A DNA stretch of 42,928 nucleotides from Pelagicoccus sp. GTDB lineage: Bacteria > Verrucomicrobiota > Verrucomicrobiia > Opitutales > Opitutaceae. The stretch spans positions 1-42,928 of the forward strand of contig JANQRJ010000034.1 in the NCBI GenBank assembly GCA_028284635.1, written 5' to 3'. Shown in pieces: positions 1-42,928 of the stretch (the first letter of the stretch is position 1; each line of letters starts with the position of its first letter). Both the position numbers and the translations under genes were made by a program. The notes beneath the pieces are model-generated. The model made no database searches. It had not been told where the DNA came from and was given only the letters and a program-made list of their open reading frames with translations.

Positions 1-95
1 CCGCGGAGCCTACAGGAGGAATAACCGGTGCGGCAACGACGAAGCGTTGCCCTCCTAATGATGCTTCTTACGTTAAGTTGACGCTTATGCGCGAC
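1..95. repeat. Interspersed repeat family A, partial copy cut by the window edge
   Basis: This stretch matches 20819-20912 in the same orientation, sharing the segments GCGGCAACGACG, GCGTTGCCCTCC, TAATGCTTCTT and GTTAAGTTGA. In the 20.8 kb copy this is the right arm of a long inverted repeat, so the left arm probably lies outside the window. No coding potential is visible. Confidence 0.8.
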
Positions 96-140
96 TGCGG
101 GATCGAGCCCTACCTGGAATGACTAATTTCAACGCCTTTC

Positions 141-156
141 ACTGAACGCGTTCAGT
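141..156. promoter_or_regulatory. Perfect 16-bp palindromic operator, LacI type
   Basis: ACTGAACGCGTTCAGT is a perfect palindrome with a central CG, the architecture typical of LacI-family operators. It lies 145 bp upstream of the TonB receptor start. The half-sites recur exactly at 18406-18421, next to a lacI gene. Binding is inferred from this match and from position. Confidence 0.65.
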
Positions 157-280
157 ATGTCGGGCTTTGCGACTTTGTAAATATGTGCCTCAACTTTGCG
201 TTTTCGATTTCGCGCGCTTTATTCGCGTGAAGTTTCGGTCTCTTAGTGGATCAACCCATTAAATCCCCTATACCAAACTA

Positions 281-300
281 CTAACCCAACCCTAAAAAAT
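281..300 (+). promoter_or_regulatory. CA-rich leader just upstream of the receptor start
   Basis: CTAACCCAACCCTA ends six bases before the ATG and no Shine-Dalgarno sequence is visible. The two lyase genes carry the same CCAA block (CCCAA in two of the three) exactly 11 nt before their ATGs (3187-3190 and 6233-6236). It may be a translation enhancer or an untranslated leader motif of exported proteins. Confidence 0.4.
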
Positions 301-2514
301 ATGATGAAAAGAAGTGATTCTTTTTCAGTGGCTTCCTTTGTCTCGGTCGCCGCTTTTATGGCTGCTAGCATTCCGCTTTCGGCCCAAGACGACGGCGATG
401 AGCAGATTTTCACTCTCGATCCTTTCACGGTGTCCTCGGAAGGCGATGTTGGCTACCTTTCTCCTAATTCCGTAAGCGCGACGCGCACGGCCATCAGCTC
501 GGTCGAGTTGCCCTTTTCGCTTCGCACGCTGAACCAGGCGTTTATGGAGGATACGGGCTCGGTGGATTTCAACGACAACTTCAGGTACGTTGCTGGGGCT
601 ACAGCAGCTCGCCAAGGCCCCTCTCAGGTAAGCGGTCGCGTGAACCTGCGTGGATTCACTACTATCGATACGAAGCGAAATGGTTTCGTCGTTCGGGGAC
701 AAGGCATCTACAACAATGCCTACATCGAGCGTATCGAGATCCTCAAGGGTCCTCAAAGTGTCTTGTACGGCATCGGTCGCCCGGGCGGCAGCATCAACTT
801 GATAACTAAGAAGCCGCTTTCTATCGACCGGACTGACGTCACTTTTAAGGTAGGCAGCTACGATTACTACCAAGCAACCGTCGATACGGGCGGGCCGCTC
901 ATCGAAGATACGCTGAACTATCGTCTAGTGGTGGATTACACTACAAGTGGCAGCTATATCAACGGTGTAGAGTCTGAGAGAAACTTCGTTGGAGGTGGCG
1001 TTGAATGGTTCATTTCCGACATGACGAAGCTCAGTGTCGATTTCAACATCAACGACTACGATTACGTTGATCCGGCTTTGGTGCCATTCGCGCCGGATGC
1101 AGATGGCGTGAGAAAAGAAGCGCCTGGGTTGGATCGAACTTTTTCCGCTTTGGGTAACGACCACAATTTTGACTCGACCTACGACGAGACCGCTTTGTGG
1201 GTAACCTTAACCCACAAGTTCAACGACACGTGGGCCGTTCGTTCGGCCTTCGAGTACCTTGACATCGATCAAGACAGGTATCGCAGACAACGATCTGGGT
1301 TGGCAAACCTCACTGCTCAGACGAACAGGTATCGCGACGAGCTCGATTCCTTTTACGATCGCAGCACCATGTTGCAAACGGATCTGACAGGTACTTTCGA
1401 AATTGGGGATTCGATCACTAACGAGATTCTGATAGGCACTTTGTTTGAGGACAATACGTTTTCTCGTGTTCGCTGGCGGGGCAGGGAAATCGACCAAATT
1501 AACGATGGTGGAACGCCTACCGATCCTAGCGATGATTTTGTGGAAACCGTTATAAATGGCGGTACCTTTAATCTTAATTACCTGGATCCGATCGGTCCGG
1601 TTCGCGTTCCTTCCTTCTTCGGAACCAGCGAAGGAGTGCAAGAAAGTCGCGATCGTGTGAATGATACCATCGTTTTCTATGCTGTCGATCAGATCTCTTT
1701 GATGGACGATCAACTTAAGCTATTCGTAGGTCTTCGCAAGGAAGAGACTGATGAAGTTCGCACGAAAGCGAATGTCTCTGTTGACCCGGCGGTACGACTG
1801 CCGGATTCCGATAAGACTTTCGAGTTCGAGGACTACCAGCTTGGTTTTACCTATCTATTCAATCCGAACACCAGCGTCTACGCCTCGTTCAGCACATCTA
1901 GCAGGAACAACCCAAATTTTGTAGACGACCCCGAAGATGGCGATGGATTCGACATTGGGTACAAGTTCAATCTCAACGATGGTAAGCTGTCAGGCACTTT
2001 ATCTCTCTTCGATATCGAGTTGTCGAACATCGAGAATCGCGACCTAGATGGAAATCCCGCCCTTTCAGGAGTGATCGAATCGAGAGGAGCTGAAATCGAG
2101 CTTCTGTACCAGCCGACAGAGAATCTCAATATCTTCGCAGGCTATTCATATGTAGATTCCGAGGTGCTTTCGGACAACAGGCGTCCTCAAAATGTGGGTC
2201 AACCAGATAGAAACGTTCCGGAGAATTCCCTGTCATTCTGGGGGCGTTATAACTTCGAAGAGGGCACGCCTTTGGACGGTTTTGGAGTTGGATTCGGCTA
2301 TAAGTTTACCGATAGCACTAGAGCTAACAACTCTACGAACACTCATGATTCCTATAGCACGGCTGACGTCGCTTTCTACTACGAGACTGAAATCGGCGAT
2401 AGGGATCTGCGTCTACAACTTCAGGTGCGCAACATCTTCGATGAAGACACTTGGGTCGCCTCTGAGGCTTTGGCTCCAACGGACGTCAGACTTACAGCCA
2501 AGATCGGTTGGTAG
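301..2514 (+). CDS. TonB-dependent outer-membrane receptor
   Basis: 737-residue outer-membrane transporter powered by TonB/ExbBD. Residues 1-29 form a signal peptide ending near PLSAQ. A TonB-box-like segment, FTLDPFTVSSEG, follows, then a plug domain (about 60-170) with RGF and the motif ERIEILKGPQSVLYG at about 145-158. The rest is a beta-barrel ending in Trp737, the aromatic C-terminus used for barrel assembly. The plug resembles siderophore receptors (FhuA type), but in verrucomicrobia this family is also used for oligosaccharides. The shared operator and neighbouring lyases favour glycan uptake; no SusD partner is present. Start ATG 301 is followed by a second ATG at 304. A strong terminator follows, so it is transcribed alone. 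Confidence 0.93.
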   Translation: MMKRSDSFSVASFVSVAAFMAASIPLSAQDDGDEQIFTLDPFTVSSEGDVGYLSPNSVSATRTAISSVELPFSLRTLNQAFMEDTGSVDFNDNFRYVAGATAARQGPSQVSGRVNLRGFTTIDTKRNGFVVRGQGIYNNAYIERIEILKGPQSVLYGIGRPGGSINLITKKPLSIDRTDVTFKVGSYDYYQATVDTGGPLIEDTLNYRLVVDYTTSGSYINGVESERNFVGGGVEWFISDMTKLSVDFNINDYDYVDPALVPFAPDADGVRKEAPGLDRTFSALGNDHNFDSTYDETALWVTLTHKFNDTWAVRSAFEYLDIDQDRYRRQRSGLANLTAQTNRYRDELDSFYDRSTMLQTDLTGTFEIGDSITNEILIGTLFEDNTFSRVRWRGREIDQINDGGTPTDPSDDFVETVINGGTFNLNYLDPIGPVRVPSFFGTSEGVQESRDRVNDTIVFYAVDQISLMDDQLKLFVGLRKEETDEVRTKANVSVDPAVRLPDSDKTFEFEDYQLGFTYLFNPNTSVYASFSTSSRNNPNFVDDPEDGDGFDIGYKFNLNDGKLSGTLSLFDIELSNIENRDLDGNPALSGVIESRGAEIELLYQPTENLNIFAGYSYVDSEVLSDNRRPQNVGQPDRNVPENSLSFWGRYNFEEGTPLDGFGVGFGYKFTDSTRANNSTNTHDSYSTADVAFYYETEIGDRDLRLQLQVRNIFDEDTWVASEALAPTDVRLTAKIGW

Positions 2515-2546
2515 TTTTCGATCTAGTTATCATATAGTTACAGTAG

Positions 2547-2578
2547 AATCCCTCGGCTTCCGGCCGAGGGATTTTTTC
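2547..2578 (+). terminator. Rho-independent terminator of the TonB receptor
   Basis: An 11-bp stem, AATCCCTCGGC with GCCGAGGGATT, and a 5-nt loop are followed by a run of six T residues, 33 nt after the stop codon. Confidence 0.9.
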
Positions 2579-2712
2579 TGTTCGATTCCCTGGAACAGAA
2601 ATGATAGGCGTATTGGCACGACGGTTACGACGTGTCGCGTGAGTTTGGATCCATTCTCTGCCTTTCCGACAAGCTCAAGGCCTTCGACGGGCACGGCGGT
2701 AGGAGCTGTTCT

Positions 2713-2802
2713 CGTCCTTCTGAACGTGTTTTGTTTCCAAACGCTAGTAGGAGGCGAACCTTTTTTCTACGGTCCTTCTCGTTCAAATACCCCCGTACCC
2801 CC
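2713..2802 (+). repeat. Duplicated leader element, copy 1, with operator-like site
   Basis: 90 bp aligned without gaps to 6074-6163, 78 identical by my count. It contains CTGAACGTGTTTTG (2720-2733), a degenerate form of the 16-bp operator, and AGGAGG at about 2749-2754 not followed by a start codon. Differences between the copies fall on all three codon positions, so the element is conserved as DNA or RNA and not as a peptide. It lies about 400 bp upstream of the first lyase gene. Confidence 0.7.
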
Positions 2803-2949
2803 TACATTCTAGAAGTCGCTGTTAGCTGGATTTTCTGTCCAACGCTCGTCGTTAGGAAAAAGTATCTCTCGGTCTATCTACGGTTGGAAGAGGGGATCGA
2901 TGTCTACTGTTTCGAGCAGTCAGATTTTACCCCGAAAACAAAATCGTAT

Positions 2950-3096
2950 ATGAAAAATGGAGTCAGCGATAGCAAGTCACTACGCATCTTCTCCGCTTCT
3001 TTGAAGCTCTTAACCCTTTTGGTGCCTCGCTTCTCAAAAACGATCAGGTTGTCGCGAAGAGCCGAGCTCACCGAGTTCGAATGCATCGGGCAGTGA
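2950..3096 (+). pseudogene. Remnant of a third lyase-like gene, C-terminal tail only
   Basis: An ATG-initiated reading frame of 48 codons ends in SKTIRLSRRAELTEFECIGQ, followed by a TGA. The 6248 lyase ends in SKIRLYLKPPAGGRVEIREF followed by ECVGQ and also TGA, so the last residues of the discoidin domain are recognisably shared. Upstream, 2904-2919 (CTACTGTTTCGAGCAG) matches 6181-6196 in front of that lyase. The simplest reading is a paralogue whose body was deleted, leaving its leader and last codons. The rest of 2579-3201 holds nothing else I recognise. Confidence 0.5.
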
Positions 3097-3144
3097 CCTT
3101 TCAAACTTCAAGGTCGGTCTAAAGCCTTTCTCGAACTCCTCTTT

Positions 3145-3167
3145 CGTGGCGCCTGAACGGCGCCGCG
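3145..3167 (+). other. GC-rich hairpin in the leader of the first lyase
   Basis: CGTGGCGCC pairs with GGCGCCGCG (nine pairs, one G-U) around a TGAAC loop. No T-run follows on either strand, so it is not a classical terminator. It could be a structured 5' leader of the gene at 3202. Confidence 0.4.
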
Positions 3168-3201
3168 AAATTCACCCCCCAAAAAACCAACCCTATAGTA
3201 C

Positions 3202-3969
3202 ATGAATAGAAGTATATGCAAAACGATCGCGCTGGCTTTCCTACTCGCTAGCGCTGCCGCAACGGCCTCCTACGGAACTGTCTTCTTCCAGAACACCGGC
3301 GTCAAGGCGGGCTGGAGCAGCACCTCCGGCGAGCACAACGGCACCACGACCTCGGTCTCCAACCCCACCTACAAGGGCTCCAAGGCGCTGCGCATGCGGC
3401 AGATCTACGATCCCAATTATAACGGTCGCTATCACGCCGAAGCGGCGATAAAGGACATGAAGAAGCGTGGTTGGGAGCGCTATTACGGCTGGGCCTTTCG
3501 AGTCTCTTCCAGCTGGCAGTACGTTAACCAGAACTATTGCATAAACCAGTTCATTGCGAATATCGGATGCCCGAGCTGGCGGCCGACCACGATGACCCAT
3601 TTGCAGGACACCAAGATCCGCACGCGCATCAAGTTCGGCACCAAATGCACTGGCGAGCAGACGACCAACTACAACGCTCTGGCGACCTTCAAGAAAGGCG
3701 TCTGGCATGCCGTGATCATTCGGGGCAAGTGGGAGAGCAACAACACTGGCATCTTCAAGTTCTGGTTCGACTACAAGAAGAAGGTGGAGAAGACTAACTT
3801 GGCTACCACCTTGAACACCGATTCCAAGTTTCAGTTCAGAGTCGGCCTCTACGCGAACGGCTGGCACGACCAAGGCCAGATGGTAGGCACTCAAGGAACG
3901 CGCACCGTTTGGGTGGACAACGTACGGGTGACAAGCACCTACTCCGAAGCCAAGCCCAACAGCTGGTAG
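3202..3969 (+). CDS. Secreted PL20-like polysaccharide lyase
   Basis: 255 residues with a signal peptide of about 23 (hydrophobic LALAFLLASAAATAS-like core). The remaining 230 residues look like a single beta-jelly-roll of the polysaccharide lyase fold (Pfam PF14099 / PL20-like). This call rests on FFQNTGVKAGWS near the N-terminus, YNGRYHAEAA with His78 in the likely substrate cleft, a VWHAVIIRGKW strand, and a C-terminal LYANGWHDQG...VWVDNVRV pattern. PL20 members cleave glucuronan, but the exact substrate cannot be read here. It is a diverged paralogue of 6248-7402 and lacks that protein's discoidin domain. The CA-rich leader ends just before the ATG, with no Shine-Dalgarno. Another concanavalin-like lyase family remains possible. 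Confidence 0.7.
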   Translation: MNRSICKTIALAFLLASAAATASYGTVFFQNTGVKAGWSSTSGEHNGTTTSVSNPTYKGSKALRMRQIYDPNYNGRYHAEAAIKDMKKRGWERYYGWAFRVSSSWQYVNQNYCINQFIANIGCPSWRPTTMTHLQDTKIRTRIKFGTKCTGEQTTNYNALATFKKGVWHAVIIRGKWESNNTGIFKFWFDYKKKVEKTNLATTLNTDSKFQFRVGLYANGWHDQGQMVGTQGTRTVWVDNVRVTSTYSEAKPNSW

Positions 3970-3995
3970 GCCTTCCGTTCGGAAGCCTTTCGATT
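3969..3995 (+). terminator. Probable terminator of the first lyase
   Basis: GGCCTTCC pairs with GGAAGCC (one bulged C) around a GTTC loop, followed by TTTCGATTCGTT, starting at the last base of the stop codon. Confidence 0.6.
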
Positions 3996-4008
3996 CGTTA
4001 TATAAAAC

Positions 4009-4037
4009 CCGCGGATCCCGCTTGGCGGGATCCGCGG
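4009..4037. repeat. Perfect 13-bp hairpin
   Basis: CCGCGGATCCCGC and its exact complement are separated by TTG. There is no T-run on the plus strand; on the minus strand the flank reads GGGTTTTATATAAC, which would fit a terminator for leftward transcripts, but no minus-strand gene ends here. Confidence 0.6.
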
Positions 4038-4171
4038 AAAATGAAACATGCGCGGAATTTCGCTAGACGTACGTTTTTGCACATCGATGCGGAACTAGGT
4101 CCTGATGGAAATGAAATCGCCACGCTCGCTCAGCCCTACCCTGCGGCAAAACCGTAGGGAATGTCTAACGG

Positions 4172-4440
4172 ATTCAGAATAATGATTTTGCTCAAAATGA
4201 TTTTGCAGAATCTCACCTAGGCCACGTGGACAAATTGCTCAGGTCGTCTATTTCGGTGGCTTTTGGCCCAAATTGCGTTCCCTCATCCTCGATGAATCTC
4301 GATTCACCTCGGGTCGAGAGCCGCAATTTTGACTCAAAAGCCCCTCGAAAAGCCTCGTTCCGCAATTTGTCCACGCGGCCTAGTCTTGGAAAGAAGTGGA
4401 GAAAGCAAAATCATTAATGGCAAAATCATTGCTTCGAAAA
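4172..4440. repeat. Inverted repeat family B, interrupted by a nested element
   Basis: The left arm (4172-4210, with two ATGATTTTGC-like units) and the right arm (4404-4440, with two GCAAAATCATT units) are complementary. The same arms occur at 35821-35922 in reverse orientation with only a short spacer between them. Here the spacer contains the 167-bp element at 4217-4383, so this copy looks like the occupied version of the 35.8 kb site. Confidence 0.75.
4217..4383 (+). mobile_element. MITE-like element, copy 1
   Basis: 167 bp beginning CTAGGCCACGTGGACAAATT and ending with the complement of that sequence apart from one base, giving 22-bp terminal inverted repeats. It is over 90% identical to the reverse complement of 8594-8759. 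It encodes no protein. It sits inside repeat family B. This is the structure of a non-autonomous element moved in trans, but no matching transposase is in the window. Confidence 0.75.
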
Positions 4441-4646
4441 ATAATACTATTCGGATCGAAGACGATGGATCCATGACTGCTTCTCGCACACTCGGATGCG
4501 CTTCGAATCAGCGACCCAGAATACTATCCATGATTGGAAGCTGGCTGCCTTAACACTTGCATTGAGGTATATCAAAGACAGAAACATCACCTTGCGTTAG
4601 GTTCCTAAAACACTTATTTTTGAAACGTTCGATTAGATCACGTGCC

Positions 4647-4724
4647 TGTAGGGTCGGCGCTTGCCGCCGCACCGCGTTGGTTTGATCTGTTCTCTGCGGT
4701 GCGGCGACTAGCGCCGACCCTACA
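4647..4724. repeat. Long inverted repeat upstream of the SurA-like gene
   Basis: Arms 4647-4675 and 4696-4724 are complementary at 27 of 29 positions (TGTAGGGTCGGCGC...). The repeat ends 52 bp before the start codon at 4777, so it is in the leader or promoter region. The stretch 4441-4646 shows nothing else I recognise. Confidence 0.85.
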
Positions 4725-4776
4725 CTGGACCGTGCGCATAAATTTCTCCCGTCGCCCCTTTTCGGTGACCTTCCCT

Positions 4777-5901
4777 ATGAAAAAAATAGCCTGCCTGAAT
4801 ATCGCGCTCTTCGCGGCTCTAGGCTGCGCGCACGCAGCCTCGTCCTTCCGTCTCTACGACTTCACGCCCGCTTCCCAAGAGGACAATCCCATCGTGGCTC
4901 GGATCGAGGGGACGCCTCTTGAGATCCCTCTCAGCGAGCTGGAAACGTACTTGGAGCACGATCTGCCCCTGGAGACCTACCAGAGCCTGACCTCGGGCGA
5001 AAAGCGCCAGCGCCTCCCAGGCCTGATCGACGAGTATCTGTTGCTGTGGGACGCCGAGCGGCGGAGCGCCCACCGCGACGAGAAGATCGAGAGCATGCTG
5101 GAAAACACCCGCCGACTGCTCATGGAGGAGCAGTTCCGAGCGGACGTGGCGGAGCAGGGTGAGGAGGCGCTTGCAGCTCTGGTCGATTCGCTTTTCGAGA
5201 AGGCGACTGTCGCGGTCAACCAGGAGAGCTACGACTTGCTGCTCGAGATGGCCAAGGAGGACGACGAGTGGGCCCAGCGCTACTTGGAATACAGCGTAGA
5301 CGAGAACAGGAGGGAAAACGAGGCTCCGCCGCCCAGCCCTCAGTTCGATCCGGAGCAGCTCTCGCGGGTGCTGGCCGTCTGCGACGAGGAGGCGGAGATC
5401 GCGCTGGGATCCTTCATGCAGGCCTACCATGCGATGCCGATCTACGACCGCCCTCGCCTGGGCGAGCTCGAAGGGTTCCATGGCCTTTTGAAGTCGGTTC
5501 TGGAGCCCTACCTGCTTTTCGCGGAAGCCCAGCGTCGGGGCTACCGGGACGATCCGAGAGTGGAGCAGATCTACCAGCAGAACCGAAGCGCCTTGCTGAA
5601 GATGTGGGCCTACGAAAGGCTGTGGGGAGAAGCCGCCGAAAGGATGGAGGCCTTGGAGGCGGGAGAGGACTACGAGCAGCGGCTCATGGACTTTCACAAA
5701 AAGCATCTCGAGGAGCTGTATTCATGGGAAGAGGACGGCCTGAGGCACTACCATCGCTACGAGGCGATCGCCGATCGGGTGCCGCAGGACTACTACGACC
5801 ATCTGGTCGAAGTCGCGGTGGCCGAGCATCTGGAGTCGCTCAGAGGGGAGTTTGAAATATGGGTGAACGAGGGCTTTTTCGAAGAGAAGGGTTCCGACTA
5901 G
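4777..5901 (+). CDS. Exported SurA-like chaperone without a PPIase domain
   Basis: 374 residues from the ATG at 4777, chosen because it opens directly into a signal peptide (MKKIACLNIALFAALGCAHA). The reading frame is open further upstream, but that part runs through an inverted repeat. The mature protein is helical, with two copies of a SurA/parvulin N-terminal-like pattern: LIDEYLLLWDAERR at about 80 and VLEPYLLFAEAQRRG at about 245. No parvulin catalytic domain is evident. A paralogue is encoded at 35983-37122, sharing DNPxV, IPLxE, LFEKAxxxVNQESYD and DPEQLS segments. A periplasmic holdase for the outer-membrane or secreted enzymes of the locus is an inference. Confidence 0.7.
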   Translation: MKKIACLNIALFAALGCAHAASSFRLYDFTPASQEDNPIVARIEGTPLEIPLSELETYLEHDLPLETYQSLTSGEKRQRLPGLIDEYLLLWDAERRSAHRDEKIESMLENTRRLLMEEQFRADVAEQGEEALAALVDSLFEKATVAVNQESYDLLLEMAKEDDEWAQRYLEYSVDENRRENEAPPPSPQFDPEQLSRVLAVCDEEAEIALGSFMQAYHAMPIYDRPRLGELEGFHGLLKSVLEPYLLFAEAQRRGYRDDPRVEQIYQQNRSALLKMWAYERLWGEAAERMEALEAGEDYEQRLMDFHKKHLEELYSWEEDGLRHYHRYEAIADRVPQDYYDHLVEVAVAEHLESLRGEFEIWVNEGFFEEKGSD

Positions 5902-6073
5902 TCCACTGTAACCGCAATATCGTAAAACGCTGCTATAATATTTTTCAGGAGCATGTATCGTCAGAGCAATCGATGGGTTGAAACATCTATATTGTGTAGG
6001 TAGGAAACTCTATATGGCGCAAGTGGGGACACGGTTTAGTCGCAGCCAAGCGTGCTTCGGGGCGCGGTCTTTT

Positions 6074-6163
6074 CGTCCTTCTGAACGTGTTCTGCTTCTA
6101 AACGCTAGTAGGAGGCGAACTCTTTTTCTAGGGTCTCTTTCGTTCAAGTACCCCCTTACCCCT
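6074..6163 (+). repeat. Duplicated leader element, copy 2, with operator-like site
   Basis: Counterpart of 2713-2802. CTGAACGTGTTCTG at 6081-6094 differs from the operator core CTGAACGCGTTCAG at two positions. A further shared block, CTGCTGTTTTGAACAG at 6181-6196, contains the small palindrome CTGTT-TTG-AACAG. The element ends 84 bp before the lyase start, a suitable place for promoter and operator. The gap 5902-6247 shows nothing else coding; a TATAAT at 5934-5939 lacks a convincing -35 box. Confidence 0.7.
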
Positions 6164-6247
6164 TCCGCTTTGGTCTACCCCTGCTGTTTTGAACAGCGTG
6201 CTTGGCCGAAACGGGACACTGACAACCCTAACCCAAGTTAGATAACT

Positions 6248-7402
6248 ATGAATGCTAAAGTGTTAGCAACTACCCTGCTGGTGGCTCTTGCTGCCTCTTC
6301 ATCCGCCCAGGCTGGCGTTTTGTTCTACAATACTGGAAGCGCCAATGGCTGGAGCGCGAACAACATCAACAACAACTGCTCGGTGACAACTACGAGCGTC
6401 ATTGCTCTCGAGGGCACCACATCCATGCGTAGCGAGTGTATATTCAACGGCAACTACAATGGGCGCTACCATGCGATGAAGATAAGAAATCCCTTCGGAG
6501 GAAATGGTTCCACGCGTTGGATCGGCTTTGGCTTCTACTTGTCTAGTAACCACACTTTCGCCGCAGAGTCCACGTGGCTGATGCAAACCATAGCGAAGTA
6601 TGGAGCATCTTTCACGCCCAACATCTGGTTGAAGATCAACGACCGCAAGCTGACACTCACTCGCCAGTTTGGTCCATTGAGTTCGAGGACCAAATCGGAG
6701 GTCGACGTTCTTACGAATCTGCAAAAGGGACGGTGGTACGAAGTGGTTATGAAAGTGCATATGGACGACGACGCTTCTGGCAAGATCGAGGTCTGGATAG
6801 ACGGCACCAAGGAAGTGACGATGAATGGCCCGAACTATTTCGACGGCCGAACGGAAACCCTCAGGATAGACTTAGGGCTCTATTGCACGGGTTGGTATCA
6901 GAAGGACACGCTTCCCGTCCCGGCAGCGGGCACGCGTTTGGTCTTCTTCGACGAATTCCGTCTGGGCGATGCGAATTCGAGCTTTGCCGAGGTGGATCCA
7001 GGACAGGGGGGTGGCGACGCCGACTTGATTTCGGCCGCCACCTATAGCGCCAAGAGTGGTGGTTGGACCAACCATGGTCGCGTACATGACGGCAGCACGA
7101 CGGCCGCTGGGAACTCCACGGCCGATCCGGCCTGGATCGAGTACGACTTTGGCACGAACAGGACCATCAAGACCGCTCGAATCAACGAGGACGATGCTGG
7201 CAACTGGCACGTTGGACAATGGAAGATCAAGTATTGGAACGGCAGTTCCTTCGTCGACGCTTTTTCCTATACGAACTCCACCAATGCCGGCTGGAATTCA
7301 GTGAACTTCACGGATCGAGTCACTTCGAAGATTCGCCTCTACCTGAAGCCACCTGCCGGAGGAAGGGTGGAGATCAGGGAGTTCGAGTGCGTCGGCCAGT
7401 GA
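6248..7402 (+). CDS. Secreted PL20-like lyase with discoidin / CBM32-like domain
   Basis: 384 residues. The signal peptide ends at about 22 (SSAQA). Residues 24-245 form a lyase jelly-roll paralogous to 3202-3969: FYNTGSANGWS, YNGRYHAMK with His75, KGRWYEVVMKVH, KIEVWIDG, and LYCTGWYQ followed by VFFDEFRLGD. After a Gly-rich linker (DPGQGGGDAD), residues 255-384 form an F5/8 type C (discoidin) domain with WTNHGRVHDG, WIEYDFG, and a C-terminal REFECVGQ. Such domains bind carbohydrate, so the enzyme probably stays attached to its polysaccharide. The lyase family assignment (PF14099 / PL20-like) is moderate; the discoidin domain is clear. A strong terminator follows. Confidence 0.75.
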   Translation: MNAKVLATTLLVALAASSSAQAGVLFYNTGSANGWSANNINNNCSVTTTSVIALEGTTSMRSECIFNGNYNGRYHAMKIRNPFGGNGSTRWIGFGFYLSSNHTFAAESTWLMQTIAKYGASFTPNIWLKINDRKLTLTRQFGPLSSRTKSEVDVLTNLQKGRWYEVVMKVHMDDDASGKIEVWIDGTKEVTMNGPNYFDGRTETLRIDLGLYCTGWYQKDTLPVPAAGTRLVFFDEFRLGDANSSFAEVDPGQGGGDADLISAATYSAKSGGWTNHGRVHDGSTTAAGNSTADPAWIEYDFGTNRTIKTARINEDDAGNWHVGQWKIKYWNGSSFVDAFSYTNSTNAGWNSVNFTDRVTSKIRLYLKPPAGGRVEIREFECVGQ

Positions 7403-7441
7403 TGCTCTCCAAGTTCGCCTGACGCGTTTTGCCCAATTTGA

Positions 7442-7470
7442 AGACGCCTCGTTTCCGAGGCGTCTTTTTT
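7442..7470 (+). terminator. Rho-independent terminator of the second lyase
   Basis: A 10-bp perfect stem, AGACGCCTCG with CGAGGCGTCT, and a TTTC loop are followed by TTTTT. Confidence 0.93.
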
Positions 7471-7479
7471 GCCTAACTG

Positions 7480-7602
7480 TTTCAAAAAAGCCTGAGAAGA
7501 GTGGCCCGCAGATGGCCGCAAATAAACTCAGATGAGAGCCTAATGCAGGAAGGCATTTGCGTTAATCTGCGGCCATCTGCGGGCCCTCTTCTCCTTTTTG
7601 AA
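7480..7602. repeat. Long inverted repeat, CAGATGGCCGC family
   Basis: The left arm (7480-7520) and right arm (7568-7602) pair almost completely, including GGCCCGCAGATGGCCGCA. The interior 7525-7572 is 46/48 identical to 11243-11290. The rest of 7603-7870 contains an AGTGCAGAGGACGCGGAGAT block and nothing coding that I can support. Confidence 0.85.
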
Positions 7603-7873
7603 ATGTTTCAGGTTGACCCAAGCTTTTCAGAGAGTGCAGAGGACGCGGAGATCGAATTAGGAAGTGTTCTCAGCGAACTCTGCGGTTAAAGAGACTCTCT
7701 TCCTTTCAGAAACTCGCGTGGAGTTGACTTTTCAGCTAGCGCAGGATGCCGAGGATTTAGGCTACTGCGACGAGTATTTCTTCCAATCGCCAGTTCAAGT
7801 CCCATTTCGGCCATAGGCCCGGCGAAGCGAGAAAGCGGACGAGGATTGGAGTGACGCGAGAACGATTACTCGA

Positions 7874-7902
7874 TTGACAAACAGTCTAGACAGTCTAGAC
7901 AG
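7874..7902 (+). promoter_or_regulatory. Promoter and tandem operator of the toxin-antitoxin operon
   Basis: A TTGACA -35 box (7874-7879) is followed by two GTCTAGAC palindromes spaced exactly 10 bp (7884-7901). TAGACA at 7896-7901 is a possible -10 box at 16-bp spacing. That would place transcription start at or next to the ATG at 7908, giving a nearly leaderless mRNA. Tandem palindromes overlapping the promoter are typical of antitoxin autoregulation. Confidence 0.65.
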
Positions 7903-7907
7903 ATTTT

Positions 7908-8162
7908 ATGAAAAATGCTTGGCAAGTGCAGGAGGCGAAAAACAAGTTCAGCTGGTTGTTGAAGCGAGCTGAGGAGGAACCGCAGATTATTACGAAGAAT
8001 GGCCGCAAGGCGGGAGTGCTGCTTTCTTACGAGGACTACGAACGGCGTTTCAAGCGCGAGCGTTTGAGCGTTAGGAAGCTGTTTTCCAAGGCTCCGAAAT
8101 TCGATGCGAACGAGTTGGATTTGAGTCGCGAAAAGGATACGGGCAGGGATTTCAGCTTGTGA
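7908..8162 (+). CDS. Phd/YefM-family antitoxin
   Basis: 84 residues. The N-terminal half has the Phd/YefM fold signature: WQVQEAKNKFSWLLKRAEEEPQIITKNGRKAGVLLSYEDYE. The charged C-terminal tail would be the toxin-binding segment. It overlaps the downstream toxin by four bases (GTGA), so translation is coupled. It should neutralise the toxin and repress the operon by binding the tandem GTCTAGAC sites. Small unit flanked by repeats and unrelated to polysaccharide use. Confidence 0.92.
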   Translation: MKNAWQVQEAKNKFSWLLKRAEEEPQIITKNGRKAGVLLSYEDYERRFKRERLSVRKLFSKAPKFDANELDLSREKDTGRDFSL

Positions 8163-8584
8163 GCTTTTTATTGGATACTTGCGTCGTTTCGGAGAGGTTG
8201 AAGAAGGAGCCGAATTCTCGGGTCTTGGATTGGCTTGATGCTCAGGAGGCGACGAGCTTGTATATCAGCGCGATTTCCTTGGGGGAAATCGAAAAAGGGA
8301 TAGGCCTGTTGCCAGAGTCTTCGAAGAAGGAGAGGCTCCGGCGATGGGTTAGCGAAGACTTGATTCCGTTTTTCGGGTCTAGGCTGCGCGGGGTTGGTCT
8401 CCGAGAATCTATATGGTGGGGAGGCGTCTTCGCGGAACTGCAGCTCGCCGGGAGCAAGCCTTCGGTTGTCGACAGCTTGATTGCGGCGACCGCCGTCGTC
8501 AACGGGCTTACCTTGGTAACCCGTAACGAAGAGGATTTCAGGAATCTTAAGGTGGCGGTCTTCAATCCCTGGGCGCAAGGCTAG
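8159..8584 (+). CDS. vapC: VapC-family PIN-domain toxin
   Basis: 141 residues with a GTG start inside the antitoxin stop. The PIN ribonuclease acidic residues are visible: Asp6 in LLDTCVVSE, Glu43 in SLGEIEKG, Asp105 in VVDSLIAATA and Asp126 in TRNEEDF. Length is normal for VapC. It is expected to be a Mg-dependent endoribonuclease that cuts tRNA or rRNA when free of antitoxin. All catalytic positions are intact, so the module looks functional. The gene ends 10 bp before a MITE-like element. Confidence 0.94.
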   Translation: MSFLLDTCVVSERLKKEPNSRVLDWLDAQEATSLYISAISLGEIEKGIGLLPESSKKERLRRWVSEDLIPFFGSRLRGVGLRESIWWGGVFAELQLAGSKPSVVDSLIAATAVVNGLTLVTRNEEDFRNLKVAVFNPWAQG

Positions 8585-8593
8585 AATTTATCT

Positions 8594-8759
8594 TAGGCCG
8601 CGTGGACAAATTGCGGAACGAGCCTTTTCGAGGGGTTTTCGAGTCAAAATTGCGGCTCTCGATCCGAGGTGAATCCGAGATTCATCGAGGTGAGGGAACG
8701 CAATTTGGGCCGAAAACCACCGAAATAGACGACATGAGCAATTTGTCCACGTGGCCTAG
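8594..8759 (-). mobile_element. MITE-like element, copy 2
   Basis: Reverse-complement copy of 4217-4383 with the same terminal inverted repeats (TAGGCCGCGTGGACAAATTG at the left end). Its right-hand TAG forms the stop codon of the AraC-type gene on the minus strand (8756-8758). Unlike copy 1 it is not embedded in repeat family B, which defines the element's ends. Confidence 0.75.
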
Positions 8760-9535
8760 TCGGGCTTCGTTTGCGATAGGAGGGCTTGCTTGCGGTATTT
8801 GGCGGGGCTGGTTCCGCGGTTTTTCTTGAACATATTGGAGAAATGGTAGCGGTTGCAGAAGCCGCAGGATTCGGCGATATCTTCTATCGTCTTCTCCGTA
8901 TATATGAGCTCGATGCAGGCGCCTTCGATTCTCCTCGCGATCAGGTAGGCTTGCGGGCTCTCTCCGACTTGCTGGCTGAAGAGGCGAATGAAGGCGTTGA
9001 CGTTCATGCTCGCTTCTCGCGCGAGCGCGGCGTTGCTGATCGGGCTTGCCCAATTATCGTCTAGCCGGTCGAGGGCGCGTTTGATGCGCGTATCTTCCTT
9101 GGCTTGGAGAAATCCGGACTCGGGAAGGGCGTCGAGAGCAGCGCCGGCGAGAAGGTTCGCGATTAGCGAGAGGCGGGTCGAGGGAGGACGCGAAGCGCGA
9201 AGCGCGGCTATCTTTTGGAGCAGAAAATCGTTTGCCGGAAAGCTATGAAGGTTTTTCGAAGAGGCGAGATAGCGGATGCGCGAGGTGAAGTGTATATAGA
9301 AGTGAGTCACCGGTCTATCGAGCCTGGAATCGAAATTCGTGTCGGGCGGAACAATATAGAATCTCTTGGGCGAAAGTCTGGTTTTGCGGCCATGGACGAT
9401 GACGGATCCGCCGATCCTGTCGTTCCAGTAGAACCGCCAGTAGGGAGCCGCCAAGTCGTTGTGGTTCCACCGCTTCAGGGAGAGGCTTTGGCAGTCCAGC
9501 ATGCGTATTCCGAAATCGAGTAGCGCGGCTTTCAT
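8756..9535 (-). CDS. AraC-family transcriptional regulator
   Basis: 259 residues from the ATG at 9535; a TTG at 9580 in the same frame would add 15 residues. The N-terminal ~130 residues form a cupin-like sensor (WRFYWNDRIGGSVIVHG, FYIVPPDTNF). The C-terminal ~100 residues hold two helix-turn-helix motifs: NAALAREASMNVNAFIRLFS, and IEDIAESCGFCNRYHFSNMF followed by KKNRGTSPAKYRK, a canonical AraC signature. Divergently transcribed from the GH29 gene across 113 bp, so it is likely that gene's activator. Its stop codon is provided by the MITE-like element at 8594-8759, so the native C-terminus may have been altered by the insertion. Confidence 0.93.
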   Translation of the reverse strand: MKAALLDFGIRMLDCQSLSLKRWNHNDLAAPYWRFYWNDRIGGSVIVHGRKTRLSPKRFYIVPPDTNFDSRLDRPVTHFYIHFTSRIRYLASSKNLHSFPANDFLLQKIAALRASRPPSTRLSLIANLLAGAALDALPESGFLQAKEDTRIKRALDRLDDNWASPISNAALAREASMNVNAFIRLFSQQVGESPQAYLIARRIEGACIELIYTEKTIEDIAESCGFCNRYHFSNMFKKNRGTSPAKYRKQALLSQTKPD

Positions 9536-9648
9536 GTAAAAGATCGGCTTAGTTGAAGGGGAATTTTTTGATGAATGCAAGAATTACGTACAAAATTGGT
9601 TTGATGACGAATTGAAGCTTTGGGGCAATCCGGTTATATCTTATCGTT

Positions 9649-10950
9649 ATGACAGAGGTAGATGCGGCGCTTCCTAAAGGCGACACGACATGGTTCGTCC
9701 ATGATCGTTTCGGCATGTTTATTCACTGGGGCTTGTACGCCCTGCCTGCGCGTCACGAGTGGGTGAAGCGCCGAGAAAAGCTGACGGACGACGAGTACCG
9801 GAAGTATTTCGACCACTTTTATCCGGATCTCTATGATCCGAGGGAGTGGGCTCTCAAGGCCAAGGAAGCGGGCATGAAGTATGTCGTGCTGACGGCTAAG
9901 CACCACGAGGGTTTCTGCCTTTGGGATTCGAAGTTTACGGACTACAAGGCGACGAATACGAAGTGGGGGAAGGATTTGCTGGAGCCTTATGTGGAGGCGT
10001 TTCGAGCCGAGGGGCTGCGGGTCGGGTTTTACTATTCGCTTTTGGACTGGCATCACCCGGAATATACGATCGATTGCCACCACCCTCGGTATGAGGACAA
10101 GGAATACGTGGCGGAGCAAAACGCGAAGCGCGACCAATCGAAGTACGCGAAGTACATGCGGGATCAGGTGAAAGAGCTTTTGACGGAGTTTGGCCAGATC
10201 GATGTCCTTTGGTTCGATTTTTCCTTCGCGCATTGCGAGGATGGCAAGGGGCGCGACGATTGGGAGTCGGAAGCCTTGCTCGAGGTGGTTCGAGAGCATG
10301 CTCCGAACGTGATTATAGACAATCGTCTCGATTTGCCGGGATCGGGCGATATCGCGACGCCGGAGCAGCACCAGCCGATTGCCCAGATTCTGGACGAAGA
10401 TGGAAATCCCGCGGTGTGGGAGGCTTGCCAGACTTTTTCCGGTTCCTGGGGCTACCATCGCGACGAGCAGTCTTGGAAGAGCTTGGACATGCTGCTCTGG
10501 ATGCTGGTGGACGGGGTGAGCAAGGGGGGCAACTTGCTCCTCAACGTGGGGCCGACGGCTCGCGGGGAGCTCGACTATCGGGCGGTCGATCGCCTGGATG
10601 GCATGGGCGCCTGGATGCGGGTGAACGGTCGCTCCATCTATGGGTGCGGCCCGGCTCCCGAGGCGTTTCCCGCCCCGCCGGATTGTCGTTATACCTACAA
10701 TGCGGCCGCTAATCGGCTTTACTTGCATCTAATGGCCTGGCCTTTTAAGGCGATCCATTTGGAGAACATGTCAGGAAAAGTCGAATACGCCCAATTTTTG
10801 CATGACGCCAGTGAGGTGAAGCTGCGCGAGAGGAGGGACCCGGTTCACGCGAATCTGAATCAGGCGACGCCCGAGGGCTACCTGACCTTGGAGTTGCCGA
10901 CAGTCAAGCCGAGCATAGCGCTGCCGACGATAGAGCTTTTTCTACGGTAG
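9649..10950 (+). CDS. GH29 alpha-L-fucosidase, cytoplasmic
   Basis: 433 residues, a typical GH29 catalytic domain. Motifs include RFGMFIHWGLYALP (20-33), AKHHEGFCLWDSKFTDY (83-99), VGFYYSLLDWHHPEY, and VLWFDFSF with Asp190 as the probable nucleophile. GGNLLLNVGPTARG follows near the C-terminus. It hydrolyses alpha-linked L-fucose with retention. There is no signal peptide, unlike many GH29 enzymes, so it should act on imported oligosaccharides. Divergent from an AraC regulator. Start ATG 9649; no clear Shine-Dalgarno. Confidence 0.95.
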   Translation: MTEVDAALPKGDTTWFVHDRFGMFIHWGLYALPARHEWVKRREKLTDDEYRKYFDHFYPDLYDPREWALKAKEAGMKYVVLTAKHHEGFCLWDSKFTDYKATNTKWGKDLLEPYVEAFRAEGLRVGFYYSLLDWHHPEYTIDCHHPRYEDKEYVAEQNAKRDQSKYAKYMRDQVKELLTEFGQIDVLWFDFSFAHCEDGKGRDDWESEALLEVVREHAPNVIIDNRLDLPGSGDIATPEQHQPIAQILDEDGNPAVWEACQTFSGSWGYHRDEQSWKSLDMLLWMLVDGVSKGGNLLLNVGPTARGELDYRAVDRLDGMGAWMRVNGRSIYGCGPAPEAFPAPPDCRYTYNAAANRLYLHLMAWPFKAIHLENMSGKVEYAQFLHDASEVKLRERRDPVHANLNQATPEGYLTLELPTVKPSIALPTIELFLR

Positions 10951-10956
10951 GGATGG

Positions 10957-10980
10957 ATTCCGAGTTTGTCGGAATTCTTT
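10957..10980 (+). terminator. Weak terminator-like hairpin after GH29
   Basis: ATTCCGA pairs with TCGGAAT around GTTTG, followed by TCTTT. Short stem and short T-run, so uncertain. Confidence 0.45.
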
Positions 10981-11067
10981 CCACGAGCTTTGGTAGCTGA
11001 ACTCGACAGAGTTTGGTTTACTATCTCAAGCTCTTCGTGGATAGGAATTGCGTTTGATGATGGGCGA

Positions 11068-11227
11068 GCTTGCCCACGGATATCACGGATCAACACAGAT
11101 CTTTTTTAGCATTGATCTGTGCGAATTGGTGTTATCTGTGGGCAAAATACCGTCCTATTAATCTTCCCATAAGTTAAGACATTCGCGTCAGCCCACTTGA
11201 TTTCCGATTTCAAGCGAACCAACCACT
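11068..11227. repeat. 160-bp direct repeat, copy 1
   Basis: Nearly collinear with 16845-17008 in the same orientation, nearly 90% identical by eye. The first half is an inverted repeat (TTGCCCACGGAT ... ATCTGTGGGCAA) built from ACACAGATC-like units. The second half is unique-looking DNA ending AAGCGAACCAACCACTGATGG. The two copies bracket the GH28, DUF2264 and first lacI genes. The following stretch 11243-11290 duplicates 7525-7572. Confidence 0.85.
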
Positions 11228-11391
11228 GATGGATCACAAATTAACTCAGATGAGAGCCTAATACAGGAAGGCGTTTGCGTTAATCTGCGGTTAGAGAAAT
11301 CCTCTTCGTTTAGCAGCTCGCGTTGAGTCGAGTTTTCAGCTAGCTTATGGAAATCTAGCTAACGCGGCTCGCTCGAATTGGACGCTCTTTT

Positions 11392-11552
11392 GGGCGCTTT
11401 GAAAAATTCGATCCCAGTCGCCATCTCGTTTCATTTCCGCTCAAAATGCGTTTGCTCGCCTCGATGAACCTCTGGTTCACCTCGACTCGCAAGCCACCTT
11501 TTGATCTGGAAATGAAACTTCGCTTGCTCGGGGAGAATTTTTCAAAGCGCCC
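11392..11552. mobile_element. MITE-like element of a second type
   Basis: 161 bp bounded by perfect 18-bp terminal inverted repeats (GGGCGCTTTGAAAAATTC at 11392-11409, its complement at 11535-11552). A second nested pair, GTTTCATTTCC with GGAAATGAAAC, is present, and TTTT flanks both ends. The interior (CTCGATGAACCTCTGGTTCA) resembles the centre of the 4217 element (CTCGATGAATCTCGATTCA). It ends two bases before the GH28 stop codon. No coding capacity. Confidence 0.7.
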
Positions 11553-11554
11553 TT

Positions 11555-13108
11555 TTAGAAATAGATCTCGTCCGAGTCGGCGGCCTGGTGTCCTGCGGAC
11601 TCTTGGGGATCGTTTTGCGGCGTCTCGTCGTTTTCGATTCTCAAGCCGGAAACGTATTCGTTGGTTTCGATGAGGCCGGGTTCCTGGGCGATGCGCTCGA
11701 GTGGAGCGCGGTTGAGCGACACGTTTGCCAGGACTACGTTTTCGATGCGGTTCGCTTCGTTTTCCCCGATAAAGGAAAGGCGCAGGCGGGTGCGGCCGTG
11801 GTAGCGAATATCCTCGAAGCGAATGTCTTCGACGAGGGTTTCTCGCTGGTAGCTTTGGTTCCTTTTGTAGAACTTGATGAAAGTTTTAGTGAGGGCGTCC
11901 CGCTTGTAGTTTCTCAGCTCGATAAGCTGGGGAGCGAAGAGGGGATCAAGAGGCTCTTCTATGCGTATGTCCCGGAAGGATACGTCTTTGATTTGGGCGA
12001 TGTCGTTGTTGACGATGGCGAGGGCGGCGTGGGTGAAGTGCACGATGTCGCAATTGGAGAACGACACGTTACGCATGTGGCGGCAGAGGCTTTCGGTGCC
12101 GAGCTTGAGGGAGCGGCCCCAGTCGCACCAGAGCACGCAGTTTTCCACCGTGACGTTTTCCACGGGCTCGAGGTCGGTCGGGTAGTCGGAAGTCTCTTCG
12201 CGGCCTTTGATGACGATGTTGTCGTCGAAGGCTCGTATGAAGCAGTCGCTGATGTGGACGTCTCGGCAGTTGACAAGGTCGATCCCGTCGGAGTTGTAGC
12301 GCCAGTTGCCGATTATCTTCAGATTGCGGATGCGGATGTCTGAGCATCGAGTCATGACGAGGGTCCAGAAAGGGGAGTCCTTTATAATGACGCCGTCGAT
12401 CTCGATGTTTTGACATCCTTGCAGATGAGTGTGGTAGGGGCCGCGGGGGAAAAGGGCTTCGGGGTGGTCGGGTTCCAATCCAGGCGGAGCGGTCCGTTCG
12501 AAGGTGGAGGCGTCGATGATGCCGCGACCGAGTATCTTGATATTCTTCGCTTCCTTGGCTTCGATGATGGCGTGCACGTGGGCGCCGTCGTCCACGTAGA
12601 GCGTTTCGTTGTCCTTGAGCTCGATCTTGCCTGGGCGGTGTACCCCAGGGCCGAAGTAGCGGGTATGGGGAGAGTCCTTCTCAGGGCGCGCTTTTTCGAT
12701 GGGGTTTACGAAGAGGTGCAAGGCCTTGCGAGCGCCATTTATCTCGCAGGTATAGTGGCCGGGGCCGTCCACTTGGAAGGTGACGATGCCGATGTTGCGC
12801 CGGGGCGTTTCGATGCGTGGCTCGATGCGGCGCGATGAGGGGCGGATGTTGGCGAAGAAAACGTCGTGCAGGTAAGTGACTTTCAGGCTGACTGGTCCGT
12901 CGGCGTCGAAGGTCGCGAACGAGGCGAGCTCGCTTTCTTCAATGGGCCGCTGATGCCCGGGCCACCATTCGCTGACCATGAGGGAGGAGACGCGGGCAGT
13001 CTGGACGAAGACTTCCTGACCGTTGGCCGTTACTTTATAGTCGGGAGAGGGGGCGACGCCTATGGGCGCGTCTGCCGCGATGATGCGGGTATTCGATTCG
13101 GATGCCAT
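11555..13108 (-). CDS. GH28 polygalacturonase-like beta-helix hydrolase
   Basis: 517 residues. An N-terminal beta-sandwich-like region (1-140) precedes a right-handed beta-helix (about 150-480). GH28 catalytic signatures are present in modified form: NSDGID (272-277) for NTDGxD, FDDNIVIK with Asp295-Asp296 for DDCIAI, and GRSLKLGTES at about 335-345 for the GHGxSxGS segment. The pair of aspartates needed for inverting hydrolysis is kept. GH28 enzymes act on galacturonans, rhamnogalacturonans and related uronide linkages; the substrate here is not determined. No signal peptide. A LacI-like site lies at 13246-13259. Confidence 0.88.
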   Translation of the reverse strand: MASESNTRIIAADAPIGVAPSPDYKVTANGQEVFVQTARVSSLMVSEWWPGHQRPIEESELASFATFDADGPVSLKVTYLHDVFFANIRPSSRRIEPRIETPRRNIGIVTFQVDGPGHYTCEINGARKALHLFVNPIEKARPEKDSPHTRYFGPGVHRPGKIELKDNETLYVDDGAHVHAIIEAKEAKNIKILGRGIIDASTFERTAPPGLEPDHPEALFPRGPYHTHLQGCQNIEIDGVIIKDSPFWTLVMTRCSDIRIRNLKIIGNWRYNSDGIDLVNCRDVHISDCFIRAFDDNIVIKGREETSDYPTDLEPVENVTVENCVLWCDWGRSLKLGTESLCRHMRNVSFSNCDIVHFTHAALAIVNNDIAQIKDVSFRDIRIEEPLDPLFAPQLIELRNYKRDALTKTFIKFYKRNQSYQRETLVEDIRFEDIRYHGRTRLRLSFIGENEANRIENVVLANVSLNRAPLERIAQEPGLIETNEYVSGLRIENDETPQNDPQESAGHQAADSDEIYF

Positions 13109-13245
13109 GAGTGTGTCGATGTTTGAGATGGAGGGCTACGTTTAGAGTTTACTGCGATTCATCATATTTTAGAGAGCGTCCAATCATTGGAGACCTACAT
13201 GCTATTTCCCTGATGTGGGAGCGCGTTTGTCACGCGATAGTAGAG

Positions 13246-13259
13246 TTCAAACGTTTCAA
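13246..13259. promoter_or_regulatory. Candidate LacI-type site upstream of GH28
   Basis: TTCAAACGTTTCAA has a palindromic core, AAACGTTT, with a central CG and lies about 140 bp upstream of the GH28 start. It differs from the ACTGAAC-type operator. Weak evidence, from sequence form and position only. Confidence 0.3.
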
Positions 13260-13276
13260 AAATGAGGTGTTTTAGG

Positions 13277-13356
13277 AACCGCGAATGGACGCTAATAGAC
13301 GCGAATGATCTTCATGTTGTAGGAAAATTCGCGTCTATTAGCGTCCATTCGCGGTT
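13277..13356. repeat. Perfect 30-bp inverted repeat, CGCGAAT family
   Basis: Arms 13277-13306 and 13327-13356 are exact complements with a 20-nt loop. Each arm is itself built of about 10-nt near-repeats (CGCGAATGGA, CGCTAATAGA, CGCGAAT). Related copies are at 17116-17220 and 24097-24179. It separates GH28 from DUF2264 and may act as an attenuator or mRNA-stability element. Confidence 0.95.
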
Positions 13357-13392
13357 TCAAATTTCTCGCCTGAGCATCCACCAATTATGTTT

Positions 13393-15453
13393 CTAGCATT
13401 CGCGCAGGCCGTCGATGTGGTTGAAGTCGATAGTATAGCGGGCTTGGTCCTGGGTTTCTATGGTGGCGCCGAGAGTGGAGCCGGAAGGGAGCGTGTCATG
13501 CAGGGCGAGCGACTTTATGGGATTCAGCTCTTCTGCGGTCCAGGGGCTGTCGTCCGTTTTGTGAAGCATGGCGGTGATCATAAGCTCCATGGGCGGGTTT
13601 TTCTGCAGCCGCGTTTTTTCGAGGTAGAGGACCGTGCTCTCCTCCGCTTCCGCGTTTCGTCCGCCATGGACCTTGCAGCGAAGCTGGTCGAACCCTCCAT
13701 AGCATACCAGGGCGAGCTGGCGGCCCTGGATGCGCGCGGTGGCGATGAGACGATCTCCTAGGCGTTGCTGTTCGACGACGGCGGGCTGGTCGTCGAGGTG
13801 GGGCAAACCGAAGTGGGCGAGGGTTAGGTCGTATTCGAAGGCCAGGCGGCTGCGGTCGATGCGTATCACTCCGAGCGGCACGGCGATTTCGGCTAGATCG
13901 ATGATATAGCCGCTGCCGTTGTTGGGCGGCTTTCGAAATACGAGCTGGCGGTAGAGAACCTCTTCTCGGTAGCCATTGTATAAAACGCTGACGGGCGTGG
14001 AGTATATATTCGGGTCCTTCTCCGTTTCTTCCCTGCTCGCTAAGCCGAGGTAGAAGGTGGAATCGCGGGAGTCGAGATCGCGTGGGTCTTTGCTCCGGTA
14101 GCAGTATTCCATAGCGGTGCCGCCTGCGGGATCGTGGTCCTCCCAGGGGAAGTCGGTATTATAGCAAAGGCGGTTGTAGTTGTGGTCCTCTTCGTTGACC
14201 TTGGCGGGCTTTATCTCGGACGCTCCGGTTTCCGAGTAGTTGACGAGGGCCATTCCTGGCTTGGCGAGGACATATTGGTGGGGTTGCTTTCCGAAGCTGT
14301 CCCAGGGTCCGTCGTTCTCGATGGCGGTCCAGAAGGGGGAGCTTTCCGGCAGGGTGAGGGCGAGGAAGGGCATGAACATGGTGAAGGGGCTCGCCGCGCA
14401 GGAGTAGCCCTGGAGGAGGAACTCGCGGTGCCCGTAGAAGCCGAGGCTGGGGACCTCGTTGTCGTAGAAGTCCTCTCGACCGGTGAATTGCAGGACGGCT
14501 CCCGAGCAAAGCCTACGGGCCCAGCCGGGATCGAAGGGGGCGTCTCCCTTGAGCATGAATGCCATGGGGAATCCGCCGGCCACCCAGAGACGGTAGCAGA
14601 TGCTGCGGGCCCACATGTTTATATGGCCTCGGCGGGAGAAGAGGTAGGGAAAGGAAGCCATGAGCTGCCGGGCGCTTTGCTCGTAGGTTTCGGCGATCTC
14701 GGGATAGTAGTCGTCGCCGAAGGTTCTGCACCACACCGTCTGGTAGATGGAGTACATGCTGATGGTGTAGTAGTTGTAGTTCTGTTCCAGATACCAGCCG
14801 TCTCCCGCGTGGTAGGAGTTGATCCAGCGGAGGTGATCCTTGAGCAGGTCTTCGTCGATCTCGTAGCCGTTTCTCTTGAGAAACGACATCATCTCTATGT
14901 TGAAGAAGCGCCAGTTGTTTTGCGTGGTGCGGTGGTGGGCCCACTTGGAGAGGGTCTGGGCTATAGCATCCTTTTGCCCCTGATCGTAGCTGGGCCACAC
15001 GAGGTCGGGCATCAGCAGGAGAAACATGCAGAGACCGCCCAGCTCGCAGGTGAACTGGTAGGTCGCGTCGGGCAGGTCCTCGGGCATGGGGATGGAGTTG
15101 GGATGGCCGGGAGTGAGGGCCCGGCGCAGATGGTGGGCGTAGTAGTCAGCCAGCTTGATACCGCGGATTTCCACCTCCGGTTCGACATGCAGGAGCGGGC
15201 CGGCCAAGGCGAAGGTGCGGCGTAGGCCTTCGAATTCGAGCGAGCGGTACCTCCAGTCGGGCGAGCCGGGCTGAGGGTAGGTCTTGCCCGGCACTTCGGG
15301 AAAAATGATATAGTCGTCGAACGAATCGACGTGGACGAAGGCGCGGTTCAAGACGTACTTGGCGCACTCGATATAGTGTTTGCGGGTCATCCCGGTAAAG
15401 GGAGAGCGGTCTTGGTCGGGGTTTTCGACGCGGTAGTAATCGGCTTGATCCAT
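13393..15453 (-). CDS. DUF2264 family protein, candidate glycoside hydrolase or lyase
   Basis: 686 residues matching the DUF2264 family (Pfam PF10022). The N-terminal ~400 residues are helix-rich, consistent with an (alpha/alpha)6 barrel, with NNWRFFNIEMMSFLKRNG, AGDGWYLEQNYNYYTISMYS and ASPFTMFMPFLALTLPESSP patterns. The last ~250 residues are beta-rich. I recall that some members have been placed in a CAZy beta-glucuronidase family (GH154), but I cannot confirm that here. No signal peptide, so it acts in the cytoplasm. Same strand as GH28, with a 30-bp hairpin between them. Confidence 0.82.
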   Translation of the reverse strand: MDQADYYRVENPDQDRSPFTGMTRKHYIECAKYVLNRAFVHVDSFDDYIIFPEVPGKTYPQPGSPDWRYRSLEFEGLRRTFALAGPLLHVEPEVEIRGIKLADYYAHHLRRALTPGHPNSIPMPEDLPDATYQFTCELGGLCMFLLLMPDLVWPSYDQGQKDAIAQTLSKWAHHRTTQNNWRFFNIEMMSFLKRNGYEIDEDLLKDHLRWINSYHAGDGWYLEQNYNYYTISMYSIYQTVWCRTFGDDYYPEIAETYEQSARQLMASFPYLFSRRGHINMWARSICYRLWVAGGFPMAFMLKGDAPFDPGWARRLCSGAVLQFTGREDFYDNEVPSLGFYGHREFLLQGYSCAASPFTMFMPFLALTLPESSPFWTAIENDGPWDSFGKQPHQYVLAKPGMALVNYSETGASEIKPAKVNEEDHNYNRLCYNTDFPWEDHDPAGGTAMEYCYRSKDPRDLDSRDSTFYLGLASREETEKDPNIYSTPVSVLYNGYREEVLYRQLVFRKPPNNGSGYIIDLAEIAVPLGVIRIDRSRLAFEYDLTLAHFGLPHLDDQPAVVEQQRLGDRLIATARIQGRQLALVCYGGFDQLRCKVHGGRNAEAEESTVLYLEKTRLQKNPPMELMITAMLHKTDDSPWTAEELNPIKSLALHDTLPSGSTLGATIETQDQARYTIDFNHIDGLREC

Positions 15454-15554
15454 CGGACGTGAATACTAGCGGATACGCTCGTGTGGGCGAAAGCTTGGGC
15501 GAGCGCAACTGTTGCCTAAACGGTGAGGAAGAAGGAGGGCGAAAGCGACGGATT

Positions 15555-15671
15555 CTTGGGGAGCGCACGCGTCCCGCGTGCTCGGTTGGGCGTCTCGCCC
15601 AACCGTACTCGTTTAGATGTATCTTGGACGAGACGCCCAAGACTGCCTGCGAGACGCAGGCGCTCCCCAAG
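15555..15671. repeat. Inverted repeat with CTTGGGGAGCGC ends
   Basis: The outer arms CTTGGGGAGCGC (15555-15566) and GCGCTCCCCAAG (15660-15671) are perfect complements. Inner pairs include GTTGGGCGTCTCGCCCAAC and GACGAGACGCCCAAG. It fills much of the gap between the first lacI gene (ends 15703) and DUF2264 (starts 15453). Confidence 0.85.
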
Positions 15672-15702
15672 GCGAAACGCTTTCGCGGCCGGACGAAGGG
15701 CT

Positions 15703-16749
15703 TCAGGCGTTCTTTGGCGAGGTTTTCGGCGGCAGCATTCGGGCGCTCTGGCCGTCTATCCATTCGCATTCCACGAGCACGGCTTTTGGTGCCTTGGGGA
15801 TTCCGAATTGGCGCAAATGAAGTTGCTCGACGATGAGGTCTACGGCGGCGGCTCCGATGTCGGGGGTGTGGTGTTCGACGCCGCTGTAGCGTTCCGGGGT
15901 AGAGCCATCCAGGTTGAGGATAGCCAGGTCGCTTCGAATAGCTTTCTTCTCCGAACTTAATCGTTTTGCCGTCTCCGCGTTTGTGGTGACCACTACCTCA
16001 GGCTTGCTCTTGGCTTTCCATTTCGCGTATTCGTCGGACGAATACCTGTCGCTTTCCAGTATTGGGACACGGTCTCTAGAGGCGATCCGCTGGTCGCGCA
16101 GCAGGTATTCGGAGAGGTAGCCGTGGTCGAGGCGGCGGTCTCCCCCAGGCATGAACAGGCCGATGCGTCGGTACCCGCGGAGTTCGAGCGCCGCCAGGGC
16201 GATCCGCATGGCGTGAGCGAAGTGACTGCTCGCCCGGCTGATTGCCGGCTCAGCGAGGGAGTAGCCTATGGTGACCGCGGCGAAGCGATCCCACTGCATC
16301 TGCATTGAACTGAGCCCATCCGGTAGTGGGGCGATCAATACGCCTCGGATTCCGCGGTGATACAGGATCTCGCCGAGACGAGCCTCGCTCATCTCTTTGT
16401 CGCCAAGCCAGAAATGCTGCAGGTCGTAGCCGTGCTGCCTGGCGCGACTGCGGGCGCCTTCGTAGCATTTCAGGATGGACGGGGAGTTCTTCCATTCCTC
16501 TGGGCTCGGAAAGCAGGTAACGAAAGCGATCGGCATTAGGGAGACGGACTCTCCGGCGAAACGCAAATGACGCATGAGTTGGGAGATTTCCGGATCGGGG
16601 CAGTAGTTCAGCTGCCTGGCGATACGGTGGATTCGGCTGCGGGTCTTTTCGCTGATTTTCGGATCGTTGCGCAAGGCCCGCGAGACGGTACTGCGCGACA
16701 CTTGGGCGTGGTTCGCGATTTGCTGGATCGATATCCTTTTCTGCGGCAT
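15703..16749 (-). CDS. LacI-family transcriptional regulator 1
   Basis: 348 residues. The N-terminal helix-turn-helix is clear: ISIQQIANHAQVSRSTVSRA followed by LRNDPKIS (6-33). The linker PEISQLMRHLR replaces the classical hinge helix. Residues 70-335 form a periplasmic-binding-protein-like sensor with RGIRGVLIAPLPDG, GYRRIGLFMPGGD and the C-terminal GAAAVDLIVEQL. It is expected to repress sugar-use genes until an oligosaccharide or monosaccharide binds. Upstream of DUF2264 and GH28 on the same strand, so those are its likely targets. Same length as the second regulator but clearly different in sequence. Confidence 0.94.
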   Translation of the reverse strand: MPQKRISIQQIANHAQVSRSTVSRALRNDPKISEKTRSRIHRIARQLNYCPDPEISQLMRHLRFAGESVSLMPIAFVTCFPSPEEWKNSPSILKCYEGARSRARQHGYDLQHFWLGDKEMSEARLGEILYHRGIRGVLIAPLPDGLSSMQMQWDRFAAVTIGYSLAEPAISRASSHFAHAMRIALAALELRGYRRIGLFMPGGDRRLDHGYLSEYLLRDQRIASRDRVPILESDRYSSDEYAKWKAKSKPEVVVTTNAETAKRLSSEKKAIRSDLAILNLDGSTPERYSGVEHHTPDIGAAAVDLIVEQLHLRQFGIPKAPKAVLVECEWIDGQSARMLPPKTSPKNA

Positions 16750-16844
16750 GGCGTTTCCGGTGGACTTACTTTAGCCTCCGGCAGCGTGTGGAAAAATCTC
16801 CAGAAAGCGAGTATCCGGCGCATCCTGTTTTGATTATGGGGGGA

Positions 16845-17008
16845 GTTTGCCCACGGATCTCACAGATCAACACAGATCTTTTTTGCATTGATCTGCGCGA
16901 ATCAGTGTTATCTGTGGGCCAAATATCGTCCTATTGATTTTCCCATAAGTTAAGACGTTCTCCTCAGTTCACTTGATTTCCGATTTCAAGCGAACCAACC
17001 ACTGATGG
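16845..17008. repeat. 160-bp direct repeat, copy 2
   Basis: Direct copy of 11068-11227: TTGCCCACGGAT at the left, ATCTGTGGGCC in the middle and GCGAACCAACCACTGATGG at the right. The two copies are 5.78 kb apart and flank GH28, DUF2264 and lacI 1. Confidence 0.85.
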
Positions 17009-17068
17009 CACCGATTGGCACTCATACATAAATGCTCATCATCAGTGTTGATCAGCACCATCAGTGGT
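16998..17068. repeat. ACCACTGATGG inverted repeat
   Basis: ACCACTGATGG (16998-17008) is complementary to CCATCAGTGGT (17058-17068), with further imperfect pairing inside. It overlaps the end of the 160-bp direct repeat. Confidence 0.75.
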
Positions 17069-17115
17069 CAAGTCTCCTGTACTTAACTCTAATGTTTCAA
17101 AAACAAGCGTAAGAG

Positions 17116-17220
17116 TAACCGCGTACCGAGCAAAGCGACACATTCATGGACGCTAATACACACGAATGATTCCTCATTTGAAGCTTTGATTCGCGTGTAT
17201 TGGCGTCCATTAGCGGTTAA
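17116..17220. repeat. CGCGAAT-family inverted repeat with an insertion in one arm
   Basis: The right arm (17189-17219) reads as the complement of TAACCGCTAATGGACGCCAA and continues with ATACACGCGAATC. The left arm carries the same sequence but is split by about 24 nt (GTACCGAGCAAAGCGACACA and flanking bases). It is the same subfamily as 24097-24179. Confidence 0.75.
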
Positions 17221-17256
17221 AAATTTTCCGTTTTCGTTTGTACCCATTTTTTGAAT

Positions 17257-18303
17257 TCATTTCACCCTCTTCAGCGTAAATAGCCCTTCCTTCCAGACTC
17301 CGGGAGTGAGGATGGAGTTGGGCTGGCTGAACAGGCCGCGCTCGTTGCGGTTGAGCTGGCCGACGACGATGTCCACGGCTTTGGCTCCGATGGTTTCCCA
17401 CTGCTGGATGATGCCGTTGGTTTCCATGCGCGTTTGATCGCCGCAGTCGAGATTGGCCAGGCCTACCTCCTCGGGGATGCGAATTCCGGCGGATACGAGA
17501 GCGCTGGTAGCTTGGTTTCCGCTACAGATGATGGCATCGGGCTTGCAGGCGGCGCGCCAGGAGAGAATCTGGGAGCTGACCTCTTCGTTGTGCTTGAAGC
17601 CTTCGACGAAGCATACGGGGCAGGACTGGATCTTCGGTCGATGGAGACTGGCGTAGCTGAGATAGCCTGCCGCAGTCACGTGCTTGGTGCGTTCGCTGAG
17701 CTGCCGAGGCAGGACGAGGCCGATCTTTCGGTATCCGAGTTCGGCTATTTTTTCCAGGGCGTGCCAGATATCCTGATACAGGTGTTCCGCCGAGTGATGC
17801 AGATTCGTGATGAGGGGGTTGTAGCCGACGGTGGCGGGCGCGAACTTGTCCCAGTCGATCCCGATGGAGTCGCTGTCTTGCAGGCGCTGGCCGAAAACCA
17901 CCAGACCGTGGATGTTGCGCGTCCGCAGGACTTGGTTGAGTCGCCTTGGGCGTTTGGCGTAGTCCTCGGTGACGTGTTCCTCGATCTTGTAGCCCAGCTC
18001 CTCGGCGCGAGCTTTGACGCCTTCGAAGTAGCCGCGAAGGGTGGGGACTTCGTGGCTGATGGGCCGTCCGCTGATCAGGGCGATGGTGGAGAAATCCTCG
18101 ACGCGCTTGCGCGAGCGCACGTAGCTCATGTTGGCCGCGACGAGGGGATTCTTGCGATAGCCGATCTCTTCCGCTGCGTCTTGGATTAGCTTGCGAGTGG
18201 CCGGCGGGATCTCGGGGTCGTTTCGCATGGCCAGCGACACGGTGGACAGGGCAAAGCCTGTCTTCCGGGATATGTCTCGCAGGGTTGGGGACTTCTGGGG
18301 CAT
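17257..18303 (-). CDS. LacI-family transcriptional regulator 2
   Basis: 348 residues. The helix-turn-helix is at 7-33 (LRDISRKTGFALSTVSLAMR). The linker is PLVAANMSYVRSRK. The sensor domain includes NIHGLVVFGQR, LGYRKIGLVLPRQ, PDAIICSGNQ, IPEEVGLANLD and a C-terminal GAKAVDIVVGQLNRN. Divergent from the GH141-like gene, with the operator at 18406-18421 lying 103 bp upstream of its own start. It is therefore the best candidate to bind ACTGAAC-type sites, controlling itself, GH141 and, through 141-156, the TonB receptor. That assignment is inference. Confidence 0.94.
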   Translation of the reverse strand: MPQKSPTLRDISRKTGFALSTVSLAMRNDPEIPPATRKLIQDAAEEIGYRKNPLVAANMSYVRSRKRVEDFSTIALISGRPISHEVPTLRGYFEGVKARAEELGYKIEEHVTEDYAKRPRRLNQVLRTRNIHGLVVFGQRLQDSDSIGIDWDKFAPATVGYNPLITNLHHSAEHLYQDIWHALEKIAELGYRKIGLVLPRQLSERTKHVTAAGYLSYASLHRPKIQSCPVCFVEGFKHNEEVSSQILSWRAACKPDAIICSGNQATSALVSAGIRIPEEVGLANLDCGDQTRMETNGIIQQWETIGAKAVDIVVGQLNRNERGLFSQPNSILTPGVWKEGLFTLKRVK

Positions 18304-18405
18304 GTCTTGGTCTCGGGTGCCGCTTTGCTCTGACGGGCTTCCCTAGGGTATTCGCAGCAGGATAGGCGAATGCTCGAGGCGGGCAACCGACAATGCTCGG
18401 TTTTT

Positions 18406-18421
18406 ACTGAACTCGTTCAGT
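18406..18421. promoter_or_regulatory. LacI-type operator in the lacI 2 / GH141 divergent region
   Basis: ACTGAACTCGTTCAGT has the same two 7-bp half-sites as the perfect palindrome at 141-156 and differs from it by one central base. It lies between the divergent lacI 2 and GH141-like genes. Confidence 0.7.
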
Positions 18422-18544
18422 TCCGGGCTTGTTGAGGTCCCCGATTGGGCGCGGAGAATAGCGTTCGCAATCCTCTTTTTATGCCGGCCGCTTGAGAGGA
18501 TCGTCTTTTCATTTAGACTGGTTCGGCCGAAACCCCGCTACATA

Positions 18545-20719
18545 TTGAAGAATCTAGAAAGCAATTCCGTCGATTCGTCCGAGACGCTGACAAGCAATGG
18601 ACATCGGCTTTTCGTTTCGCCGCAAGGCGATGATGCCTGGTCTGGTCGCCTTCCGGAGCCAAATGAAGATGGCAGCGACGGCCCCTTGGCGACGATAGTC
18701 GGCGCTCGCGACCGGCTGAGGCTGATGAATGGCAAACCGGCCGCTAAGGAAAACGAATTACGCTCTGCCATCGCCTCGCTGCCGGGGCCAATGACGGTGT
18801 TCTTGCGGGGCGGTCGCTACGAGATCTCCGAGCCGATCGAATTCGGCTTGGCCGACTCCTTTCCCGTCACTTATCGAGCGTACCCTGGGGAGACTCCCGT
18901 CATCGACGGGGGAACGCGAATCGAGGGCTGGCGGAAATCGAAGATCGGCGAAACGCTCGTCTGGGTAGCGGAGGTCGATGCGGATACGCTCGCCAAGAGC
19001 GACGCTCGCCAGTTGTTCGTCAATGGCCGCCGGGCCAGGCGTCCAGTCCTGCCGAAGGAGGGGGAGTTCGAGATTGAGGATACGCTGCAGGGCGGCTACA
19101 ACCGCTGGGGCGATCCGGGGACGAACCGATTTCGCTGCCGGGAAGGCGATATGCAGCAGTGGCGCAACCTGCAAGACATCGATATCATCGTGCCGCACTT
19201 CTGGGTGGACGAGCGCATGCCGATCGAGAGCTTCGATCCGGATACCCGAGTCGTTACTTGTCGCAAGAAATCCACCGGGCCGCTGGTCAAGTCCTGGCGC
19301 ATGGGTCCGGCGAACTATTTTCTGGAAAACGTTTTCGAGGCCCTCTCCGAGCCAGGCGAATGCTATATAGACAAATCCGAGGGGAAGATCTACTACGTGC
19401 CACAGGCTGGGGAAGAGCTAGAGTCCATAGAGGCCTATATCCCCGGGCCTCGCCAGTTGTTGCGCATCGTGGGTGACTCCGAGCAAGGGCGCTATGTCGA
19501 GGGCATCCGTTTCGAAGGCATCGCCTTTTGCCATGCGGGCTGGGCGGACATCGGCGAGTCGACGCTGCCCGAGACGCGCATCCACACCCATGAGCGGAGG
19601 TATCGCGGCGACGATTGCGCGGCGGGCTCGCAAGGGGCCTTTCATGTGCCGGGCGTGGTCTACCTGCGCGGGGCGCGGCACTGCGCGATCGAGAATTGCT
19701 CGATCAGCCATGTAGGCTGGTATGGCATCGATTTGGATCGTGGGTGCAGCGGTATCCGGGTAGTGGGTAACGAAATAGCGGATACGGGAGCTGGCGGCAT
19801 CCAAGTCAGCGGCTCGGATGTCGATGGCCTGGAGTCGGAACGCACCGCTTTCAATCGCGTGACGGACAACCATATCCACGACGGAGGACATATATACTTT
19901 TGCGCAGTCGGCGTGCTGGCTCGGACGACGTCCGCGAATGTCATCGCTCACAATCATATTCACGATCTTTACTATACTGGTATCTCGGTCGGCTGGATCT
20001 GGGGCTACGGCGCTCACGCCACCTGCAACAACAAGATCGAATACAATCACATCCACGACATCGGCAAGGGCCTGCTGAGCGATATGGGCGGCATCTACAC
20101 GCTGGGCGAACAGCCGGGCACGGTGATTCGCAACAATCTGATCCACAGCATCGAGTCTCGCCAGTATGGAGGATGGGCGATCTATCCGGACGAGGGTTCG
20201 GCCCATCTTACGGTCGAAAACAACGTTTGCTACGACACGAATTCGGCTGCCTTCAACCAGCACTACGGTCGCGAGAACATCGTGCGCAACAATATCTTCG
20301 CCTTCGGAAAGGAGACGGTTATCGGCCTGAGCAAAGTGGGAGAGGGCAACAGCTTCAACTTGATCGGAAATATAATCGTGGCAGGCGAGGGCACGCTTTA
20401 CGAAGCGGGCTACGGTTTCGTCTTCGACCGCGAGAAGGGCTTCGACTCGCGGCAGAACCTCATCTGGAGCGTGAGCGGTCCGCCCAAGATGACCCGCTAC
20501 CGACGCAATACCAGCGTGGCGGAGAACACGCCTTCCTTGTCTTGGGAGGAATGGCAGGCCCAGGGGCGCGATATCGGCAGCGTGGTTGCCGATCCGCTGT
20601 TCGTGGATATGGCCGGGCGGGACTTTACGCTCAAGGAAAACTCGCCGGCCTTTGCCCTGGGCTTCAAGCCTATTGATTTGGGCAGCGTCGGACCGAGGGC
20701 AAGGGACAGCCGTGAATAG
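18545..20719 (+). CDS. GH141-like right-handed beta-helix enzyme
   Basis: 724 residues. The N-terminus has the SPQGDDAWSGRLPEPN motif (about 25-40) common to beta-helix CAZymes of the GH141 type. QLFVNGRRARRPVLP follows at about 157-171, then a long series of beta-helix coils rich in Asn and His (NRVTDNHIHDGGH, NVIAHNHIHDLYYTG, NKIEYNHIHDIG, NNLIHSIES). GH141 includes alpha-L-fucosidases and xylanases, and members occur in fucoidan-degrading verrucomicrobia. No signal peptide, so cytoplasmic. The only usable start in this frame is TTG at 18545, without a clear Shine-Dalgarno. The operator at 18406-18421 is 124 bp upstream. An uncharacterised beta-helix lyase is the alternative. Confidence 0.72.
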   Translation: MKNLESNSVDSSETLTSNGHRLFVSPQGDDAWSGRLPEPNEDGSDGPLATIVGARDRLRLMNGKPAAKENELRSAIASLPGPMTVFLRGGRYEISEPIEFGLADSFPVTYRAYPGETPVIDGGTRIEGWRKSKIGETLVWVAEVDADTLAKSDARQLFVNGRRARRPVLPKEGEFEIEDTLQGGYNRWGDPGTNRFRCREGDMQQWRNLQDIDIIVPHFWVDERMPIESFDPDTRVVTCRKKSTGPLVKSWRMGPANYFLENVFEALSEPGECYIDKSEGKIYYVPQAGEELESIEAYIPGPRQLLRIVGDSEQGRYVEGIRFEGIAFCHAGWADIGESTLPETRIHTHERRYRGDDCAAGSQGAFHVPGVVYLRGARHCAIENCSISHVGWYGIDLDRGCSGIRVVGNEIADTGAGGIQVSGSDVDGLESERTAFNRVTDNHIHDGGHIYFCAVGVLARTTSANVIAHNHIHDLYYTGISVGWIWGYGAHATCNNKIEYNHIHDIGKGLLSDMGGIYTLGEQPGTVIRNNLIHSIESRQYGGWAIYPDEGSAHLTVENNVCYDTNSAAFNQHYGRENIVRNNIFAFGKETVIGLSKVGEGNSFNLIGNIIVAGEGTLYEAGYGFVFDREKGFDSRQNLIWSVSGPPKMTRYRRNTSVAENTPSLSWEEWQAQGRDIGSVVADPLFVDMAGRDFTLKENSPAFALGFKPIDLGSVGPRARDSRE

Positions 20720-20736
20720 CGCGCGCTTAACGAAAA

Positions 20737-20941
20737 GGGGAGCGCCCTTCCCGCGACGGTGCATTGGCGTCAGCTTTAGTCTAAACGCGGCGAGCTGGAG
20801 GGCAATGCTCTGTCATTGCCGTAGAACCTACGAGGGAATAAACGCTGCGGCAACGACGGAGCGTTGCCCTCCAAATAATGCTTCTTCCGTTAAGTTGATG
20901 CCAATGCGCGACGGCGAGACGCGTGCGCTCTCCAGCGCGAC
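20737..20941. repeat. Interspersed repeat family A, complete inverted repeat
   Basis: The inner hairpin 20797-20872 pairs GGAGGGCAATGCTC with GAGCGTTGCCCTCC. An outer pair joins GCATTGGCGTCA (20761) to TGATGCCAATGC (20897-20908), and GGGGAGCGC to GCGCTCTCC further out. The right half matches window positions 1-95. It fills the gap between GH141 and the first symporter. Confidence 0.8.
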
Positions 20942-20950
20942 AGATGACTT

Positions 20951-22384
20951 ATGAAAGACTTACCCACCGACACCAAGCCCGAGGGCAAAGCCGGGAGCGA
21001 GACCGCTCCGCAGGACCGCATCCCGTTTTGGAAGAAGATGGCCTATTCCTGCGGGATGGGCACCAACATGATCGGCAAGCAGTCATCTAAGCAGATGGCG
21101 TTTCCGGTCTACAATATAGAGTTCGGAGTCAATCCAGGCTGGATCAGCTTGACGCTGATGCTGTCGCGCATCTGGGATGCGATCACGGATCCAGTCGTCG
21201 GTCGCTTTTCGGATAACGCTCGCACTAAGTGGGGGCGTCGGCGTCCGTTTATATTCATTGGGGCGATTCTCGCGGGAATCGCTTTCGCCTGTCTGTGGCT
21301 TCCGCCGCGTGGGCTGAGCGATCTCGCCTATTTTATTTGGTTCCTGGTTGGGCTGTTCTTCTTCTTTGGCTGCATTTCCGTGTTCGCCGTGCCTTGGAAT
21401 TCGCTCGGCTTCGAGCTGACGCCCGACTACAACGAGCGAACGCGGCTGTTTTCATACGGAGCCTATTTCAATAATGTGGCCACCTTGGGTAGTGGCTGGT
21501 TCTACGCGCTCGCCCAGCTCGACTACTTCGACGACACTATCCAAGGGATACGCGTCATAGGGACGGCTTTCGGGGCGATCATGATCGCGCTCGGCGTCTT
21601 GCCGGCCATTTTCTGCAAGGAGCGTTTCGAGAAGCAGGTCAAGACGCAGAAGAAGGTGAAACTGAGTCAGGCCTTTTCCCACGCCTTCCAGAACAGTCCC
21701 TTTCTCAAGCTGGTGGGCTGCGTGCTCTTCATCTACATCGGTATCCTCACTGTAGGCGTTTTGGGCAACTACGTCATGATCTACTATGTATATGGCGGCG
21801 ACAAGCAGCTTGGCGCGGTGCTGATGGGCCACGCGGCAACGTGGAGCACGATAGCGACCTTCGTCGGCATACCGGTGGTTTCGAAGCTCGCCACCACCTA
21901 CGGCAAGCGCCGGGTTTTCGTCTGGTGCCTGTGGGTGGCCTGGATCGGCACTGTCGCCAAGTGGTTTTGCTATACGCCGTCGGCCCCTTTCCTAGCATTG
22001 ATCCCCTCGATCCTCTTGGCTCCGAGCACGGGAGCGACCGCCTTTCTCATCCAGTCTATGATCGCGGACGTGTGCGACTACGACGAGTTGAAGCGAGGCG
22101 CCCGTCGCGAAGGCAGCTTCGGCGCGGTCTATAGCTGGTCCGTCAAGTTGGGCATAGCCGCTGCGGTTGGGCTGTCCGGCTTCATACTGGTCTGGATCGG
22201 CTACGACAGCGATCTGGGGTCTGCGCAAACGGAGTCGACCCTGCTGTGGATGCGCATCCTGTTTACCTTCGTGCCGGGGATCGCTCTGCTTGTATCGATC
22301 TATTTCATTAGTCGCTTCCCCATTACTCCGGAAAGAGCGAGCGAAATTCGCAGCGAACTTGAGGCCCGTCGCGGCGTTGTTTGA
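20951..22384 (+). CDS. GPH-type sugar:cation symporter 1
   Basis: 477 residues of the glycoside-pentoside-hexuronide:cation symporter family (Pfam PF13347, MFS_2), with about 12 membrane helices. Family marks are DAITDPVVGRFSDNARTKWG followed by RRRPFI, an expanded cytoplasmic loop motif, and ADVCDYDELKRGARREGSFG near the tenth helix. It would bring mono- or oligosaccharides, possibly uronates, across the inner membrane with Na+ or H+. It is followed after 94 bp by a near-copy. The start MKDLPTDTKPEGK is an ATG at 20951. Confidence 0.94.
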   Translation: MKDLPTDTKPEGKAGSETAPQDRIPFWKKMAYSCGMGTNMIGKQSSKQMAFPVYNIEFGVNPGWISLTLMLSRIWDAITDPVVGRFSDNARTKWGRRRPFIFIGAILAGIAFACLWLPPRGLSDLAYFIWFLVGLFFFFGCISVFAVPWNSLGFELTPDYNERTRLFSYGAYFNNVATLGSGWFYALAQLDYFDDTIQGIRVIGTAFGAIMIALGVLPAIFCKERFEKQVKTQKKVKLSQAFSHAFQNSPFLKLVGCVLFIYIGILTVGVLGNYVMIYYVYGGDKQLGAVLMGHAATWSTIATFVGIPVVSKLATTYGKRRVFVWCLWVAWIGTVAKWFCYTPSAPFLALIPSILLAPSTGATAFLIQSMIADVCDYDELKRGARREGSFGAVYSWSVKLGIAAAVGLSGFILVWIGYDSDLGSAQTESTLLWMRILFTFVPGIALLVSIYFISRFPITPERASEIRSELEARRGVV

Positions 22385-22478
22385 AGAAAGCTTTCAATGA
22401 ATCGAAATAATATACGAATTCCTGATTTGAAAAAGCCGTCGGCCTTCGTCCCATAGAAACACGAGACTAGATAAATTA

Positions 22479-23942
22479 ATGAAAAACCTGCCAAACGAAA
22501 AAGGATCTCGTGGCGAATCGCCCTCTCCTAAGCCGGAAAGCGCTCGGAACGCTGGAGAAACAGCGGAAGCGGACAAGATTCCATTTTGGAAGAAGATGGC
22601 CTATTCCTGCGGAATGGGCACCAACATGGTCGGCAAGCAGTCCACCAATCAGGTCGCTTTTCCCGTCTACAATATAGAGTTTGGCGTCAATCCGGGCTGG
22701 ATCAGCTTGACGATGATGTTCTCGCGCATCTGGGACGCCATCACCGATCCCATCGTGGGCCGTTTTTCCGACAATGCTCGTACGAGATGGGGTCGTCGTC
22801 GTCCATTCATATTCCTAGGAGCGTTCTTGGCGGGAATCGCCTTCATGTGTTTATGGCTTCCGCCACGCGGACTGAGCGATCTCGCTTATTTCCTTTGGTT
22901 TTTGTTTGGGCTGTTTTTCTTCTTTGGCTGCATTTCCGTGTTTGCGGTGCCCTGGAATTCGCTCGGCTTCGAGCTGACGCCTGACTACAACGAGCGAACG
23001 CGACTGTTTTCCTACGGCGCCTATTTTAATAATGTGGCGACCTTGGGCAGCGGCTGGTTCTACGCTCTCACCCAGCTCGACTATTTCGACGATACTATCC
23101 AAGGCATCCGTGTAGTGGGAACGGGTTTCGGGGCGATCATGATAATTCTTGGCGTCTTGCCGGCCATTTTCTGCAAGGAGCGTTTCGAGAAGCAGGTCAA
23201 GACGCAGAAGAAGGTGAAGCTGAGTCAGGCCTTTTCCCATGCCTTCCAGAACAGTCCCTTTCTCAAGCTCATCGGTTGCGTGCTTTTCATCTACATCGGC
23301 ATCCTCACCGTGAGCGTTTTGGGCAACTACGTCATGATCTACTACATTTACGGCGGCGACAAGCAACTCGGCGCGGTGCTGATTGGCCACGCTGCGACGT
23401 GGAGTACGGTAGCGACCTTCGTCGGCATTCCGATCGTTTCGAAGCTCGCGACGACCTTCGGCAAGCGCCGCGTCTTCGTTTGGTGCCTGTGGGTCGCTTG
23501 GATTGGCACGATGTCCAAGTGGGTTTGCTACACTCCGTCGGCGCCCATGCTCGCGATTATTCCCTCGATCCTGCTCGCTCCGAGCACGGGAGCGACCGCC
23601 TTTCTCATCCAGTCGATGATCGCGGACGTGTGCGACTACGACGAGTTGGAACGGGGCGTTCGTCGCGAAGGCAGCTTTGGCGCCGTCTACAGCTGGTCCG
23701 TCAAGCTAGGCATCGCCCTTGCGGTAGGGATTTCCGGCTTCATCTTGGTATGGATTGGATTCGACATCGATCTCGGAGCCGATCAATCGCAATCGACGCT
23801 GCTGTGGATGAGAATCCTGTTCACTTATGCCCCTGCTGTCGCCCTTCTCGCTTCCATCTACTTCATCAGTCGCTTCCCCATCACTCCGGAAAGAGCGAGC
23901 GAGATTCGCCGCGAACTGGAGGCCCGTCGCGGCGTTGTCTAG
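22479..23942 (+). CDS. GPH-type sugar:cation symporter 2, tandem duplicate
   Basis: 487 residues, about 90% identical to the previous protein from FWKKMAYSCGMGTNM to the shared C-terminus RASEIRxELEARRGVV. The N-terminal ~35 residues are unrelated. Differences are mostly conservative (I/V, L/M, F/Y) and cluster in membrane helices, so both copies look under selection. A different but related substrate or an expression-dosage role is possible. Confidence 0.94.
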   Translation: MKNLPNEKGSRGESPSPKPESARNAGETAEADKIPFWKKMAYSCGMGTNMVGKQSTNQVAFPVYNIEFGVNPGWISLTMMFSRIWDAITDPIVGRFSDNARTRWGRRRPFIFLGAFLAGIAFMCLWLPPRGLSDLAYFLWFLFGLFFFFGCISVFAVPWNSLGFELTPDYNERTRLFSYGAYFNNVATLGSGWFYALTQLDYFDDTIQGIRVVGTGFGAIMIILGVLPAIFCKERFEKQVKTQKKVKLSQAFSHAFQNSPFLKLIGCVLFIYIGILTVSVLGNYVMIYYIYGGDKQLGAVLIGHAATWSTVATFVGIPIVSKLATTFGKRRVFVWCLWVAWIGTMSKWVCYTPSAPMLAIIPSILLAPSTGATAFLIQSMIADVCDYDELERGVRREGSFGAVYSWSVKLGIALAVGISGFILVWIGFDIDLGADQSQSTLLWMRILFTYAPAVALLASIYFISRFPITPERASEIRRELEARRGVV

Positions 23943-23975
23943 CGCCTTGTTTCTATGAAAGGCTGAAGGAATTTA

Positions 23976-24019
23976 GACTGAAGGCTGAAGGTGGATTCAG
24001 CGGCCTGCGGCCTTCAGTC
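23976..24019. repeat. Hairpin downstream of symporter 2
   Basis: GACTGAAGGC (23976-23985) is complementary to GCCTTCAGTC (24010-24019). There is no T-run, so it is not a standard terminator. Confidence 0.6.
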
Positions 24020-24096
24020 CATCTAGGAAAATGTTCAACAAAAAGACCAAATTCGATACCCTCACATTTAGTTAGGATTGGAAAACGAAGAATTTT

Positions 24097-24179
24097 TAAC
24101 CGCTAATGGCCGCGAATACACGCGAATAAAAACCTTAAATGAGAAATCATTCGTGTGTATTCGCGTCCATTAGCGGTTA
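24097..24179. repeat. CGCGAAT-family inverted repeat
   Basis: 31-nt arms at 24097-24127 and 24149-24179 are complementary at 29 positions (TAACCGCTAATGG...). The sequence is nearly the same as the 17.1 kb copy. It lies 49 bp upstream of the first sulfatase, in the probable promoter region. Confidence 0.9.
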
Positions 24180-24228
24180 CTCTCACTCTTGTTTTTGATC
24201 TATTGACTCTCCTTAAAATCGAATACCC

Positions 24229-25647
24229 ATGAACCGCTATAGAATCGCTAGTCTCTTTCTTGCTCTGGCGTCTCTCGCCTGCATTTCCTGCAACGCTGCT
24301 GAGGAATCGACCCGTCCGCCCAACATCGTCTTCATCTTCTCTGACGATCAAGGTTGGGGCGACATGGGCGTGATGGGGCACCCGCAGCTCAAGACGCCGC
24401 GCCTGGACCGCTTGGCTAGCGAGGGCACTATGCTGACCAGCTTCTATGTATCCGGCTCAGTCTGCTCCCCCAGCCGGGCGGCGATCATGACCGGCCGCTT
24501 CCCCGCCAGGGATGGGGTGCACGGGCATTTCGCTACGGCCAAGAAAAACGCGGAGCGCAAGATGCCGGACCATCTCGATCCGAGCCTGGTCACGGTGGTC
24601 GATTTGCTGCGAGAGGGTGGGTATCGGACTGGGCACTACGGCAAGTGGCATTTGGGAAGCCGACACCTTGAGGACATGCCTCAGCCAGGCGAGTATGGAT
24701 TTGATGAATACAGGATCGGGACTCTAATCGGCGACGATCCGTTTGACATCTACTCTCCCGAAGTTCGCCCGGTCGGCACCAAGAAGATCCTCGACGAGGC
24801 CATGGCCTTCATCGAGCGAAACAAGGACCAGCCCTTTTTCGTCAACGCCTGGCTCTTCGACCCGCATGCTACCTTAAATCCCTCGGAGGAACAGATTGAG
24901 CCCTACGCCCGCCTAGCTCCAGGCGACGTGCAGGACCGCGGGGCCTTGCAGGTCTACTACGGCACGGTCACGGAGATGGACCGGCAGATCGGGATCTTCC
25001 TTGATCGCCTGGATGAGCTAGGTCTCGCGGAAAACACTATCGTCATCTTCACGAGCGACAACGGCCCGGAGGACATGCATATCGCCAACGCCTCTCACAG
25101 CGGCATCGGCAGTGCCGGTCCCTTCCGCGGGCGCAAGCGTAGTATCTACGAGGGCGGCATTCGCGTGCCGTTCATCGTTCGTTGGCCTGGCCAGGCGCCT
25201 GAGGGTAGGGTGGATAATGACTCGGTCTTTGCAGGAGTGGATTTTCTGCCGACCCTTTGCGATTTGGCGGGAGTGTCCCTAGAGGACCGCGACCTGGATA
25301 TAGACGGCGAGAATCTGGCTCCGATCTTTCGCGGCCAAAGCATCGAACGAAGCAGGCCGTTGCTATGGGAGTGGCGCTGGAAGATCTGGAGCGACCCGCA
25401 TCACCGCAGTCCGATCTTGGCTATTCGCGATGGGAAATGGAAACTGCTTCTTAACCCGGACCGCAGCCGCGTCGAGCTTTACGATATCGTGGCCGATCCA
25501 GCGGAAAGCAATAACTTGTCCGGTTTCTATCCGGATGTCGTGAAGCGCCTTTCCGATATAGCGCTGGAGTGGCAAGCCGAGCTGCCGGAGGGCCCGATGC
25601 ACGAGACCGCCGGCTCCAACACCTGGCCCTGGCCGAAGGGGAAATAG
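24229..25647 (+). CDS. S1-family sulfatase 1, exported
   Basis: 472 residues with a signal peptide of about 23. The active-site motif CSPSRAAIMTGR has Cys79, which would be converted to formylglycine. Metal ligands are visible at Asp39-Asp40 (IFSDDQGWGD) and in FTSDNGPED, and GKWHLG (138-143) supplies Lys139 and His141. The C-terminal subdomain ends with DGKWKLLLNPDRSRVELYD and a DPAE-NNLS block. It removes sulfate esters from carbohydrate, probably in the periplasm. The S1 subfamily cannot be read by eye. The formylglycine-generating enzyme is not in the window. Confidence 0.95.
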   Translation: MNRYRIASLFLALASLACISCNAAEESTRPPNIVFIFSDDQGWGDMGVMGHPQLKTPRLDRLASEGTMLTSFYVSGSVCSPSRAAIMTGRFPARDGVHGHFATAKKNAERKMPDHLDPSLVTVVDLLREGGYRTGHYGKWHLGSRHLEDMPQPGEYGFDEYRIGTLIGDDPFDIYSPEVRPVGTKKILDEAMAFIERNKDQPFFVNAWLFDPHATLNPSEEQIEPYARLAPGDVQDRGALQVYYGTVTEMDRQIGIFLDRLDELGLAENTIVIFTSDNGPEDMHIANASHSGIGSAGPFRGRKRSIYEGGIRVPFIVRWPGQAPEGRVDNDSVFAGVDFLPTLCDLAGVSLEDRDLDIDGENLAPIFRGQSIERSRPLLWEWRWKIWSDPHHRSPILAIRDGKWKLLLNPDRSRVELYDIVADPAESNNLSGFYPDVVKRLSDIALEWQAELPEGPMHETAGSNTWPWPKGK

Positions 25648-25662
25648 TTTTTTCGCCCACAG

Positions 25663-25756
25663 ATCGCACAGATTTTCACAGATGAGATTTCTTTCTAAAA
25701 AAGCACACGCCCGATCTCTAAAGTTCGCCTATAATATCTGTGAAAATCTGTGCGAT
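25663..25756. repeat. Perfect 21-bp inverted repeat, CACAGAT family
   Basis: Arms 25663-25683 and 25736-25756 are exact complements made of CACAGAT-like units, with a 52-nt loop. The repeat fills the 207-bp gap between sulfatases 1 and 2. It uses the same sequence vocabulary as the inverted repeats at 11068 and 16845. Confidence 0.92.
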
Positions 25757-25854
25757 TGGACTACTTCGTAGTGACGTGTCGTCATTTCATGGCTTCGCAT
25801 TTCATTTGAGTGTCGCTTTGCTCGAAACCTCGGTAGTGGGAAAAAAAGAATTTT

Positions 25855-27543
25855 ATGTTAAAACAAATATACATTGTTGGCTTCATCTCAACGTTTTCGA
25901 CCTTTTGCAGTTTGGGTCTGTCAGGGACGGAACGCCCTAATATCCTCTTCATCCTGACGGACGATCAGGGTTACGGGGACTTGGGCGCTTACGGAAATAC
26001 CTATATAGAGACGCCGGAGATGGATCGTCTGTGGGAGGAGAGTTCGCGCTTCACGGACTTTATCGTCTCGCCAGTCTGTTCGCCCTCTCGGGCCTCGTTG
26101 ATGACTGGACGCTACAATCAGCGTACCGGCATCTGGGATACCTACGGCGGGCGGGCCCGCATGGCGAGCGACGAGGTGACGCTGGCGGAGGTCATGCGAG
26201 AGGACGGCTATCGCACCGGACTGTTCGGCAAGTGGCACCTCGGCAACAACTATCCGCTGCGTCCCATGGATCAAGGTTTCGAAACCGCTTTCGGCTGGCG
26301 AGGGACCATTGGAACCCGCCGCATCAACCCCACGCTCTATCTCGACGACGAGCCGGGCGACTATGAAGGCTTCATGACCGACATCATCTTCGACAAGTGC
26401 ATGGAGTGGATCGAAGCGCGGGCGGAAAGCGAAGAACCCTTTTTCGCCTACATGGCAACCTACCTGCCACACGATGCCCACGGCGGAGTCGTCCCGCAGA
26501 AATATCTCGACCGCTACGCTGAGGTGGATCTGCCGGAGTTCACCAAGGAAGTCTACGCCATGCTCGACAATCTCGATATGAACGTCGGCCGCTTGCTCGC
26601 GAAACTGGAGGAACTCGGGATCGCGGACAATACCATCGTTATATTCACTTCCGACAACGGCCCGCAGCAGGCCAGCTCCCGCTTCGAGGAGCGGAGCGAT
26701 CGCTACAATCTCGGCATGCGCCGCGGCAAGGGCACGGTGTACGAGGGAGGGATTCGCCTGCCTTGTTTCTTCCGCTGGCCAGGACGTTTCGAAGCGGGAA
26801 GAGACATCGACCGCATGGCGGCCCATATTGATATACTACCCACCGTACTCGAACTCTGCGGAATCTCCGTACCTGAGCAGGTAAGCATAGATGGGACGAG
26901 CTTGGCTCCGACTCTTCTCGGGGAAGCGAGTTCGCTGCCGCCGCGCATGCTTTTCGGCCAGTTGCATCGGGCGGAAATTCCTGACAAATGGACCGGCGGC
27001 TTTGCTCGGACGGAGCGCTACAAATTTGTCGCGCCCGACGAGTTCTACGATCTGCGGGAGGATCGAGCGGAAAGCCGAAACGTTGCGTCCGAACACCCCG
27101 AGCTCTTTCTCGCCTATAAAGCCGCCTACGGCCAGTGGTTCGACTCGGTGTCGCAGGACAGGGGCTTCGTGCCCTCAAGCGTCTCGGTCGGCTCGCCGTA
27201 TCAGGCCCACGTCAAGCTGGGCTGGACGAAGCGGCATTCCACTGGCTGGCCCTTGCTGGTCGAGAGCGAGGGACCCTACCGCATAACGGTCAGCGACGTG
27301 GAACCGGATCTATTCCCAGAAGGAGGAGATCTGTATCTGAAGTTCGGTGACAAGATCTTACAGGCTCCGATCAGGTCGGGAGAGACCGAGATCGTCATCG
27401 AAGAAGCCTTGCTGCCCGTCGGTGAATACAGCCTCAACCCTTGGACCGAAGGTAAGAAGCTGCCTCGCAAGGAGGAGCGCTGGATGCGCTTCTACGGCGA
27501 CTACGGCTACCGCGACGTGACTATCGAATTGCTAGCCAGATGA
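25855..27543 (+). CDS. S1-family sulfatase 2, exported
   Basis: 562 residues. The signal peptide is at about 1-24. Active-site CSPSRASLMTGR has Cys75; metal-binding Asp36-Asp37 lie in LTDDQGYGD; GKWHLG gives Lys126 and His128; FTSDNGPQQ follows later. Longer than sulfatase 1 by a beta-rich C-terminal extension of about 100 residues (from about 440). The stop overlaps the next gene (ATGA), so it heads an operon with the toroid protein and the Gfo/Idh protein. It probably desulfates the glycan handled by those partners. Confidence 0.95.
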   Translation: MLKQIYIVGFISTFSTFCSLGLSGTERPNILFILTDDQGYGDLGAYGNTYIETPEMDRLWEESSRFTDFIVSPVCSPSRASLMTGRYNQRTGIWDTYGGRARMASDEVTLAEVMREDGYRTGLFGKWHLGNNYPLRPMDQGFETAFGWRGTIGTRRINPTLYLDDEPGDYEGFMTDIIFDKCMEWIEARAESEEPFFAYMATYLPHDAHGGVVPQKYLDRYAEVDLPEFTKEVYAMLDNLDMNVGRLLAKLEELGIADNTIVIFTSDNGPQQASSRFEERSDRYNLGMRRGKGTVYEGGIRLPCFFRWPGRFEAGRDIDRMAAHIDILPTVLELCGISVPEQVSIDGTSLAPTLLGEASSLPPRMLFGQLHRAEIPDKWTGGFARTERYKFVAPDEFYDLREDRAESRNVASEHPELFLAYKAAYGQWFDSVSQDRGFVPSSVSVGSPYQAHVKLGWTKRHSTGWPLLVESEGPYRITVSDVEPDLFPEGGDLYLKFGDKILQAPIRSGETEIVIEEALLPVGEYSLNPWTEGKKLPRKEERWMRFYGDYGYRDVTIELLAR

Positions 27544-29744
27544 CCGAGAAGCTTAACAGACGGACTTCGAGTCAGGCCGAGGTCGAACTCTTAGCTCGAT
27601 GGAGCGCCTGGGCGGCGAGCCGCCTCGGAAAAGCTTGGAACGGAAAGGCTTTCTACTTCGGCAATGGCCACGATCATTGGGGAGTCCAGACCAATCAAAA
27701 GGCCTTGGCTGGTTTCGCTACCGCTGGCAGCCTCGAGGGCCGCGAAGAGTGGTTGCATATCGCTCTGAAGATGCTGCGCTTCAGCCTGGAAACCCACCTG
27801 TCTGGGACGCGTCGCCTGCTCGATGGCGGTCGATGGGGGCATACGTGGTTTAGCGTTCTCGGAGTTGAACGCATGATGCATGCGATCCCGTTGATAGAGG
27901 AGCTAGCTGCGGAATCCGACCTTGTCGGCTTGCGGACCATGCTGCTTTCGGAGGCGGACTGGTTGCTTGATCATCACCCTGTCGAGGCGGGCAAGACGGA
28001 GCGTAACGTGCCGGAGTCGAACCTGTGGAACGGCTGCCTGCTCTATCGGGTTGCGATGATGTATCCGGAAGCGAGCCGCTCGAGTCTGTATTTGGAAAAA
28101 TCATACGAGTTCATCATAAACTCGATATCCGTAGACGGCGACGCGACGAACGAAGAGCGCATCGCGGGGCAAACCATCAAGGATTGGCACGTGGGCAGCC
28201 AGTTCTTCGACAGTATGGCCCTGTATCACCATAATTATCTTAATGTGGGATACATGTATATCTGCCTATCGCATGTGGCGATTATGCATTTCTCCTGCAA
28301 GCAAATGGGATGGGAGGTTCCGGAGCCCCTCTACCGTCACGCCGAGCGGCTTTGGGATGCCTCGGCTCTTATGACTTTTCCCGATGGCAGGCTCGCGCGT
28401 ATCGGGGGCGATACGCGGGTGCGTTATTGCTATTGCCAAGACTATGCCCCGGTGGTCTGGCACCTCATGCGGGATTTGCGGCAAGACGCCTATTGTTGCC
28501 AGCTGGACCGTCGTTGGCTGGATCTCGTCGGTAAGGAAGCCGAATACAGCAGTGATGGCAGTTTCTTTGGCCGCCGCCTCGCAGAGTTGAGCGATGTCTC
28601 ATGGCTTTATCATTCCCGGCTGGAGAGCGATCGGGCGGTGTCGCTTTCCATGGCTCTGACCTGGAGTCGGCTCATAGAGGAAGAGGAAGCTAAGCAGGAA
28701 ACCCTCTCCTCTCCGCTGGAGCTTTCCGGTAGTTGGTCCGACGCCTTTCATGGAGCTTTTCTTGTACGTGGAACGAGAAGGCTAGCTTCTTGGTGCTGGC
28801 GAGCGGCGCTTCCGAATCAAGGCCTTTGCGTTCCGGTCGAAGGCAGCGACTTGGCCGAGTGGAAGCAGAACTTGACTGGAGAGATCGTTGGGAGAGGGGC
28901 TCGCAATTATCAGAAGCCTATCGAGTTCGATGGGGTGACGTTTCCTGGCGGATTCGTTACCTGGGGAACCAGCCGCCATTGCTCGGAGTTTTTCTGCAAC
29001 GAAGGGGACACCAGTCCTTTGGAAATGGCGGAGCAGTTCACCGTCGCCGCTGCGCTCCCCGATGACCGTACGATGCTGGTGGCGCAGCGTTGCGTCTCTC
29101 TCGTCACGGAAAAGGTCCAATCCGTGAAAGGGCTGTTCTGCCAGATCCAAAACGATCTCTATAACGAATCCGTTCGGCGATATTCGGATCGCGAAGGAAG
29201 TTTCGTTTCGCGCGGGGGAGATGAGGCGGAAGAATTGCGGCGGCCCATATCTGGCGATTGGGTGAATGTCGACGACCGGCTTGGCTTGGCCTCTGCCTGG
29301 AGTTCGGATCCCTGGACGCTCTATCGCCCCGCAAGCCGCCAGGTAGGCCTTAAGCCCTATCCGCATATCGACAGTCGGCCTGCCAAGGGTAATCTGCGTG
29401 CAGATGAGATTTGCGCCCCTTGCCTCCCTGACGGAGTCGACCTTGAGCAGGATGAGCTCTTGTACGATCTCGGCTTTGCTGTGTTGGCCGGATCCGACGT
29501 GGTCGAAACGGAAGCGTTCAGCAGCGAGAGCGTAGAATATAGTAAAGTTACGGATACGATGCGAGTTGTTGCATGTATTGGCGCCGATAGCCGTCGCTAC
29601 GCTTTGGTCGCCAACAGCGGCGCCGAACCTTGCTCCTGGGAATCGCCGGATAGAATCGCCCAGGCCTGGGGCGGGACGGTCGCGGAAGGCGGCCTCGCCT
29701 TGAACCTGGATTCCAAGACTGCTGCCTTGTGCCTGCTGGCCTGA
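27540..29744 (+). CDS. Uncharacterised alpha/alpha-toroid protein, candidate glycan enzyme
   Basis: 734 residues. The first ~370 residues look like repeated amphipathic helix pairs of an (alpha/alpha) toroid, with NGHDHWGVQTNQKALAGFAT, PESNLWNGCLLYRVAMMYPE, IKDWHVGSQFFDSMALYHHN and RYCYCQDYAPVVWHLMRD. The rest is beta-rich. This is the architecture of heparinase II/III-like lyases and several glycosidase families, but I do not recognise a named family. No signal peptide. Its start overlaps the stop of sulfatase 2 by four bases, and a Gfo/Idh/MocA gene begins 16 bp after it. This indicates work on a desulfated product in the cytoplasm. Confidence 0.7.
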   Translation: MTEKLNRRTSSQAEVELLARWSAWAASRLGKAWNGKAFYFGNGHDHWGVQTNQKALAGFATAGSLEGREEWLHIALKMLRFSLETHLSGTRRLLDGGRWGHTWFSVLGVERMMHAIPLIEELAAESDLVGLRTMLLSEADWLLDHHPVEAGKTERNVPESNLWNGCLLYRVAMMYPEASRSSLYLEKSYEFIINSISVDGDATNEERIAGQTIKDWHVGSQFFDSMALYHHNYLNVGYMYICLSHVAIMHFSCKQMGWEVPEPLYRHAERLWDASALMTFPDGRLARIGGDTRVRYCYCQDYAPVVWHLMRDLRQDAYCCQLDRRWLDLVGKEAEYSSDGSFFGRRLAELSDVSWLYHSRLESDRAVSLSMALTWSRLIEEEEAKQETLSSPLELSGSWSDAFHGAFLVRGTRRLASWCWRAALPNQGLCVPVEGSDLAEWKQNLTGEIVGRGARNYQKPIEFDGVTFPGGFVTWGTSRHCSEFFCNEGDTSPLEMAEQFTVAAALPDDRTMLVAQRCVSLVTEKVQSVKGLFCQIQNDLYNESVRRYSDREGSFVSRGGDEAEELRRPISGDWVNVDDRLGLASAWSSDPWTLYRPASRQVGLKPYPHIDSRPAKGNLRADEICAPCLPDGVDLEQDELLYDLGFAVLAGSDVVETEAFSSESVEYSKVTDTMRVVACIGADSRRYALVANSGAEPCSWESPDRIAQAWGGTVAEGGLALNLDSKTAALCLLA

Positions 29745-29759
29745 CTGCTTTACGCTACC

Positions 29760-30785
29760 ATGCTCAATCTCGCCATAATAGGGCTTCAGGAAGGACTTAG
29801 CGCCCTGCATGCGGCTACCCGATGTCCCTGTTGGAACATCCGAGCTCTTTGCGACCTCGATCATTCGTTGCTGGAAAAACGAAAGGCGGATTATGGGATC
29901 AATGCGTATCTGACCGATGAATACGATTCGATTCTAAGGGATCCCCGAATCGATGTTGTCGCGCTTTTCACTCCCGATCACTTGCATGCTGCCCACGCCA
30001 TCTCGGCCTTGGAAGCAGGCAAACATGTAATCCTTACCAAGCCAGTCGCTCCAGATCTGGATTCCGCCGAGAAAATCGAAGAGGCCTGCAGGCGACATCC
30101 ACGTCAGCTTTTTTTCGCGGCGCACACCAGTCGCTTCATCCCCTCGCTGATGGACCAGCGCAAGGATTGGCGAGCTGGCAAGCTCGGCGCGCTCGTCAGC
30201 ATCGAAACGTCCTACAATGCGGATAAGCGAGAGCGAGCCGTTCATCTTGGCAAGAGCTGGCCCACCTTCTCCCCCCTCCACATCTGGCTGGTCCACCCAA
30301 TCGATATAGCCCTTTGGTATCTGGGGGATGTCGAAATGGCTAGCCTAGCTGTGACTCAATCCACGCATTTCAAGAATCTCGGTTTGTCGCAACCAGACAA
30401 CTACATCGCGAGTGTGTCTAACCCAGCGGGCGTACTCGGGCTAATAAAAGGCTTCTACAGTTCTCCAGAACCAGCTATCGTGAGCTGCGTTTTGAGAGGA
30501 GAGGCCGGCTACTCAGTCGCGACCTATCCGGAGATGAGCTACCAAGCTCATTTCGATGACGGTCCTTCTATCGAAAAATCCTACGAAGCTGAGGAGAGCT
30601 ATTATTTCCCTTTTGAAGGCCGCAGCCATCATGTCGGAGAAATGCAAAACATCCTGGAAGAAGCCACTCGCTGTATCCACTCTGACATTCGACCGAGTGT
30701 TGGAATTGGAGAGGGCGCCAAGGCAGTGCGGCTTCTCGAGCAACTGCAGGATTCGATCGTAGCGGAAAGCGATGAACGACTGTAA
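29760..30785 (+). CDS. Gfo/Idh/MocA-family oxidoreductase
   Basis: 341 residues. The N-terminal Rossmann fold begins LNLAIIGLQEG, a degenerate form of GxGxxG. The usual EKP motif is LTKPVA (Lys94-Pro95), so the Glu is replaced. HPIDIALWYLG later supplies the conserved His/Asp pair. Family members oxidise or reduce sugars and inositols with NAD(P), or cleave glycosides by a redox route. Third gene of the sulfatase 2 operon. Substrate unknown. Confidence 0.9.
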   Translation: MLNLAIIGLQEGLSALHAATRCPCWNIRALCDLDHSLLEKRKADYGINAYLTDEYDSILRDPRIDVVALFTPDHLHAAHAISALEAGKHVILTKPVAPDLDSAEKIEEACRRHPRQLFFAAHTSRFIPSLMDQRKDWRAGKLGALVSIETSYNADKRERAVHLGKSWPTFSPLHIWLVHPIDIALWYLGDVEMASLAVTQSTHFKNLGLSQPDNYIASVSNPAGVLGLIKGFYSSPEPAIVSCVLRGEAGYSVATYPEMSYQAHFDDGPSIEKSYEAEESYYFPFEGRSHHVGEMQNILEEATRCIHSDIRPSVGIGEGAKAVRLLEQLQDSIVAESDERL

Positions 30786-31049
30786 TCGGCTATTTATATG
30801 AAGATGAACACTGGCGCAGTTGCTATGGGCTCTTCACCAAGCTCAATAGGCATAGCAAGGATCCTTCAGGCCTATCCGTAGTATGAGGACCAGTAACCCA
30901 CAAGTCACCAGACCGTGATAATCTTAGGACGGGGACCTCTGTCGTGAGCAATAGGAGCAAGACGCTTGAAGCGAAGCATGAGACGCGTAGGACGCGGTCG
31001 CGATTTTAGGGGTCTCGGGACCTAGTCCCAAGCTGCTTTATTTGATATT

Positions 31050-32537
31050 ATGACATCACATACTCATTCTATATCTCTGTCTCCGGTGGCAACCTTCCTT
31101 ACCGAGGCCGACGACTTTCATAACGGCGGGCGATTCGGCCCATTTCGGACGATCGATTGCTCCGGCGCCCGGGGGTTGCTGGCGGAGTCGATTCGCTCCC
31201 GCATCGAGCTGGGTGGGCTGGGGCTGAGTTCGGAGAAGGGGAGCGTCGTTTTTTGGGCGCTGCCTTTGGAAACCTTGGCGAGCCGAGGGGAGCGCCCGAA
31301 GCACGACTTGCATTTGCTGAATCCTGCTACGTATCCGCTTCTGGCGGACAGGGACTCTCAGCAGAGCTTGGGCGATGGCATCTTCAAGTTCGCTTGGGAC
31401 GGCGGATGGCACCCGCAAATGTATTTCCGCATGGAGACGGGCTTGATGATAGAGCCCATCGACGGGCGTTGGTCGCAGGCGGTGGCGACGACGAACCACA
31501 TTACGCTATACGAGCGCAGCTGGTATTGCTTTGCTCTGGTATGGAACCGTTCGGAGAACCGCTACGCCGTCTACGCCAATGGGGTGCGCATCGCTATAAA
31601 TAATGCCTTCCCCGATCCATCGGGAACGATAACCGCTTCCGACGGCTCGATCGACACGCTGTTTAGCGGGCATCCCTGCTTCGCGTTCCGCGACTTTCGT
31701 TTTTTCGATCAGGATTTGGACGAGGCGGCGATCAGTTCTTTGACGGAAAGCGGGGGCCTGGCTGATCCTGAAGAGACCAAGCGCTTGAAACGCCTCTGCG
31801 AGGGAGAGGGCCTAGAGCCGTTCTCGTTTACTCCCGAGGCTGACTGGAGCTGCCGCTGGCAGCTCTCGCTGCGAGAGCCCGAGCATTTGGATCGCTTCTA
31901 CGTGCAAGGAAACCAACAAGCGCCCCGCATCGTGGAAGAGGGCTTGTTGATCGAGACGCCTTACATCGACCAGCCCATGCGCTATTACAAGCATGACGAC
32001 GTGAATCAGGTCTACCTTTGGACCCACGAACGATTCCAAGGAGATCTGTATTTGAAATTTCAATTCAAGCCGCTCGTCCATGGCGGCTTGAGTTTGCTTT
32101 GCCTGCAAGCAAGCGGCATGCAGCGGGAGGACTTTATGGCTGACTATCCTTTGCGTACTTCCGGTAGCATGGCCACTGTGCACTTGGAGGACGTGCGTAA
32201 CTACCACTGGGAGTTCTTCCGCGAAATGAACGATACCCGCAACGACCGGGCGTCTCACGGGTTGATAAAGAATCCTTGGCTCCATCCTCTGGCCTTCGCA
32301 TGCCTACCCGGCTTGATCGCCTTGAAAGAGTGGCATAGCTTGGAGTTTCTGCAGGAAGGCTCTTGCCTGAGGGGAGCGATCGACGGGATGGAGCTGTTTA
32401 ACGTTACCGATTCGCCGACCAACAACAACGGCCCCATCCTCGACTGCGGCCGCATCGCCCTGCGCTGCATGATCCGCAGCAAGATCCTCTACAGAAACCT
32501 CGAGATCTGGAACCGGGAGAAATTTTCGAGTCAGTAG
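31050..32537 (+). CDS. LamG-like plus DUF1961 two-domain protein
   Basis: 495 residues with two concanavalin-like halves. Residues 1-240 resemble a LamG/laminin-type jelly-roll (SVVFWALPLE, WYCFALVWNRSENRYAVYAN, FRDFRFFDQDLDEAAISSL). Residues 260-490 match DUF1961 (Pfam PF09224), the family of Bacillus YesU: YYKHDDVNQVYLWTHERFQG, NYHWEFFREMNDTRNDR, and the ending ILYRNLEIWNR. YesU lies in a rhamnogalacturonan locus, which supports a role in pectin-like or acidic glycan use. No signal peptide. No catalytic residues assigned. The 264-bp gap before it shows nothing I recognise. Confidence 0.75.
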   Translation: MTSHTHSISLSPVATFLTEADDFHNGGRFGPFRTIDCSGARGLLAESIRSRIELGGLGLSSEKGSVVFWALPLETLASRGERPKHDLHLLNPATYPLLADRDSQQSLGDGIFKFAWDGGWHPQMYFRMETGLMIEPIDGRWSQAVATTNHITLYERSWYCFALVWNRSENRYAVYANGVRIAINNAFPDPSGTITASDGSIDTLFSGHPCFAFRDFRFFDQDLDEAAISSLTESGGLADPEETKRLKRLCEGEGLEPFSFTPEADWSCRWQLSLREPEHLDRFYVQGNQQAPRIVEEGLLIETPYIDQPMRYYKHDDVNQVYLWTHERFQGDLYLKFQFKPLVHGGLSLLCLQASGMQREDFMADYPLRTSGSMATVHLEDVRNYHWEFFREMNDTRNDRASHGLIKNPWLHPLAFACLPGLIALKEWHSLEFLQEGSCLRGAIDGMELFNVTDSPTNNNGPILDCGRIALRCMIRSKILYRNLEIWNREKFSSQ

Positions 32538-32581
32538 CTTTGGGACCTGGCCTCGAGATATTTTCTAAGCTCCCATCGAGT

Positions 32582-34102
32582 ATGTCTACCCCGACCACTG
32601 TTCCGACGGACGTCATTGTATACACCGCGACAGCTAGTGGAGTCGTCGCCAGCGTAGCGGCGGCTCGGATGGGGGAGTCGGTTCTTCTGCTCGAACCGGG
32701 TCGACACCTTGGAGGAATGCTCTCGGGCGGGTTGGGTCATTCGGACGTGCTGGGCCAGGAAAGCTTGATCGGAGGGATTTGCCTGGAGGTCTATCAACGC
32801 ATCGCCAAGCGCTATGGGCGCGAAGACGCCCAACAAGCTTTCGATTTCGAGCCTCATGTGGCTGAGCAAGTCTTAGCGGAGATGCTTGAGGAAGCAGGCG
32901 TGGAGGTCCTCTTCGGTCAGCGTCTGACGACGGTCGAGAAGAATGGAAAAAGTATTCAAAATATAACTACTGAAAACAGAAAGCGATTCTCAGCCAAAAT
33001 ATATATAGACGCGGGCTACGAGGGAGATCTGATGGCGGCCGCCGGCGTGAGCTATGTTGTTGGAAGGGAGGGGCGCGAGGTCTACGGCGAATCGCTCGCC
33101 GGACGTGTCGAGCTCTTGCCCGGCGTCCATCAGTTCGTATGTCCGGTTTCTCCCTGGAAGGATGGAGAGTTGCTTCCTTGGGTGGTTCCGCAGGCCGATC
33201 TGGTTCCGACCGGCTCGGGAGACGGCAAGTTTCAGTCCTACTGCTTTCGCCTTTGCCTGACTGATAGGCCGGCCAATCGGCTGCCGATCGAAAAGCCTAA
33301 GGAGTACGATGCGGAGCGCTACGAGCTGCTGCGTCGCTACTTCGCGGCATCGGAGGGTCAGGCGAGAGGCGTGCTGGGCGTAGCTCGCTTACCCAATGGA
33401 AAGTCGGACATGAATAGCAATGGCCCTATCTCGCTCAATCTGCTCGGCGCTCAGCTAGCGTATCCGGAGGCTTCCTACCAAGAGCGAGAGGAGATCTGGA
33501 ATCAGCACCTGCAATGGGCTCACGGTTTGCTTTGGTTCCTGCAGAACGACGATGCAGTTCCCTCCGCCTATCGCGAAGAGATGGGCCAGTGGGGTTTGTG
33601 CCGAGACGAGTTTACAGACACGGGTGGCTGGCCGCATCAGCTATACATTCGCGAAGGCCGTCGCATGATTGGCGAAACCGTCGTCACCCAGCATGATTTG
33701 ACCGTCGATCGGCATAAGCCAGACAGCATCGGCATGGGCGGCTATAATATCGATATTCGAGAAGTGCAGTGGGTGGCGGTTCGCAACTTCCATTTTCCCC
33801 ATGCGGCAGACGAGGCCTTTATGGAAGGCTATGTCAGCCAACCGGTGAAGCCTTGGCAGATCCCGTACCGCAGCCTGATTCCCAAAGGGGAGGAATGCGA
33901 CAACCTGCTGGTCCCCGTTTGCGCTTCCATGAGTACGGTCGCGTTCGCCTCCTTTCGCATGGAGCCTGGCTATATGATTGCCGGCCATGCGGCTGGGACG
34001 GCGGCCGCTTTGGCGGCCCAGGCGAATTGCCAAGCGCAGGCCTTGCCCATCGCCGAACTGCAGGAACTCCTGTCTCAGCAAAAGCAAATCTGTTGTTCTT
34101 AG
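32582..34102 (+). CDS. FAD-dependent oxidoreductase, PF12831 type
   Basis: 506 residues from ATG 32582; a TTG at 32540 in frame would overlap a region with no better start signal. The N-terminal FAD-binding fold reads VIVYTATASGVVASVAAARM then GESVLLLEPGRHLGG. The first glycine of the usual YGGTxAG motif is Thr here. IDAGYEGDLMAAAGVSYVVGR is the second family mark, and LLVPVCASMSTVAFASFRME closes the FAD site near the C-terminus. The family is common beside verrucomicrobial and planctomycete glycosidases; reactions are mostly unknown. It follows the LamG-DUF1961 gene by 44 bp and is probably co-transcribed with it. Confidence 0.88.
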   Translation: MSTPTTVPTDVIVYTATASGVVASVAAARMGESVLLLEPGRHLGGMLSGGLGHSDVLGQESLIGGICLEVYQRIAKRYGREDAQQAFDFEPHVAEQVLAEMLEEAGVEVLFGQRLTTVEKNGKSIQNITTENRKRFSAKIYIDAGYEGDLMAAAGVSYVVGREGREVYGESLAGRVELLPGVHQFVCPVSPWKDGELLPWVVPQADLVPTGSGDGKFQSYCFRLCLTDRPANRLPIEKPKEYDAERYELLRRYFAASEGQARGVLGVARLPNGKSDMNSNGPISLNLLGAQLAYPEASYQEREEIWNQHLQWAHGLLWFLQNDDAVPSAYREEMGQWGLCRDEFTDTGGWPHQLYIREGRRMIGETVVTQHDLTVDRHKPDSIGMGGYNIDIREVQWVAVRNFHFPHAADEAFMEGYVSQPVKPWQIPYRSLIPKGEECDNLLVPVCASMSTVAFASFRMEPGYMIAGHAAGTAAALAAQANCQAQALPIAELQELLSQQKQICCS

Positions 34103-34136
34103 AAAGTGTCCAACCTGTGAAACATACTGCCTGAAG

Positions 34137-34219
34137 AGGTAGGGCCCGATCGCCGAGCGGGCCGCAGAGCCTAGAGAAAGCCAAACCAACGCGGCCCGCT
34201 CGGCGATCGGGCCCTACCT
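34137..34219. repeat. GGGCCCGATCGCCGAGC inverted repeat, copy 1
   Basis: Perfect 29-bp arms at 34137-34165 and 34191-34219 (AGGTAGGGCCCGATCGCCGA...). It lies 41 bp upstream of sulfatase 3. Further members are at 39205-39284 and 40697-40791. Confidence 0.95.
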
Positions 34220-34259
34220 TGAGAATGGGTCGGAGCGCGTAGAAGACATCATAACCTTT

Positions 34260-35774
34260 ATGAAAATGAAACGATTCGGATTTCTCGTCGTTGCGCTGTT
34301 GCTGGCTGTCGCTTCGGCCAGTGCCATGAGGCCTGAACCTCGAGAAAAGACGCCGCCGCCCAATATCATTCTGGTGACGGCGGACGACATGGGCTTGCAG
34401 CTCAATAGCTATGGCGACGATACCGTGCCGACGCCGCATTTGAATCGCTTGGCGGCGGAGGGCTTGCAGTGCGGCAACGGCTATGTGACGCAGGCCTCCT
34501 GCAGTCCCTCGCGCAGCAGTATGCTCACGGGCTTGTACCCGCATGAGAATGGCCAGCTCGGGCTTTCCCATCGCGGCTACGCCATGCATCAGGGCATTCC
34601 CAACCTGCCGGGCCTGCTGAAGGGGGCGGGCTACTACACGGGCAAGATCGGCAAGGTGCACGTCGATCCTATCGAGGAGTTGTCCTTCGACTTCTACGAC
34701 AAGACGACCGTACCGCGGAACGTGAAGGCCATGGCGGAGGCGACGGAAGAGATCGTCAGGGAAGCAGGGGACAGGCCCTTTTTCATAAACTACAGCTTGA
34801 TCGATCCGCACCACCCCTTTTTCGAGCGTTTCGCGGGACTTCCTGAAACTCCGATACAGTCGAGCGAGGTTTCCATATTTCCCGAGTATGGAGAAATCGA
34901 TACTCCAGAACTTAGGGAAGAGATAGCGGGCTACTATAACGGTATCCAACGCGTGGATGCGGGAATCGGCTTTCTGCGGGAAATGCTGGAGCGAAGAGGC
35001 AAGGCGGAGAATACTTTGATCGTTTTTCTGGGAGACCATGGCCCGCCGTTCTACCTCGGCAAGCTGTCCTGTTACGAGTTCGGCATCAAAGTTCCTTTCA
35101 TCCTGCATTGGCCGGATGGCATTGAAGGAGGGCGAGACACTGACGCGTTTATATCAGCGATAGACATCATGCCCACCGCTCTCGAGCTGGCGGGCGTTTC
35201 CGCTCCGGAGTATTTGCCAGGCGTGTCGCTCGTTCCTTTTTTTCGCGGGGAGCCAACGGAGTGGCGGCAGACGGTTTTCGCCGAGTTCAATAGCCACGGG
35301 CCTTTTGAACCGGGACTCAACCCGCAGCGCTGTATTCGGAAATCTAGATACAAGCTTATCCACAACTTGAGACCTGGCGTTCCGAAGCGCGTCACAGCTT
35401 TGATGGACGACATTCTGCAGGATCCGAAATGGGCCAACACGCCAACTCGACTCAAGTGGGAGATGCTGCAATCCCCTCCCGAGTTCGAATTGTACGATCT
35501 GGCCAGCGATCCGCACGAGCTGCGCAACCTGTCAGGAAATTCCGAATACGCGGAAGTGGAGAAAAGTTTGGCGACCGAGCTGCTTGCCTGGCGTCGGGAG
35601 ACGGGCGATCCGTTTCTGGATAGAGAGGTCCTCGCAGCCTACGTCGAAGCTCACGAGCGATTTTTCGCCGAACGCGAGCGGATCGAGCGGGTTGCGGCGG
35701 AAAAAGGGGAGAAGGCCCCATTTGCCCGCATCGATTGGTCGCCCTTCCAGCAAGATTGGCAGATGAAGCCTTAG
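34260..35774 (+). CDS. S1-family sulfatase 3, heparan N-sulfatase-like
   Basis: 504 residues with a signal peptide of about 22 (LLLAVASASA). Active-site CSPSRSSMLTGL has Cys81; Asp42-Asp43 lie in TADDMGLQ; FLGDHGPPF replaces the usual SDNG with GDHG. The block YPHENGQLGLSHRGYAMHQG and GKIGKVHVDP (instead of GKWHLG) resemble N-sulfoglucosamine sulfohydrolases (S1_8-like). It may act on a sulfated amino- or uronic sugar. The C-terminal ~50 residues form a charged helical tail. Subfamily is a moderate call, sulfatase a strong one. Confidence 0.93.
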   Translation: MKMKRFGFLVVALLLAVASASAMRPEPREKTPPPNIILVTADDMGLQLNSYGDDTVPTPHLNRLAAEGLQCGNGYVTQASCSPSRSSMLTGLYPHENGQLGLSHRGYAMHQGIPNLPGLLKGAGYYTGKIGKVHVDPIEELSFDFYDKTTVPRNVKAMAEATEEIVREAGDRPFFINYSLIDPHHPFFERFAGLPETPIQSSEVSIFPEYGEIDTPELREEIAGYYNGIQRVDAGIGFLREMLERRGKAENTLIVFLGDHGPPFYLGKLSCYEFGIKVPFILHWPDGIEGGRDTDAFISAIDIMPTALELAGVSAPEYLPGVSLVPFFRGEPTEWRQTVFAEFNSHGPFEPGLNPQRCIRKSRYKLIHNLRPGVPKRVTALMDDILQDPKWANTPTRLKWEMLQSPPEFELYDLASDPHELRNLSGNSEYAEVEKSLATELLAWRRETGDPFLDREVLAAYVEAHERFFAERERIERVAAEKGEKAPFARIDWSPFQQDWQMKP

Positions 35775-35820
35775 CTCTACTTGGTTGGATTTCCAGTGTC
35801 GCGCCATCCTTGGACTGCTT

Positions 35821-35922
35821 TTCAAAGCAATGATTTTGCCGCTAATGATTTTGCTTTCTCCACTCCTCCTGTGACGGAATGAGTTTCTTGCAAAATCATT
35901 TTGGGCAAAATCATTATTCTGC
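35821..35922. repeat. Inverted repeat family B, uninterrupted copy
   Basis: Left arm AAAGCAATGATTTTGCCGCT... and right arm ...AAAATCATTATTCTGC are complementary, with a 40-nt spacer. Its reverse complement matches 4172-4440 minus the 167-bp element. A fragment of the same family (AAAATGATTTTGCC) is at 42771-42784. Confidence 0.8.
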
Positions 35923-35982
35923 ATTACAATAGACTCGAGCCCTAGATTGACGCGTCTAAAGTGTTTTTCCGATCCTACCCGT

Positions 35983-37122
35983 TCATAGGGAGCTGGGCAG
36001 ATTTATATTGATCGTCTTTCCTTCGCGGAGCTTGGCTTTGTATTCGGTCTGCAGCTCTTCCGTGCGGTCGCCCCAGTAGTCGGCTTGCAGGGCTTCGGTG
36101 GCCTCTTCGTAGGAGAGGATGGTCTTTTCTCCGGTGGTTTCGTCCTCTTTGAAATAGCGCAGCTCTTTCATCTTCTCGTAGTACTCCTTTAGGCGGGCTT
36201 GGGTTTCCTCGTTCATTTCGCCTAGTTCTCTGGAGGCTTCCTGCATGGATTTGCGTTCCAGTTGAATAACGTACATGTAGTTGTTGGTGCCTCTGTCCAG
36301 ATCTGCCAGGACGGCTGGGTCGCTGAAGAAGCCGCGGCGTTTGGCTTCTTCCATGAGGAGGGGGTACTCGTATGACGGCTTCAAAAAGCGAATGAAGGTG
36401 TCCATCTCTCGAACGCTGCCTCGCTCCTCGAAAGGAACGGAGAGGTAGGCTTGCAGGTAGCTTTCGATGGTGATGGGCTCGTAGTCTTTATAGGTGGAAA
36501 GGATCAGGGAGAGCTGTTCTGGATCGACCTCGAAATAGTGTCCGCCTTCGGTGGTCGTTTCGCTTTCCTCTTCATTGAGCTGCTTCTCCAGGGCTTCCTT
36601 GTCGAGGCGATCCGCGAGTTCGAGGAGGATGTCATAGCTCTCCTGGTTGACGACGATCTTGGCCTTTTCGAAGAGCTCCGCGAGCAGAGCGAGTTCGACG
36701 GCTTTTATGCCATCCCAGTCCTTCGGATCTAGGTGGGCGGTTTCCTGGGCTACGAGTTTCTCGACTGCGAGCATGCCAAGCGTTCCTTCTCGGCGTCCTT
36801 GGATCTCTGGATGCTCGAATAAGCCTTCTCGGTGGGCGTCCCAGGACATGAGGTGATGGTCGATGAGGGTCTCGATGGTCTTCTTGCGGACGTCTTCCGG
36901 GATGTTGTCGTAGGCTTGGTCGGGGTATTCTTGAGCGAAGAAGGCTTTGACTTCCCCAAGGGGGATTTCGATTCCGGCTTCCGGAATCGAGATGACGACT
37001 GGGTTGTCCTTCGAAATCGGGGCTGTGTCGTAGAGCGTTCGTGTCACTGCGAGCTGACCGAAGCTGGCAGTGGAAAGGAGCGCGCTAGTGGCAAGCGATA
37101 GGGATGCGAGGTATCTTCTCAT
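35983..37122 (-). CDS. Exported SurA-like chaperone 2, no PPIase domain
   Basis: 379 residues from the ATG at 37122; a TTG at 37146 adds eight unlikely residues. The signal peptide is about MRRYLASLSLATSALLSTAS. Helical SurA-N-like segments repeat: LIDHHLMSWDAHREGLFEHP at about 85 and YEYPLLMEEAKRRGFFSDPA at about 250. LFEKAKIVVNQESYDILLEL and VDPEQLSLIL are shared with 4777-5901, so the two are paralogues. There is no parvulin domain. It lies downstream of and convergent with sulfatase 3. Confidence 0.7.
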   Translation of the reverse strand: MRRYLASLSLATSALLSTASFGQLAVTRTLYDTAPISKDNPVVISIPEAGIEIPLGEVKAFFAQEYPDQAYDNIPEDVRKKTIETLIDHHLMSWDAHREGLFEHPEIQGRREGTLGMLAVEKLVAQETAHLDPKDWDGIKAVELALLAELFEKAKIVVNQESYDILLELADRLDKEALEKQLNEEESETTTEGGHYFEVDPEQLSLILSTYKDYEPITIESYLQAYLSVPFEERGSVREMDTFIRFLKPSYEYPLLMEEAKRRGFFSDPAVLADLDRGTNNYMYVIQLERKSMQEASRELGEMNEETQARLKEYYEKMKELRYFKEDETTGEKTILSYEEATEALQADYWGDRTEELQTEYKAKLREGKTININLPSSL

Positions 37123-37426
37123 GGTTCTATATAGGTCGCCGCACAACGAAGAGGTTGCAAGGGGGATGGGGTTAATTTGGCTTCAGGCTTGCGATGCGTG
37201 CTGAAGCGTTGGGGTAGTTGAATGGTGGAGGAGCTTGCTTCGAGCGTATTCGCTGAGCAAGGCGTACTTCTAGGATTTCAACGAGTTTACTGAAATCGGG
37301 AATTGGCTGTGGCTGAGATTTGCCTCGCGCAATGCGGCTCGCTTCCCGCTGCTTTTCCAGGTCATCCTCTTGCGATCTTGCTTGGAGTGGGAATCGTGAC
37401 GACTATCTTCGCTGAGTTGCGTTACC

Positions 37427-39151
37427 TTGAGCAGAGATATTGACGAGAAGAGTTTTCCGGCGAGCGCCGATTCGCCTCGTGTTGAACCGCTGGTGGCAGG
37501 CTTGCTCTGCGCGGCTCTTTTTGCGGCGATTCTCCTAGTCTATTGGCCGGGTCTGCGGGGGGCTTGGATCTACGATGATCGTATCTCCGTCCTTTCGAAT
37601 CAGAGTATCCAGTCGCCTATTACGCTGGACAAGCTTTTGGATTTCGAAGGACAGACGCCGCTTTCGGGACGTCCCTTGTCATCTCTGACCTTCGCTCTCA
37701 ACTACGCCTTTGCGGGAGACGCGGTGTTGAGCTATCGCTTGGTCAATATCGCCTTGCATGCCCTGAACGCTTGGCTGGCTTTGGCGATCCTGCTTCTGGC
37801 GTTCAAAGGCCGCCGAAGCTTTTGGACGGCTACTATGGGGGTAGTGTTCTGGGCGATCCACCCTTTGAATACGGAGGCGGTGACTTACGTCACTCAACGT
37901 ACGGAGCTTTTGGCCAGCTTCTTCCTGCTTGCTGCGGTCTACGCATCTTGTCGTTCGCTCGATGGAGTGTTGGGTGAACGCCCCCATTGCGGACCGCCGG
38001 GCCGTCGGTCCCTACCTTGGAAATCCCTGGCGGTTGTTTCGTGCTGTTTGGGAATGCTCTGCAAGGAGATCCTTTTCGTGGCGCCGCTCTTGATTGCCCT
38101 CTTCGAGAGGGCCTACGCGTTTTCGGACTTCAGGAAGCAGTTCAAGTTGCGGGCCGGGTTCTATGCCAGCCTGCTCATTTCCTGGCTTCCGTTTTTCTAT
38201 CTTCAGGCAGGTGGCCCCCGGCGTTTTGCGGTGGGCTGGCATCTGGGAATGTCGGCATGGGAATACTTGAGTATCCAGTTTTTCATGATCCCGCATTACT
38301 TCCGTTTGCTTGTTTGGCCGGCGGACTTGCAGATCCAATATGCCCGACCGGAAATCGTCGGATATGCGGACTACGTTTACCCAGTCCTTTTCTGGACTGC
38401 GTTGGTGGCGATTGGCGTCGCTTGCTGGAAAAAGGGGTGGAAGTGGCTTTTTCCGCTGATCTGGTGCTTTGCGATTCTCGCGCCTTCCTCAAGTATCGTT
38501 CCGATCACTACGGAGGTCGCGGCGGAGAGAAGAATGTATCTGCCGTCGCTTGGGCTCATCGCTGGCGTGGCGTTTCTGCTTGGAAGCAGAGGAGTGACGT
38601 CGCGTCGTCCGGTTCTCGCGGCTCTCTTCGCTCTCGCCTTGCTTTTGGGTTGGCAGACGCGTTCGAGAAACGCTGACTACCGGGATGAATCCATTTTATG
38701 GAGACAGGTCATCGAACGCCAGCCATGGAATTGGGAGGCCCAGGGGATCTTGGGGGATGTTTTCTACATGCGGGGCGACTTTGTGGCCGCCGCCGACAGC
38801 TATCGCGCGACGATCGCCGTCGAAGAGGGCGCCCTTTTCGCCTGCAACAATCTGGCCTGGTTGCTCGCCACGGCGCCGGACCCGCAGCTTCGCAGTGCTG
38901 AGGAGTCCTTGGCTTACGCTCGCAAGGCTCAAGCGATCGCGGATGCGAAACGCGAAGCCCTTCCTCTGGAAGCCCGGCAGAATGTGTATTCCACCTTGGC
39001 GGCTGCTTTGTCGGCGAACGACCGCTTCGAGGAAGCTCAGGAAGCTCTGGCGGTGAGCCTTTCGATTGCTCGCGAGCGGGGGCGTGCCGATCAGGTTGCC
39101 GCTTTCGAGGAGGGGCTGAAGTCTTTGGAAGCTGGGCTGGTTTATCCATAG
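37427..39151 (+). CDS. TMTC-like membrane glycosyltransferase with TPR tail
   Basis: 574 residues with about 10 membrane helices (from LVAGLLCAALFAAILLVYWP to about 410) and a C-terminal periplasmic TPR-like region (about 420-570, GDVFYMRGDFVAAADSYRAT and LAAALSANDRFEEAQEAL). The first loop has AWIYDDR, the acidic pair used by GT-C glycosyltransferases, and HPLNTEAVTYVTQR matches TMTC / DUF1736 proteins. It probably transfers a lipid-linked sugar to proteins. Start TTG 37427 is the furthest upstream plausible one. A 31-bp stretch at 37989-38019 resembles an intergenic repeat. Not obviously part of the polysaccharide pathway. Confidence 0.8.
   Translation: MSRDIDEKSFPASADSPRVEPLVAGLLCAALFAAILLVYWPGLRGAWIYDDRISVLSNQSIQSPITLDKLLDFEGQTPLSGRPLSSLTFALNYAFAGDAVLSYRLVNIALHALNAWLALAILLLAFKGRRSFWTATMGVVFWAIHPLNTEAVTYVTQRTELLASFFLLAAVYASCRSLDGVLGERPHCGPPGRRSLPWKSLAVVSCCLGMLCKEILFVAPLLIALFERAYAFSDFRKQFKLRAGFYASLLISWLPFFYLQAGGPRRFAVGWHLGMSAWEYLSIQFFMIPHYFRLLVWPADLQIQYARPEIVGYADYVYPVLFWTALVAIGVACWKKGWKWLFPLIWCFAILAPSSSIVPITTEVAAERRMYLPSLGLIAGVAFLLGSRGVTSRRPVLAALFALALLLGWQTRSRNADYRDESILWRQVIERQPWNWEAQGILGDVFYMRGDFVAAADSYRATIAVEEGALFACNNLAWLLATAPDPQLRSAEESLAYARKAQAIADAKREALPLEARQNVYSTLAAALSANDRFEEAQEALAVSLSIARERGRADQVAAFEEGLKSLEAGLVYP
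37989..38019 (+). repeat. Half of a GGGCCC-type repeat inside a coding region
   Basis: 25 of 31 positions match the right arm of the inverted repeat at 34191-34221. 24 of 28 match the GGTCCC variant at 40767-40793. It encodes the poorly constrained segment CGPPGRRSLPW between two membrane helices, in frame with the gene. Confidence 0.5.
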
Positions 39152-39204
39152 GCGAGCTTCCAGCTGCCTCTCGTAAATTAGGCGTGCAACGTTGCATGCC
39201 TAAT

Positions 39205-39284
39205 GAGGTAGGGCCCGATCGCCGAGCGGGCCGTCTTGCAGGATCACGTTCTCTGCGGCCCGCTCGGCGATCGGGCCCTACCTC
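39205..39284. repeat. GGGCCCGATCGCCGAGC inverted repeat, copy 2
   Basis: Perfect 29-bp arms at 39205-39233 and 39256-39284, sharing 28 bp of arm sequence with 34137-34219. It lies between the TMTC-like gene and the VOC gene. The remaining gap to 39459 shows nothing coding I can support. Confidence 0.95.
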
Positions 39285-39459
39285 GAAAACCGGTCTTTGC
39301 TCCGCGTTTCCGGAAGATTGGAATCAGTCGACACAAGAATTTTTCCAAACTGTGGCTGGCCTTGCGGTCTTTGGGCTGAATATGATTGGGCTTCTTTCCA
39401 GTCCTATGCTGCGGCTGGTCTTTCGTGCCAACTGAAACCCTGATTCCTGGAGATCCACT

Positions 39460-39888
39460 ATGAGCGACGTTACCATCCAACCTTACCTGAACTTCGGTGG
39501 CCGCACCGAGGAAGCCATCGAATTCTATAAGTCCGCCCTGGGGGCCGAAGTGCTGATGCTGATGCGCTTCAAAGACAGTCCCGAACCGATGCCGAGTTTG
39601 CCGGAAGGCTATGACGAGAAGATCATGCACGCATCGTTTCGCATCGGAGACTCCGAGATAATGGTCTCGGATGGCTGCGGGGACCAGGAGACGTTGGGCG
39701 GTTTCTCTCTCTCCGTCGGCGTGAAGACGGAAGAAGAGGCGGATAAGTACTTCGCCGCGCTGTCGGAAGGCGGCGAAGTGAAGATGCCGCTCGAGAAGAC
39801 TTTCTGGTCGCCGAAGTTCGGCATGGTGGCCGACAAGTTCGGCGTTGACTGGATGGTCAGCGTGGAGTCGGACTGGAAGCCTGAGTAG
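39460..39888 (+). CDS. PhnB-like VOC (glyoxalase-fold) protein
   Basis: 142 residues with the PhnB / 3-dmu-9_3-mt pattern: QPYLNFGGRTEEAIEFYKSA at the start, KIMHASFRIGDSEIMVSDG in the middle, and FWSPKFGMVADKFGVDWMVS at the end. A GGAG sequence lies about 10 nt before the ATG, one of the few clear ribosome sites here. VOC-fold proteins of this type have diverse and often unknown roles. The stop codon TAG lies within the left arm of an inverted repeat. Looks unrelated to the glycan genes. Confidence 0.93.
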   Translation: MSDVTIQPYLNFGGRTEEAIEFYKSALGAEVLMLMRFKDSPEPMPSLPEGYDEKIMHASFRIGDSEIMVSDGCGDQETLGGFSLSVGVKTEEEADKYFAALSEGGEVKMPLEKTFWSPKFGMVADKFGVDWMVSVESDWKPE

Positions 39889-40018
39889 CGCGGCGCTTTA
39901 GCCCGCGTCCGCGTTGTTTCTTATCCTCATCCTCTTCTTTATCCTGGGATGAGGATGAAGATGAGGAGAGGGATGATGAGGGCGAATTGAGGTCGCGGAC
40001 TAGGGCTCCGCGCTACTC
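39883..40018. repeat. GAGTAGCGCGG inverted repeat overlapping a stop codon
   Basis: The left arm starts GAGTAGCGCGGCGCTT at 39883 and pairs imperfectly with CGCGGACTAGGGCTCCGCGC and TACTC ending at 40015. The interior is a CCTCATCCTCTTC / GAGGATGAAGATGAG hairpin. The left arm contains the TAG stop of the VOC gene. Confidence 0.85.
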
Positions 40019-40046
40019 TTTGCCACATTGCATCTGTGACACGACA

Positions 40047-40285
40047 CTAGCCCTGCCAATGACTCCAGTAGGTCTTGCCGTGGCGGTGGGTTAGGTCTCC
40101 GCTTCGGTCTCTGCTATCGAAGAGCTTGGCTCGCATTTCGGCGAGTTTCTCGCAGTGGGTTGGGCAGGCGGCTAGGTTAGCGGTCTCGCGGGGGTCGGCG
40201 TCGAGATCGAAAAGCTGGGTTGCTCGGTAGTTGGGAAGCGAATACTCTATGAGTTTCCAGTTGTCCGAGACGACTACCGGAAAGA
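40047..40285 (-). pseudogene. Sulfatase 3' fragment
   Basis: The minus strand reads VVVSDNWKLIEYSLPNYRAT then QLFDLDADPRETANLA and ends in HGKTYWSHWQG. This is the C-terminal region of an S1 sulfatase (WKLIEY ... LFDLxxDPxExxNLA), about 80 codons. Everything upstream, including the active site, is missing: homology stops near 40285, where a plus-strand fragment begins. The open frame continues to 40367 but that part has no sulfatase character. Not expected to be functional. Confidence 0.75.
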
Positions 40286-40397
40286 TCCGTATGGCGAACG
40301 AAACGAGGTGAACAATCTCGATTACGCGCCAGTGGTAGAGCGATTCAGGAAAATCGCGCGTGAACAACTAACGCATGAAGCGTCGAGGCGCGACTGA
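40281..40397 (+). pseudogene. Second sulfatase-like 3' fragment, opposite strand
   Basis: The plus strand reads KDPYGERNEVNNLDYAPVVE then RFRKIAREQLTHEASRRD and stops at 40395-40397. The DPxxExNNL...YAxVVERFR pattern is typical of the end of sulfatases. It joins the minus-strand fragment back to back near 40281-40285. Only about 38 codons remain. Recognition rests on this short segment. Confidence 0.5.
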
Positions 40398-40542
40398 GGG
40401 AGTGTTCAGATGAAAACCGCTCCACGGCGCTTATGGAAAGGCAGCCGCGTTCGAGAGCGCATGGGAGGAGCACGCTCCCACAGCAGAAATCTTCTACTTG
40501 TTCAACAGCCTCCAAGGTGAGGTTTTTCGTGAACCGAACGCG

Positions 40543-40620
40543 CTAGCCGTTCCAGTCACCGAGCTTCTTGCCGGTCCAGCGTTTGCGCAGGAGGTGGGTG
40601 GCCTGTTTGGCTGTCGTTGT
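40543..40620 (-). pseudogene. uidA 3' fragment
   Basis: The minus strand reads TTTAKQATHLLRKRWTGKKL then GDWNG and a TAG stop. The intact gene at 40887 ends [20 protein letters not shown] then G. The fragment is about 25 codons, over 80% identical in DNA, and ends at an AT-rich palindromic stretch. It is a decayed partial duplicate of a beta-glucuronidase gene. Confidence 0.85.
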
Positions 40621-40627
40621 CGGATAG

Positions 40628-40649
40628 TTATCGGATAATTATCCGATAA
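40628..40649. repeat. Perfect 22-bp AT-rich palindrome
   Basis: TTATCGGATAA continues directly into its own reverse complement. Further CGGATA/CCGATAATTA units flank it. It marks the truncated end of the uidA fragment. It could be a protein-binding site or a rearrangement scar. Confidence 0.8.
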
Positions 40650-40696
40650 TTATTTATTGGTTTTGGGTCTCATACCCCGAAGCTTGCTGCGACTTT

Positions 40697-40793
40697 GGTA
40701 GGGATCCTGGCTTGTCGGGAGCGGCCCGCACTGCAGGGATAGTGGTTAATGTAGGCTTTTGCTCGGACCGCTCGGCGATCGGTCCCTACCTTA
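40697..40793. repeat. Degenerate GGGCCC-type inverted repeat
   Basis: The left arm GGTAGGGATCCTGG... and the right arm ...GGACCGCTCGGCGATCGG then TCCCTACC are imperfect complements. The right arm belongs to the same family as 34191-34219 in a GGTCCC variant. Confidence 0.7.
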
Positions 40794-40886
40794 AACTATC
40801 CTGTCTGCTTGCAGCAGGGAGTCTTTATTTGCGCGAGGCGAGATGATGGACGTGCGGGTATCAGCGAAAGCTAGCGTGACACCCCA

Positions 40887-42692
<1,806 letters not shown>

Positions 42693-42695
42693 TCA

Positions 42696-42710
42696 TCTAG
42701 CGTGGCTAGA
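42696..42710. promoter_or_regulatory. Palindrome just upstream of uidA
   Basis: TCTAGC-GTG-GCTAGA, 15 bp with perfect arms, lies 16 bp upstream of the uidA start codon. Its position suits a repressor site. It is unlike the ACTGAAC operator, so another regulator would be involved. Confidence 0.35.
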
Positions 42711-42854
42711 GGTATGTCAACAGTGCTGGACGGTTGGCATGGAAACTGTGTCAGCACCCTTGCTGATCGGAAAATGATTTTGCCACGAAGCAGCCTGCGA
42801 TGGCTTGGGAAGATGGAATGAGCAAAATGACTAGAACCTATCCCGAAACCTATC

Positions 42855-42928
42855 ATGAATGCCGTTATGTCTGAAATTGCCTGCAGCAAGGCGGATTTGG
42901 CGAGCGAATACGCGGGCGTATTTGTCGC
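42855..42928 (+). CDS. Possible start of a gene running off the window
   Basis: The frame from ATG 42855 (or 42867) stays open to the window end: MNAVMSEIACSKADLASEYA... Only 24 codons are visible, with no Shine-Dalgarno. The last bases contain a small palindrome (AATACGC-GG-GCGTATT), so this may equally be a repeat. No function can be suggested. Confidence 0.2.
   Translation, partial: MNAVMSEIACSKADLASEYAGVFV

Follow-up and report, generated by a model that had tools for sequence, protein, structure and literature searches.

The 42,928-nucleotide stretch of Pelagicoccus sp. DNA analysed here (the window) carries two short palindromes with the same arms, one of them upstream of a TonB receptor gene and the other next to a LacI gene, which raises the question of whether both are operators of a single regulator and, if so, of which one.

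Sites A and B and the genes behind them

Site A (positions 141 to 156, ACTGAACGCGTTCAGT), a perfect 16-bp palindrome with GC at its centre, is a putative operator 5' of the TonB receptor gene. Site B (positions 18406 to 18421, ACTGAACTCGTTCAGT), also a putative operator, is found in the divergent region between the genes of LacI 2 and of a GH141-like protein, and has 7-bp arms identical to those of site A around a TC centre. The sequence-only reading had described 16-bp sequences at these two places, the first of them a perfect palindrome, with identical 7-bp half-sites 18 kb apart and a LacI gene beside one of them, and we found all of this to be correct, site B being located 103–118 bp 5' of the LacI 2 start codon. 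The site is separated from the GH141-like start by 123 bases, and site A from the receptor ATG by 144 bases.

The draft genome, of which the window is contig C52, was searched in full (4,568,046 bases, 104 contigs). The pattern ACTGAACNNGTTCAGT (ACTGAAC-NN-GTTCAGT) matched only sites A and B in this 4.57-Mb draft and had zero matches in the 56 further genomes that were scanned, while its control pattern gave zero matches in all 57 genomes. A genome-wide scan had been proposed as a check on the sequence-only reading; with two copies only, both 5' of genes, it did not refute the reading. When up to two mismatches to ACTGAACNCGTTCAGT were allowed, sites A and B were accompanied by three sites with two mismatches each, which are at background level since the reversed control pattern yields 7 matches in the same genome. 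The looser TGAACNNGTTCA gave 8 sites as compared to 2 for its control, with every site counted a single time. Six of the 8 are outside the window; they are without the AC/GT outer bases and, as judged by eye, mostly lie inside open frames. Two weak candidates with three mismatches were seen within the window, at 6080 to 6095 (TCTGAACGTGTTCTGC) and 2719 to 2734 (TCTGAACGTGTTTTGT), 5' of polysaccharide lyase genes at 6248 to 7402 and 3202 to 3969, respectively. The one at 2719 sits in a copy of the leader block that holds the one at 6080.

The gene behind site A (301 to 2514, plus strand) encodes a TonB-dependent receptor with the Pfam domains TonB_dep_Rec_b-barrel and Plug. It is apparently a single-gene transcript, and a hairpin at 2547 to 2573 followed by a T run is found 3' of it. 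Among the NCBIfam models, the siderophore-receptor subfamily TIGR01783 fits it best (219.7 bits, just below the cut-off of 223.5), and because of this resemblance the receptor is only a putative glycan carrier. The gene on the other side of site B (18545 to 20719, plus strand; start codon TTG according to the open reading frame list) encodes a GH141-like beta-helix protein (Pfam Beta_helix and GH141_M), which matches the PDB entries 9rx2 (E 7.6e-54) and 5mqp (BT_1002; E 1e-34), and heads a ten-gene co-directional run ending at 35774. No signal peptide was seen in this protein when looked for by eye, and this is the sole basis for calling its action intracellular.

LacI 2 as the proposed regulator

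LacI 2 (17257 to 18303, minus strand), the proposed repressor and self-regulator, contains an N-terminal LacI helix-turn-helix (PF00356, 34.6 bits, cut-off 27) and a sensor domain of the Peripla_BP_3 type (PF13377, 38.8 bits, cut-off 26.5); its recognition helix region is GFALSTVSLAM. The hinge motif A-R-x-L is common in the LacI/GalR family and does not define it. The motif is absent from the LacI 2 sequence and was not found in 163 of the 169 LacI proteins of our comparison set, so that LacI 2 is still to be placed within the family. At the position aligned by eye with L56 of LacI, its residue is Asn, the majority of the set having Leu there.

According to the cited excerpt of a survey of LacI-family regulators, their operators are even palindromes of 16–22 nt (PMC4052901), as sites A and B are. 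The same excerpt gives a central CG for 1173 of 1303 regulators, a different pair for 49 and a degenerate one for 29 (PMC4052901); the GC and TC centres of our sites thus depart from the usual CG, as do the centres of 78 of the 1303 in that excerpt. An autoregulatory site before the regulator's own gene is reported there for 72% of the regulators, and more than 75% of the sites fall between -140 and -30 (PMC4052901). Site B has the placement of an autoregulatory site, 5' of the LacI 2 gene, and its distances from both the LacI 2 and the GH141-like starts fit the range given in that excerpt; site A lies a little beyond it with respect to the receptor gene.

We consider it probable, judging from sequence, that sites A and B serve a single regulator of the LacI/GalR family, LacI 2, as its operators in a local regulon. 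A ligand-free LacI 2 dimer would repress the TonB receptor gene from site A; from site B it would repress the divergent GH141-like gene as well as its own. The ligand is probably an oligosaccharide derived from the substrate of the locus, whose binding would free both sites and turn uptake and breakdown on together; this control may extend into the ten-gene run.

It is unlikely that the sites belong instead to a different regulator, which could be LacI 1 (15703 to 16749, minus strand), the AraC-type protein encoded at 8756 to 9580, or another LacI protein of the genome. There is no shortage of such proteins, considering that the genome has 25 LacI domains, LacI 1 adjoins LacI 2, and the AraC-type gene is within the window. 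Against this, site B falls in the divergent region of LacI 2, and a perfect TGAAC-NN-GTTCA is present 5' of LacI 2 only, among all 25 LacI upstream regions of this genome. No like palindrome is present upstream of LacI 1, whose recognition helix, VSRSTVSRAL, is unlike that of LacI 2 and outside the palindrome-linked helix class described below. Moreover, among the matches listed, the closest other DNA-binding domain in the genome is 51% identical to that of LacI 2.

LacI genes of relatives and the weight of chance

In overlapping sets of 57 and 372 genomes, full-length matches to LacI 2 reached at most 38% identity, and the full-length search of the genome contigs gave no match; footprinting on LacI 2 orthologs was therefore precluded, and what relatives contribute is support at the level of paralogs. 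The comparison was carried out on 169 non-redundant upstream regions of LacI genes, 250 bp each. Perfect palindromes with arms of at least 7 bp and a 2-bp centre occurred 9 times, as compared to 2.4 expected from shuffles, which is the largest excess among spacers 0–8 at this arm length. At arms of at least 8 bp other spacers equal the 2-bp centre (spacers 4 and 7 each 3 vs. 0.6; spacer 2, 3 vs. 0.7).

A palindromic NNAAC-NN-GTTNN was present upstream of 5 of the 12 LacI genes whose recognition helix is of the G[FY][AGS] type (LacI 2 included) and of 3 of the 157 others (Fisher p 3.7e-5, or 3.2e-4 without the window), the helix class having been defined after the hits were seen. Seven of the 12 had no such site within 250 bp, including L100, L198 and L077, whose helices are three of the closest to that of LacI 2; for L100, such a site stands before the gene ahead of it. 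In the first 83 LacI genes AAC-NN-GTT was found 17 times vs. 4.5 expected, and in a second set of 61, picked by overall similarity, 3 times vs. 4.3, with no enrichment. Because the second set failed, a family-wide operator rule was dropped and the signal was kept for the G[FY][AGS] class only. As a separate observation, AAC-N-GTT, with a 1-bp spacer, exceeded expectation in each of the two sets (10 vs. 4.4 in the first 83, 10 vs. 4.1 in the next 61), several cases being near-identical LacI genes with the helix SKSAVSLAL.

The pattern TTGAAC-NN-GTTCAA had 21 sites in 30 genomes vs. 9 for its control. Surroundings were retrieved for 20 of them: four immediately precede LacI genes, and a fifth precedes a gene that is followed by a LacI gene. 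Since the pattern was derived from L104 and L119, two of these four are recoveries; the other two were not previously known. The majority of the 21 have no LacI gene next to them, and several are inside open frames. In one genome (G055) a 31-kb stretch contains three; one of these precedes a LacI gene, and the other two are neighboured by sulfatase, heparinase-like and GH43-like genes. It is possible, as a tentative reading, that the LacI proteins of these genomes have undergone a large lineage-specific expansion in which a helix class G[FY][AGS]xx[TAS][VI]S[LM] recognises half-sites like TGAAC/GTTCA with a non-CpG 2-bp centre, in association with a changed hinge such as the one with Asn in LacI 2.

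That sites A and B are chance or structural palindromes (a hairpin, a repeat fragment) with no regulator behind them appears improbable. The window is indeed rich in palindromes: 52 with arms of at least 7 bp, nested registers being counted apart, vs. a shuffle mean of 22.6, which makes the shuffle null lenient. Two repeated palindrome pairs are present, and the other one (at 32 and 20849) was discarded as a dispersed repeat with 92 genome matches; the failure of the half-site enrichment in the second LacI set also speaks for chance. Nevertheless, any repeated identical palindrome (arms of at least 7 bp, spacer 0–6) arose in just 15 of 2816 dinucleotide shuffles of the window, the two genome copies are both at or near ordinary operator distances from genes, and some relatives have like sites before LacI genes. 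The regulon joining uptake and breakdown that the sequence-only reading had put forward is supported as far as LacI 2 as the putative binder is concerned, given its gene beside site B and the similar palindromes before similar-helix LacI genes in relatives, and is left doubtful for glycan transport by the receptor.

A role as redox regulator Rex sites is highly improbable and was rejected, barring a Rex gene that is diverged or that the draft lacks: in the cited excerpt the Streptomyces Rex operator ATGTGAACGCGTTCACAA has the 12-bp core of site A, with TGAACGCGTTCA common to both (PMC5355995), but the outer bases differ (CTGAA vs. GTGAA), a search of this genome, whose listed completeness is 96%, did not find the Rex N-terminal domain PF06971, and the adjoining genes are not respiratory.

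Comparison with known systems

Joint control of a receptor and glycan genes by a LacI-type repressor is a familiar arrangement, of which this locus would most likely be a new example. No paper was found that joins LacI, Verrucomicrobiota, operator and fucoidan, which is not proof that the operator is unpublished. The proposal gives a likely target set for one of the 25 LacI genes of a probable glycan-degrading bacterium, would connect a TonB receptor that is otherwise unassigned with a sulfatase-rich locus, and supplies an operator pattern that is specific and goes with a type of recognition helix. If the helix-class reading were true, helix sequences could be used to predict the operators of dozens of glycan regulators, so far uncharacterised, in these genomes.

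LacI-type operators of the Cra/PurR kind are 16-bp even palindromes with a central CG, and the Cra site shares with sites A and B an outer TGAA...TTCA that is equally spaced. Our sites resemble them in being 16-bp even palindromes and differ in their central four bases, which are C-NN-G, whereas those of Cra/PurR are N-CG-N. In Xanthomonas campestris, as described in the cited excerpt, the LacI/GalR-type repressor SuxR controls a TonB-dependent receptor, an amylosucrase and an inner-membrane transporter, and its gene is over-expressed in its own mutant (PMC1790865). As far as that excerpt goes, the two systems would have in common a LacI-family repressor acting on a TonB receptor and a glycan enzyme, as proposed here from sequence; unlike in SuxR, the receptor gene lies 18 kb from that of the regulator, and the enzyme is GH141-like.

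The two palindromes and the genes beside them

The sequence-only reading had proposed that one 16-bp operator links two distant loci, and both of its palindromes were found where it had placed them: site A (ACTGAACGCGTTCAGT) at 141-156, 5' of a TonB-dependent receptor gene, and site B (ACTGAACTCGTTCAGT) at 18406-18421, between the LacI-type gene LacI 2 and a GH141-like gene. A scan for further copies of ACTGAAC-NN-GTTCAGT, the check suggested by that reading, returned only these two from the own genome (a draft of 4.57 Mb in 104 contigs, probably that of a verrucomicrobial relative, the window being contig C52). The other 56 genomes scanned gave no match, nor did the reversed control pattern across all 57. 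With up to two mismatches to ACTGAACNCGTTCAGT, the own genome yielded three extra sites, which are background, since the control gave seven. An identical palindrome recurring in the window (arms of at least 7 bp, spacers 0-6) was obtained in 15 of 2816 dinucleotide shuffles, a lenient null, given that 52 such palindromes were counted in the real window (nested registers tallied separately) as compared to a shuffle mean of 22.6. Repetition by itself is no proof of an operator, considering that the second of the two repeated pairs in the real window is a dispersed repeat; rarity across the genome is the stronger argument.

A dispersed palindromic element of about 165 bp (by eye, from 13 aligned copies) was observed at about 1-103 and 20749-20919. 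Its ends are terminal inverted repeats like GCGCATAGGCGTCAACTTAA / TTAAGTTGACGCCTATGCGC, and its inner hairpin, GCAACGACGNAGCGTTGC, has 92 genome matches with at most one mismatch. Because many of its copies are found at the ends of contigs, one of them at the start of the window, the element probably broke the assembly.

The receptor gene (301-2514) is followed by a hairpin and a T run, and is therefore probably transcribed as a single gene. Its top NCBIfam model is a TonB siderophore-receptor subfamily (219.7 bits, just below the cut-off of 223.5); we infer a role with glycans from the surrounding genes and the shared putative operator. LacI 2 (17257-18303, minus strand) is divergent from the GH141-like gene (18545-20719), the first of ten co-directional genes in a run ending at 35774, in which it is followed by two MFS_2 sugar transporters, three sulfatases, a GFO/IDH/MocA oxidoreductase, a DUF1961 protein, an FAD oxidoreductase and one protein with no Pfam match. 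In the PDB, 9rx2 and BT_1002 (5mqp) are matches of the GH141-like protein, in which no signal peptide was seen by eye. LacI 2 would repress its own gene, the receptor gene and the GH141-like gene, the last perhaps together with others in the run, and a locus-specific sugar would release it and lift the repression. Judged from sequence, such ordinary LacI-type control by LacI 2 is the best explanation, and a quite probable one.

A 93-bp leader block is present in two copies (2709-2801 and 6070-6162, 87% identical), with no further own-genome match at E 0.001. Each copy lies 5' of a polysaccharide lyase gene, the two proteins being 27% identical over 230 residues, and the block includes CTGAACGTGTT, a partial operator match. 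A perfect 22-bp palindrome, TTATCGGATAATTATCCGATAA, was also seen at 40628-40649, about 240 bp past the 3' end of a GH2-type gene.

Palindromes upstream of related LacI genes

The own genome contains 25 LacI domains. The top full-length match to LacI 2 elsewhere was 38% identical (two genome sets, of 57 and 372, that overlap), and a search of genome contigs gave no full-length match. Because none was close enough for footprinting, the upstream regions of many related LacI genes were compared instead. In a first set of 83 (80 retrieved loci and the window, including all 25 own-genome genes), AAC-NN-GTT occurred 17 times within 300 bp, as compared to 4.5 ± 2.1 in shuffles; there was also an excess for the 1-bp spacer (10 vs. 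4.4), and the remaining spacers deviated by no more than about two standard deviations. A second set of 61, likewise chosen on overall similarity, showed no enrichment of AAC-NN-GTT (3 vs. 4.3 expected). A third group comprised 30 loci chosen, among the matches listed, because their DNA-binding domains resemble that of LacI 2. In the 169 non-redundant genes of the pooled sets, perfect palindromes with arms of at least 7 bp and a 2-bp centre numbered 9 vs. 2.4 expected, the largest excess among spacers 0-8 for arms of this length. With arms of at least 8 bp, spacers 4 and 7 (each 3 vs. 0.6) did as well as spacer 2 (3 vs. 0.7).

Another own-genome LacI gene (L066, contig C88) has a perfect palindrome with the classical central CG, CAGTTGACGTCAACTG, beginning 40 bp before its start. 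Three near-identical LacI genes (L210, L214 and L267) with the helix SKSAVSLAL have in common GTTCAAC-A-GTTTAAC about 176 bp upstream, and weaker forms precede L191, L217 and L219; this 1-bp centre suggests that the SKSAVSLAL type, another type of helix, uses an odd spacing.

The recognition helix and its putative operator

TGAAC-like palindromes accompany a recognisable type of recognition helix, G[FY] followed by a small residue (A, G or S). LacI 2 has GFALSTVSLAM. Perfect palindromes were found upstream of L079 (GFSKATVSLAL; TTTAAAC-CC-GTTTAAA, between this LacI gene and a divergent sulfatase), L104 (GFGRATVSMAL; TTTGAAC-CC-GTTCAAA), L119 (GFGRSTISLAL; GTTGAAC-CT-GTTCAAC) and L235 (GYAVSTVSLAL; ATCGAAC-GT-GTTCGAT). 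A palindromic NNAAC-NN-GTTNN occurred within 250 bp of 5 of the 12 class members and 3 of the 157 others (p 3.7e-5; 4 of 11 vs. 3 of 157 with the window left out, p 3.2e-4), values that are only indicative, since the class was defined once hits had been seen. The seven members lacking it include the close helices of L100, L198 and L077. The link from helix to operator is the part that may prove useful more widely.

TTGAAC-NN-GTTCAA, a pattern derived from L104 and L119, gave 21 sites in 30 LacI-rich relatives as compared to 9 for the control. Of the 20 whose surroundings were inspected, four lie directly 5' of LacI genes. Two of these (G055 2966494 and G012 2730303) are L119 and L104 recovered, so that the other two, G012 7151198 and G085 2141386, are independent of the pattern's origin; in the latter LacI gene the HTH scores 22.4 bits (below the cut-off of 27) and the sensor domain passes with 26.9 bits. 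The site at G055 2142720 is 5' of a PEP-CTERM gene followed by a LacI gene whose DNA-binding domain is, among the matches listed, the closest to that of LacI 2 (69%). In the same genome, 2954383, 2966494 and 2985802 all fall inside 31 kb. The first has a GH43-like gene (28.5 bits, cut-off 32.2) on one side and an ABC transporter gene on the other, and a second LacI-type gene is nearby; the last separates divergent sulfatase and heparinase-II/III-like genes. The remaining inspected sites mostly do not adjoin LacI genes, and several are within open frames.

Comparison with known operators and repressors

A-R-x-L is a hinge motif that is common in the LacI family but does not define it; it was not found in 163 of the 169 LacI proteins of the pooled set. 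LacI 2 has Asn where 136 of 166 proteins have Leu, a position that, aligned by eye, would correspond to L56 of LacI. A helix class reading TGAAC/GTTCA-like half-sites around a non-CpG 2-bp centre, coupled to a changed hinge, is a possibility that we regard as rather doubtful. Three points slightly lower our confidence both in this and in ordinary control by LacI 2: of the four LacI-side hits two are recoveries, the null drawn from shuffles is lenient, and among longer palindromes other spacers are favoured too. Rex was considered as a rival, since one of its operators in Streptomyces has a 12-bp core in common with site A (PMC5355995), and was rejected as no Rex domain was found in the own genome, listed as 96% complete.

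As for LacI-type control, a survey of 1303 LacI-family regulators, in whose main text Verrucomicrobia do not occur, describes a central CG for 1173, a different pair for 49 and a degenerate centre for 29 (PMC4052901). Sites A and B differ in having the centres GC and TC, each flanked by a fixed C and G. The known model for the proposed control by LacI 2 is SuxR of Xanthomonas, a LacI/GalR-type repressor described as acting on its own gene and on those for a TonB receptor, an enzyme and a transporter (PMC1790865). The two-site finding is sound but ordinary, and the proposed control is of an already known kind.
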